From the NCBI RefSeq assembly GCF_047495875.1, contig NC_092472.1, forward strand, positions 293,349-357,348: a stretch of 64,000 nucleotides of DNA, given 5' to 3'. Numbering within the stretch: position 1 is the stretch's first letter; each line of letters begins with the position of its first letter. A program made the translations under genes and the position numbers. The notes below the pieces were generated by a model. That model made no database searches. It saw only the letters and a program-made list of their open reading frames with translations, and was not told the origin of the DNA. This document shows positions 1 to 64,000 of the stretch, piece after piece. Origin of the DNA: Pithys albifrons albifrons. Its lineage: Eukaryota > Chordata > Aves > Passeriformes > Thamnophilidae.

Positions 1-155
1 TAGCACCTTCCCCTCCGAGAACTTAGAGAAGCCTCCTGTATTTTGCAATAAACGTCTTTTGCCTCCTGTCCTCTGGACTGCAAACCTCTTTCTCAGCGCT
101 CCCCAGGCTCTGGAGGCAGGCGGGAACCATTTTCCCCTCCCCCCAGTGGTGTATA
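1..155. other. Flanking sequence left of the palindrome
   Basis: No gene is visible. An AATAAA hexamer lies near position 46, but no transcript can be tied to it. Similarity to the right flank of the palindrome stops at about 156, so this appears to be single-copy flank. Confidence 0.4.
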
Positions 156-585
156 AGAGCTGCCCTTGGGCAGTGCCCTGTGCTAGGAGGGCTCTGCAGG
201 GAAGAGCTGAACACCCAAGGCTGGGATGGGGTCAGGGAGCACTGTCAGGGGTCAGCCCTGGGCACAGAGAAGCAGCTGCTGGCAGGGAGCTCCAGGCAGC
301 ACAGCCCTGAGCAGGGAGTGAGAGGGAGCTGCTGCTGCAATGCCATGGCAGAGGGGTTAGGGCAGCTCTGGGCCATGCCCTGAACTGCTGATTTCTTCCC
401 AGAACAAACCCCTGATCTCCACCACTCAGCAGAGCCTTTACTTCTAAGGCCATGGGGTCAGTGACATCTCCTTGGCAGACAGAGCCCTGATGAGGGGAAA
501 CTCCCTTTGCCCATTAGTTACTGAACACCTTCTTTGCATCAGTCTGCACCAACAAGACCAGCCCTCAGGGATCTCTGACCCAGGA
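156..585. repeat. Outer part of left palindrome arm
   Basis: This stretch is the reverse complement of about 23764-24193, with no length difference and about four mismatches seen by eye. It ends in AGGA (582-585), the left target-site copy of the ERV-A insertion. It contains no convincing gene; the short open frames on both strands recur as their mirror images in the other arm. Confidence 0.85.
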
Positions 586-1111
586 TGTTACAAATATATT
601 TGTAAATCTAACTGTGGAAGTAGTTATGCTAAGGTTTACGGGGTTTAACTGGGCCTGTGGTGGGGTAACTTGAAACAGTAGTGGGGGCCCAGAAACTATT
701 GGGAACTTGCTTGGAACAGCAGGACAATAATTAAAGCGATTAGTGAAGTAAATAGAACCTGAGGAAGAAAACAAACTGTTGCTTAAAGATAAGATTAGAA
801 TCAACATATGTAAAAGGTTTGGTGATGGGGGCCTAATTAACCAGAATCCTGTGTTAGACGAGCGTGGTAGATTTTTAACCCTTGGAGACGGACATCAATT
901 GTATACATATAACCTATGTAACTGATTTATGAACGAGACTGTGTGTCTTTGTGCACGTATAACGCTGTAGAAAAAGTATAAAAGCTGTCTTCAAGAATGG
1001 CTCATTGGAATCCTGGCTTAGGACAATAGTCCCCAGGTTTCCCGGGCCTAGCAAATAAAGCACCGCATAAACTGATACTCTGTCGGTTTGTGTTTCTGTG
1101 AACGGGCAACA
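586..1111 (+). repeat. ERV-A 5' LTR
   Basis: A 526-bp LTR with TGTT...AACA ends. A TATAAAA box lies at 977-983 and an AATAAA polyadenylation signal at 1054-1059, which puts R/U5 in the last 100 bp or so. It matches 8720-9246 almost base for base. Confidence 0.95.
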
Positions 1112-1117
1112 GTTTTC

Positions 1118-1137
1118 TGGCGCCCAAACGTGGGGCT
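1118..1137 (+). other. ERV-A primer-binding site, lysine-tRNA type
   Basis: Six bases after the LTR, the run begins TGGCGCCCAAACGTGGGG. It matches the complement of a tRNA-Lys (CUU type) 3' end except for one extra A. Lysine primers are commoner in beta- and lentivirus-like elements than in gammaretrovirus-like ones. Confidence 0.75.
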
Positions 1138-1499
1138 CCGAGGGCTGCTGGGGCGGTTCGCGTCCTGATCCACTCCAAGCCGGCACCGAGAATTTTCCTC
1201 GGGGAGTCATCAGTTCGTGCCCGGCCCCGCGCCCGTCGGACAACTACATAGAGGTGAGCCCGAAGGTGCTTTATTTTGAAAGGGGGGTGGCTTTATTCTG
1301 AAAGGGGGTGGTAAGATTGGTTGGTTGGTATTGGAAGCCTAGGCACCGGCCGTAAGACACGTACATAGGAATCGTGCAGGTCCGGTACTTGCCATTCGAT
1401 AGCGACTAGAATTGGCAAGTTGGGGACATAGGTTGGTGGTTAGTCGCAGCGTTGTACGTGTTTCTGTTATATATGTTGTCATTCGGGAGCTGTGGGATA

Positions 1500-3128
1500 A
1501 TGTCTTCTAATGATAAGGATATTCCCGAGGATTCCCCCCTCGGGTGTTTGTTGAAGCACTGGAAAACGGGGAATTTTGAACAAACTATGAAGAAAAAGAA
1601 CTTGATTGATTACTGTAATCATGTTTGGCCAGAATATGAAACGGGGGGAATGCAATGGCCGCGGAATGGTACAATGACTACGGAGATTATCGCTCCTTTG
1701 ATGGGTTTCTTAAGGGGAAATGATAAATGGGATGAGATACCTTACTTAGATTTGTTTTATCATTTAAAAGGAAAAACTGAATGGTTAAAAGAATGTGGTA
1801 TGCTGGTTTTGGAAACTATTAATAATGAATGTGTGGGTTGTAAATAGCGAAAGTTGCGCTTTATTGAGCCCCCGGAGGAAGATGTGTCGTTGTTGGTCTC
1901 CCCTAGTGCACCTCCGTGTCCCTCTCTTGAAAGCCTTAAAATAGGAAAAGAAAAGACCTCTGCTCCCTTCTCTTCAGACGAAGAGTTGGAGCTAGATAAT
2001 AGGGGTGATGTACAAAGAACCCCATTAGCTGGACGCACACGCCGGGGAAGGCAAAAGGGGAAGGAGGGGTACGTGCGGCCTAAATTGATGGCACCTCTAC
2101 GGGAGGCGGTGGGGACAGATGGTGGAAGGGTTATAGTTAAGGTCCCGTTTTCACCTAGCGATTTGATGATTTGGAAACAGTCAGCCGGAGCTTATCGGGA
2201 GAATCCGGAGACGGTTGCACGGGTGGTAAAAATGGTTATTAAGGCGCAAACACCAGACTGGAATGACCTGCAAGTTTTGTTAGATACTCTTATGGATTCT
2301 ACTGAAAAGGAGATGGTGATGAAAGTTATGACTGACCGGGCTAGGGACATGATAAGGGCTCAGGTAACCCATAGTACGGTTAATGAGTTAGTGCCGAGAG
2401 ATGACCCAGGATGGAATCCTAATACAGCCAGGGGATATGAGGCGCTTAAGGAATATCAGGAGTTGTTGGTTGAAGGAATTCGAGATGGCATTCCTAAAAC
2501 AATGAATTGGTCGAAATTGTATTCGGTTCGGCAGGAGAAGGGAGAATCTCCGTCGGCATTTTTGGAGAGGTTGAAGGATACGGCTCGAAAATATACTAAC
2601 TTGGATGTAGAATCAGAACCTGGTAAACTTCAGTTGGCTTTAATATTTATGGGACAGTCTCAGGAGGATATTAGGAAAAAGCTGCAAAAATTAGAAGGAG
2701 AAGAAATGCGGAACTTAGAAAAGCTGTTAGAGGTGGCATGGAAAGTATATAATAATAGGGAAAAGGAGACGACAAAGAAGCAGCAGGCAGGTATGTTGGC
2801 GGTATTGAAGCAAGCGACAGGGGGAAATACAGGAAATTTTAGGGGTCGGGGCCGGAGCCGAGGGCGAGGTGGACTTGGAAGGGGTGGCTTCGGGAATCAA
2901 GGGATGAATATGCGCGGGATGTTGGGACCTAATCAATGTGCCTTTTGTAAGGGATTTGGACATTGGAAGAACGAATGCCCGCTCAGCCAAGGAATGCAAA
3001 TGGGTGGCAGTTCTTTGCCCGGGGTTAACTTGGTCAGTGCTGCGGGGAACGGAATGAATCCATTTGCGAATAATCCACAAGGTGTCGCTCAGGCACTGAT
3101 GATGGGAAATACTCAAACTCAAAGCTGA
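1500..3128 (+). pseudogene. gag: ERV-A gag, one internal stop
   Basis: Encodes the structural polyprotein. The ATG at 1500 is the first good start in the frame and opens a matrix-like region. The residue after Met is Ser, so there is no N-myristoylation glycine. A TAG at 1845-1847 interrupts the frame after about 115 codons, and the same frame then runs open to 3128. The second part carries a p30-like capsid (roughly 2140-2760), a Gly/Arg-rich stretch (about 2830-2920) and one CX2CX4HX4C zinc knuckle (about 2938-2980). A single knuckle is typical of gammaretroviruses. The frame ends in TGA followed by CTA, in frame with pro. Apart from the TAG the gene looks well preserved. Confidence 0.9.
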
Positions 3129-3152
3129 CTAGACCAGGATCTTAAGGTGGTC
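3126..3152 (+). promoter_or_regulatory. Probable gag-pro stop readthrough signal
   Basis: The gag stop is TGA directly followed by CTA, a context known to favour stop-codon readthrough in cellular and viral genes. The next frame (pro) is in phase with gag. A five-base-pair stem, GACCA (3132-3136) with TGGTC (3148-3152), closes an 11-nt loop just downstream. Gammaretroviruses make Gag-Pol by in-frame readthrough, usually at UAG; here the codon is UGA. Confidence 0.65.
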
Positions 3153-3425
3153 ATGGAAATAGAGGGGGAGCCGGTAGAATTTAGGGTGGATACTGGGGCT
3201 AGTTATTCGGCAGTAAACGAATTACGGGGAGTTTTGAGTGAATCGAAAGTACTGGTTGTTGGGGTGTCTGGGGAGGTGGAAGAAAGGACATTCCTGCGGC
3301 CGCTTGATATTAAATTTGGGGGGAAAGAATTTGATCATCAATTTTTTATATATGCCGAACAGCTCAGAGTCACTACTTGGAAGAGATTTGCTTTAGGTTT
3401 TACAAGCAAGAATAATATTTGATAA
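3129..3425 (+). pseudogene. pro: ERV-A protease (pro), frameshifted
   Basis: A retroviral aspartic protease fragment. The catalytic DTGA motif sits at about 3189-3200 in the gag frame. The conserved C-terminal LLGRDLL segment is found in another frame, at 3373-3393, so an indel lies shortly before it. Stops follow at 3394 and beyond in that frame and at 3420-3422 in the first. The protein cannot be made whole from this copy. It follows gag in phase, which fits a Gag-Pro-Pol readthrough product. Confidence 0.85.
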
Positions 3426-6400
3426 GGATAGGGTAAAATTGGAAATACCAGAAGAAAACTTAGCAAAAATGTTTATGATTAAGGAAGTAGAACCAGAGAC
3501 GATACCAGAGGTGATAGAGCAGGCTGTGGCTCCGTGGGTTTGGGAGACGGGGATCCCTGGTAAATCAAAAGTGGCTGAGCCGGTAGTAGCAAAACTGAAG
3601 GAAGGAGCGCAACCGGTAAGGGTGAAACAATACCCAATAAGGCTTGAAGCAAGAAAGGGAATAGCTCCAATGATTGATCAGTTTGTGAAGTTGGGAATAT
3701 TAAGGGAATGTGAATCAGAATATAATACCCCTATTTTTCCAATAGTGAAGCCGAATGGAAAATACAGACTGGTGCAGGATTTAAGGGTAGTTAACGCAAT
3801 CACTAAAGATATATATCCTGTGGTAGCTAATCCGTATACGCTGTTAACATCTGTCTCTGAGAAATTTCAGTGGTTTACAGTAATTGACTTGAAAGACGCC
3901 TTTTTCTGCATACCCCTGGCACTTGAGAGTCAGCACATCTTTGCATTCGAATGGGAAAATCCACACACCGGACAGAAGTGCCAACTTACTTAGACTGGAC
4001 TGCCTCAAGGATTCAAATGTCACCTACTATATTTGGTAATCAGCTAGCCAAAGAATTGGAAGAATGGTGAACTACCCAGGTAAAAGATTCACCTTTTTCA
4101 TATGTAATTCTACAATACACAGACGATATATTCCTGGGAGCTACAGAAGGAGAACTCTGTTGTAAACTGACTATTGATCTATTGAACATGTTGGGGCAAG
4201 CGGAATACCGAGTTTCTAGGGAAAAGGCACAGTTGGTAAAACAGAAAGTTATCTACCTGGGTTGTGAAATTTCCCAAGGGGTACATCGATTGGGAACGAA
4301 CCGCATAAAAGCAATCTGTGACATTCCAGTGCCTCGTAATCACCATGAGTTAAGATCTTTCCTAGGAATGACTGTATGGTGCCAGCTGTGGATCCCTAAC
4401 TATGGACTAATGGCTAAACCATTGTATGAGGCTGTAAAGAAGCAGGTGTTTACATGGGAGCCAGCAGAAGAAAAAGTGTTTCAAGAATTGAAACAAGCCC
4501 TTAAGGAAGCGCCGGCCTTGGGACTGCCCGACCTGACCAAGGATTTTCAATTATATGTGCATGAGAAACAGCAGCTGGCGTTGGGAGTCCTCACCCAGAA
4601 ACTGGGGTCGTGGAAGAGGCCGGTGGGGTATTTCTCTAAACAGCTGGACGCAGTAAGTAGTGGTTGGCCGGGGTGCTTGAGGGCAGTGGTGGCTACCGTG
4701 ATACTGATACAAGAGGCTCGCAAATTGACTTTGGGAAAACATATGACAGTCTATGTGCCCCACATGGTGATTACTGTGTTGGAACAAAAGGGGGGACATT
4801 GGCTCTCCTCAAGTCGTATGCTCCAATATCAGGCCCTGCTAAGGGAGCAGGACGATATCGAATTAAAGCTAACCAACCACCTTAACCCGGCAGAATTTTT
4901 GATGTCTACTCAGGAGGAAGGGAAATTGGAGCACGACTGTGTCGAAGTGATTGAACAGGTTTACGCCAGTCGCAAGGACTTAAAAGATGAACCATTACCG
5001 GACCCTGATTGGGAACTATTCACAGACGGATCCAGCTTTGTGGAAAACGGCACCAGGTATGCTGGATATGCAGTGGTCACCCTGCGACAGACAGTGGAAG
5101 CAAAAGCACTACCACCGGGTACCTCAGCGCAAAAAGCTGAAGTTTGGGCTTTGGTGCGAGCTCTAATTTTAAGCCAAGGAAAAAGGGTGAACATTTGGAC
5201 GGATTCTAAGTATGCCTTTGGAGTAGTGCATGTGCATGGAGCCCTGTGGAAAGAGCGTGGACTGCTTAATTCACAGGGGTCTTCGATAAAACATCGAGAA
5301 GAAATCCTCCAGTTGTTGGAAGCAATTTATAAGCCTACTGCAGTAGCAGTCATGCATGTTAAACGGCATCAAAAGGATTCGGGGAAAGAATTTCAAGGTA
5401 ATCAACAAGCAGACCAGGTGGCACGCCAGGTTGCCCGGGAAGTATGGGCTCAGATGGCATTATTACCAACCCGGGAAAGCCCTGCTGCATCTTACATGGA
5501 GACAGTGCCTCATTATTCTCCAGAGGACGAGAAAGTTGCACAAATGATGTGTGCACGGAAGAATATCAAAGGATGGTATGTAACCCCTGTTGGTCAAGTG
5601 ATACTGCCGGTAAAAATCATGAAGCAGGTGCTTGAAGTGGAACACAATAAGTGCCATTGGGGTGCAGAGGCGTTAGTAAAATTTTTAAGGAAAGAAATAT
5701 TCTCAAACCAGATGTTAACATTAGCAAAGAGGATCAATGCCATGTGTGTGGCATGTATTAAAAACAATCCAGTGGTAAGGAAACAAGTAAAAATGGGGAT
5801 AATTAGAGTGGGGCCACAGCCTGGGGATTATTGGCAGGTGGATTTTTCTGAGTTTCCTAAAGCCCAACATTTTAAACATTTGTTGGTTTATGTTTGTACC
5901 TTTTCAGGATGGCCAGAGGCTTTTCCCTGCAGGACTAATCAGGCAAAGGAGGTGGTTAAAACGTTGTTAAAGGAGATTATTCCGAGGTTTGGAGTGCCTT
6001 TAGGAATTTCATCAGATAGGGGACCCCACTTTGTGGCTGGGATTGTTCAGGATCTTTCTAGAGTTTTGGGAATTTCCTGGGATTTACATACCCCTTGGAG
6101 GCCTCAGTCTAGCGGACAGGTAGAACGGATGAATCAAACATTGAAAAATCAAATTACAAAAATTTGCCAAGAAGCAGAAATCCAATGGCCGCAGGCATTG
6201 CCTTTAGCTCTGCTAAGAATCAGAATTAAACCCAGGGAAAGGGTGGGAGTTAGCCCATATGAGATTTTGTATGGGAAACCCTATCATGCTGCTACATATC
6301 AGGGGGACCCTCATTTAACTGGGGATCAAATGTTGCTTAATTATGTTTTGGCTCTGAATAAAACTCTTACAGCAATCAGAGGGATGTTGCAGTGGAATCG

Positions 6401-6650
6401 ACCTTTACCCCTGGAGAATCCAGCACACGATATTCTTCCGGGTGACCAGGTGTATGTGCGAAAGTGGTCTGAGGAGCCGTTGAAGGAGAGATGGGACGGA
6501 TCTCACCAAGTGATCATGACTACATATACCGCCATCAAGGTTCAAGGGATCGACAACTGGATCCATTACACCAGGGTGGAAAAGGTTCCTCTGAAATGGA
6601 CAGTAGAACCACTGTCACCCACCCGATTAATATTGCGAAGTCAGCCCTAA
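3426..6650 (+). pseudogene. pol: ERV-A pol: RT (broken), RNase H and integrase (open)
   Basis: The RT fingers and palm are readable from about 3430. A TAG at 3991-3993 stands where a conserved Trp is expected, a frameshift lies near 4018 beside the LPQG motif, and a TGA follows at 4068-4070. The YTDD active site is at 4116-4127. From 4071 the frame is open to the TAA at 6648-6650. RNase H is shown by TDGS (Asp codon near 5024), a TDSKYA segment and NQQAD. Integrase shows an N-terminal His/Cys zinc region (about 5640-5770) and a D-D35-E triad with codons at 5841, 6015 and 6123. Exactly 35 residues separate the last two. The C-terminus overlaps env. Confidence 0.95.
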
Positions 6651-8624
6651 TATTATGGTGGTGGATTGTTCCAGTGGGAGGGGTGGTAACGGCTGAAGTT
6701 CCAAGATCTTATGTAACTGTACGTGAAGGGAACGCTGTCAATCTAACTTGTTTATTTATTTGCGATCAGAGAGTTGGTTTCCGAGAAATTAAAGCTAGAT
6801 GGAAGGCTCGATGGGATGGGGCCGATGACGATCAAGAATTGACTTCAAAATTGACTTGGGATGAAAGGATGCGAAGGGGCACTTCTATCATGCATATACC
6901 GAAAGCTACAAAAATGTGGACGGGACACTATACATGTACAATAACAGTTCAAAGTAGTAGGGACCAGGGAAATGTAGAGTTACGGGTGATAGGATCCTCT
7001 GATCAGGAACCTGTCACTGACTCCCCGAATTCAGGGGTAGGTTGGGAAAAGGAATATGGACATCGTGAAAACTTAGTGATAGGTCTAATTAGAGATTTTG
7101 GTTTGATACAAAATGTATCTCAGATTACCGCCTGTTTACCTATGCCCCAGACTGCAAGTGATCCTATTCCGTGGGGGGTAATCCCCGTAACCGTTATGCC
7201 ATTATCAGGCAAGAATTTTTCATGGACATGTCATAAAGTATTTGGAAAAAGTACCTCGACCAGAATCGAAAGGGGCTGATATATGTTTGACTAAACGGGT
7301 AATGACAGAAACAGAGTGCAAAAAGAAACCTACGTATTATGTATGGCTAAGGGACACAGGTAGATGTTATATCAAACCCCCTTTTGATGAACCCTGTGAT
7401 CACGCCCGTACTGGGGCACCACGACAAAATATAAAATGGGGAAAACAACAATATGCTATAGAATGCCGGAATGTTACTCATGATGTTGATATCTGGAAAA
7501 AATGGAAAACTACTTGGGGTTCTAGTATCTCGGAGCATTATAGCTATATTGGCAAGGTGCAGTGGTGTATACAGTGGACGGGAACAGAAGATCAGTCACA
7601 CCTAAAGGTTTTTACCACTGAAACCTCTTCCAGGTATTTTCATACGCAGCTAGAAGAATGGAATTGTACCCAAGTATTTACATGCGACACTCCGGAGGAT
7701 CAGATAGGACTTGTTCCCGTAAAAATGGTATTGAAGTGGGGATGTGAGTGTAGAGGATATAAACATTATATTACTATAGAACAGGAAGAGAAGGCTGTTA
7801 ATTGTAAATACTCAACTGTACATAGCCCGGGAAATTTAGTATGGGTACTAGGACACGGGCAGTGGACAACTCACTTGCCCTTAGATGGACTGATTACACA
7901 AATTACTTTAGGAATTCCTACATTATGCCCTTTTTGGAAGGAATCAAAATTAACTAAGGAAGAAAAACAACTACGAAGTAGACGAAGTGTGAATCAGGAT
8001 TTACAGGATTTAGGATTAGATAAAGAAGGTTGGCATGAACCCTCAGGGGGAGTTAAATTTGGGTGGGCTCTAGAATCTTTGTTTGCACCAGTTGCCTCCT
8101 ATCGGAATAGAGAGATGTTGTATAAATTAATGGGTCAAACTGAAAGATTGGCAGCGGTAACCAGGAAAGGATTCAAAGCTATAAACATCCAGTTGCAGGC
8201 TACTTCTAGGATGACTTTACAGAATAGAATGGCTTTGGACATGATACTTCTCAAAGAACACGGTGTTTGTGGGTATTTGCATGGTAGAAATGAGCACTGC
8301 TGTATACACATCCCAAATGTTACTCAAGATGTCGAGAATGAAATTCGTCAATTGGGACAAATCGAAAATAAGGTACGTGAGGTAAAAGAAGAAGCAGAAC
8401 ATAACTGGATTGGACAAATCTTTAGTTTCCTTGGAATCCAGGTCTCTGGTTGGCTCTCCTCGATTATACAGTATGGAATATTAATCGTAATAATTGTTGT
8501 GGCAGTTTTAATTGTTTATAAGTGTCTTTTAGGAATGATTCTAAAAAGAAGGTCAGCACACACGCCAAGTGATCAAGGCTGTCACTCGGAAAGAAATGAT
8601 TATACCGGAAGCTTTGAAGCCTAA
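6596..8624 (+). pseudogene. env: ERV-A env with Ig V-like surface domain, one frameshift
   Basis: The start is taken at ATG 6596, overlapping the end of pol by 55 bp. It gives a signal peptide (hydrophobic core about residues 16-32). Residues about 34-124 then look like an immunoglobulin V domain: Cys52, core Trp69 or Trp73, and a TGHYTC strand ending at Cys114. The frame stops at 7277-7279. The rest of Env continues in another frame that opens at 7242, so a small indel lies near 7245, beside an A run. The second part holds a furin-type RSRR (7974-7985), an LQNR-type immunosuppressive-like segment with a C-X9-CC motif (about 8268-8305), a membrane anchor (about 8467-8545) and a short tail. 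Envelope spike roles are inferred from the family. Confidence 0.9.
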
Positions 8625-8670
8625 TATGTCAGCTCCTCCGCCCTATTCGGAGGCAACTATTTGAATGATT

Positions 8671-8706
8671 GAGCATCCTTGCGAAAAAGAAGCTCGAAGG
8701 ATGCTC
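8671..8706 (+). other. Ten-bp perfect hairpin just before the ERV-A PPT
   Basis: GAGCATCCTT (8671-8680) and AAGGATGCTC (8697-8706) are perfect inverted repeats with a 16-nt loop. The hairpin lies between the env stop and the polypurine tract. It could act in RNA export, priming or stability; no function can be read from sequence. Confidence 0.7.
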
Positions 8707-8719
8707 AAAAGGAGGGAGT
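8707..8719 (+). other. ERV-A polypurine tract
   Basis: The run AAAAGGAGGGAG sits directly before the TGTT of the 3' LTR, where the plus-strand primer is expected. Confidence 0.85.
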
Positions 8720-9246
8720 TGTTACAAATATATTTGTAAATCTAATTGTGGAAGTAGTTATGCTAAAGTTTACGGGGTTTAACTGGGCCTGTGGTGGGGT
8801 AACTTGAAACAGTAGTGGGGCCCAGAAACTATTGGGAATTTGCTTGGAACAGCAGGACAATAATTAAAGCGATTAGTGAAGTAAATAGAACCTGAGGAAG
8901 AAAACAAACTGTTGCTTAAAGATAAGATTAGAATCAACATATGTAAAAGGTTTGGTGATGGGGGCCTAATTAACCAGAATCCTGTGTTAGACGAAAGCGT
9001 GGTAGATTTTTAACCCTTGGAGACGGACATCAATTGTATACATATAACCTATGTAACTGATTTATGAACGAGACCGTGTGTCTTTGTGCATGTATAACGC
9101 TGTAGAAAAAGTAGAAAAGCTGTCTTCAAGAATGGCTCGTTGGAATCCTGGCTTAGGACAATAGTCCCCAGGTTTCCCGGGCCCAGCAAATAAAGCACCG
9201 CATAAAGTGATACTCTGTCGGTTTGTGTTTCTGTGAACGGGCAACA
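8720..9246 (+). repeat. ERV-A 3' LTR
   Basis: A 527-bp copy of the 5' LTR. One of the differences changes the TATA box to TAGAAAA, so this copy is probably a poorer promoter. AGGA (9247-9250) follows as the right target-site copy. Confidence 0.95.
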
Positions 9247-9384
9247 AGGAGACTGGGGTATAGGAATGTTGGAAGGAAGATCCTCCCTTGGTCAATGAGG
9301 ATTGGGTCAGAGAACAAGGATTGGGTCTGAGAACACCTAAACAAAGTCCACATCTACAAGTCCGTGCCTGGAAGGGTAATGAAA

Positions 9385-9535
9385 TGTCTCCTTCTGAAGC
9401 CCATCTCTACCCACGTGGAGGACAAGAAAATGATCAGGAGTGGTCAGCATAGATTCACTAAAGGGAAACCAGGTTTGATCAATCTGATTGGCTCCTCCAA
9501 TGAAACAAGTCCCTGGATGGCTGAGTGGATATTAC
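9385..9535 (+). mobile_element. CR1 reverse-transcriptase fragment (left arm)
   Basis: A short stretch translates to a decayed version of the CR1 RT segment of the type QHGFTKGKSCLTNLI. It is too short and broken to be functional. The mirror copy is at about 23479-23629. The DNA from 9600 to 9880 shows nothing recognisable. Confidence 0.55.
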
Positions 9536-9883
9536 CAAGATTTCCCTTTCACAATATGGGACCTCATGGTGGCCTGGGGCCCCTCTGACGCTTCATGCTC
9601 TCATGTGACCAAGGGGACACTGTGACACTGTGGGGTTGCATGGCTGTCTGTGTCTTCTGATAGTTCTGTGTATGTAGAGAGAGGCAAAGCACTGTAGCCT
9701 GAGAGTGTTGATTCAAAATACTACCATCTTCACCAGAATGCGCCCCTGATTAACAGAGGGACTGTGTGTTCCCTCTGCTCTCTGGGGCACTGGCATCCTT
9801 TCAGAGATGTCCAACACTCTACTGGCCAACACCCCAGGATGGGTTCTCCCCTGGAGGGAGGAGCAGAGACTTCTTTTACAACA

Positions 9884-10619
9884 TGAGGTTGCTCAAAGCC
9901 CCATCCAGCTTGGTCTTGAATGTTTCACCACTGCCTCCCTGAAAAAGTGTTCCAGTGTTTCACCATTCTCATCATAAAATATGTCTTCTTTATCTGTAGT
10001 CTGAACTGACCCTCTTTTAGTTTAAATTGCTCACCCCTTGTCCTTTTGCCACAGGCCCTACTGAAACCTTTGCCCACATGTTTCTAATAAACCACCTTTA
10101 AGTACTGCGAGACCCCAGGGAAGTCTCCCCACAGCCATTTTGTTCTCCAGGATGAAAAACCCCCAACTCTCTCAGCCTGTCTCCATCAGAGAGGTGCTCC
10201 AGCCCTCTGATCATCTTGGTGGCTTCTTCTGGAACTGCTCCAAGAGGTCCCTGTCTTTCTTGCGTTAAGGACCCCATCGAGCTGCATGAGATGCAGGGGC
10301 TGGCAGGGTAACCAAAAGTGATTACCATTCAGGGCAGGTGCATTACAAACACTGAGAGGTCCCCAGAACTGGAAGCAGCACTGCAGTTGAGATCTCACCT
10401 GAGCAGAGCAGACGGGCAGAACTCACCCTCATCTACTGCCCATGCTGTAGGATGAGGCCAGGACACAGCAGGTTCCTGGCTGTGAGCCCACATTGCTGGG
10501 TCACATCCTGCTTTTCATCCACAAGTATCCCCATGTCCTTGTGTGCAGGGCTGCTCTTGGCCCCTTCATCCCCCAGCCTGTATTGGTATCTGGGAGTATT
10601 TTACATCCTCTGGCTCCCT
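9884..10619 (-). mobile_element. CR1 LINE 3' end (left arm)
   Basis: On the minus strand this reads as the usual avian CR1 3' region: the RT C-terminus with the gagcacctctc and gacaggctgagagagttggg blocks, then the tail region. It is truncated at both ends. The mirror copy is at 22395-23130. Confidence 0.85.
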
Positions 10620-10984
10620 TTAAGCCCTTTCCTGTCCCTCTTAGAGGTGGACAGAGGACCCAGAGGTTCCAGGCTTCTTGTGCCTGTTCCTCTCCATTCC
10701 CAAATCCAACCTGTGCTCCTTTGAGATGGTGCTCATGAAGCCCCAGCCAGCACCTGTTTCCTGCTGTGTTCCCAAACCCAGGTGCCCCAGTGGTTGCCCT
10801 TGTGCCCCTCACCTTTCCTAGCCCCTGGGGGGATACACCAGAGTCCCCCAACCTGTCCTGCCTGGGGGATACATGGAGGGGGTGAAGGGGATCTCCTGTG
10901 CAGAGATCCTCAGGTGCCCCCTGAGTACTCTGCTGATTATCAGAGTGTGGGCAGAGAGGCACCGAGTGTGCAGGGGCTGGAGAA

Positions 10985-11135
10985 GGGAGGGTACAAGGAC
11001 ATGGGAGCACACATAGACATGGGAACACATGTGTGGACATGGGGACACACACATGGACATGGGGACACACACAAGGACATGGGGACACACACACGGACAC
11101 AGGAACACACATGAACACAGACACAGACAGACTCA
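10985..11135. repeat. Minisatellite, about 22-24 bp units (left arm)
   Basis: Imperfect tandem copies of a unit like acatggggacacacacatgg. It lies just beyond the polyadenylation site of the minus-strand gene. Long open frames across it are low-complexity artefacts. The mirror copy is at about 21879-22029. Confidence 0.85.
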
Positions 11136-11157
11136 GACCATGGCTTTGCTGAAGGGG

Positions 11158-13692
11158 TTTATTGATGACTCCAGGGAAATTTCCAAGGGCTCCCAAGGGA
11201 TCAGGGGTGTCCTCCAGGGAGGATGACCTCCTCATACAGCTGGAAAGGGACAGGACAGGGATGTCACCACCAGTTCCAGTCCTGAAAGGCAGAGCCCAAA
11301 ACATCAGCCCCGGGGTCCACTGGGGCATGAGAGGGGACTTGTTCCTACCCCATCTGTCTGAAAGGACCTGGATCAGGAGAGGGGAAATGAATCCTGAGAT
11401 CCATGTGGCCTCCAGACTAAATCAGCCCGGTACTCTGAGATCTCCCAGAGCCCCTCCCTGCTTTCTTGGTGATGCTGGGGGTCTGCAGAGCCACCTGAGT
11501 GCCAGAAAAGACGTGGGGGAAGCTGTCTAGCTCACCTGGGACACAGATGAGGGACAGCCACCACTGTGTCCGTTTGCTGTGCCCAAGTTCTGCCTAACCC
11601 TGAGGGTTCAGCGATCACCCAGGACCCTCCCAGGACCCTTTGGGGGCCTGAGGACCCTCTGATATTTCTCACCTGGAGAGGCAACCAGAGAGGAAACTCA
11701 GCGTCACTCGCGCAGAAGTTCCACCTGGTCAGCCACAGGGGGCTGTGGAGAAAGGCAGGGTTAGAGACAGTGGGATGTTCTGGGGCTCACTGGGATGTAC
11801 TGGGAAACACTGGGATGCCCTGCAGGGTCGTGGCCATAAGAGAGGAGAGTCTGGGCCTAGAAGAACTCAGAGTACCCACCTCAGACCTCTTCAGTCGACT
11901 GATCTTGATACCTCCCTGTAGAGAGACCGTGAAGTGTCACTGGTCACTGGGGTATCCACAGTCCCCATAAGGGATGGGGGACTAAATTGGCCCGCAGTTC
12001 CCACACTGGATGCCCCCCAACTCCAGTACTTACCCCAATACATCCACCTATACCTGCTCCTGTGAGTGCCTGAGCAAGGAGAGCACAGGTTTAATCAGGA
12101 TTGGCCCCTCTGGGGCTGTGGGTGACACAGGTGTCCCCAGACCCCCAATGGCTGCCCTCTGACGTAGAGGGAAAATCCCTTCTGCTCCTCCCAGTCCCAC
12201 TCTGTCCAGTTTCCCCTGGGATCCCTGATCCAGCAGGGATCAGGGTGGGGATGGAGACAAGGAGAGTGAGGGCAAATCAGGGCATTCAAGGAGGATGAGG
12301 GTGAGAGGGAGGGGACCCAAAGATGGTGAACTGGGGGAAACTGGGGACCACACATTGTGGGAATCAGGGTCTAGAAAGGATAGAACTGTAAGAAAGGCAG
12401 GTGAGGTGGAAGGAATTCCAGTGGAGAAAAAATGGGGAATGAAGCAGGGGATGGATGAGGTCAGGAAAACAAGGAAAGGGGCAAAATTAAAGGAATTTGG
12501 AGGTGGTTTGGGACTAGGGAGTCAAGGAATGGGATTTAGCAGCATCACTGTGAAGTGCAATGGGAAAGTGAAAGGATTAGGGTGGAAAGAGGAAAGGAAA
12601 TGGGTTGGGAATGATGCCCTGTGTGTGTATACTGGGGTGGACTGGGGTGTGTGATAACACAATGGGGCTCATGAAGAAGGGGACTCCCCAGGAAAAACTG
12701 GGGTGGACTGGGGAGCACTGAGATGCCCTGGAGGGTTGTGACCATGACAGAGGAGAATCTGGGCCCAGTAAAACTCCTGGTACTCCCCTGGCCGTCCACT
12801 CCACGGATGATGCCATTCTGTAGAGAGATCATGAGATGCCACTGGTCACTGGGGTATCCCCAGTTCCAGTAAGGTATAGGGGGACCAAACTGCCCCCCAT
12901 TTCCCACAGTGGGTGCCCCCCAACTCCAGGACTTACCCAATCACAGCCTTCACCACTTATTTCAGTGGGGTCCTACAGAAGGAGAGCAAAGACTTGGTTG
13001 AGATTGGCCCTTGTGAGTCTGTAGTGGGGACACAGGTGTCCTCACCCCCCCAGCCCATGGCTACATGCCACTCTGAGCAGGAGTGCTTGGGATTAAGGCT
13101 CTTACGGAAGCTGGGGACAGGAGGAAAGGCAATGGGTTGAGGGGAAAGACTGGAGGAAAGATCCTGGGAAACATCCATGGGGGGACATGTCCCTGTTCAG
13201 CCTGGCTTGGCTTTGCCCCAATTCGGCGCACTTTGGCCCTTGGTCCTGTTTGTCCTAATTTGACTCAATTTGAGCTTGGTCCAGTTCACCCCAGTTTAGG
13301 TTCAGCCTTTATCCTTGGATGGGAAACAGAGAAGATCCTGGGGAGATGCCTGAGGGAACTAAGGGGATGGGATGGGGAGGTGCAAAATGTGCAAAAGAAA
13401 ACCAGAAACCAGTGTGACTCTGCCAGGAAAGAGCCTAGTTCAAACATTCCATGAGAAACCAGAGCTCCGGCTCCAGGAGTACAATTACAGGATGGGGAAG
13501 AACAGAAGGAATCATGGCAGGAAGAAAGAGGCATTGCCTGGAGGTGCAGGGGAGTCCTGAGGGACTTCCTGGAGTGGGAAGAAGCTCACCCCTGAACCTA
13601 TCCCAGTGGCATCGGAATCTTACCATGGCTTCTGCCTGAGGGCTCAGCAGGATGGTGAAGAGCAGGGCCACGCTGAGCACAGTGACCTTCAT
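11158..13692 (-). CDS. Small multi-exon gene with signal peptide, left copy, function unknown
   Basis: Mirror of the plus-strand gene at 19322-21856, and almost identical to it. The coding part runs from ATG 13692 to stop 11704-11706. Inferred exons, in order, are 13624-13692, 12937-12972, a doubtful one starting at 12817, 12034-12069, 11880-11915 and 11673-11742. A 3' UTR exon runs from 11239 to the AATAAA at 11158-11163. Exon content and alternatives are described under the right-arm copy. Differences between the copies noticed so far fall in introns or the 3' UTR, so both should give the same peptide. No related domain was recognised. Confidence 0.6.
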
Positions 13693-14384
13693 CTTCCTCT
13701 CACAGTGGGGAGTGCTGGGTGAGGCTGGAGAAGGTGAGGAACACACTTATCCCTCCTGGGACTCCTCCCTGCACCCTCCCCAAGAGCCCCCAGTGTAAAG
13801 CTTGGCTTGGCAGACTCCAGCTCTGGCCACAAGCCCAGCCCTGCCACAGAGTCCATCCTGCCTCTGGCATGGATCCAGCCACCATCCCTGGCATCTGTCC
13901 AGCTTCCTGCTCAGAGCAGCTGCCCCTGGAAGGGCCCAGGCCCCTGAAGGAGCCTGGAGGCAGACAGGGATCCAAAAGCAGCTGCACACCCTGTGGGTCA
14001 ACCCCTTCTGCAACACAATCCATCCTCCCACAGCCCCCAAAGCCTGAACCCCCCATCTGCTGGTGCCTCTCCCTTCCCAGAGCTTTCCCTGCAGGACACC
14101 CCAGAGCTGACCCCAGCCCCAAACTTGGCACATTTGAGCACAATTATCCCTGTGTCCACTCCAGCCCCTTGGCTGAATGAGGGGCTGACACTGACCCCTC
14201 TTCTCGGGGCACCAGGACCCCAGGATGAGGCAAAAAAGGGAGGTGGCAGATAAAGGGGGTCACAGGCCATGGGAGCAGCCTGGCATCTCCAGGCTCTGGT
14301 TAGTTGTGGAGGCACTGGGGAGCAGTGGGGAGTGTTGGCCCTGGGAGACAAGGGCTTGGCTTAGGAAAGTGCTGGGGTGGTTGC

Positions 14385-14792
14385 TAAAGTAAACAAACTT
14401 TTGCAGAGAGAGAGGACTTCACCAACAAGCTTATGAAGTTTATAGTGAAGACCTTTTATTTCACACAGCACACGGTTTGTATAGTGTTAGAGGTACATCT
14501 TATTGGCTAAAAAGGTCTCACCCCAACACCCTAGAACTTCTAATTGGTTAAAAGCCCATCTCTCACAAGTCCAGTGTTTGTATTATCTCATCCCAATGTT
14601 TTGAGGTCCATGTCCAGAGATCAGGAAGGCAGTTGAGACGTTCTCATGAAAACATTTGCAAGGAGTGACCGTTGCCTAACGGACAAACAGCAGGTGTGTG
14701 TCCTTGCAAGCTGAAGTATCTGCATGATTCTCACGGAGCTGAAGCAGTTTGGATTGCTCAGAAATTCACTTTTTGCAAGCAATCTCACAACA
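14385..14792 (-). repeat. Solo LTR with GGTTGC target duplication (left arm)
   Basis: A 408-bp LTR in minus orientation, reading TGTTGTGAG...TTTACTTTA. GGTTGC flanks it at 14379-14384 and 14793-14798. The 6-bp duplication suggests a class II (beta/alpha-like) integrase. The 3' end is TA rather than CA. The AATAAA signal reads as tttatt on the plus strand near 14455. Relatives in this window are at 50708-51116 and, more distantly, the ERV-B LTRs. Confidence 0.9.
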
Positions 14793-14798
14793 GGTTGC

Positions 14799-15377
14799 AG
14801 TGCTGGCTCCAGCCCATTTCCTGCCACTGCAGCCCCAAACCAGGCCAGGCCCAGCCACTGCCTCCCCAAGCAGAGCCCAGGGGAGAAGAACCCCTGTCCC
14901 AGCCCTCCCCCTGTCCCACCTGGGAACAGTGTCCTCCCACCTCACCCAGGGCTCACTCTGATGAGCTGTCCCTGATACGGGGTCCCAGCGACCCTGACCC
15001 CAGCAGAGCTTGTCTGCAGACTGGGCTGGGACTGGGACACAGCTCTCACAGCCCCTCTGTCCTCAGGGATGTCCTTTCCCTGCCCTCATCCCAGGGCTGT
15101 CCCTGAGCAAGATGGGACCTTCCCACCCGAGTGTCCCTTGCTCTCATCGCAGCTCAGAGGCCCCTGCCAGGTGGGACCCCTGTGGGCAGAGATCAATGAC
15201 AGTCACTGATCAGTGTCTCCTGGGAGGTGCCAGAACCTCAATTCTTCACTGACATTCAGTGAAATTTCTGGGAGATGTTCCACCCTTATGGGACACTGAC
15301 GATACAAAAGACAGCAGTTGTGGGGCAGGTGGAAAAACATTTCAGGTGATTGACTTGACTATTTGCATTGTATTTTC
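14799..15377. other. Inner end of left arm, no gene seen
   Basis: GC-rich DNA with several open frames that reappear as mirror images in the right arm. None shows a recognisable domain or a codon pattern I would trust as coding. Confidence 0.5.
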
Positions 15378-17636
15378 ATGAGGTGCCAGCACTAACCTGG
15401 AAGATTTCCTTTTGGCCCCTTTCTGCTTTTTGCCTCTTTTATTGGATAATTGAAGAATGTAGACTGAGGAGAGGCTCAGGGGAGGTAAAGCTGCTTAGCT
15501 GGGGCATTTACACCCCATAACACAAAAGGTACCCCTCTGGACAACCCCAGCTGTGGCATCTCAGGCATGCTCATGTTTGTGAATCAGCAGCTCTATGGAA
15601 GAGGGAAAGTCCACAGTTTGGTGTTTGACAGAGATTAAGGAGAGACATGACCAGGATGCCTGAGGTGCAGCTGATAGCCCCCGGACTGTCTCCTTTCCCC
15701 TCCCTGAGCAGGGCTGGGAGGAACTGGACAAATTCTTCCTGTTCCTGCTGTTCCTTCTGAGGGTTTTTTCCAACACTCAGATTTCAAGTCAGTTTTGGGC
15801 CTCGCTGTTCTCAGGCCATGACCTGCAGGAAGGTGTTGCAGAGAGAAAGGGGAGGAGAAAAGGGGGCCCTGTTGTCAACCAAATTTACATCTCATATCCC
15901 AACTTCCTGGTGCCCTCCAGTTCTCAGAGTCCCTCAGTACCTATGCATGGCACGGGGGTACACGAAACTCAGCAGGAAGTCTTTGTCCTGTTGTACTGGT
16001 TGTGACTGGGATAACTTAATGGTTTACAGGCCATGCCAGTGACCTGCCTCATCTCAGTGTAGTATCATGGAATCATGGAATCGTTTAGGTGTGATGGGAC
16101 CTTAAAGCCCATCTCATTCCATCCCCTGCCACAGGCAGGGACACCTTCCACTAGACCAGGTTGGCCCAAGCCCCATCCAACCTAGCCTTAGACACTTCCT
16201 GGGATGGGACAGCCACAGTTTCCATGGGCAACCTGGGAACACCCTCCCAGGGAAAACTTTTTTCCAAATATCCACCTAACCCTACCCTCTATCAATGGGA
16301 AGCCATTTCCCCTTCTGTCATCACTACAAGGTCCTCATCAAAAATCCCTCTTCAGCTTTCTGGGAGCCCTACTTGGCACTGGAAGGTCTCCCTGGAGCCT
16401 TCTCTTCTCTAGGCTGAACAATCCCATTAGTCCCAGCCTGTCTTCAGAGCACAGCTGCTCCAGCTCTAAGAGCATCTCTGTGGCCTCTTCTGGATCCACT
16501 TCAACAGGTCCACGTCCACAGGTCCTCTGGTGACCCAAGAGCTGGAGGCAGCACTGCAGGTGGGGTCTCACCTGAGAGGAGCAGAGGAGCAGATTCCCCT
16601 CCTTCCTTGCTGATCAGGATAAGCACAGGACATGAGGAGTTTCCAGGATAGGTCATGTTTCATTTGTCACCCACCGGCACCCCCTGATCCCTGTTGCAGG
16701 GGACTCCCACCCCTTCATCCCCCAGCTTGGATTGATACCCTGGGTTGACCTGACCCAAGTACAGCTCCTGCACTTGGTCTTGTTAAACCTCAGGAGATTC
16801 CCATGGGACCATTTATCTTTCTTGTCCAGGTCCCACTGGCTGCCATTGTGTCCCTCAGGTGTGTCACCTGCACTGCTCAGCTCAGTGTCATTTGCTAAGT
16901 GTGCCCTCAATCCCTTTGTCTAGCTCATTAAGGAAGCTATAAAATACCACTGGTCCCAGTATGGACCATGAGGGACACTGGTCACAGGTCCTTCAGTGCC
17001 TCTGGCCTGTGGCCTGCTCCCATTTTTGTTGGGCAACACGGAACACAGGCAGGTACCTCCAATGGTTGTCACCTCCAGCAGTCTGGGACCTCAACCCAAA
17101 CAAGGGTTTGGGCTTCTGAGGGAGCATCAGGAGATCGGCAACGAGGGATCTCTGGCCCTGGGTCTGCCAGAGAGACATGCCTGCACCTGCTGAGCATTGT
17201 CCTGCAGCGTTCCACACAGGTGAGGAGAAGAGAGAGGCTCTAGAAGGATCTGGAAGGAAGCAGGAAGGATCTGTGGAAGTTGATAACAACTTAGGAGAGA
17301 TGCAAAACTATTTCAGCCCCTCTTCAGGAAAGCAAATTTTCAGTGCATAACTTCGATGTCAAATACTGGATCCAAAACTCAGGAATTTGAAGGAATGGAG
17401 TCCAGCTGGGGATTCCTTGCTGGGGATAAGGGCATGAACAGTAGGACTGGGAATGAGGCAGCAGTCCTCAGCCTCTGGAGGCAGTTCCTGCTAAGTAGGA
17501 GGGACAGAAATCACTTTAAGAAATTTCTTGCAAACTCACAGTAAAGGAGGTACCAGGATCCAAGGAAACTGACACATGAAGCAGAAACACATCAATGAGG
17601 CATGAAGCAGAAACAGAAAAAGGAAAAGCCCTCTGG
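15378..17636. other. Palindrome spacer
   Basis: A 2259-bp single-copy sequence between the arms. The parts 15378-16060 and 17000-17636 show no gene. The middle is a CR1 LINE 3' end, listed separately. Confidence 0.8.
16062..16990 (-). mobile_element. CR1 LINE 3' end in the spacer
   Basis: On the minus strand this ends in the CR1-style terminal repeat (atggaatcatggaatcg read on plus at about 16068). Upstream come the standard 3' blocks on wound-up consensus: ccttccactagaccagg and ccagctctaagagcatctct, then the RT C-terminus. The 5' part is missing, as usual for CR1. Confidence 0.8.
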
Positions 17637-18221
17637 GAAAATACAATGCAAATAGTCAAGTCAATCACCTGAAATGTTTTTCCACCTGCCCCACAACTGC
17701 TGTCTTTTGTATCGTCAGTGTCCCATAAGGGTGGAACATCTCCCAGAAATTTCACTGAATGTCAGTGAAGAATTGAGGTTCTGGCACCTCCCAGGAGACA
17801 CTGATCAGTGACTGTCATTGATCTCTGCCCACAGGGGTCCCACCTGGCAGGGGCCTCTGAGCTGCGATGAGAGCAAGGGACACTCGGGTGGGAAGGTCCC
17901 ATCTTGCTCAGGGACAGCCCTGGGATGAGGGCAGGGAAAGGACATCCCTGAGGACAGAGGGGCTGTGAGAGCTGTGTCCCAGTCCCAGCCCAGTCTGCAG
18001 ACAAGCTCTGCTGGGGTCAGGGTCGCTGGGACCCCGTATCAGGGACAGCTCATCAGAGTGAGCCCTGGGTGAGGTGGGAGGACACTGTTCCCAGGTGGGA
18101 CAGGGGGAGGGCTGGGACAGGGGTTCTTCTCCCCTGGGCTCTGCTTGGGGAGGCAGTGGCTGGGCCTGGCCTGGTTTGGGGCTGCAGTGGCAGGAAATGG
18201 GCTGGAGCCAGCACTGCAACC

Positions 18222-18629
18222 TGTTGTGAGATTGCTTGCAAAAAGTGAATTTCTGAGCAATCCAAACTGCTTCAGCTCCGTGAGAATCATGCAGATACTT
18301 CAGCTTGCAAGGACACACACCTGCTGTTTGTCCGTTAGGCAACGGTCACTCCTTGCAAATGTTTTCATGAGAACGTCTCAACTGCCTTCCTGATCTCTGG
18401 ACATGGACCTCAAAACATTGGGATGAGATAATACAAACACTGGACTTGTGAGAGATGGGCTTTTAACCAATTAGAAGTTCTAGGGTGTTGGGGTGAGACC
18501 TTTTTAGCCAATAAGATGTACCTCTAACACTATACAAACCGTGTGCTGTGTGAAATAAAAGGTCTTCACTATAAACTTCATAAGCTTGTTGGTGAAGTCC
18601 TCTCTCTCTGCAAAAGTTTGTTTACTTTA
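18222..18629 (+). repeat. Solo LTR (right arm), co-oriented with the gene
   Basis: Mirror of 14385-14792, with GCAACC on both sides (18216-18221 and 18630-18635). It lies about 0.7 kb upstream of the ATG of the small gene and points the same way. A TATA-like ctatacaaa lies near 18531 and aataaa near 18554. Confidence 0.9.
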
Positions 18630-19321
18630 GCAACCACCCCAGCACTTTCCTAAGCCAAGCCCTTGTCTCCCAGGGCCAACACTCCCCACTGCTCCCCAGT
18701 GCCTCCACAACTAACCAGAGCCTGGAGATGCCAGGCTGCTCCCATGGCCTGTGACCCCCTTTATCTGCCACCTCCCTTTTTTGCCTCATCCTGGGGTCCT
18801 GGTGCCCCGAGAAGAGGGGTCAGTGTCAGCCCCTCATTCAGCCAAGGGGCTGGAGTGGACACAGGGATAATTGTGCTCAAATGTGCCAAGTTTGGGGCTG
18901 GGGTCAGCTCTGGGGTGTCCTGCAGGGAAAGCTCTGGGAAGGGAGAGGCACCAGCAGATGGGGGGTTCAGGCTTTGGGGGCTGTGGGAGGATGGATTGTG
19001 TTGCAGAAGGGGTTGACCCACAGGGTGTGCAGCTGCTTTTGGATCCCTGTCTGCCTCCAGGCTCCTTCAGGGGCCTGGGCCCTTCCAGGGGCAGCTGCTC
19101 TGAGCAGGAAGCTGGACAGATGCCAGGGATGGTGGCTGGATCCATGCCAGAGGCAGGATGGACTCTGTGGCAGGGCTGGGCTTGTGGCCAGAGCTGGAGT
19201 CTGCCAAGCCAAGCTTTACACTGGGGGCTCTTGGGGAGGGTGCAGGGAGGAGTCCCAGGAGGGATAAGTGTGTTCCTCACCTTCTCCAGCCTCACCCAGC
19301 ACTCCCCACTGTGAGAGGAAG

Positions 19322-21856
19322 ATGAAGGTCACTGTGCTCAGCGTGGCCCTGCTCTTCACCATCCTGCTGAGCCCTCAGGCAGAAGCCATGGTAAGATTCC
19401 GATGCCACTGGGATAGGTTCAGGGGTGAGCTTCTTCCCACTCCAGGAAGTCCCTCAGGACTCCCCTGCACCTCCAGGCAATGCCTCTTTCTTCCTGCCAT
19501 GATTCCTTCTGTTCTTCCCCATCCTGTAATTGTACTCCTGGAGCCGGAGCTCTGGTTTCTCATGGAATGTTTGAACTAGGCTCTTTCCTGGCAGAGTCAC
19601 ACTGGTTTCTGGTTTTCTTTTGCACATTTTGCACCTCCCCATCCCATCCCCTTAGTTCCCTCAGGCATCTCCCCAGGATCTTCTCTGTTTCCCATCCAAG
19701 GATAAAGGCTGAACCTAAACTGGGGTGAACTGGACCAAGCTCAAATTGAGTCAAATTAGGACAAACAGGACCAAGGGCCAAAGTGCGCCGAATTGGGGCA
19801 AAGCCAAGCCAGGCTGAACAGGGACATGTCCCCCCATGGATGTTTCCCAGGATCTTTCCTCCAGTCTTTCCCCTCAACCCATTGCCTTTCCTCCTGTCCC
19901 CAGCTTCCGTAAGAGCCTTAATCCCAAGCACTCCTGCTCAGAGTGGCATGTAGCCATGGGCTGGGGGGGTGAGGACACCTGTGTCCCCACTACAGACTCA
20001 CAAGGGCCAATCTCAACCAAGTCTTTGCTCTCCTTCTGTAGGACCCCACTGAAATAAGTGGTGAAGGCTGTGATTGGGTAAGTCCTGGAGTTGGGGGGCA
20101 CCCACTGTGGGAAATGGGGGGCAGTTTGGTCCCCCTATACCTTACTGGAACTGGGGATACCCCAGTGACCAGTGGCATCTCATGATCTCTCTACAGAATG
20201 GCATCATCCGTGGAGTGGACGGCCAGGGGAGTACCAGGAGTTTTACTGGGCCCAGATTCTCCTCTGTCATGGTCACAACCCTCCAGGGCATCTCAGTGCT
20301 CCCCAGTCCACCCCAGTTTTTCCTGGGGAGTCCCCTTCTTCATGAGCCCCATTGTGTTATCACACACCCCAGTCCACCCCAGTATACACACACAGGGCAT
20401 CATTCCCAACCCATTTCCTTTCCTCTTTCCACCCTAATCCTTTCACTTTCCCATTGCACTTCACAGTGATGCTGCTAAATCCCATTCCTTGACTCCCTAG
20501 TCCCAAACCACCTCCAAATTCCTTTAATTTTGCCCCTTTCCTTGTTTTCCTGACCTCATCCATCCCCTGCTTCATTCCCCATTTTCTCTCCACTGGAATT
20601 CCTTCCACCTCACCTGCCTTTCTTACAGTTCTATCCTTTCTAGACCCTGATTCCCACAATGTGTGGTCCCCAGTTTCCCCCAGTTCACCATCTTTGGGTC
20701 CCCTCCCTCTCACCCTCATCCTCCTTGAATGCCCTGATTTGCCCTCACTCTCCTTGTCTCCATCCCCACCCTGATCCCTGCTGGATCAGGGATCCCAGGG
20801 GAAACTGGACAGAGTGGGACTGGGAGGAGCAGAAGGGATTTTCCCTCTACGTCAGAGGGCAGCCATTGGGGGTCTGGGGACACCTGTGTCACCCACAGCC
20901 CCAGAGGGGCCAATCCTGATTAAACCTGTGCTCTCCTTGCTCAGGCACTCACAGGAGCAGGTATAGGTGGATGTATTGGGGTAAGTACTGGAGTTGGGGG
21001 GCATCCAGTGTGGGAACTGCGGGCCAATTTAGTCCCCCATCCCTTATGGGGACTGTGGATGCCCCAGTGACCAGTGACACTTCACGGTCTCTCTACAGGG
21101 AGGTATCAAGATCAGTCGACTGAAGAGGTCTGAGGTGGGTACTCTGAGTTCTTCTAGGCCCAGACTCTCCTCTCTTATGGCCACGACCCTGCAGGGCATC
21201 CCAGTGTTTCCCAGTACATCCCAGTGAGCCCCAGAACATCCCACTGTCTCTAACCCTGCCTTTCTCCACAGCCCCCTGTGGCTGACCAGGTGGAACTTCT
21301 GCGCGAGTGACGCTGAGTTTCCTCTCTGGTTGCCTCTCCAGGTGAGAAATATCAGAGGGTCCTCAGGCCCCCAAAGGGTCCTGGGAGGGTCCTGGGTGAT
21401 CGCTGAACCCTCAGGGTTAGGCAGAACTTGGGCACAGCAAACGGACACAGTGGTGGCTGTCCCTCATCTGTGTCCCAGGTGAGCTAGACAGCTTCCCCCA
21501 CGTCTTTTCTGGCACTCAGGTGGCTCTGCAGACCCCCAGCATCACCAAGAAAGCAGGGAGGGGCTCTGGGAGATCTCAGAGTACCGGGCTGATTTAGTCT
21601 GGAGGCCACATGGATCTCAGGATTCATTTCCCCTCTCCTGATCCAGGTCCTTTCAGACAGATGGGGTAGGAACAAGTCCCCTCTCATGCCCCAGTGGACC
21701 CCGGGGCTGATGTTTTGGGCTCTGCCTTTCAGGACTGGAACTGGTGGTGACATCCCTGTCCTGTCCCTTTCCAGCTGTATGAGGAGGTCATCCTCCCTGG
21801 AGGACACCCCTGATCCCTTGGGAGCCCTTGGAAATTTCCCTGGAATCATCAATAAA
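19322..21856 (+). CDS. Small multi-exon gene with signal peptide, right copy, function unknown
   Basis: Exon 1 (19322-19390) encodes a 23-residue start beginning MKVTVLSVALLF, a clear signal peptide ending near QAEA, followed by a GTAAG donor. Four further exons fit splice rules in phase 0: 20042-20077, 20945-20980, 21099-21134 and 21272-21341 (stop 21308-21310, then a CAG/GTGAGA donor). The first three are exactly 36 nt each. A 3' UTR exon starts at 21775 with AATAAA at 21851-21856. A possible exon at 20197-20226 has a perfect acceptor, but its donor reads GG. The mature peptide would be about 48 residues, glycine-rich in the middle (motif AGIGGC) and basic near the end. The tiny phase-0 exons recall FXYD genes, but the FXYD motif is absent and the hydrophobic run is too short for a confident membrane span. 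Function is unknown. Confidence 0.6.
19975..21235 (+). repeat. Tandemly duplicated two-exon cassette inside the gene
   Basis: About 19975-20340 and 20875-21230 align along exon, intron and second exon, including the ctggagttggggggca intron block and the ccccagtgacc block. The cassette duplication doubled one exon pair. The donor of the second exon in the first cassette is GG instead of GT, so this exon may be skipped. Confidence 0.8.
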
Positions 21857-21878
21857 CCCCTTCAGCAAAGCCATGGTC

Positions 21879-22029
21879 TGAGTCTGTCTGTGTCTGTGTT
21901 CATGTGTGTTCCTGTGTCCGTGTGTGTGTCCCCATGTCCTTGTGTGTGTCCCCATGTCCATGTGTGTGTCCCCATGTCCACACATGTGTTCCCATGTCTA
22001 TGTGTGCTCCCATGTCCTTGTACCCTCCC
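21879..22029. repeat. Minisatellite (right arm)
   Basis: Mirror of the minisatellite at 10985-11135. It begins just after the gene's polyadenylation signal. Confidence 0.85.
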
Positions 22030-22394
22030 TTCTCCAGCCCCTGCACACTCGGTGCCTCTCTGCCCACACTCTGATAATCAGCAGAGTACTCAGGGGGCAC
22101 CTGAGGATCTCTGCACAGGAGATCCCCTTCACCCCCTCCATGTATCCCCCAGGCAGGACAGGTTGGGGGACTCTGGTGTATCCCCCCAGGGGCTAGGAAA
22201 GGTGAGGGGCACAAGGGCAACCACTGGGGCACCTGGGTTTGGGAACACAGCAGGAAACAGGTGCTGGCTGGGGCTTCATGAGCACCATCTCAAAGGAGCA
22301 CAGGTTGGATTTGGGAATGGAGAGGAACAGGCACAAGAAGCCTGGAACCTCTGGGTCCTCTGTCCACCTCTAAGAGGGACAGGAAAGGGCTTAA

Positions 22395-23130
22395 AGGGAG
22401 CCAGAGGATGTAAAATACTCCCAGATACCAATACAGGCTGGGGGATGAAGGGGCCAAGAGCAGCCCTGCACACAAGGACATGGGGATACTTGTGGATGAA
22501 AAGCAGGATGTGACCCAGCAATGTGGGCTCACAGCCAGGAACCTGCTGTGTCCTGGCCTCATCCTACAGCATGGGCAGTAGATGAGGGTGAGTTCTGCCC
22601 GTCTGCTCTGCTCAGGTGAGATCTCAACTGCAGTGCTGCTTCCAGTTCTGGGGACCTCTCAGTGTTTGTAATGCACCTGCCCTGAATGGTAATCACTTTT
22701 GGTTACCCTGCCAGCCCCTGCATCTCATGCAGCTCGATGGGGTCCTTAACGCAAGAAAGACAGGGACCTCTTGGAGCAGTTCCAGAAGAAGCCACCAAGA
22801 TGATCAGAGGGCTGGAGCACCTCTCTGATGGAGACAGGCTGAGAGAGTTGGGGGTTTTTCATCCTGGAGAACAAAATGGCTGTGGGGAGACTTCCCTGGG
22901 GTCTCGCAGTACTTAAAGGTGGTTTATTAGAAACATGTGGGCAAAGGTTTCAGTAGGGCCTGTGGCAAAAGGACAAGGGGTGAGCAATTTAAACTAAAAG
23001 AGGGTCAGTTCAGACTACAGATAAAGAAGACATATTTTATGATGAGAATGGTGAAACACTGGAACACTTTTTCAGGGAGGCAGTGGTGAAACATTCAAGA
23101 CCAAGCTGGATGGGGCTTTGAGCAACCTCA
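22395..23130 (+). mobile_element. CR1 LINE 3' end (right arm)
   Basis: Mirror of 9884-10619, in plus orientation. It starts in the RT C-terminal block (ataccaatacaggctggggg) and ends near gagcaacctcatg, short of the CR1 terminal repeats. The DNA from 23130 to 23764 has a decayed CR1 RT fragment on the minus strand (about 23479-23629) and nothing else recognised. Confidence 0.85.
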
Positions 23131-24193
23131 TGTTGTAAAAGAAGTCTCTGCTCCCCCCTCCAGGGGAGAACCCATCCTGGGGTGTTGGCCAGTAGAGTGT
23201 TGGACATCTCTGAAAGGATGCCAGTGCCCCAGAGAGCAGAGGGAACACACAGTCCCTCTGTTAATCAGGGGCGCATTCTGGTGAAGATGGTAGTATTTTG
23301 AATCAACACTCTCAGGCTACAGTGCTTTGCCTCTCTCTACATACACAGAACTATCAGAAGACACAGACAGCCATGCAACCCCACAGTGTCACAGTGTCCC
23401 CTTGGTCACATGAGAGCATGAAGCGTCAGAGGGGCCCCAGGCCACCATGAGGTCCCATATTGTGAAAGGGAAATCTTGGTAATATCCACTCAGCCATCCA
23501 GGGACTTGTTTCATTGGAGGAGCCAATCAGATTGATCAAACCTGGTTTCCCTTTAGTGAATCTATGCTGACCACTCCTGATCATTTTCTTGTCCTCCACG
23601 TGGGTAGAGATGGGCTTCAGAAGGAGACATTTCATTACCCTTCCAGGCACGGACTTGTAGATGTGGACTTTGTTTAGGTGTTCTCAGACCCAATCCTTGT
23701 TCTCTGACCCAATCCTCATTGACCAAGGGAGGATCTTCCTTCCAACATTCCTATACCCCAGTCTCCTGGGTCAGAGATCCCTGAGGGCTGGTCTTGTTGG
23801 TGCAGACTGATGCAAAGAAGGTGTTCAGTAACTAATGGGCAAAGGGAGTTTCCCCTCATCAGGGCTCTGTCTGCCAAGGACATGTCACTGACCCCATGGC
23901 CTTAGAAGTAAAGGCTCTGCTGAATGGTGGAGATCAGGGGTTTGTTCTGGGAAGAAATCAGCAGTTCAGGGCATGGCCCAGAGCTGCCCTAACCCCTCTG
24001 CCATGGCATTGCAGCAGCAGCTCCCTCTCACTCCCTGCTCAGGGCTGTGCTGCCTGGAGCTCCCCGCCAGCAGCTGCTTCCCTGTGCCCAGGGCTGACCC
24101 CTGACAGTGCTCCCTGACCCCATCCCAGCCTTGGGTGTTCAGCTCTTCCCTGCAGAGCCCTCCTAGCACAGGGCACTGGCCAGGGGCAGCTCT

Positions 24194-25817
24194 GGCTGTG
24201 CAGATTCTTGTGGCAATGCCAGAACAAACCTGAGGTGGCTGGACAAGTGACACTGATGCTGTTTTTAAGTCAGTGTGGCGATTTCAGATAGTCCCTATAA
24301 GAGGCTTGTGATTCCAGTACTTCTCCTGAACTAAGAGTGTACTTTCTGTGTTTCATTGCCCATGTGGAAAACCCAAAGCAAAAGACAGAAAGAACAGCAC
24401 ACCCCAATCATGGAGCCCCTGACTTCCTATGCTTCATTTAAACTTCCCTGTAAGAACCTCTTTAGTGATCTGAAACTGTGAGCAGCTTTGAAACCTGCAG
24501 CACTAAGACTGGAAGAATCCTGCCCTCACCTCTCAGAGGCTACTCCTTCCTCACAGACCTTCCCCCCCAGCCCTGTGAGCAGCTCCCCAGGCCAGCTGAG
24601 AGTTGACTTTGCCCCAGCACAGCACCCTGGGCACCACAGCTCCAGGCACCCCTGGCTGCACCCCCCCGGCTCCACAGCTAACCCAAAGTGCCCTCCAACA
24701 GCCCCCTCCTCACACATCCCCTCAGCTGGGGCTGTGCCAGCTTTAGGAGATGCCTCCAGGAACTACCCCTGCATTGCCCTGCAACCACAGACTCACTGTG
24801 TCCAGCACTGCAAATATTTCTCCTCCATGAGCTCCCAGTCATCCTCCCAATCCTGAGCCCCTTTAAACTCTGTTTGTGCCCTGCTTATGTCCCTGAGATG
24901 CCCTGGCAGTGTCCTCAGCCCTGCTGGGCTGTGCACAGGAGTTGCTCCTGAGCAGAGCTGTCTCTTTGCAGTGCTGTCCGCTTTCCAGGAGCACCCTGTG
25001 TGCCGGGATCCTGGCCCAGCTCAGCAGCACTGCAACAGCCCAGGGCATTTAATGTCCCTCTGGGGGGGTTTGATATTGGTTACATTAAACACAGTGCATC
25101 AGAATAAGTTCAAACAACTTCTCAGGAACTCAAAGTGAGATTGAAACACTGAAGTTTCTTGCAGTACTAATGGGTTCCACTGAGGGACATGACTGAGAAA
25201 GTGTCCCCAGATTCCAGTTAGAACAGAAAACTGCAGACAGTGATGACAAGTATGGACAAGCAAGGGAAAATTCTCTATGATGCTGAGGAAACCTGGATAT
25301 GTTTCGTTATTCCAAAGGGCCAAGCCTTGACCCCTAGCACCAGCAAAGGGAGAACCTGTCCCTTCCTTATTCCTTTATTCCCATTGGGACAATCTCAGAG
25401 CCTCCCAGAATGACCTCATGGATGAGTATGGGGGTTTTTGTACTCAGGCTGAGTGTTATGATGTGCAGCCAGAAAGCACATTTTGGCACTGAAGAAGACT
25501 TAGTGTGGGATGTTTAGGAAAGAATCAAAGGAAAAGGTGGGATCACAGTGGTTTGTGGAGGAACAAGCATGAGAAAACAGAGAAAAAGGGATGAAAGAGC
25601 CAGTCATGTTAAACAGGATCAAGACACATCCTAGGCCATGCTCTGCAACTGATCCCCACAGCCTGTCCTGTTTTCTTAATTCCTCCATTGCCAGGAAGTT
25701 TCTGCGGTGAGAGACCTCTCTGTTCCTGGTACAGATTGTGGCCCAAGTACCAGCCGCTGCAGCAGGAACCACAAATAGTCAGGTCTTGTGTTCTTTGGGG
25801 GGCCAGACTCTGCCCAG

Positions 25818-25850
<33 letters not shown>

Positions 25851-28800
25851 CATGCTGGAAGTGCAAAACAGTGAAGGAAATGCAAAGCTCAATACAGGAT
25901 GGGGCCTGTGGTGATCACAAAAATCAGAGAGAGGTCCTACGGTGTGTGTTGTCATAGCATCAGGAAGGGACATGGAGTGGGGGAGAAGCTGTATGGTCTC
26001 ATTCTTCTATTTGATAGTCAGAGATGTTTTGTACAAACCAAGTACACCTCCTGCCAAGAAGTATTCTGTACAAGGCTCCCACAAGGAATGGAATACTTGA
26101 CCACAGTTCTACCCACAGCACTTTGCACACTCATGGTTAATAAGGTATAAAATGTACCCTGATTCTGTACCTAAGTGGAGTATGAGAATGAAACACAAAA
26201 TTTGTAGGGACAGGTCAAGAGGTTTGTCCCCCTCACCCTCTCCTCAATGGGCACCTTTTGGTAAGTGTTGTGCCTTCAGCTGCACCAAGTGTTTGGACCC
26301 AGGAAATGCAGCTTGTGATTCCAACAGCACTGTCAGAGCTCTGGAGAGCTACTCTCAGTTAATGCATTTGTGCCCAGCAACCCCAGAGAACTGCAGGTGT
26401 TGCATCCAATAAATTGTGCTGTTTGTGACCCTGACCAGCTCTTGTGTATGTGACCAGACCTGCAGTTCACAGACTGGAGCTAGGTTTTTGCAGCATTTAA
26501 ATTGTCACAGTGGGCAGGAGGGCCATGGATACAGCATTGCAGGAATACAATCCCAGGAATGCATCCCAGGCAGGGATAGAATGGGCCCAGAAATTTTTGA
26601 AGGATAAGAACAGGTAGCTTTCACACTGTGGAACCCCATGGAACCAAAGGAACCTGGGCCATGCTGCTCTATGGCTGGGCCAGGACTCTGTGCTGGGCTG
26701 TGGAGAGGGGCTGACACTGAGTGGCACAGTCAAACTGTGAGAGGCATGTCTTGGGGATGACACTAGGGGTCCTGACTTTTGACTCATCTCCAATTCTTTG
26801 TATCAAGTCCAGTCTGCAGCTCTGGGGCTACAATGGAGGTTGAGTCCCTTCTCTGTCCCCCAGGAGCTGTTGTGCCCTTCAGAGGGGTTGTGGCTGTGGG
26901 GTGAGTGCCCAGAGAATGTACGGCTGAGGGCACCTCACACCAACCTGCCAGTACCAATGAGGAGCTGATAGAGAACATAGAGCCAGGCTCTTCACCATGG
27001 GACATGGTAGGAGACAGAAGATAATGGTTGGAAGGTGAAAGGGAAGGTTCAGCACAGGACATAAGGAAGACATTTCCCCCCATGAGCTCAGCCAGGTGCT
27101 GAGATGCTGAGATGCTGTGGAATTTTCCAATTCAGGCTGAATTCAACATTGAACCACTTGTTCTGACCCTGTTTCTGACAGGGTGGGCTGCAGACTTGCT
27201 AAGGTCCCTTCCAGCCTCAGTTCTCTGATGATCCGAGGATGATGTTGGCCCCTATTTCAAACTGGAGCAGAGCAGATGTTCATGGGGCATGAGCTCTCTG
27301 GGGCTGCAGGTGACCATCTTGCAAGTGTCTCTGCTCTCTCACAGGCCCTTTCTGACAGATGCCATTCCCAGGCCAGCACCTCAGGTTCTTCACTAAACTT
27401 GAAGAGTTGAAGACAAATAAAGGAAGGGAAAGAAATTGGTTTTCTGTGTTTTAATGAGCCCCATGGTGTATTTGGAGATGATTCCATGACCCTCAGGATG
27501 TGAGAGAACATTGAAGTAGCTGCTCGAGAAGTCAGAAGGAAAATGAAGCATCAAGGGGCCCCACTGAGGGCAGGGCACAGACAAAGCCTCCCCAGGGACT
27601 CCTTAGAGCAGATTCTTGGAGGCCCTGATTGCCGGGAGACAAAGGCTCTGTGCAGGCACCTGCAATGCTGAGAAAACCCTGGGTTTGTTTGAGGAAGCAC
27701 AAAGGTCAAGCCCTGAGCTTCAGGCCCTGGTCCTGTCCCTCATGTGTGGCTCAGGGTTGTTTGTGGGGCAGTGGGATGTGAAGGGGAGCAATGACAAATG
27801 TCAAAAACTGTGCAACGCCTCTCAACCTGCTCAGGGAGGAGTGAGAGAAAAACAAAGTCCAGAACCTCCAAAGAAAGTTCCTTCTGGCAGAGGCACCTGC
27901 CAGGGCACAGGGGGCAAAGCCCTGGGTGCCTTTGTGCCTTCCAGCCCTGCCAGAGCCCTTGACCATCTCTCCTGTAGGCTGTCCTGCCCCATCCCTGCTG
28001 CTCCTCTGGCCTTGCAGGCTGCACACGCCCATCCTGCTTTCCCACCAGCCCTCACAGCAGCATTTCTGTGCCCTCACTGATGTCTCTGCACCTATCTCTG
28101 GCTATTTCCTGGGACACAAAGCCATGGGATGGTCCTCAATTCCAGATTGTTCTTTAAATCCTCCAGGGATATAACAGGAGATGGGTTGGCACCTCCTCAT
28201 ATTCTTCTTCCCTGCTTCCAGACAGGGTTTACATTGGCTTTTTCCAGCCTTCAGGATCCTTCCCTATCCCAAGACCTTTCTGCCATGATTTCAAGTGGCC
28301 CCACAGTGATATCAGCAGCTCCCTCAGCACTCTCGAGTGTGTCTGCTCAGGTCCCAGGGATTTGGGTAGGTGCAGTTTGTTTAAATGTTCCAAAATGTGA
28401 GACTCTGCCCCAGGACTGGGTCTTCTGTGCTCCATGTCTCTGGTTTTGGGGCTGGACTTCCTGAAGATTAGTTTTCCCTGTGACCTCAGAGACAATGAAG
28501 GCACTTGAGTCCCTTGGCCCTTTCTGTGTTCTTTGTCACCAGGATCCCTGCCCCATCCTGCCCATTTTTTTCCAAGCCCTCATTTTGCTGCTGCTGCTGC
28601 TGCTGTTGAATCCTTTCCTGATGCCATTCTGAGGCCATATTAAATTTTTGAATTTTCAGGAAGGTCTTGGTGCCCTCCGGAAACCTGCTGTGTGTCTTCT
28701 GCCCTGCTGTGCTGCCCCTCAGGGAGATGTCAGGCTGAGGAAAGTCCCACACAAGAAGCAGGGCCTGGCAGTGTTTCTGCAAGTTGAACTTTCTCTGAAT

Positions 28801-29020
28801 ATCTGGCTGGGCTGTGGCAGTCACAGGTGGATCAGAGGGAAACCTGATGGATCTGAACAGCAAGAATAGAACAGACAAAACTGCAGCTGAAATATTACTT
28901 TAAAATGAACAGATGGAGTGGAAATCCCAGGGATTGTGGTCTGGGAACTGGAACAACCATATCCCAACAGGAACTGCAGAACCCACTGAAATCTCACAGA
29001 AACACAGCTCAGGGGTGTGA
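24194..29020. other. Long stretch without a recognised gene
   Basis: Open frames here are short and without domains. The part 24890-25260 is similar to 49310-49675, so it belongs to a low-copy repeated segment that also recurs near the olfactory receptor pseudogene. A (TG)n run lies at about 25822-25851 and a CTG run at about 28587-28606. No splice-consistent gene model could be built by eye. Confidence 0.5.
25822..25851. repeat. (TG)n microsatellite
   Basis: A simple TG dinucleotide run of about 15 units. Confidence 0.95.
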
Positions 29021-29024
29021 AGAT

Positions 29025-29262
29025 CACTATGTGGAAGGATTCTTCACCACAGGAAGAATTTCTTCACAGAAAGGGTGATTAGATTTTGGAATGGGCTGCC
29101 CAGAGAGGTGGTGAAGTCCCCATCCCTGGAGGTGTTTAAGAAAGAACTGGACATGGCGCTAAGTGCTCTGGTCTAGTTCGCAAAAAGGGGTGTTCGGTCA
29201 CGAGTTGGATTCCATGATCTCAGTGGTCTTTTCCAACCTAACTGATTTTGTGATTCTGTGAT
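29025..29262 (+). mobile_element. CR1 LINE 3' end
   Basis: Contains the standard CR1 blocks gaatgggctgcccagagaggtgg and ggaggtgtttaag-like sequence and ends in repeats of the type gattttgtgattctgtg. It is 5'-truncated to about 240 bp. Confidence 0.9.
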
Positions 29263-29865
29263 GTGACAACTCCACCCCTAAAAGAGCCAGAGCTTGGTGA
29301 ATCCCCACCCAAATGGTTGTCTAGCTAAGCCACATCCCCAGTGGGTGGTGACATCCCAGCAATGTCCAGGCTGCTCAAGAGCTGGTGTGTGACAGGTGCT
29401 CACTGGTGCCATTGCAGGGCTCTCCAGGTTGTCAAAGAGCCATGAGATCACAGGCAGTGAGAGGCAGTTCATGGGGACATCCCAGAGGTCTCTGGGGACC
29501 TAAAGGTCTGTTGAATCACACACAGGAAAAGGCACTAATACAGTACACTAGGAAGTAATATAGAAGCAATTGTTCACGCCATGGAATCAAGGGGCTATTG
29601 TGACATTGTGAGGGCCTCATAGAACCAAAGAAAAAGTAGGGCACTGAGGAACCTCAAGGAATGAATGGGCCATCACGACTCTCCAGGGCTTCATCGAACC
29701 AAAAAACTGGGAGATAGTGAAACCTCATGGAATCATTGGGGAAATTGCGTCACTGCAGGATCTCGTGAAATAAAGAGGTTATCGAGACTGGAAAATAAGG
29801 TAAAAAAAAAAAAGAAGTGTATGCCCAGTGGAAGCAAGGTCAAGTGACATGGAAAGAATTCAGAG
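29263..29865. other. No gene; degenerate tandem-like sequence
   Basis: From about 29575 to 29790, related phrases such as catggaatca, cattgtgagg and catagaacca recur at irregular intervals. It looks like an old decayed tandem repeat. Nothing else is recognised. Confidence 0.4.
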
Positions 29866-29989
29866 ATGCTGCTCGTCACTGTAGAGAGAAAATTCCTGCA
29901 ACCAAAGCATAACTTGAGTTTAAGCTGCCAGAAATATGGGGGGCAAGGAAAAGTGTTGTTTAAATATAATAGTGGCAATAGGCAGTATA

Positions 29990-30495
29990 GAAATATCATC
30001 TGCCCGTTCCAGAAAGAGGATGGTCATGTCCCAAATACAGACAGAAACAAGGCAGAGGTGTTTAACACTTTCTTAACAAGGGTGATTGTCCAAGGGAGGC
30101 TCAGTGCCCTGAGTTGAAGGGCTGTGACTATGAGAATGATCAACTCCCAGTCGACCCTGAACTTATGCAGGATCTGCTGCTCCCCCTGGATCCCTACAAA
30201 TCTCTGGGACCTGATTCTGGGATTCATCCCAGAATCCTCAAATTGCTGCTGATGTCATCACATCCTATTTAAAAGAGGTGTGTCATCCAAAGTGTGGTTG
30301 GGCACTGAACAGGCTCCCCAGAGTAGTGGTCACAGCACCAAGGCTGACAGAGTTCAGGAAGCATTTGGATGATACTCTGGACCACATGGTGTGACTCTTG
30401 GGGATAGTGCTGTGCAGGGCTACAGATTGGACTCAATGATCCTTGTGGGTCCCTTCCAACTCAGCATATTCTGGGATTCTATGATTTGTTGAAAT
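29990..30495 (+). mobile_element. CR1 LINE fragments
   Basis: The part 30030-30245 translates to decayed CR1 ORF2 sequence (a KAEVFNTF block and an LDPYKS-like block). The part 30255-30495 is a CR1 3' end (ggcactgaacaggctccccagag and gatccttgtgggtcccttccaactc blocks). They may be one copy with a large internal deletion. Confidence 0.75.
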
Positions 30496-30530
30496 GAACA
30501 CGTGGTCCCATGGTGATGGTAGATGGACAT

Positions 30531-32424
30531 TGTGGGCTGGTTTGGGCTGAGGCAGAGTTAATTTCCTTCCCAGGGACTTCTTTGCTGCTGTATTTGATGC
30601 AAAAATTCTTGGTAAATCCTGAACAATAAAGAACTGCTCAAAAAGTTTTGCTCTATTAAGTAGCAGGTATTTGTTTCTTCATGCTAGCGGGAAGTGAGGG
30701 GTTAGTAGTGCATGACCCACTCCTCCTCCCGTGCTGTGTCAGCTTATATATTTTATACCTTATTCTACTGTAGTGGTTTTAGCTAAGCCTCAAATTAGCA
30801 CATTCAGAGAATCTATGTGGATTGGGAGACAGCTCTCACCTGACTGGGTAATCAAAGAAAGATTTCATACCAGATGACGCAAACTTAAGATATGGGGCAG
30901 CAGTGGGAGGTGTTAGGTCAGTTCCATTGTGGCTGGAGTGCAGAGAAGACTGCTCCAGTTGTTCTGCTCTTCTGGGCCCTGCTCCTGCTGCCACTACATC
31001 GTATTTTGTTTTAGTTTCAGGGAAGTAGAAATATTTTGTTGTTATACTTTCTCTTTCTTACAGAGTGTCTTTTAGAGTGCTTATGAATCTAGAATAATAC
31101 ACTTTGTATTAATTGGGGAGTGGGAGGTTATTTCTTGTTATAGATATATATATATAACTTGTGTGTGTGATATTGTAGTTTTCTCTTAATTTTCTGTATA
31201 AATACATATAGTTAGTTTCAGCATAAACCTGGTTTAGAGGGTTTTTTTTTTTCCCTCTCCCTCTTCTTCCCTTTTCACTCTGTCTTGGACAGTTGGCGTT
31301 TTGCCAGCTCAACCCAAGACATCTAATACATATGAAAAGCAATGGACTGAGGAATGTAATACATATGCATAAAGCAAGCAGGTATTCTCCATATATATGC
31401 ATAAAGTGAGAATTCTTCATACATATGCACAGATGAGCATAACTGGGGCAGTGCTTTGAACTGCGCCTGCACAGTGCTTTCCTTGAGTAGGGGTCTTGCT
31501 CTTCTTCGGCCTCACAGGTGGTCATTTCAGGGCCTCTTCCTTGCTTAAACTTTTAACTTTTCTGTTAGAGGCATGCTCTGTTCCGTTGTTTTCCCTTGGA
31601 AAGCCCCTAGTTTGTTTTATCAGTTCTCTAGCTGCTTTGGCTGAATTCTGATTGGATAATCTTGAATTAAGTTCTATTTTAGCTTCTGCTAGGCCTTGTG
31701 ACATCTGGAAAAAGATACATTTTCAGCTAGTGAATTCCACAGTTTGTAACTTTTCTCATATGTACAACCAGAACACACACACACACACACCCCCGCCAAC
31801 AAAAACTTAAATCTTATAACTAAAATCCCCAAAGTTATATAAAAAATATTTAAACTAAAGTATGTTATGTATACTACTTCTTATCATACTGAACCCTGAA
31901 CACAAGGCTGATAATACAGACATGTTTTTGTTATTGCTGAGCTGAGCTTTCACAGAGGCAAGGCCTTTCCTGCCCCTTGTACTGCCACACTGGGGAGGGA
32001 CAGGGGGTGCCTGGGAAATTGGGAGGGGACACGACCAGGACAACAGGTGACCCAAACCAAGCCAAGAGATATTACAGACCATGTGACATCATGCTCAGTA
32101 TATTAGGGGGGGGGGGGGGGGAGGAAGAAGAACTGGAGGGAGTTTGGAATGATGGTGTTTTTCTTCCCAAGTCCCCATTACATGTGGTGGGGCCCTGCTC
32201 TCCTGGGGGTGGCTGAACACCTGCCCAGCCAAGGGAAACAGTGAAAGAATTCCATGTTTTGCTTTGTTTGCCTGTGCAGCTTTTCCTTTCCCTATTAAAT
32301 AGTATGTCTCTCAACCCATGAATTTTCTCACTTACAGCCTTCCAGTTCTGTCTGTGATCCCACTGGTGGGGAGCGAGCGAGTGGCTGTGAGGGGCTGGGG
32401 GGCTGCTGGAGTTAAACCATGACA
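30531..32424 (+). mobile_element. ERVL-type LTR broken by later insertions
   Basis: The start (tgtgggctggtttgggctgaggcagagttaatt) and the end (about 31890-32424, finishing gttaaaccatgaca) are the two ends of a common avian ERVL LTR. About 1.3 kb of other LTR-derived sequence lies between. The inner LTR at about 30769-31321 (TGTAGTGG...AAGACA) has near-matching 5-bp flanks, tctac and tctaa. The remaining filler (30600-30768 and 31322-31890) looks like a third element of uncertain borders. An (AC)n run near 31776 and a G run near 32106 fall here. Confidence 0.65.
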
Positions 32425-32635
32425 GTGGCCCCTTCTTTAAACCAGGTACATTTACCATCTTTCCCCAAACCACAGACTCAAACTCATAGAAGGCAGGACT
32501 TGAACATGCTTTAGAGATTTAGCACTCAACACTCAGTCCTTCCTTACTTCTGAGCTCCAGGGTGAAAGCCCCTACTGATGGCAATTGGGATGTCTGGAGC
32601 TCAAAAGGGCTGGAAGGGGCAAGTGACCTGATGTG

Positions 32636-32880
32636 ACTTCATGGAATGGCCTGGGTTGGAAGGGACATTAAAGAACACCCAGTTCAAATCCCCTACCACG
32701 GGCAGAGACACCTTCCCCTAGACCAGGTTGCCCCAAGCCCTGTCCAACCTGGCCTTGACCACTGATGGGGGGGTGGGGGGGGCAGCCACAGCTTCTCTGG
32801 GTATCACCACCTTCATGGGGAAGAACTTCTTTTGTAGCCCATCTGGGATTCTTGGTCCCATCTGAGGTTCCAGATTCTTA
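32636..32880 (-). mobile_element. CR1 LINE 3' end
   Basis: On the minus strand it has the CR1 tail blocks (read on plus as gggcagagacaccttcccctagaccagg and ggccttgaccac). It is truncated to about 245 bp and is directly followed by ERV-B. Confidence 0.8.
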
Positions 32881-32904
32881 AAGAAAATTTTGACACCAGG
32901 TTCT

Positions 32905-33292
32905 TAAAGTAAACAATTTTTGGCAGAGAGAAAGGACTTCACCAACAACCTTATGAAGTTTATAGTGAAGACATTTTATTACACAAAGCACACAGTTTAT
33001 ATCGGGTTAGGACTACAGCTTATTGGCTAAAAGAGTTAACACACCACCACGTCAGATACTTCATTTGGTTAAGGCCTATCTCTCACAAGTCCCATGTTTA
33101 TATTATTTCATCTTGGCTGTTTTTGTGCCCCTGCAGAGTCCTGTGAATTCCTACTATGTGAATTCTTGGGGAGTAACCTCCTCCCTGTCAGCCAGCAGCA
33201 GCTGAGCTCTTTGCTGCCTCTGGCTGAGAGCTGAGTCTCACAGGGTTTTCTATAGATCTGAATTGCTCACTTTTGATTTTACTGTAACAACA
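32905..33292 (-). repeat. ERV-B 3' LTR
   Basis: On the minus strand it reads TGTTGTTACAG...TTTACTTTA. The ends match the TG...TA ends of the solo LTRs at 14385 and 50708, and the first 60 bases or so on the plus strand are clearly similar, so these are related families. Confidence 0.9.
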
Positions 33293-34870
33293 AATCCCCT
33301 TTCTTTATTTTGAGCAATTCAGATTTATAGCATTGACTTGTGAAGTGAGTCTACAACACACTATAACAGGCAAAGCAATAGAACTAAGACAAGTACAGTG
33401 ACTAAAACAATTGTTAGGCCTTCTTTCAGAAAATTGAATAACCAACCATTAAATCTTAGCCTTTTCAACCAAATATTAAAAGCAGATGATGTTACCATTA
33501 GCTTCTTCATATAGTCTTTTAGCTATCTTAAATCTGCATGAAAAGACACTGAATGATCTGACAAATTCATGCAGCACATCCATCAAATTCCTCAAAACTA
33601 AGGCCTGGAGCTAAAAGCTGTGCTGAAAGCAAAGAAAATCAAAAGCAACTACTTTATTTTGCAACAATGCAGCCTAATGCATATTTCAATCAGTGGTAAG
33701 ACAAGGCATCTACATTCTACAGGTGGTTTTTTGGTCTTTAAAGACGCATCCATCAGTCATTTCAGACATCACACACACACAGTTATCCTGACAATTCTTT
33801 GTAGTTGTGCCACAAAAATGACAATAGCACTTCAGCATGGGCCTTTAGGAGAAGGCTACTGCACCTGCTGGCAGCAACACTTCAGCTTGGCCCTTGGCTG
33901 AAAGCTGCTGTGCCTGATGGTAACTGCAGCACAACTGTCACCATCACAAAATTCACAGAAGAATCTCTAAGTCATTTTTAGAGCAATTTGTTTAGCTGAC
34001 TTCATTTATCATTTGTTGATCACTTGCTTTTTCACTTGCAGTTCTTTCACTTTTACTACTTTATTCTTTTTCTGATGTTAATGTCACTGGTGTTCTCCCT
34101 CGATTTTTTTTTGAGCTTCAGAGAATTATTTATTTATTACCATTTTTCTTTTTCTCTTTTTGCTTTTTCCATGGTTTTTTCCCCCTTTTTATTTTTAGAA
34201 TATTTAGTGAAAATATTAATTGACAATACACTTAAAAGCTATAAATGCAACCTTATTCTAATGACCTAAACCTCTACTAAATTAACATTACTCTGCTAAC
34301 TCAATCAACACTTTAACTCTTAACTTATTCTGCTTAACTTTTTAACCTCTTAAGAAATTAGAAAGACCATTGCAATGACCTAACATCTTAAGTTCTTAAC
34401 CAATTAAAAATATTATCCCATGTGCTTAACGTGACTATTTTCTATTGTTATTGGTGCACCAAGAAAAACTAAAATCTTTAACAGAAATATAACAACACCA
34501 CACAACATTATTTCTATAAACTGGTTATGTTGCATTGAATCCTACATTCATAAGAACAGATCCCAACACTTTTAAGTCTTATAATTCTAGTGTTACTCGT
34601 GGTAAATATGCACGTCTGTATTCAAAAGAACATGTCTTATCCAATCTAATGCTATATAACTAAAACCATCATCTGTTTTAATTCACTTTGGTAGCGTTAA
34701 AAAGAGCTTTGTGAAAATGTTTAAAACCAACAGATGGAAACACATCAATTATTACCAGGTGTTATGAATTTTGAATCTGAAGGATCAAATTAAAAGCTTA
34801 ATCAGTCACTCAAATGTTCTGGTAACTGATCTTGATTCAGTCAGAGGAAACTGGTCGTTCTTATCCATCG
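33293..34870 (-). other. ERV-B 3' interior, AT-rich, no coding signal
   Basis: Low-complexity AT-rich sequence without ORFs of interest. On the minus strand a good splice acceptor (pyrimidine run then cag near 34902-34910) precedes a short ATG-started frame, which hints at an exon boundary. Confidence 0.5.
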
Positions 34871-35239
34871 CTGACTTCAACCTGTGGAGACAAAAATAGA
34901 AACTTTTGTCCAAATTATTAAAAGCCGACAACATTCTATAACTTTTAACAAAAGCTAAATTAACAGAGAAATCAGTCCAACAGATCCCTTCCAGGCTTCT
35001 CTGTTGCCCTCTGAATTGCTGGAGAAAGAAGCTGCATTCTGTCTTTGCATGATGTATTGTAAAGCTGTGACACAGGGCACCAGATGCCTGTGTCCCGTTG
35101 TCTCAAGGGCAAGCTGGGCTGATGTTTGTTAGAGCGAGGTCACTCACGCTGCTTTCTGGTTAACTGACAGGCTCGCAGGCTTGCAGTCAGGGGTACGCTG
35201 GAACCGCAACAACCAGAGTCCTTTGTGAGACTACATTAG

Positions 35240-35870
35240 CCAGGGATCTGTGCAAGGAGCTGATGTCGAATGCAAAGCTCCGCCTGCCCACGGTGACATA
35301 GCCGAGGGACCCGCCTCCCTCCCCATCGGAGGGGGGGCCGGCCCCTCCCATCCCAGAGTGGCAGCGCCACTTTCAAATTTTGCAGCAAAAATCCTCTCAG
35401 CATCGAAAAGCTGGAATAGCGGGCTTTTTGTGTTTGCAAGCACAATTCTCCTCCCAATTCTGTTTCGCGCTGTCTTTCTGTCTTGTGCCAATTCCGGGAC
35501 CCCTCGCAGGGCGGCAGGGACGGCGGAGGGGGGAGTGGCGAGCGGGAGCGGCGGGGGGTGCAGCGACCCCCGAATGTGGCGGGAGCTGGAACCCCGCAGC
35601 GGCTGCCGGGGCTGGGGGGGTGGAGGCGGCGGGAGCGAGAAGAGGCGGCGGGACGCGGGGGGGGGGGGGCAGTGCCCTCGCAGCGGAGCCAACACGGAGC
35701 CACAGCGAGAGCCGGCGGGAGCGGGGCGAGAGGCGAGGGCTCCGCCAGAGCCTGTGCGCGACCTCCAGAGGTGTCCCCCAGGTCGGCCCGCAGCGGGGTG
35801 GGGGAGGGCGGCGGGAATGAGAGCCGATCGCGGCCAGCGCGGAAAAGCGCGGCAGTCCCTTCGGTTCTAA
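35240..35870. promoter_or_regulatory. CpG island inside ERV-B
   Basis: About 630 bp of very GC-rich, CpG-rich DNA, unlike everything around it. Long open frames run on both strands here, as expected in stop-poor GC-rich DNA, and none shows a domain. It resembles a host promoter and first exon. The C run at about 35660 may be a sequencing weak spot. Confidence 0.7.
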
Positions 35871-36354
35871 TGTCCCGCAACACATCCCTTGCAAGTTTCT
35901 TCCTATTTCTGAGTTTCCCAGAGGCTTCTCCCCATGGCTCCCACAGAAACAGCTTAAATGCCATAACACCGGGAAAAAAGTCTCTATCTTGTGCCCACTT
36001 TCAAAACTACTTTACAGTCCAAAAATTACGGCAAATCCCTTTTTCAGAAAGGATATACACGGAAGAGCTTATCCCCATCTCCTCCCCAACCGCTTGCCCA
36101 CCTGAATTTTTGAGCAAGATTTTCCGGATGACTTTTCCTGTCGCTCCATGACGCACCTCCATGTTCCCAGGCTCCGCGGGGCACAGCGGTCCTGCCTGAC
36201 CACCGGGGCAGTGGTCCCTCTCGGTTGGAAACTTCTCCACCTTTCATCCTCGTGTCCTACTGCTTCTTCTTCAGGGTGCAGGGGTAGGGAAATGCAGCCA
36301 TGGAGGGAATATCTTCCTCATGTCTGAGGGTATCAGCCATATCAGGGCACCAGT

Positions 36355-36742
36355 TAAAGTAAACAATTTTCGGCGGAGAGAAAGGACTTCACCAACAAGC
36401 TTATGAAGTTTACAGCGAAGACCTTTTATTACACAAAGCACACAGTTTATATCGGGTTAGGACTACAGCTTATTGGCTAAAAGAGTTAACACACCACCAC
36501 GCCAGATACTTCAATTGGTTAAAGCCTATCTCTCACAAGTCCCATGTTTATATTATTTCATCTTGGCTGTTTTTGTGCCCCTGCAGAGTCCTGTGAATTC
36601 CTACTATGTGAATTCTTGGGGAGTAACCTCCTCCCTACCAGCCAGCAGCAGCTGAGCTCCTTGCTGCTTCTGGCTGATAGCTGAGTCTCACAGGGTTTTC
36701 TACAGATCTGAATTGCTCACTTTTGATTTTACTGTAACAACA
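36355..36742 (-). repeat. ERV-B 5' LTR
   Basis: Pair of 32905-33292. The interior side begins, on the minus strand, with AC and then TGGTGCCCTGATATGG, which starts like a primer-binding site but matches no tRNA that I can name. Confidence 0.9.
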
Positions 36743-36748
36743 GGTTCT

Positions 36749-37116
36749 CATCTCCATCTGATGGGTTTATTGGCATAGATCAATCACAATACCTGGTAAC
36801 TCAAGCAGGTGCCTCAGGAGAGTGACCTGAAAAAAGAAATCCCTCTGCAACTCCATCCTTACAATCTAAACTCCCCATCCTGCACACAGCGGTCCAGACC
36901 AATGGAAATACCAGAAGCTGAGGTCTTGTCACTCTTCAATGGCTTTACTGTTTTGATATCAAGTGGTTGCCACAGGATCACCTTCACCCTTCCTGAGGTG
37001 TGTTTTGGTGTGTTTTCAGTGGGTGATGCAGTCCCTGTTGTAATATGGTTGTAACAGTTCCCAGATCATGATCTCTGGGCTGTCCATTCCAGTTGCTAAT
37101 TTTTAACTAATATTTA
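36749..37116. other. No gene seen
   Basis: Ordinary intergenic sequence between ERV-B and the 5S-like fragment. Confidence 0.5.
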
Positions 37117-37192
37117 AGCTCGGAAGCTAAGCAGGGTCGGGCCCAATTAGTACTTGGATGGGAGACCTTCTGGGAGTACCGGGTGCTGTAGG
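37117..37192 (+). pseudogene. 5S rRNA-derived fragment
   Basis: The run from ctcggaagctaagcaggg to gggtgctgtagg matches the 3' two thirds of vertebrate 5S rRNA, including the A-box region and the tggatgggagacc C-box region of the internal promoter. The first 40 or so bases are absent and there are several substitutions. It is either a truncated 5S pseudogene or part of a 5S-derived SINE. The part 37193-37702 shows no gene. Confidence 0.85.
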
Positions 37193-37702
37193 TTCTAGTC
37201 CTGAGGACTTTGCTGTCACTGTCCAAACTCACTCTGCTGTGGCAGATGAACCTTAGGAGCAAAGGATGGGACCAGTTTCATGCATGTTGTGCCTCACCTA
37301 AAAAATCTACTGTGCAGGCTTGAAGGACACACCTATATGGATAGACCCTTTCCCAAATCTTCGATCATGAAGCCTAGCCATGAATGATGAAATAAATGAA
37401 TATGAGCTGCAGCTTTGTCCATTTTATTATTATTGTTCAGATTCTCAGCTCAAAGGTTCACCATGATTCACCATTGACTTTTTTACAGCCACAAAATTCT
37501 GAGAAACTTCAACAATCAGCTTAACGATTCCGACCACTTCTGTCTACTTTCAAAGAACAGAAACGTTTGCACACCTCCTGTGGTCACAGCACTGCCACAC
37601 AGCAGGACAGACACTGAGCAGCCAGAGAGCTGAGGGCGAACACAAGGGCACAGATGGAGAGTGGGGAAGTGGAAAGGGCAAGTCTGGTCTGAAAAGACCA
37701 AG

Positions 37703-38425
37703 TGTGCTGGTTTAAATGTAAACCAGCAGGAGAAACAAACTCAACATAAAAGAGATTATGAGTCAGAGTTACAATTTAGTAACAATATTACAATAAATAC
37801 AATGGCACAAAGAGAAATTGATTTTAACCCACAAAACCCAGAAGTATAACCCAACATCCTGGGGCACAAACACAATGGTGTTTGTTGGCCCCTGTGCTAA
37901 GACCCATATGGTTCCCCAAGTCCAAAGCAAAAGTAAGTGAAAAACCTGTTGGTGCAGATGATGGTCACAATCTGGTCAAGAGTGGTGGTCTCCTCCTGTC
38001 AAGGTTCTGATCCTTCTCTGGATCCAGCGAGTGGTTCCCAGAGGTCTTCAGACTCCAAGATTATACATCCTTACGTCCAGTGGGACTGTCAAGTACCTCC
38101 CCAAGGGCGGGGAGTTCTGCAATAGGTGATCTGAGTCTGTGAGTCATGGGGTATTTTGAATTGTTGCTGGCCCATGAGCAGACACACCCCCTCAGGCTGG
38201 GTGTGAAGGTGCTAACGACTTCCTGGAGGGGAGTTATCACAGCTCCTGTCTCACAGGCTTCTTTAACACACAGCTTGCAGCCTGAGGGGTCAGGTTGTGC
38301 CCTGGGCAGCTGCTGCAAATGGTCCATTGTTAACAGTTCTTGGGAAATGAATAGAGGGTATAGAATACACAGCTTTGGTCACACCCACACAATGATACAC
38401 TTGTCCCACCTGCTGAACAAGGACA
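37703..38425 (-). repeat. Solo LTR related to the ERV-D LTR
   Basis: On the minus strand it reads TGTCCTTGTTCAGC...AAACCAGCACA and aligns along its length with 51676-52409. No interior follows on either side, so it is a solo LTR. No convincing target duplication was found (ccaag versus ttgag). The part 38426-38789 holds nothing recognisable. Confidence 0.8.
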
Positions 38426-38789
38426 TTGAGTACTGGTGCTCCCTGGAAGTGCTGCTGTGCTGGGACTCTGCTTCTCTCCCTCTCTGCACAGGGGCTCTGC
38501 CCTTTCAGATTCACAGAAGATTTCAAAGGAAGGATTTTTGACAAGCAAGAATGCATTTTGCTAAAATGCACAGAAAAGATGATTTCTCATTTACACAGTC
38601 TGTGAGTAAATTTTAGGACATAAATAGTGAATTAGAAAAGGGATAAATAATCAAGGTTCATTGTGCCCGATGTTAAGACACAATAAAAAAGAAATGCCCC
38701 CCCCACTGAATCACTATGAAAAACTTCAGAAGGCATGCTGGACCTGTAATGAAAGGAGAAGAAAACAAGCAAATTATTGCTTCTGAAAA

Positions 38790-39709
38790 CTATCCAGTCA
38801 TCATTTTCCTCAGGGCATCCTTGATCTCCTGGTTCCTCAGGTTGTAGATGAGGGCGTTTAGTGTTAGAGCCACCAATGAGTACAGAAGTGCCACCACTAG
38901 GTCAAGGGATGGGAAAGAGATGGAGGGGGGTTTCAGGTAGGCAAATAATGATGTGCTGAGAAACAGGAAGACCACGACCAGGTGATGGAGGCACGAGGAA
39001 AAGTCTTTTTGCCGTCCCTGCTCAGAGGGGATCCTCAGCACAGCCCTGAAGATCTGCACATACAAGAAAACAATGGAAAAAAACCCCCACTCACAAGCTA
39101 GACAGACGCTACCCACAAAGAGTCTAAGTTTCCTGAGGTCAGAGTGTGAGCAGGAGAGCTTGAGGATCTGGGGTATTTCACAGAAAAATTGTCCCAGGGT
39201 GTTGCCCTGGCACAGGGGCAGGGAAAATGTGTTGGCTGTGTGCAGCAAAGCAGTGAGAAAGCCACTGGCCCAGGCAGCTGCTGCCATGTGGGCACAAGCT
39301 CTGCTGCCCAGGAGGGTCCCATAGTGCAGGGGTTTGCAGATGGCAACGTAGCTGTCATAGGACATGATGGTGAGAAGGGAAAGCTCTGTTCCAAGAAAAA
39401 AGACAAGGAGAAAGACCTGTGCAGCACACCCTGCATAGGAGATGTCCCTGGTGTCCCAGAGGGAGTTGGCCGTGGCTTTGGGCACAGTGGTGCAGATGGA
39501 GCCCAGGTCTGTGAGGGACAGGTTGAGCAGGAAGAAGTGCATGGGAGTGTGCAGGTGGTGGTCGCAGCTATGGCGCTGACGATGAGGCCGTTGCCCAGGA
39601 GGGCATTCAGGGTGATGTCCAGGAAGAGCCAGAAGTGCAGGAGCTCCAGCTTCCAGGTGTCTGCCAATGCCAGGAGGAGGAACTGGCTGATGGAGCTGCT
39701 GTTGGACAT
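38790..39709 (-). pseudogene. Olfactory receptor pseudogene, OR14-like
   Basis: A seven-transmembrane odorant receptor. The start is ATG at 39707-39709 (MSNSSS). The frame is lost by an apparent one-base deletion near 39565, after the first-helix GNGLIVSAIA segment, and continues in another frame from PMHFFLLNLS to the end. The usual MSYDRY motif reads MSYDSY, so the arginine needed for G-protein coupling is gone. The usual NPxIY near helix 7 reads NALIY. Length and motifs fit the large avian OR14 expansion. Antisense frames across it are shadows. Confidence 0.93.
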
Positions 39710-39989
39710 CTGCTGCTTTCTCAAGACTATTTTTAATTTTTGAGGAGTAAAAGGCAGGACTGAGTTAGGCATGGCTTCTGAAAAATACCAACATTACATG
39801 TCTCACAGCCACCTCACTCTCAGGCTCCCTCTCATCACTCAGGTCTTTCTGCAGCTCCCTCCCCTGAGTTCTGGCTTTTGCTGGCTGAGGGGACCATTGG
39901 AAGCAGTAACTCTATGATGGGCTCCTAAGGAGTTCTTCCTTTGACATGAGAGAGAACTTTGAATGCAGGGTGGTCTCAAATTAAATGTA

Positions 39990-40063
39990 CTGATTGTACA
40001 TCAAAGAGCTTGTCTGATTGTACATCAAAGAGCTTGTCTGATTGTACATCAAAGAGCTTGTTA
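39990..40063. repeat. Three copies of a 24-bp tandem repeat
   Basis: tgattgtacatcaaagagct plus four bases is repeated three times, nearly perfectly, about 0.3 kb upstream of the olfactory receptor start. It may be a recent slippage event. Confidence 0.9.
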
Positions 40064-41429
40064 GCATTGCCCATTATACTTTGCCCAGCTGCAGAACTAA
40101 GCTGAGGGAATACTTGTAATTTCTCTCCCAGTTGCATCTGCCACAGTTAGCAGAGGCTGTGGGTGTTTGAAATCTCTGACATTCCTAATGCTATGCAGGT
40201 GAAGTCTTGTGCAACCTGAGGGGCAAAGGGACAGTCCCTTACTGCTCTGCCCATCAGTGCTGTTCTTGGGTGCCCTGTGCTGGCAGCTTGGAGCTGGATG
40301 AGAATCACACTCAACCAGTTCCCTAAAAAGAAACTAGATATTGCTGAGAACAGAGGAATCCAGGGCCAAAGAGCAGACTGACAGTCGTTTGCCTTTTTCT
40401 CTCTCTCCCCTCACAGACTGAGACACAAAACAATCATTGCAGCTGCCCAGAGCATTTCCCCGAATTTAGCACCAAGGTGTTTTCTCCATGAGGATCCTAA
40501 GGCAGCACAGAGACACTGTGGGAGAGCTGTGCCCTTCTGGACCCAGGGAAGCAGCTAAAAGTCCTGAAGTTGCCTGGAGGAGTCTTAGGCACTTTGCTCC
40601 CACAGACACATCTCCACAGAAAGACCCAAAGGCTTTGTATCTGGACAGGAACTTGCAGAGTAGATCCCAGACAAGCTGACGTGGCTGGGGAGGGGAAGGT
40701 TTTCTGAGTGGATGTGCTTCCTGAGAAGTGCCCTTGGAAGTGGCAGGAGGTAGAGCTGAAACTGAGAGAAGCCCAGAGCCATTGCAGCTGAAGGACCCTG
40801 CCCTGCCCTGCCCTGCTCACCCCTGCCGTGCTCATCCCTGCCCTGCCAGGAGGCAGTCACTCCTTCCACCAACACCTTCTCCCTTCAGGGCCCTTGGGAG
40901 CTCCTTGACCAGGCTGAGGTGACCCTAGCAGGCATCAGAGTCCCTGCCCCAGCACACAGAGCCCTGGGCTGCAGGACCCTGCTCTGCAGGACAGCCCTGG
41001 GCACCCCTGGCTGCTCCCCCACCCTCACACCCCGCAGACATCCCTGCTAGAAGGGAACCTTCTTGCCCTGTGCCTCTGATGGTGCAGCAGGCAAGTCCTG
41101 TTCTGGACCATGTTCTCCTGCTGCACACCAGGAAATCTAGGAGAGCCATCCTGACAGGACATTTGACAGGTGTAAGAGACACTTCCACGAACGCACCTTC
41201 ACTGCTCTGCAGCAAGAGACTTAATGTGGCAAAGGGCTGTGAAGGTTTCTCCCCTGATGAGCTCTCACTTGTCCTCCCAGCCCAGGATCCCTAAACCTCT
41301 CTGTCACTTCTCTTGTCTGCCCTTGGTGCCTGCAGGTCTTGCCCTGCTCTGCCATATGGCCACTTCCTCTCCATTAGAGGAACTATGGGAGCCCTTCTTC
41401 TGAGAAAAATCTCGTGTTTAAAAATTTCC
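40064..41429. other. No gene; low-copy repeated segment
   Basis: The part 41225-41345 is similar to 49237-49345 (gtgaaggtttctcc and cctcccagcccagg blocks). Short frames here have no recognisable domain. Confidence 0.5.
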
Positions 41430-41795
41430 AGACACAGAATAAAAGAAAGAGAGCAAGAAGTTTATTAAGCTATACTAGATACGTAGGGTCCTTGCCACAG
41501 TATTCACTAGGGAGCACACTCTGGAGGAGAAAGACCGTTACTTTTACACGCTCTGTACCACTGCTCTTCCCTCACCTCCAGGCAGCTGGACCCCTTTTGT
41601 TCCTTTTTTAGTCTTCTTGCTTATTGATTTGATATTGCTAGCTGACCCCCTTCATCTCTGATTGTTTTTTCCATTTAGGGTCAATTTCTTTCTGTGTCAT
41701 TTGCGATTATTTGTTGATTCATTCACTGTATCATTCCCTGCCCCGGCCCGAGTTTCCCTGTTGGCAGTGCCTGATTGATGCTGCCACCTTGCAGG
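41430..41795 (-). mobile_element. Probable left part of an LTR split by ERV-C
   Basis: It contains an AATAAA signal in minus orientation (tttatt near 41461). The matching other half would be 48922-49122, which ends in acaaca followed by aatcccctttatc, like the LTR-PPT junction of ERV-B. This suggests ERV-C inserted into an older class II LTR. Borders are uncertain. Confidence 0.4.
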
Positions 41796-42377
41796 TGATG
41801 CCGTGAATGACCCTTCCCCCCAAAAACAGGACTTCGAGCCACGTTAGTGCAGGGTAAGATAAAAAGTAAACGTCCTTTAATAACACAGGGCCTACAGCCC
41901 ACAGGAATACAGGATGACATGCATGTGTCTTAGTTCTTGTTTCCATGGCTTTTATAATAAGATCCCTCCAATCATTGCTTTACACATTTCTCAGTCCAGC
42001 TCCAGTCCCACCCCTGGTCCAACCCCCTGGAATTGGGTCTGGGGTCATCAAGACCCTCTGTCTTCATCAGCTCTTCTTCCTCAGGCACACAAAGGTCTCT
42101 TGGAGTTCATCCAATTCTGGCTTTTGGGTCACTCTGACCTGTGTTTATGTTTCATTCTGTGGGCCTTCTGATATCCTTCAGCTCTTTACCTTGGAAAGGA
42201 GTCTAAACAAGATTAATTAACTAAAGGAATTTGAGCTCCCTGTTCTGGGACAGGGGTAGTGATAGAAAGGCATTAAACTTAAACTGTTAGAAATATTAAC
42301 TCTTTAAAAATCTACAACTACTGTGTTCCTAAAATCTACAAAATGTGAAAATCAGAACAAAAACCCTTTCGGCATCA
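41796..42377 (-). repeat. ERV-C 3' LTR
   Basis: In minus orientation, with a TATAAAA box (about 41950-41962) and an ATTAAA polyadenylation signal (about 41874). Pair of 48340-48921. Confidence 0.95.
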
Positions 42378-44889
42378 AGTCCCCCCTTTAGAAACAGACA
42401 AAACTCAAAAATTTTGTCTGGGTTCTACTACTTAAACTTAGCATTACACTAAAAGATAAACAAAAACTATAGTATTAAATCTTACAGCTAGCTATAATGC
42501 AAAACACTAATGATAAACATAACTAAAGAGTTGGTTAGGTTCAGTAACCATGAAGTTGGTTTGTGGAAACTTTCCAAGAGTTACTTGATTTGTACTACAT
42601 GAGACAAACTCTGGACTTTTCTGAAGTTGCAATAGCATCTGAGGTCTGATTTTGGATAATTTCAATGACAGTGTTTTTTCAATTGACTTACTTTTAGAGA
42701 TGGAATCTCCAGGTCTCTGGAATTTCATAGGACTTTCCAAAGTTTGTTTCATTCATCAAAATGCCAATTAGGGTTAATTGCTTTTCTCATCAATTGCTGG
42801 TATTTGAATACAAATACAGCAGTCAGTTTTTGAAGGATTTTATATATGTGACTAGGGTCACATGCAAGTTTTGATTTCAAATTTCAGCTAAATTCATAAT
42901 GCAAATTTAGCAAATTTTTTGGTGTTTCGGCTAAAGCCAAATGCAGTTACAAATTTTAGTTCCAAACTTAATTCATGGTTAGTAGCAATGCAAACAATAC
43001 ATACAAAAAGTAATTTAAGAAAGTAATAGTCTCTGTTGCCCTTGTTCTAGGGGCAGAGGACTTCCGTCCTGCAGTAAGTCCAGGAAACCTGCTATGCAAA
43101 GAAAGCAGTCTATTTTGTCTTTTAGGATGACATCAGGTTGTTAATCTTTGAAGTGGTCCTGGAGTCTGTATCACAGGGGTACAGTTCTGTCTTTCACTGT
43201 GGTGTAATTAGTTGACAGTACTTGAGATGACTCCCTCTAGTCAGCATGCAGATGTCAGTGTCCCATCTTTCAACAGTTCTCAGTCTGGAACAGGAATGTC
43301 CAATTTCATGGGCTTTTGGAGTTTCTGCAAAGTAAAAGGAAATCTAGACCATTTAATAATTTTGCAAACCACATTTTCTTATGTGTATATGAGGAATCAA
43401 TGAAACAGTTGTTTCTCTGCCTTAGCTATAGGCAAGGCTTGGGTATGTAAGGTGTCTTATGTCTCTTGTATCTCTTCACAAATTTTGCTAATTTGAGTTT
43501 TAGGAGTGTGCAATTTTGCAAATCTCAGGCAATTTTCAAAGGAATCTCGAATTTCAGAATTCTCGCATTTTGACAGTACAAAAAGCAGATTCAGCTTTTA
43601 TAACATGAAGGGGTTGACTGCTAGCCATGAATGCACGGGCCCATCAGGAGCTTTCCACCAGCAAGGTGTGTCTGGAGTTTCTGCAACACCAAACATCATC
43701 TTGGCACTACTAATTGCTCCTCACAGCATGCTTGCATCCTCTGAGTGTATTTCAGGCCCTATCGAGGTCAGACCATCCTGCCACAGCCTGCCTTGACCAC
43801 AGTCAGTCCTCTCCACCTCACGGAGTAGCTGTGCAGGAGCTTCTTGCCTCCGTGTATAAAAGCATTTTCACTGCTAAATTGTATATGTTTATGTTAAATA
43901 ACAATGGCATCTTCACATATTGTGAGCCATAATGCAGGTTTCTAAAAGATCGTTTTGCTGAAAGAAATCCAAGAGACATAAGAGCATGAAAAAGTTTTCA
44001 GGACAAGACTGAAATTCACTTAATTAAGCTAAAATAGGGTACAAGCATTACTTAGATGGCTTAAACAAGCTATTCAGCTAGGATGTTACCAGTTCATTTC
44101 AAAGATTGCAGGCTTAGATGTAACTCAATGTTCATGAGACAGTCTACGAAATCAGTTTTTTTAATTCTTCAGCTGCACTGTTGTGACTAGCTGCTTGCTT
44201 TCTTGTCGTGTAACACAGGACACACAGAACTTGTTTCGCTTCTCTTTTGCAAGGCTCAGTGCTTCGCACACTGTAACAGACACTAGATGATAAGACGTTA
44301 GAGACAAACTCAAAATAAACAAACTTGAAGTTACAATCATACAAACTCCTGAGTAGAATTTTCAAACCAGGTTTAGAGAAATTTCTCTTACATGTAACAG
44401 CAATTAAAGAGAAGACACAGTTGTTCTACACAATGCTTGCACAATGATGTTTTCATCAACTTTGCTCTCAGATTGGATTCTTGAGAGGCATGTCCTTCAT
44501 GACAGACTTCTTTGGTTGTCTGCAAATAATCATATTCTCACAGCAGATGGTTAGTTCACAATAAAGACAAAAATACATAGGTGGCAACTATTGATTGATT
44601 TTGCACCAGTATGATACTGGTCCTAGTTTTTAGCAGCCTCAGAGCTATGCTGAGACAGACATGCTACAGGCTGGAGCAGCTCAGAGCAAACTCAGAACAC
44701 AGAGACTACCACAGAAAGCTGTGGTTTTGCTTTGCCAATCTGTCTCGGTGTATCAGGTGTTGAGGCTTCTCTAAAATTGGAAATGAGAAAATTGCAAACA
44801 CAGACAGAATCTTTAAGCTTAAGATAGAGATTCCTTAAACTTAAATTGGTGCTTTAACATTCATCTCAGTTGGAAAGAACTGAGTTTAT
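42378..44889 (-). other. ERV-C 3' interior, no coding sequence
   Basis: About 2.5 kb of AT-rich sequence between the last frame and the polypurine tract. No pol or env remnant was recognised, so it may be unrelated acquired sequence or a decayed viral 3' region. Confidence 0.55.
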
Positions 44890-46005
44890 TCAGGCAGCTT
44901 GTAACACAGTGACACTATCACTCTTTTGCTCCCCCCTTTTCGGTCTTGGTGGCAGGGGTAGAGGGAAAATGCTGGAAATGCTCTTGGGGGTAGAGGAACT
45001 CACCCCCCCTTTTCCGGCAATTAGAAATTTTGCACACTTGGGCAAGGCAGTCGAGATGATCAGGCTGCCTGCCTGCTTGCTGGGGAGTCCTGTATTCCAG
45101 GACAAGGTGTTTAAATCCTCTGCTTGCTCGCTGAGGCAGGTAGGGATTGTTAGCGACAGGGATAGAAAGGAAAGGGTCGCCCACGGCCCTCCCGCTGTCG
45201 GTCTGGGCAAGGTCTCAGCTGTAGGTATTGACCCTGGGTCTTTGCTGGCATCTGCTATTGCTGTAGCACTGGCTTTGAGCACAGCTTCTTTGGTCCTTTT
45301 TGTCGGGGCCATGCTGGCTCTTAAGGGAACAGTCCCGTCCCTGATGGCCCTTGGGCTGGCCTCTGTTGCTTTAGAAACCCAGGGGTCCAGAGCCGCTGCC
45401 GGTGTTGCCCCCGGCTCTGGGCCTGCCGTGCAGTGCCGCCCACCCGGCTCTTTGCCGGCTTCACTCGCTGCTCCAAGGGAAGCAACGCTGACAGGAGTTA
45501 GTTCTACGGTCCCAGGGGTGGAACTGCCCGGGATCGGGGGTCCTGGACAGTGTTCTAGTCCTTTTCTTCCCCAAAAGCTACTCATGCTTTGCTTACAAGG
45601 AGTTTCAATAGCAACATTCCCTGCTCCATTTCTAGTGAGGGAGCACAAGGAAAACTTTCCTTTCCTTGCTTTCCCAGGAGGAGGCAAAGATGAAGATGCC
45701 TTCCTCCCTCCGGGTCCACTTTGGCCCAGCTTTGCTCTTAACTCTCCATTATAAAGATGACACAAAGCCTCCTCTCCAACCGCAGACAAAAGGCAAACTA
45801 GCACTGATTTTTCTCTCTCCACCACGAACAAGGGAAGGGAAAGCAGGAAGGAGACCATGTCTCTCTGCTCCTGTGCCTTTTGCAATCTTGGTGTCAGAAG
45901 CAGCTCTCTCCACCCTGCCTCTCTGCAGAGCACACACTGGCTGCCGGGCAGGGGCAGAGCTGGCCACGTCGCCTGTCCCTGCCTTTGCATGGTCACGAAC
46001 GGCAT
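44890..46005 (-). CDS. ERV-C second gag-like frame, 371 codons
   Basis: An open frame of 371 codons, rich in Ala, Pro, Ser and Gly. It shares blocks with the upstream frame, such as GAGxVAIETPCKQ and an ALPLPGSQ-like block, so it arose by duplication of part of the first frame. It has no zinc knuckle or protease motif. The start given is the first Met; it may instead be read only by frameshifting from the first frame, since the two are out of phase. Its product is unknown. Long plus-strand frames across it are shadows. Confidence 0.55.
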   Translation of the reverse strand: MPFVTMQRQGQATWPALPLPGSQCVLCREAGWRELLLTPRLQKAQEQRDMVSFLLSLPLFVVEREKSVLVCLLSAVGEEALCHLYNGELRAKLGQSGPGGRKASSSLPPPGKARKGKFSLCSLTRNGAGNVAIETPCKQSMSSFWGRKGLEHCPGPPIPGSSTPGTVELTPVSVASLGAASEAGKEPGGRHCTAGPEPGATPAAALDPWVSKATEASPRAIRDGTVPLRASMAPTKRTKEAVLKASATAIADASKDPGSIPTAETLPRPTAGGPWATLSFLSLSLTIPTCLSEQAEDLNTLSWNTGLPSKQAGSLIISTALPKCAKFLIAGKGGVSSSTPKSISSIFPLPLPPRPKRGEQKSDSVTVLQAA

Positions 46006-46051
46006 CGGCGAGAGATAGAGGAAGGGACAGCGCTGGCTCCCCCTTCCCGCT

Positions 46052-47800
46052 TTACCCTGCGGTCTCTGCTAAAGCCCACTTCGCCCTCCTTTCTGCCACC
46101 GCAGCTGCTGAAGGGGCAGCAAAGCCAGTGCCTGCTCTGTTCTCAGCAGCGGGAGAGCCCAGCACGGAGTTGCAGTCAATGGCCGAGCGAGACTGATCCC
46201 GCTCTTGCTGCAGCTGACTCTCAGTTACAAGCACCTTTTTTCCGCTGGTACCCTCAGGACCTTTTGCTGCTCTAGCTGCCCAAGGAAAAGCTGCGTTTGC
46301 CTGGCCAGCAAGCCCTGCTTGTTCATCTCCCGGTCCCGGGAATGTGTGTGCTGCCTCCCCCGCACTCGCTCTATCTGTGTGCTTGGCTACCGCCCTTCTG
46401 CAGGCACTCTCACAGCTGCTGGCTCTGCCGATGTCCAAGGCCAACCCTGCTGTGCCTGGCCCCTCTCTGCTGGCTCTGCTCACCACTCCAGGTGGAGCGA
46501 TGCTGGCAGAAGTCAATTTCACGGCTCTGGTGGAACCTGCTCCTGGCTGTCCTGGGACAGCTATTATGCCAAGCTTTGCTTCTCCAGGGGGTTCTGCTTG
46601 CGCTGCATGTGCGCTTGTCTCGGTGTCACCGGGAGCAGCCTCAGTGTATCCCCGCACCTGCGGAACAACCTCAGTGCATCCCTGTATCTGCCGGGACAGC
46701 CTCCTGGGGGGCTCTGGGGGTCTCGGCCCGTTTCCGGAGTTTCCTCCTTCCCAGGAGCTGCTGGACTTCTGGTTACTCATTTGTTTACAGGGGGTCTCTA
46801 TGGCAACTTTCCCTGCTCCCTCTCTGATAGGGGAACGCAGAGAAAACACCTTCCTCTTTGCCTCCTCAGGAGGTGGCAAAGGTACTTTCTTTCTCAAGGG
46901 AATGGAAACATTCCCTCTCTCTCCCTTTGGGAACACAGACCTTACATGGTCTTTAAAAGAAAAGTAAGTTAGAAAGTTGAGATTATTGCTTTTGTTAATC
47001 TCCCAGGCTAGGACCAGCCTTGAATCCAAGCAGCTGTGCCACAGCCACGCTTGTCTTGGCTTCTTCCAGCCCAGCTCCCTGAGCTCAGGGACAGCCGCTC
47101 TATTCCAGAAACTCAGCTTTGCCTTAGCCTTTTCACCAGGCTGGCCCCAGCTTATCTTTGCTTTTCTTTCTTCACTACAGAGGTACTGATACAAATCCTC
47201 TTTTTCAACAACAGACAAGATGCAAACCACTGCTTCATTAAAACACGAAACTGACTGCTCTCTCACACAGCTATGAACAGGGGAAGGGAAGGCAGGAAGG
47301 AGACTGTTCTCCTCTGCAATCCTGGTGTTATCCACTGCTTCGGTCTCCCTGTTCTTCTGTACCGGACAAGCTGGCTGCCGGGTAAGGGCAGTGTCTGCTG
47401 CTCTTCCCTCGCTTGTCTCTGCCTCTGCATAGCTGGAAACGCCAGAGGTGGGGAAAGGGGGAAGGGAGGGTGCTGCCTCCCTTTGTACAGCTCGGGCCGA
47501 CTGATGGGAAGAGGGAAATGAGCCTGCTGCTTCCCGCCCCACGCTGCTCTCTGCAGTCCCTGCAACATTCCTTCTGACCCCCCTTTCCAGGGCTGCCTTA
47601 TCAGTGACTGTGCTTACCAGAGCAACCTTGGGAAAGCCTCCCCGCTCTGCATATTTGATCTCTTCCCACCTTTTCTCTTTTCGTAACACTTGCCTTCTCA
47701 AAGATGTTTCAGGGCTTGTTAGATGCTTCCATTTGCGCAAAACCAAAGCTAGAGGGGACTCCACCGGAGTCTCCTCTTCCATGGATTGCGTACAACCCAT
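46052..47800 (-). CDS. gag: ERV-C gag-like protein, 582 codons
   Basis: It opens with MGCTQS, a good N-myristoylation signal with a Cys that could be palmitoylated, as in membrane-binding matrix proteins. A matrix-like start (PLALVLRKWK) follows. The rest is long, low in complexity and rich in Ala, Glu, Pro and Ser; no capsid major-homology region or CCHC knuckle was recognised. The intact length in a young element suggests recent selection or recent copying. It follows a leader of about 520 nt after the primer site. It could be a particle or packaging factor, but this is inference. Confidence 0.65.
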   Translation of the reverse strand: MGCTQSMEEETPVESPLALVLRKWKHLTSPETSLRRQVLRKEKRWEEIKYAERGGFPKVALVSTVTDKAALERGVRRNVAGTAESSVGREAAGSFPSSHQSARAVQREAAPSLPPFPTSGVSSYAEAETSEGRAADTALTRQPACPVQKNRETEAVDNTRIAEENSLLPAFPSPVHSCVREQSVSCFNEAVVCILSVVEKEDLYQYLCSEERKAKISWGQPGEKAKAKLSFWNRAAVPELRELGWKKPRQAWLWHSCLDSRLVLAWEINKSNNLNFLTYFSFKDHVRSVFPKGERGNVSIPLRKKVPLPPPEEAKRKVFSLRSPIREGAGKVAIETPCKQMSNQKSSSSWEGGNSGNGPRPPEPPRRLSRQIQGCTEVVPQVRGYTEAAPGDTETSAHAAQAEPPGEAKLGIIAVPGQPGAGSTRAVKLTSASIAPPGVVSRASREGPGTAGLALDIGRASSCESACRRAVAKHTDRASAGEAAHTFPGPGDEQAGLAGQANAAFPWAARAAKGPEGTSGKKVLVTESQLQQERDQSRSAIDCNSVLGSPAAENRAGTGFAAPSAAAVAERRAKWALAETAG

Positions 47801-48320
47801 GCTGACAAGTTACAGGCAAGGGAAAAAAACTTTTGAGCACTCATATTTGAACTGCTGGCCTCAGGAATACCAAGCAAGATCACTCCTCCAAGTGCTGTGT
47901 TACCGCTTCAGGCTAAGACAGAGTGATGTAATCCCAGAGAGATATTCCTCTCCTTTCCAGCTGCATTCAGCCAACATGAAACCCCTGAGCACTCTGCTTT
48001 GCCCTTCCCGAAGCAACAAGGGACCAAACCGTCCCTCACCCAGCCAAAACACCCTTTTGCCCACCAGGCTGAGAAACTGACTGGCCAGATCAGCTATACC
48101 TCTCAGCCCAACGTATTCCCAGTTCCAGGGAAAAACCTTCCCTTAGTTTGCTAGCAAAAATACCCAAAGGAACTGCTCCTTTTATCTTACCCGGTTGTTA
48201 GGAGTTTCAAAGGTCACTGAAGGAACCCTCCAAAATGTGCCGGCAGTAGAGAATTCCTGCAGGATGAAACTTCTTGCTCTGGAGTCCCTCGTGGTTCCAG
48301 GGTACTGGATTCTCTGATTC

Positions 48321-48336
48321 CACCTTTCGGGCGCCA
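48321..48336 (-). other. ERV-C primer-binding site, lysine-like
   Basis: The minus strand reads TGGCGCCCGAAAGGTG three bases inside the LTR. The first eleven bases match the tRNA-Lys3-type site; the rest diverges. Confidence 0.7.
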
Positions 48337-48339
48337 AAC

Positions 48340-48921
48340 TGATGCTGTGAATGACCCTTCCCCCCAAAAACAGGACTTCGAGCCACGTTAGTGTAGGGTA
48401 AGATAAAAAGTAAAGGTCCTTTAATATCACAGGGCCTACAGCCCACAGGAATACAGGATGACATGCATATGTCTTAGTTCTTGTTTCCATGGCTTTTATA
48501 ATAAGATCCCTCCAATCATTGCTTTACACATTTCTCAGTCCAGCCCCAGTCCCACCCCTGGTCCAACCCCCTGGAATTGGGTCTGGGGTCATCAAGACCC
48601 TCTGTCTTCATCAGCTCTTCTTCCTCAGGCACACAAAGGTCTCTTGGAGTTCATCCAATTCTGGCTTTTGGGTCACTCTGACCTGTGTTTATGTTTCATT
48701 CTGTGGGCCTTCTGATATCCTTCAGCTCTTTACCTTGGAAAGGAGTCTAAACAAGATTAATTAATTAAAGGAATTTGAGCTCCCTGTTCTGGGACAGGGG
48801 TAGTGATAGAAAGGCATTAAACTTAAACTGTTAGAAATATTAACTCTTTAAAAATCTACAACTACTGTGTTCCTAAAATCTACAAAATGTGAAAATCAGA
48901 ACAAAAACTCTTTCGGCATCA
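48340..48921 (-). repeat. ERV-C 5' LTR
   Basis: In minus orientation; pair of the LTR at 41796-42377, of equal length. Confidence 0.95.
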
Positions 48922-49680
48922 CAGGCTTCCTGCCTTTGCCTAAGCTAACCTGTGGAGAAAGGAAAATTCCAGAAGCCAATATCCAACAATTGCCAATAAA
49001 ACCTGATCAGCATTTATAACAGTGTTCACAGAAACTGAATGAAGCCTTGACAATTGAGCTGAATTAACCTCAGCACACAACATTTGTTTATCTTTTAACA
49101 TTCTTACCTTGCTTACAACAAATCCCCTTTATCTCTCACAGTTCTGAATGATCCTAGAAGCTGTGGAATGTGACAAATTTAGGGGATTCCTGCAGGAAGG
49201 GAAGTTTAACTTTCTTATAGCCAGAGAATTCTTCATTCAAATACTGTGAAGGTTTCTCCTGTAGCAAAAGCTCAGTCACCTCCCAGCCCAGGCTGCCTCT
49301 CATCTCTGACACTTCTCTGCTGTGCCCTCGGTGACTGCAGGCAGTGCCCTGAGCCCTGCTGGGCTGTGCACAGGATCTGCTCCTGGGCAGAGCTGTCTCT
49401 CTGCAGCGCTGCCCACGTGCCAGGAGCAACCTCTGTGCCAGGAGTCCAGCCCAGCTCAGCAGTACAGCAACAGCTCAAGGCATTTAATGGCCCTCTGGGG
49501 GGTTTGGTGCTGAGTCCCTGCACATCAGACCCTGAGGAAAGAAACCTCTTGAGGAGCCAAAGTCAGATTCAAACTATAAAGTTTCTTCTAGTGCTAATGG
49601 GTCCCACTGAGGGACCCAACTGAGAAAACATCTCCAGGATCTGGTTAGAGCACAAACCTGGAAACAGTGAGGAAAGGTCA
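48922..49680. other. LTR remnant and low-copy repeated segment, no gene
   Basis: 48922-49122 is the probable second half of the LTR split by ERV-C. 49235-49675 matches 24890-25260 and part of 41225-41345. No coding sequence is recognised. Confidence 0.5.
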
Positions 49681-51675
49681 CAGAATCACAGAATCATCAA
49701 GGTTGGAAGAGACTTTCAGGATCTTCTAGTTCAACTGTCAACCCAGCACTACTATAATCACCAATAAACTGTATCCAAGTGCCATCTGAACACTCTCAGA
49801 AAGTCCACCACCTCCCTGGGCTGCTCATTCCAATGCCTGAACACTCTCTCAGTGAAAAAAATATTTTTGAATATCTAACCTGAACCTCACCCAACAGAAT
49901 TTAAGGCCATTTCCTCTCTTCCTGTCACTATAGGTGTTAGAAGAGACCAACCCCATCTTCCTAAAATCTCCTTTTCAGTCTTTGTAGAGAGCAACAAGAT
50001 CCTCCCTGAGCCTCATCTTCTCCAAACTCCAGAACACCAGTTCCCTCAGCCCTTCCTCATGAGACTTTTTTTCCAGACCCTTCCCCAGCTCAGTTCCCTT
50101 CTCTGGACACGCTTCAGTCCCTTAATGTCCTTTTTGCAGGGAGGGGCCCAGAACTTGACACAGCACTCCAGGTGTGGCCTCACCAGTGCCCAGTACAGAA
50201 GGACAATCAGTTCCCTGGTTCTGCGGGCCACACTGTTCTCCATACAGGTGAGGATGTCATTGGGCTTCTTGCCCACCTGGGAACATTCTCACTCATATCC
50301 AGCTGCTCTCAAGCACGGCCCCCAAGTCCCTTCCTGCTGAGAACCTCTCAGGACACTCTGCCTCCAGCCTGGAGCATTTCATGGGGTTGTTGTGACCCAA
50401 GGGCAGGACCTAACATTTCACCTAATTGATCCAACCTGTCCAGGATCCATACGCAGAACTTTCCTGCCCTCCAGCAGATCCACAGTCACACCCACTCTGG
50501 TGTTGTCCATGAATTTACTGAAGTTGCACCCGATCCCATTCTCCAGATCATCAATAACAATGTCAAACAGGACCAGTCCCAACACTGAGCCTTGGGGAAC
50601 TCCATTCATGACCGGCCCCACCTGGATTTAGTTCCATTCCTCACTGCTCTCTGGGCCATCAGCTAGTTTTTCACCCAGCAAACAGTTCCTTCATCCAAGC
50701 CATGAGCTAAAGTAAACAAACTTTCACGGAGAAAAAGGACTTCACAGTACAAATCTATGAGATTCAAAGTGAAGACCTTTTATTTCACACAGCACACGGT
50801 TTATACAGGGTTAGAGGTACATCTTGCTGGCTAAAAATGTCTCATCCCAACACGCTAGAACTTCTAATTGGTTAAAAACCCATCTCTCACAAGTCCAGTG
50901 TTTGTATTATCTCATCCCAATGTTTTGAGGTCCATGTCCAGAGATCAGGAAGGCAGTTGAGATGTTCTCATGAAAACATTTGCAAGGAGTGACCGTCGCC
51001 TACCGGACAAACAGCAGGTGTGTGTCCTTGCAAGCTGAAGTATCTGCATGATTCTCACAGAGCTGAAGCAGTTTGGATTGCTCAGAAATTCACTTTTTGC
51101 AAGCAATCTCACAACAATGAGCAGCCAGTTTCTCCAGGAGATCCTGTGGGAGGTGGTGCCAAAGGCTTTACTGAATTCTAGAGAGATACATCCATGGTCT
51201 TTCCCTCATCTCCTGAGTTGGTAATTTTGTCATAGAAAGGGATCATGTTGGTCAGGCAGGACCTGCCTTTCTCAAACCCACACTGACTGGGCCTGATCTC
51301 CTGGTTGTCCTGTTTGTGCTGTGTGATGGCACTCAGGATGATCTGCTCCGTGAACTTCTGTGGCACTTAGGTCAGCCTGACAGGCCTGGAGTTCCTCAGA
51401 TCTTCCTTCCAGCCTTCCTTGTGGATGGGCATCACATTTTCTGATTTTCAGTCAGCTAGGACTTCTCCAGTTCACCAGAACTGCTGGGAAATGAGCGAAA
51501 ATGGCTTGGCCAGCTCTTTTTCCAGCTCCCTTAGTACTCTCGGGTGTATCCCATCTAAGCCCAGGAACTTGTGGGGGTCTCACTGTCAGAGCAGGTCACT
51601 GACCATTTCCTTCTGGATTGCGGGGACTTCACTCAGTTCCCCATCACTAACTTCCAGCCATGGGAACTGGGTATC
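49681..51675 (-). mobile_element. CR1 LINE, 3' part, split by a solo LTR
   Basis: It reads on the minus strand. Decayed RT sequence appears in order: an FEKGRSCLTN-type block (51178-51366), a GVPQGSVLG block (near 50600) and a [11 protein letters not shown] block (near 50170). The CR1 tail follows and ends at 49681. The solo LTR at 50708-51116 interrupts it. ERV-D cuts the 5' side at 51676. No frame is intact. Confidence 0.9.
50708..51116 (-). repeat. Solo LTR with ATGAGC target duplication
   Basis: Same family as 14385-14792 and of nearly equal length (409 bp). ATGAGC lies at 50702-50707 and 51117-51122, inside the CR1 element. This confirms the TG...TA ends and the 6-bp duplication for this family. 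Confidence 0.95.
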
Positions 51676-52409
51676 TGTCTCAGTTCAGCAGCGAGGACCA
51701 GTCTATCACTGTATGGGTGTGACCAAAGCTGTGTATTCTACACCCTCTACGTAATGTCTCATGAACTGTTAATAAGGGAACACTTGCAGCAGTTGCCCAG
51801 GGTACACCTGACCCCTCAGGCTACAAGCTGGGTGTTATAGAACCCTGGGAGATAGGGTCTTCATATCTTCATACCAATGACTCAGGTGTGATAACTATGG
51901 GGAGGCCTTAGCACTCTGACACCAAGCCTGATGGGTCATGTCTGCTAATGGGCCATTAAAGAATCCAAAAACATTCCATGACTCAAAGAGTAAATCACCC
52001 ATTGTGGAAATCCCCACTCTGGGGGCGGTACTGGGCATTCCCACCTGAACCAGAGGGTATATAATCTTGGTGTTTGGGGACTTCATCGGATCCAGGAGAG
52101 GACCAGAACCTTGACAGGACTCCAACCACCACTCTCGATCAGACTATGACCATCTTCCGCATCAACAGGTTTTCCCTTTCTTTTACTTTAGACTCAGCAG
52201 AACCATGTGGAGCTCAGCACAGGGGCTGAAGAACACCATTCTATTTGTGCCCTAGGGTGCTGGGATATACATCTGGGGTTTGTGGACTAAAACAAATTTT
52301 TCTTTGTATCATTGCATTTATTGCAATATATTTATTAAATTGTAATTCTGACTTATGGAGTATTGGGTTGAGTTCATTTCTCCTGCTGGTTTACCTTTAA
52401 ACCAGCACA
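51676..52409 (+). repeat. ERV-D 5' LTR
   Basis: A 734-bp LTR that aligns with the solo LTR at 37703-38425 along its whole length. A tatataatc TATA-like box lies near 52059. TGGCACC begins at 52414, where a primer-binding site is expected; the tRNA is not identified. Confidence 0.8.
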
Positions 52410-52666
52410 TTTCTGGCACCCTATGCGAGGAAGGGGAGAGAAATCAGAATTACAATTTCATTTTAACCATTTGTGTATTTGGATACAGAAACTCCCTGAT
52501 CACCATGTTGCGTGATGTATGCACATGGATGTTATATCTGAGCCTGTTCATATTCCTGCATATGGGGAACTAAGTACCTATTTTGATACTCTCTTTAAGA
52601 CCAGGGAGAGGGATCAAAATTGCTTTATTAATATATTACGTTTAACTCATCATAACATCAGAGGCT

Positions 52667-54005
52667 GTGAGTTTCTTTGTGAATGTATATTCAGTCTTGA
52701 TTGCCTGTCCTGGTTTGGGTTGCTACCTCTTGAATCTCATTAAAAATCACACCCAGCCTGTGGGGAGAACAGGAGGCAATGGTTGTTTCCACTCTTTTAC
52801 CTCGCCCTTCCCCTTCAGACCTGCTACAACAGTCTTTGAGAATATTGAACTTCCTTTTGATGTTAAGGATAGGGTAATGTTGTTAGTGTTTCTCTGTCTC
52901 CTCTGTACCATCTACACCATGTTTAGGGTCAGAACAGAGCCTTCTAGGGAGGTTTTCTGAAGGTCTGCCCTGGAAAAGGATAATACTGAGTGGGACAGGA
53001 AGTGGGAGGACATGAGGCAGTGTTCGGAGTGTTTCACCCCTGAACAACTGCAGGACCCTGTTTGAATAATAAGCTTCGTGAAAGGAAGATGCTCTGGCAG
53101 CCCCAGAGATGTGCAGCTCACAACAGCCTGCTGGGCCCTGGCCACTGCCTACCGCACACTGCTTGGTGTGGTACAGCATCGTCTGGAGGAGGAGACAAGG
53201 AGCAAATCCACAGGCACCATGTCCGCCCAAACCATGGCTGAGGCAGAGGGAAAAAGAAATACATCAACTAGCACCATGTCCATGCAAACCATTGAGAAGC
53301 CAGAAGGAAAACCAAAACCGATAGCAGTCACCCCTGTCCAGAAAAGAAAATCAAAGACCAAGCCAGTTCACACAGTGAATGATGAGGAATAGGTAGGACC
53401 TTCATATCCAGCAGAAGGAACAGAGCCAGAAACAATCACCCGGTCCCTATCCTTGGGTGAGCTGTGTGAGCTCAGGAGAGAGTTCACGTGACAGGTAAAT
53501 GAGTCCATCTTGACCTGGCCATCTGAGACACTGTGGTCAATGATACAATTCTAGATGAGAATGAAGCAAGGCAGCTGGGATCCCTGTCTCGAGATGTGAT
53601 CATTGATCAGGGGATTGGAAAGAGTCAGGAAACTCTCAGCCTCTGTCAGCAACTGTTGTCAAGTGTGAGGGAGACATATCTTTGTATAGAGGATCTCCAC
53701 ATACAGCAAGGACAGTGGAACACAATCGAACAAGGTATCTGGTGCTTAAGGGAATTGGCTGTACTGGAGATAATCTTTTCAGAGGTTGAGAGATTCCCTA
53801 AAAGTCCAGAGGGTGTACAGTGCACATCCCGGATGTGGTTAAAATTTGCATGGGTCAGGCCAGAAATGTATTCCCGCTACATAGCAACGTTGCAGTGGAG
53901 AGTGTTGCCGCCCACTGACTCCAGTGGGTCCAGAAGAACCACGTGACACCGGACTCAGAAGTCAAACAACTACAAGCCCAGCATCTCACCTGGAAAGGGC
54001 TTCGG
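52667..54005 (+). pseudogene. gag: ERV-D gag remnant
   Basis: Pieces in several frames. 52667-52960 holds a hydrophobic segment (about VMLLVFLCLLCTIYTMF) that matches the membrane-like N-terminus of the ERV-F gag frame. 53200-53392 has the linker PVQKRKSKTKP, nearly as in ERV-F. 53533-53946 resembles the capsid-like region of ERV-E and ERV-F (the LGSLSRDV and CLRELAVLEIIF blocks). Stops and shifts separate them. The sequence then loses similarity up to 54128. Confidence 0.8.
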
Positions 54006-54128
54006 ATTTTACCTTATAAGTACACGTTTCTAACCTCAGCCTATGGAGTCAGATGTGTTGTGCCCAGGGCAGGGTTACCTCGGGTTATATATGTTGTCTA
54101 ATTTGAATAAAGTTGGGATTTGCCTGAA

Positions 54129-54651
54129 TGTAATGGTTTGACCCATGGCTTCCTCAGTAACCATTGTATCTAAGGAATTTACAAGTATTCCACACGTGTC
54201 TTCCACGTAGCAGGAGGGCAGTGGTTTTGCTTTCTTCTCTCTTGGCCGAGGAGCTGGTGGGAGGTGGTTGGAGTCTGGTCCCTCCGGTTGTTGGTGGTTC
54301 TCCTGTCCTGGGTGAGATTGTTTCATTCTCGTTCCCCTTCCTTGAGGTTTTTAATGGTGTTTGTTTTGATTCATTTGGTTTCTTTAGGTTGGTTGGTGTC
54401 TTCCCTATTTTCTGGCTAATCAATCCCCTTTTCTCCCTTCGCCTCTCCCCTGGGGGGTGGGATCCTATGTATTGTGTATACAGTGTGATTTGTAAATGTT
54501 AGAAAATATAATTTATTCTTTTTATTCAGTTCAGTTTTTTTAGAGTGCGTTTCTTTTCAGTAATTTTTTTCCTTTCCTTTGCTGGGAAAGTTCTGGGAGG
54601 GCGAAAGGGGGCCAGTCCAGGGTTGGCAACAGCTAAGCCAAACCTGCGACA
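54129..54651 (+). repeat. ERV-E 5' LTR
   Basis: Begins TGTAATGGTTTGACCC and ends aacctgcgaca, 523 bp. The primer site follows after four bases. The start is of the style common in avian ERVL LTRs. Confidence 0.75.
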
Positions 54652-54655
54652 TTAT

Positions 54656-54673
54656 TGGAGGTCCCACTGAGAT
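54656..54673 (+). other. ERV-E primer-binding site, threonine-like
   Basis: TGGAGGTCCCACTGAGAT differs at two positions from the expected complement of a tRNA-Thr 3' end. Confidence 0.65.
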
Positions 54674-54853
54674 ATGACCTTGGATTGTTTTGTAAATAGT
54701 TCTCTGTTTAGAGAACAGTGTCCGGGAGAACTGCCAGCTGAAGTGGTATTTTCAAAACAATCACTGGGAAGGCAGCCAAGAGTACCTTGTTGATATAAAG
54801 AAGGTTTTTGTTTGGGAACAGAGGACTCAGGCATAAGGTAAACAATAGAAAGA

Positions 54854-55510
54854 ATGGGTTTTACCCTTTTTAGCAAATACCTGAGAGGTACCAGAGGAGG
54901 TCACTCCAATCATGCTGGCATGGCCTGGCAGTTTCTTGTAGTGAAAGGCCTCCTGTTAAGTGTCTTTCTATTCTTTTACATACTGATGGTGGTAACACTT
55001 ACTCCCACTCTGAGAGGTCTCCTAGGGATGTACCTCAGTCTATCTGATGATTGCCATCCATGTAAGGCCCTCCTGAATCTTGGCATTAAAGGCCTGTTAA
55101 AATGTGGCATTAAAGGCCTGTTAAAACATGACATTAACAGCCTATTAAGAGAGATCCCTACTGTTACAATTGGTCCCAGTTATTACCTAAATTGTATTGT
55201 GACAGCACTAGTGTTTATGAAGGTAATGAAACTGTTGTATAAGATTGGAAGAATGCTGGCACTTCGGTGCTTCCCTTGTTTCAGATCTAAGAAAGGCTAT
55301 GCCTCTGGGGGACTCGCTGGAACTTTGGAAGGGGCTTCGGACAGGCCAATCCCTGGCTGGGATGGGGCTTGGTTGGATCTCGGTAAAGTGCTAGGGCGTA
55401 TCTCACTCCCCGTTAATTGGAAGTTCACGCCAGAAGAAGTGTGTGACTCTGCTGAGGTGGCCCGCTGTTTATCAGAAGAGTGTTTTTCCTTCGAGGACCG
55501 GTATATGTGA
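54854..55510 (+). CDS. ERV-E leader ORF, membrane protein, 218 codons
   Basis: An open frame between the primer site and gag. It starts MGFTLFS and has one strong membrane span at about residues 28-50 and a second hydrophobic stretch at about 115-135, followed by Cys/basic residues (CFPCFRSKK). In between, a GIKGLLK-type unit is repeated about three times. It is in the gag frame but two stops separate it. It resembles no protein I know. Hydrophobic leader frames also exist in ERV-F (61073-61432) and ERV-D. It may be the N-terminal part of an extended Gag, or a separate protein. Confidence 0.55.
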   Translation: MGFTLFSKYLRGTRGGHSNHAGMAWQFLVVKGLLLSVFLFFYILMVVTLTPTLRGLLGMYLSLSDDCHPCKALLNLGIKGLLKCGIKGLLKHDINSLLREIPTVTIGPSYYLNCIVTALVFMKVMKLLYKIGRMLALRCFPCFRSKKGYASGGLAGTLEGASDRPIPGWDGAWLDLGKVLGRISLPVNWKFTPEEVCDSAEVARCLSEECFSFEDRYM

Positions 55511-55555
55511 GTCTCTGCTTTGTGTTGGGGCCTGGCTAGTGCTTATTGATTTGCC

Positions 55556-56503
55556 ATGAACCACTGTCAATGGCTTGAGGACAGGATAGAAAATGGAAAT
55601 ATGCCGTCCGAGACCCGTGTAGTTCCCGTTCAGACTACCGAAAGTGGAGTCCAAACACAGCATGAGGCCAATGCTGTTTCTGAGACCCAGACTCAAGCCG
55701 AGGTCAACAAAGCCCCTGTTCACTCTGTAGAAACCCAAACTCAAGCTGCAGACCCAGACATGGCTATCTCCACTGTCCCTGCTAAAACTACAGTTGAAAC
55801 TCAGACTCAAACCGAGGCCAACAAAGCCCCCGTTCACTCTGCGGAGACCCAAACTCAAGTAGCTGAAACTAATACAGCTTCCGTCCGCTCTGTAGAAACC
55901 CAAACTCAAGTTGCTGAAGCTAATACAGTCTCTGTTTGCTCGGCAGAAACCCAAACTCAGGCTGCAAATTTGGACAAGGCTATTTCTGCTGTCCCCGCTA
56001 CAACCACGGCTGAAACCCAGACACAAGCTGAAGCTAATACAGCTTTCGTTTGCTCTGTAGAGATTCAGACTCAAGCCGTAGATCTGGAGGTTGCCATCTC
56101 TATTAAGCCTGCTAAGACCACAGTTGAAGTGCAGACTCAGGCCAACGCTAATACAACTCCCATTTGCTCTGTAGACACTCAAAGGCGAGCTGAAGATCTG
56201 GAAGTTGTCATCCCTACTAAGCCCACCAAGACCACAGTCGAAGCTCAGACTCAAGCCGATGCGAATACAGTCCCTATTCGCTCTGTGGGAACTCAAACTG
56301 AAGTTATGGACCGGAAGATTATCATTGCCCCCATAAAGAAGAAAACAACGAGAACGAAGGAGACTACAAAACCCATAGAGCCACCTCTGCAATTAGAACG
56401 AGAAGAAGAAGAAGAGGAACAAGAAGAAGAAGAAGAAGCAGACGAAGAAGCAGCTGTGAGAGAGGAAGAAACTGCTGTGACGATGGAAGGAGCGATGGCA
56501 TGA
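55556..56503 (+). CDS. gag: ERV-E Gag N-terminal part with TQT repeats
   Basis: 315 codons. Most of the protein is a repeat array in which an ETQTQ core recurs every 15-30 residues: eight exact TQT copies and about five degenerate ones, spaced by Ala, Asn, Val and Pro-rich linkers. The last copy reads VGTQTE. TQT is the anchor of the binding motif for dynein light chain LC8. A Glu-rich tail follows (about residues 280-310). The frame ends with TGA at 56501-56503, and the capsid-like part continues in another frame, so either a frameshift or an indel joins them. No matrix domain is recognised. Confidence 0.7.
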   Translation: MNHCQWLEDRIENGNMPSETRVVPVQTTESGVQTQHEANAVSETQTQAEVNKAPVHSVETQTQAADPDMAISTVPAKTTVETQTQTEANKAPVHSAETQTQVAETNTASVRSVETQTQVAEANTVSVCSAETQTQAANLDKAISAVPATTTAETQTQAEANTAFVCSVEIQTQAVDLEVAISIKPAKTTVEVQTQANANTTPICSVDTQRRAEDLEVVIPTKPTKTTVEAQTQADANTVPIRSVGTQTEVMDRKIIIAPIKKKTTRTKETTKPIEPPLQLEREEEEEEQEEEEEADEEAAVREEETAVTMEGAMA

Positions 56504-56654
56504 GAGGAAAGAATAGTCACAGTAGAGGAGGGAGCAGCCGCCAAGGAGGGAGAAGTGGTCACAAGAGATGGGGCACACCTAATGGGACTGGGGGCACGTC
56601 CAAAAGAGACCAGAGGCATGCCGGAGAAAGGAAAGGGACGGTGCGAGCATCCTG

Positions 56655-57987
56655 AGATAGAATAACATTCGACGATTGGTGCTCTGACTACATACGCAGC
56701 TACCCAGTGGAGGAAGAGAGGAGGTCATCGCGTTTCCGTCAGCCTGAGGAAGGACCGTTTCAGCCTCTCCAAAGGCAACCCTCCTTTGGAGGTGTGATTC
56801 CACCTCCCCGTACTAGACCTACATTTGAGGGAAAAGATGACCAGGGAAGGCTCTTACCCTGGCCTTCCAAGGACTATGTGCTACCTCCATTCATTGGACC
56901 TGATGAACAATGCAGGAGCTCCCTTTCACGGGGTGCACGAGCTAGGAGTCTTTCTCCGTGGCTTGAACGAAGTAGAAGTCTCTCTCCATGGCGTGGACAA
57001 CGTAGGAGCCCATCCTCCCGGAGTGAACACCATAGAAGCTTGTCCTCACAGCGCAAACAATCCCCACCTTCGCGTGAGAGGGTCAGAAAGGAAGTGAGAG
57101 AGGTTCCACGGAGGAGTGGAAGAGTAAAAACACAGGTAGAGAGAATAGTACGTGGGAGAGATGGACAGGAAATAATGAGGAAAAGTGAAATTATACAATC
57201 ATTGACCCCGAAGGAGATTCGAGATATACGAAGGGATTACAGTCGGTGGCCCGATGAACGCATCCTCACCTGGCTGGTGCGATGTTGGGACCAGGGGGCC
57301 AGTAGTCATGTGCTGGAAGGTCATGAAGCACAACAATTGGGATCTCTTGCCCGAGACTGTGAAATAGAACAGGAAATGGGACAGGGGGAGATGGCATACA
57401 GTCTCTGGACCCGAATCCTCCATGCCATGAGGGCAAGATACCCATTTAAAGAGTATTTGGTGAGTGTTCTGAGAGAGTGGAATACTGCAGAAGAAGGCAT
57501 CCAGTATCTGCGGGAACTGGCCATGCTGGAGATTATATACTCCGATCCAAATTACTATGACATCTTGGTCCCAGAGAAGATGCCATGCACACAGCCGATG
57601 TGGGATAAGGTGATGGATGGGGCCCCTAAGTCTTATATGCCGTGTCTGATATCTGCATACCCTCTAAGTATGGACGAGAATGAGATACACGTTGACAGAA
57701 TGTGTCACTGGATACGGAGAATATCGGAAACCATGAGGGTCCCCTCTAAATACCAGCATTCTTCCCTCTACAGTGGGGAAAGGGTAGAGAGGAATGCTAG
57801 ATGTTCTGTGTATGAAGAAGAACCTAGAGGTAAAGGTTCTAGAGGTCACAAAGAAAGGTCTCGTTCTCATTCTCGTTCTAGTTCTCGTTCTCATTCTCGT
57901 TCAAGTTCCCGTTCCCGTTCTTGGTCCCGTTCCCATTCTTGGTCATCTCATGCAGCACGAGGGAAAACTGGAAGCCCCAGGAGTTAG
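56655..57987 (+). CDS. gag: ERV-E Gag capsid part with RS-rich ends
   Basis: Open in one frame from about 56655, with no early ATG, so it is probably read as a continuation of the upstream gag. Order: a Pro/Arg region; a first RS-rich block (about 56920-57060, SRSLSPW-like repeats); a capsid-like domain (about 57200-57660, with a YLRELAMLEIIY block shared with ERV-D and ERV-F); then a C-terminal tail of about 35 residues that is almost only Arg and Ser (about 57855-57945). No CCHC zinc knuckle is present. RS tails are known from splicing factors and some viral nucleoproteins, where they bind RNA and are phosphorylated. Confidence 0.75.
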
Positions 57988-58039
57988 ACACAGAGTGAGC
58001 ATAGTGTCTTATGGACTGTTCTGTGGGAACTAGGGGAAA

Positions 58040-60284
58040 ACATGAAAAAATGGCACAGTGAACCCACCTCCAAACTTAAAGCCCAACTGAAAGAATTAAA
58101 ACGGAAAGTAGTTGGCAAGAAAGCTGTCCACATAGTTGAAGCAAAGACCCTGGAAAAGAAACATCGATCTCCGAGACGCAAAAGAAAAAACTCCCCCCAT
58201 GCTGATGAAGGAGCCTCAACAGAGCATCGCACACGTCAGATGGAGAATGCTCCTACCAGGAACAACAATAGAGGGACCCTGCCTCCTGCCAGGAGGAGGA
58301 GAGGGACGAGGATGATAATCGGGTTTATTGGGCTGTGTGGGTTCGATGGCCTGGCACATCGGATCCTCAGAAATACCAAGCTTTGGTAGATACTGGTGCC
58401 AAATGTACATTAATGCCATCGGAACATGAGAGTACAGAGACTGTGTCTATTTCTGGAGTTACCGGAGGGTCTCAGGACTTGTCGGTGGTAGAGGCCGACA
58501 TGAGCCTAACAGGAGACCAATGGGAAAAGCATTCCATTGTGACAGGACCAGAAGCCCCTAGCATCCTTGGTACAGACTATTTAAAAAGAGGACACTTCAA
58601 GGACCCGAAGGGGTACTGGTGGGTTTTTGGTGTAGCCAGAGTGATTGAAGGAGAGTCCAAACAGTTGTCTACTCTCCCTGGTCTCTCAGAAGACCCTTCT
58701 GTTGTGGGATTACTCCGAGTCAAAGATCAAGAAGTACCGACGGCCACTGCTACTGTAAATAGACGACAGTATCGTACAAACCGAGATGCTGTGATTCCCA
58801 TCCATAAAATGATTAGGAAGCTGGAGAGCCAAGGGGTGGTCGCAGAACACACTCACCCTTCAACAGCCCTATCTGGCCTGTACATAAATCAAATGGAGAA
58901 TGGAGATTGACTGTGGACTATCGTGGCTTGAATGAAGTTACGCCACTGCTGAGTGCTGCTGTGCCAGATATGTTGGAGCTCCAGTATGAGTTGGAGTCCA
59001 AAGCAGCAAAGTGGTACGCCACTATTGACATTGCTAACGCGTTCTTCTCCATTCCTCTGGCACCAGAGTGCAGGCCACAGTTTGCTTTCACCTGGAGGGG
59101 CGTGCAGTACACCTGGAACCGACTACCCCAGGGGTGGAAACACAGTCCAACCATTTGTCATGGGCTGATCCAGGCCACATTGGAGAAGGGTGAGGCTCCA
59201 GAACACATCCAGTATATTGATGATGTCATTGTATGGGGAGACACAGCAGAAGTCTTTGAAAAAGGACGAAAGATTATTCAGATTCTCCTCAAAGCTGGTT
59301 TTGCCATCAAAAAGAGAAAGGTCAAGGGACCTGCCAGAGAGATTCAGTTCCTTGGGGTGAAATGGCAAGATGGACGTCGCCAGATTCCAACCGACGTCAT
59401 CAATAAGATTGTAGCAATGGCTCCACCGACTAACAAAAAAAGAGACTCAAGCGTTTCTGGGAGCCATAGGCTTCTGGCGAGTGCACATCCCTGAATACAG
59501 CCACATCGTGAGCCCTCTCTACTTTGTGACCTGTATAAAGAACATTTTCCAATGGGGTCCTGAACAACAACAGGCATTCAGGCAGATCAAGCAGGAGATT
59601 GCACATGCCGTGGCTCTTGGACCAGTCAGGACGGGACCAGATGTGAAGAATGTACTTTATTCCACAGCTGGAGATAAAGGTCTCTCCTGGAGCCTCTGGC
59701 AAAAGGTGCCTGGTGAGACACGAGGGTGACCACTTCATTTCTGGAGCCGAAGCTACAAAGGCTCTGAGGCCAATTACACCCCTATGGAGAAGGAAATCTT
59801 AGCGGCGTATGAAGGCATACGAGCAGCCTCAGAGGTAATTGGTACTGAAGCCCAGCTTTTCCTGGCACCTTCACTACCAGTGTTAAGGTGGATGTTCAAA
59901 GGAAAAGTGCCCCCTACACATCATGCCACCGATGCCACGTGGAGCAAGTGGATTGCTTTGATTACACAACGTGTTAGAATTGGGAGCTCGAATCGCCCTG
60001 GAATTCTAGAAATTATAACCAATTGGCCTGAAGGTGGGAACTTCAGCCTGGCAGATGAAGAAGAGGAAGAGTCAGTGAGTCACGCTGAAGAAGCTCCACC
60101 ATATAATCAGCTGCCAGATGAAGAGACGCGCTATGCCCTTTTCACCGATGGTTCTTGCTGTATCATAGGGAGGAGCCAGAAATGGAGAGCAGCTGTGTGG
60201 AGTCCCACCCAATGGGTGGCAGAAGCCACTGAGGGGAAAGGCGAATCGAGTCAGTTCGCAGAACTCAAAGATGTCCAATTGGCC
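58040..60284 (+). pseudogene. pol: ERV-E pro-pol, frameshifted and truncated
   Basis: A Lys/Arg-rich stretch follows gag (58042-58389). Protease is at about 58335-58600 with LVDTGAKC. A one-base loss near 58850, compared with ERV-F, shifts the frame. RT follows at about 58907-59450, with LPQGWKHSPT and the YIDD active site (about 59216). A further shift near 59440 and a stop near 59727 break the connection domain. RNase H starts near 60138 (FTDGSC, then the conserved Glu near 60262) and ends where the ERV-F LTR begins. The integrase is not in this window. Confidence 0.9.
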
Positions 60285-61010
60285 TGTTGTAGTTTGGAAT
60301 TATTATGTAAATTCTCTCCCCTGCCACTAACTGCCCATGCCAGTAGTTAACAAAAAAGTAGTTAACTGCTGATCACTTGGGTGGGGCAGGTTGGTCTCTT
60401 TTGTTCTTGGGGACTACACACGGCTGGGGGTGGTGTGTGTGTGCGGGGCTGAGTGGAAGCCGACTCACTGCTGCTGCCTGGCCCGGACTGTTTGTTTTGG
60501 GTGCTCGCTGGCACTGCCTGCCCCGGGACTGCTTTTGGCCTCTCGCTGGCACTGCCTGCCCCGGGACTGCTTTTGGCCTCTCGCTGGCACTGCCTGCCCC
60601 GGGACTGCTTTTGGCTGCTTGTGTTTTTCTGCTTCTTGGACAAGGAACACAGGGGGAAGAGACAGAGTCCATCTGAGAGCTCACCACTCGTCTGTCTCGC
60701 TGGAGAGGGACTGGAAACTCACTCTGCAGCCAGATGGGTTGTGACATTGACACTAAGTATAACTTTCCTCCCGGAGGAAAACCTGCTGGGGTTTATTTTG
60801 TTGGTTTTTTTTTTCTTTCTCTTGTGGTGTTGGGGAAGCGGTTTGCACTAGCCTGTTTACAGATATATATATATAGCAGTTAAGAACAGTTATCCTTCTT
60901 GTATTAAAATTCCCTTTCTTAAATTTGATAAAGAGTGGCGTGATTATTGTGGAGGAGGCCCCTTCCCCCTTGTGGGTAAACATTTTGGTTTTTCCCCTCA
61001 AACCAAGACA
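60285..61010 (+). repeat. ERV-F 5' LTR
   Basis: Begins TGTTGTAGTTTGG and ends aaaccaagaca, about 726 bp. It holds three 38-bp GC-rich repeats (60505-60618). TGGTGCCCAATGTTTGGGG follows at 61017-61035 as the likely primer-binding site. Confidence 0.75.
60505..60618 (+). repeat. Three 38-bp repeats in the ERV-F U3
   Basis: The unit starting tcgctggcactgcctgcccc is repeated three times with almost no change, starting at 60505, 60543 and 60581. Such U3 repeats are often enhancers in retroviruses. Minus-strand frames across it are artefacts. Confidence 0.9.
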
Positions 61011-61072
61011 TATTTTTGGTGCCCAATGTTTGGGGCTTGTAAACAAAGAAGGATAACTGTTTTTGTGGCACC

Positions 61073-61432
61073 ATGTGGGTATTGAGTTTAGGGTCCATCA
61101 GGACCATCCTGTATAATATATTGGCTTTTTGTTGGTACAAATTCATGCCAAAAGGAGCGGCAGGTTTAAGTCTTATCAACAAATCAATGAGTAGAACTCA
61201 AATAGCCGCAATTATTATTGAGTTCTTACTCTGGATTTATGGTGCCATGAATTCAATGCCTGTGGGTGTCATTTGGGTGGTGCTGTCAAGGTTGTTTTCC
61301 TCCTGTAACCTAAGCTGCTACCTCTGGGGATTTAGTGATAATGGTACTGAACTCTTGGGAAGGAACAAAGGGGAGTGTTTTCTCCCAACCCTTTGTTTAT
61401 TCTCCCTTCAAGTCTGCTACAACGGCTTTTGA
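61073..61432 (+). CDS. ERV-F leader ORF, hydrophobic, 119 codons
   Basis: It starts MWVLSLGS about 40 nt after the primer site and has several hydrophobic stretches. It overlaps the gag frame in a different phase. Position and character match the ERV-E leader ORF at 54854-55510. No homologous domain is recognised. Confidence 0.4.
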   Translation: MWVLSLGSIRTILYNILAFCWYKFMPKGAAGLSLINKSMSRTQIAAIIIEFLLWIYGAMNSMPVGVIWVVLSRLFSSCNLSCYLWGFSDNGTELLGRNKGECFLPTLCLFSLQVCYNGF

Positions 61433-62654
61433 GATGTTTAAATTCTCCCTGGATGCCAGAGATATCTTGCTCTTTATGGTTTTTCTGCAAGGTTGTATCC
61501 CTGTGGCCTCCAGTGTGTTTGGAGGTAGGGCCAGGGTTTTTCGAGAACGCATTCAGAAGCCCAGCCCAGTGAAGGGGCAAAAGGAAGAGAATAAAACCCC
61601 TGATGCCACAGTGAATGGGGAAAAGCAAGAGAATAAAACCCCTGATGCCACAGTGAAGGGGGAAAAGCAAGAGAATAAAACCCCTGATGCCACAGTGAAG
61701 GGGAAAAAGGAAGAGAATAAAACCCCCGATGTTACAGTGAAGAGGGAGAAGGAAGAGGGTAAAACCCCTGATGTTACAGTGACGCAGGATGGGGCTAAAA
61801 AAAGGGAAGAGGGTAAAACCTCTGATGTTACAGTGATGCAGGACGAGGCTAAACCGGGTGGACAGTCCAAGTCTATGGAAGTTGCCCCTATCCAGAAAAG
61901 GAAATATAAGACCAAACCAGCCCGTCCAGAGGATGATGAGGGGGCTGCTGCACCTTCACAGCGAGCAGACCCAGAGCCTGAGATCATCACTGAGTCATTG
62001 TCATTTGATAATCTCCGTAGTTTGCAGAAAGACATTGCTCGACACCCGGGCGAGCCCATCCTGACTTGGTTGATCCGAGTTTGGGACCTTATGGGTGAAA
62101 CCTTACAACTGGATGGTGCTGAAGCCAGGTTTTTGGGGGCTCTGGCCCAGGATGTGGCTATTGAACAGGTGTTCGTGAGGGAATCAAAGCCCCTTTCACT
62201 CTGGGCACGACTTCTAATGAGTGTAAGAGAGACGTTTGTTTATAGAGAAATCCTGCAGGAACATCACATTAAGAAGACTTGGAAGACGATGGAAAAAGGA
62301 ATTTTATATCTGAGGGAGATGGCAATGATGGACGTGCTTTTTGGAAGGGGTGGGCAAACCAATAATGACCCTGAGAAGGTCAGATGCACACCACATATGT
62401 GATGGAACCTTTCACACTCGGGGACAGCTGAATACACCGATTTCTTGGCATCCATGTATAGGGAAGAGAACCAAGAAACAGTGCGCGCTGTAGCAAATAA
62501 GCTCCAGATATATGAAGGCATGACCCACAGCCCAATGCAGGCCCGTATTTCTGCTGTAGAGACATTGGTTGCAGAGGTAAAGAATGAGCAGAGGAAACTT
62601 AGAGAGGAGACTAGAGCGGAGATTAGAGAGAGTCTCCAAGTGCCACCAGTGTGA
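61335..62654 (+). pseudogene. gag: ERV-F gag, one internal stop
   Basis: Order: a hydrophobic segment (about 61440-61520); six repeats of a 14-residue ENKTPDATVKGEKQ-type unit (about 61584-61850), the last two longer and less regular; a basic linker (IQKRKYKTKP); a capsid-like domain (about 61980-62400). TGA at 62400-62402 stands where Trp is likely. The same frame then runs on through a coiled-coil-like, Glu-rich region to 62654. No zinc knuckle is present. The predicted start is uncertain because the frame is open upstream. Confidence 0.8.
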
Positions 62655-64000
62655 ATGAGAACCTCTGAAGTCAGAGACAGACGCCCCCCAGCCAGAGGAA
62701 GTGGACAGACCTCACGAACTGAGATGTGGTACTTCCTGGCCAAACATGGAGAAGACATGGGACGGTGGGATGGGAAACCCACCCGTGCCCTTGCAGCCCG
62801 AGTACAAGAACTGAAGGAGAATTGAAGAAGGTCAGTGAGAGTAAGTGCAGTCCCAGTTTCCCATGGGCAAGAATCTGACCCACAGGAGGGCACCTCCCAG
62901 GTGTACTCATCGAGAAAAGGTTCTGACCGCTATGACCAGGATCAGTGTTAGGGGGGCCCTGCCTCTAGCCAGGTAGAGGCACGGGACAACCGTGTCTATT
63001 GGACTGTGTGGATTCGATGGCCTGGTACATCAGACCCACAAAAGTATAAGGCTTTGGTTGATACTGGCGCTCAATGCACATTAATGCCATCAGGACATGT
63101 GGGCTCAGAAACTATTTCTATTTCTGGGGTGACAGGGGGATCTCAAGAGCTGACTGTGCTAGAAGCTGAAGTGAGCTTGACAGGGAGAGATTGGCAGAAA
63201 CACCCCATTGTGACTGGTCCAGCCGCCCCATGTATCCTGGGCATTGACTACCTCAGGAATGGATATTTTAAGGACCCAAAGGGGCATAGATGGACTTTTT
63301 GGAATAGCCACTGTACAGACAGAAGGGATTGAACAATTGAACTCATTGCCAGGTCTCTCAGAAAGTCCTTCTGCTGTCGGATTGTTGAAAGTTGAGGAAC
63401 AGCAAGTGCCAATTGCCACCACAACAGTGCACCGTCAGCAATACCGAATGAACTGCAATGCTGTGATTCCCATCCATAAGATGATCCATGAGCTGGAGAG
63501 CCAAGGGGTGGTCAGCAAAACCCACTCACCCTTCAACAGCCCCATCTGGCCTGTACGTAAGTCTGATGGAGAATGGAGATTGACTGTGGACTATCGTGGC
63601 TTGAATGAAGTTACCCCACCGCTGAGTGCCGCTGTGCCGGATATGCTGGAGCTCCAGTATGAACTGGAGTCCAGGGCAGCAAAGTGGTATGCCACTATTG
63701 ACGTTGCTAATGCGTTCTTCTCCATTCCTCTGGCACCAGAGTGCAGGCCACAGTTTGCTTTTACCTGGAGGGGCGTGCAGTACACCTGGAACCGACTACC
63801 CCAGCGGTGGAAACACAGTCCCACCATCTGTCATGGACTGATCCAGACTGCACTGGAGAAGGGTGAGGCTCCAGAGCACCTGCAATACATTGATGACATA
63901 TTGTGTGGGGGGACACAGCAGAAGAGGTTTTTCAGAAAGGAGAGAAAATCATCCAGATCCTTCTGGGAGCTGGCTTTGCCATCAAACAGAGTAAGGTTAA
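62655..64000 (+). pseudogene. pol: ERV-F pro-pol, broken, continues past the window
   Basis: In the gag frame after several stops (near 62823 and 62949) lies protease with LVDTGAQC at about 63054-63077. An extra base in a T run near 63293 shifts the frame. RT is then readable from about 63480 to the YIDD motif near 63887, with LPQRW in place of the usual LPQGW. A shift just after YIDD breaks the rest. The element continues beyond 64000. Confidence 0.88.

Follow-up and report, generated by a model that had tools for sequence, protein, structure and literature searches.

The arms of the human Y palindrome P6 were reported to be more than 99.9% similar, with a mean minimum conversion tract of 2,068 bp and three inversions, and primate Y palindromes, P6 among them, are described as kept more than 99.9% alike by gene conversion, with rare inversions by arm crossover (Hallast 2013; PMC3723533). 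In birds, conversion was inferred for a palindrome on the W chromosome of New World sparrows and blackbirds (Davis 2010, as cited in PMC7787181 and PMC7692361), and the duck genome was reported to carry 38 W palindromes of 15.2-345.5 kb, which are repeat-rich and contain LTR elements; in the sections of that study on palindromes, conversion is discussed and not measured (PMC7787181). Interlocus gene conversion also lays ectopic tracts between the paralogues of human segmental duplications, which the corresponding parts of that work do not tie to inverted arm pairs (PMC4467073). Further background is given in PMC8981503, PMC5591018 and PMC11168930.

The palindrome described here resembles those of primates in having arms more than 99.9% alike over most of their length, together with a 2.7 kb tract and a flipped spacer of the same kind as in P6; it resembles the W palindrome of sparrows and blackbirds in being a bird palindrome with inferred conversion, those of duck in its repeats and LTR elements, and the human segmental duplications in its ectopic tracts between paralogues. 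Unlike the Y and W palindromes, it lies on a 20 Mb contig (C15) that is not known as a sex chromosome. Its arms are no longer than 6.6 kb, the exchange involves a third copy, and a provirus is present in one arm only; unlike in the segmental duplications, the inverted pair is far older than its divergence suggests. A narrow word search of the literature, from which absence from print is not implied, found nothing on a retroviral insertion as a boundary to palindrome gene conversion and nothing on gene conversion in an autosomal palindrome. Since conversion in palindromes is already known, the locus is well supported as a new and informative case of concerted evolution, not as a new process; what makes it valuable is that a provirus, a third copy and diverged relatives occur together in one genome.

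The window, which is the whole stretch of 64,000 nucleotides analysed (G000:C15:293349-357348), belongs to an assembly of 1.144 Gb in 53 contigs, and the evidence base is sequence comparison within this one assembly. Neighbouring DNA (C15:223349-293348 and C15:357349-367348) was compared as well. The left arm, the right arm and the third arm copy are called L, R and C3, and arm positions are numbered outward from the spacer. Three-way arm counts exclude arm positions 586-995 (solo LTR), and counts against C3 exclude one copy of the 4-bp target duplication. Pfam was applied to 19 of the 36 listed open reading frames; Rfam gave no family above threshold, and comparison with a phage collection gave no result. 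The features are listed in the table.

Table. Features of the palindrome, with positions in the window.
Feature	Position	Strand	Remarks
Outer segment, left arm	156..585	+	430 bp, adjoins ERV-A; L-R 6/430, L-C3 2/429, R-C3 6/429
ERV-A, gammaretrovirus-like provirus	586..9246	+	8,661 bp; left arm only
ERV-A 5' LTR	586..1111	+	9 substitutions and 2 small indels against 3' LTR
ERV-A 3' LTR	8720..9246	+	first 126 bp identical to ERV-C 3' LTR, then 15 substitutions
Inner left arm	9247..15377	+	6,131 bp; differs from right arm at 9859, 11169, 11953, 12428
Candidate first coding exon (signal peptide, then splice donor), conserved	13624..13692	-	mirrored in right arm
Solo LTR, left arm	14383..14792	+	6-bp target duplication GGTTGC; absent from C3
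Spacer	15378..17636	.	2,259 bp; homologous to spacers of two C31 palindromes
Inner right arm	17637..23767	-	empty ERV-A site at outer end
Solo LTR, right arm	18222..18631	-	no difference from left copy
Outer segment, right arm	23764..24193	-	5 sites unlike both L and C3

We propose that the locus is very likely an old inverted repeat in which repeated ectopic recombination, for the most part gene conversion of the non-reciprocal kind and probably including one arm crossover, keeps the arms nearly identical. Arm-to-arm exchange as such is well supported. In the proposed course of events, the palindrome would have been in place before the C15 and C31 loci split, and the C15 arms would have been homogenised after the split, both of which follow from a layout common to C15 and two C31 palindromes. 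A solo LTR would have landed in one arm and then been copied to the other, and ERV-A would have landed in the left arm and not been copied. The inner arms beside ERV-A would then have been overwritten while the outer 430 bp kept an older divergence, of which the pattern is observed and the process proposed; the 8.66 kb heterology probably limits tract length, with a contribution from the terminal position of the outer segment in the arm, and one arm crossover probably flipped the spacer in this unit or in its tandem neighbour.

Self-comparison revealed an inverted repeat of near-identical arms around a single-copy spacer, as in a palindrome. The inner arms (9247-15377 against 23767-17637) align without gaps and differ by 4 substitutions (0.065%; 99.93% identity), in agreement with the original figure of less than 0.1%. 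Of these four, three belong to the outer half of the inner arm, and that at 12428 is just past the midpoint; L and R do not differ in the 2,949 bp adjoining the spacer. The outer segments (156-585 against 24193-23764) differ by 1.4%, exceeding the divergence of the inner arms roughly twentyfold (Fisher p = 1.3e-5; p = 9e-4 without two sites in the last 20 bp), and the outer left segment is diverged from R and nearer to C3. These 430 bp had first been noted as about 1% apart; they are indeed more diverged than the inner arms, and the lower value (0.98%) is reached only without the edge sites. The full alignment of arms and LTRs, proposed earlier as a check, accordingly returned unequal divergence, higher outside than inside.

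Many related arms occur on contig C31 (3.03 Mb), most of them 78-86% identical among the matches listed, which are a lower bound; by coordinates they include at least seven facing arm pairs with 2.1-2.4 kb between their inner ends, two of which were read. In both of these, P1 (C31:438500-450700) and P5 (C31:1775000-1789914), inverted arms about 80% identical to the window arms flank a spacer as in the window. The arms of P1 are 91.7% alike and its spacer is 80.9% identical to the window spacer (1,902 aligned columns), and the arms of P5 are 84.0-90.7% alike in three pieces, with a spacer identity of 81.5% (2,254 columns). The right arm of P5 is 87-88% like the P1 arms, about as near as the P5 arms are to each other, indicating that the C31 arms are not strongly homogenised. 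Because the arm-spacer-arm layout is common to C15 and C31, the palindrome predates the split of these loci, and because it is older than that split and its inner arms are nearly identical, homogenisation must be later. The palindrome is thus older than its arm divergence, as under concerted evolution; by analogy, the dating logic would be that of comparing orthologous palindromes between species, used here between loci.

According to the genome search, C3 (C15:250704-256853) lies upstream of the window arms, and C3 and the left arm belong to a direct tandem duplication whose period is about 42.5 kb. The aligned stretches of the two units (C15:231349-251133 and C15:273889-293933) differ by 78 substitutions in 19,740 positions, or 49 in 17,832 when two windows over the minisatellite C15:277889-279888 are left out; the dispersion test used 18 of 21 windows, excluding the two minisatellite windows and the last window of 44 bases. 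Along arm positions 1-3517, 3518-6130 and 6131-6557, the differences are 2/3107, 2/2613 and 6/427 between L and R, 55/3107, 0/2613 and 6/427 between R and C3, and 55/3107, 2/2613 and 2/427 between L and C3. L and R group together near the spacer, with C3 apart; all three are nearly alike in mid-arm; outside the ERV site L groups with C3, and R stands apart. Private sites follow this change of grouping, with 5 in R against 1 in C3 outside, and 1 in R against 54 in C3 near the spacer (p = 6e-6). R and C3 are identical over 2,727 bp, with divergence of 1.8% and 1.4% in the arm sequence to either side, and a run of this length was reached in none of 20,000 permutations; the longest L-R identical run (2,539 bp) is not significant (permutation p = 0.05), owing to the small number of L-R differences. 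Taken alone, the outer L-C3 divergence does not differ significantly from the L-R divergence (p = 0.29), and the outer grouping of L with C3 is also based on the flank of about 20 kb common to the two. With C31 as outgroup, C3 is derived at 30, ancestral at 18 and in another state at 7 of its 55 private sites, so that near the spacer there are derived changes common to L and R. Outgroup polarity for the outer 430 bp was set aside as unusable, because the listed C31 matches stop at arm position 6197, beyond which states may be misaligned.

The solo LTR, inserted at the same base in both window arms, is missing from C3, and among the C31 matches listed, 21 end at arm position 584-585, where it would begin. 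As both arms are ancestral and the element is absent from C3 and the listed C31 copies, it must have been copied between the arms. ERV-A, found in one arm only, is about twenty times longer. Both mosaic tracts and a derived insertion common to the arms were thus found, and the original prediction of arm-to-arm conversion is supported, by stronger evidence than was first available: by the layout shared with C31, by the three-copy mosaic and by a solo LTR present in both arms and in neither C3 nor the listed C31 copies.

Despite their common outer flank, L and C3 face opposite spacer orientations: L adjoins spacer end 1 (window 15378), and C3 adjoins end 2259 (window 17636), with the right part of the spacer (16545-17636) reversed beside it. 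A crossover between the arms of one unit would flip the spacer, and probably one such crossover took place; occasional inversions by arm crossover are thereby represented by one case. The stretch from C3 to the second tandem unit contained no partner arm for C3. Beside C3, the break in the spacer (window-equivalent 16545) coincides exactly with the LTR of ERV-C (C15:257972-265762), a reversed provirus without a target duplication in its flanks, which suggests a provirus-mediated rearrangement.

The part played by ERV-A is less certain, and its action as a conversion barrier is plausible but unproven, with a chance of about one half, because the outer 430 bp are also the arm's end. The claim that ERV-A blocks conversion fits the data insofar as L-R divergence passes from low to high within a bracket around its site, from window 468 to 9859 (some 726 bp of arm); it loses force in that the arm ends there and the R-C3 identity stops at the same base. 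This identity ends at window 468, 117 bp outside the ERV site, with ERV-A in neither copy, so the provirus need not be the cause. It may therefore be that conversion is real and ERV-A no barrier, the outer 430 bp being simply the arm's end (at 156), where homology runs out and which tracts seldom reach; we hold this to be a serious possibility, of somewhat less than even probability. If L donated to R after ERV-A had landed, however, the R-C3 change would be inherited from a blocked event, and by simple arithmetic a 726 bp bracket placed at random in an arm of about 6,557 bp would cover the ERV site in only about one case in nine.

That ERV-A is confined to the left arm with a clean target duplication, as first noted, was confirmed: AGGA flanks the provirus on both sides and occurs once at the empty site of the right arm. 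Its open reading frames match Gag_p30, RNase H, the integrase core and MLVIN_C in Pfam, and with them were found paired TG...CA LTRs and the 4-bp duplication, which, together with such gag and integrase domains, we take to be marks of gamma types. The LTRs differ at 9 of 525 sites, in line with the earlier figure of about 1.7%. This exceeds the inner-arm divergence on all nine sites (p = 6e-8) and on the six non-CpG sites (p = 4e-5). In a four-LTR comparison, 3 of the 9 substitutions and one indel split the 5' from the 3' LTRs in both ERV-A and ERV-C. Read from 5' to 3', the two proviruses differ by 18/1000 in the first piece, by 3/62 and 30/244 in the second (the remainder being without match), and then by 12/840, 12/1004, 15/1000, 7/1000, 5/1000 and 1/608. 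The last piece lies beside the 3' LTR and the first beside the 5' LTR, and this gradient suggests that ERV-A and ERV-C probably exchanged sequence near their 3' ends. A simple duplication of ERV-A as the source of ERV-C was rejected, as the flanks differ, no target duplication matches, and both the first piece (18/1000) and part of the second (30/244), next to which more of ERV-A is without match, are diverged.

The age paradox could then stem from a bad LTR clock, the LTRs having diverged partly by exchange with other proviruses and ERV-A being perhaps young. The shared 5'-3' split and the low divergence near the 3' LTR speak for this explanation, and LTR differences common to ERV-A and ERV-C are unfit for dating because the proviruses probably exchanged sequence. 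Six substitutions are nevertheless private to ERV-A within the four-LTR set (6/525 against 4/6127 in the arms, p = 4e-5), and with CpG sites also dropped 3/525 still exceed the inner arms (p = 0.013). The case for conversion is moreover independent of the LTRs, and we regard the bad clock as a doubtful answer, with perhaps one chance in four. The use of LTR age as a clock thus survives in its excess over the inner arms and is weakened by the three substitutions and the indel common to ERV-C.

C3 itself lacks ERV-A and has a single AGGA at the corresponding site. It might once have had the provirus, which would have disappeared through the overwriting of about 2.7 kb spanning this site by an empty right-type arm, with a perfect empty site as the result. 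This is consistent with the identity of C3 and R over the 2,727 bp spanning the ERV site, with the outer flank of C3 going with L, and with an LTR divergence (9/525) above that of the L-C3 flank (0.28-0.43%; p from 4e-5 to 9e-4). The excess shrinks when only the six sites not common to ERV-C are counted (p = 0.004-0.03 against the tandem flank rate; p = 0.19 against the spacer half, 8/1092), and it vanishes when CpG sites are also dropped (3/525; p = 0.19 and 0.50). We therefore consider a purge from C3 rather unlikely; alternatively, the tandem duplication may be older than ERV-A.

A false duplication, in which the assembly would have placed two haplotypes as tandem or inverted copies, is unlikely, and we give such an artefact very little credence. 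The first tandem copy does start exactly at the end of a run of at least 8,000 N (231348/231349), and the tandem copies are 0.3-0.4% apart, a level possible for alleles. No N occurs from 231349 to 367348, however, and there are structural differences between the copies (in ERV-A, the solo LTR, the orientation of the spacer and ERV-C), which argue against a false duplication; an inverted repeat with a unique 2.26 kb spacer, found also on C31, is atypical of haplotype duplication. Least probable of all, and rejected here, is a young inverted duplication in which a left-arm haplotype without ERV-A, then polymorphic, recently gave rise to the right arm: it would account for the almost identical inner arms and for the absence of ERV-A from the right arm and C3, but the two C31 palindromes with the same layout and homologous spacers, by which both arms predate the split, are strong counter-evidence, L and R are about 20 times more diverged in the outer than in the inner part, and polymorphism alone fails as well, since even a polymorphic insertion has to postdate the separation of its flanks from the empty copy.

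If the proposed conversion between old arms is true, the locus would serve as a natural experiment on how similarity between inverted repeats is maintained, in which a small insertion crossed and a large one did not, with C3 for comparison and the C31 palindromes as control. The age of a duplication would then be unreadable from arm identity, and an empty site need not mean that a provirus was never present.

The GC content is 54.1% in the arms, 51.3% in the spacer and 48.5% and 46.6% in the flanks; the C31 arms have 54.0-56.6% in aligned columns, and there is no consistent excess at C15. The arm also contains what is presumably a CR1-like fragment. Finally, the candidate first coding exon is the site of marked conservation, its best 60-bp windows reaching 0.967 against an arm mean of 0.814 (five C31 rows).

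On contig C15, which carries the window, divergence between the two directly duplicated tandem units (period ~42.5 kb; C15:273889-293933 aligned to C15:231349-251133) is uneven: with the minisatellite set aside, it ranges from 0 to 9 per kb, and a dispersion test using 18 of the 21 windows gave p = 0.0015. To judge from the sequence, this patchiness looks as though the tandem units, too, swap sequence. ERV-C, a provirus of the family of ERV-A (the gammaretrovirus-like provirus of the left palindrome arm), differs from ERV-A at 18 of 1000 positions near the 5' LTR, dropping to 1 of 608 near the 3' LTR, and is flanked by no matching target duplication despite its intact LTR ends.

Diverged relatives of the arms are found on contig C31 (3.03 Mb), where at least seven facing arm pairs, besides single arms, were present among the matches listed. 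The right arm of one of these palindromes, P1 (C31:438500-450700), and the arm copies L006, L007, and L008 share 99.4-99.6% identity, while the left and right arms of P1 differ by 6-8%, which may point to a recent amplification of entire palindromes on C31.

The candidate first exon in the arms is ~97% conserved across the C31 copies in sequence comparison, versus 81% for the whole arm; no exons of this candidate gene were found beyond it. A small secreted-protein gene may lie within the arms.

Features of the window and of contig C15
Feature	Position	Orientation	Details
ERV-C, provirus of ERV-A family	C15:257972-265762 (upstream of window)	reversed	intact LTR ends
Candidate signal-peptide-like first exon with GT splice donor	window 13624-13692 (minus strand), mirrored in right arm		conserved in C31 copies
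Repeat pair, 389 bp	window 32904-36742		96.1% identity, ~3 kb apart
ORF, 250 aa	window 38790-39542 (minus strand)		Pfam match to olfactory receptor 7tm_4
ERV-B	window 41796-48921		LTRs 582 bp, 8 substitutions between them; CAGG flanking both sides
Further retroelement	window 54854-64000		reverse transcriptase match, weak protease match
Array of a 177-bp satellite	C15:1-3000 (start of contig)		~290 kb from window

Among the other retroelements, the 389-bp repeats, to which the solo LTR common to both arms is related, are probably the two LTRs that bound a short provirus. Besides its protease and reverse transcriptase matches, the further retroelement includes ORFs that contain internal tandem repeats and match nothing in Pfam. 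Within this element, window 62935-64000 is a second copy, 78.6% identical, of 58255-59325, and this copy extends beyond the window end.
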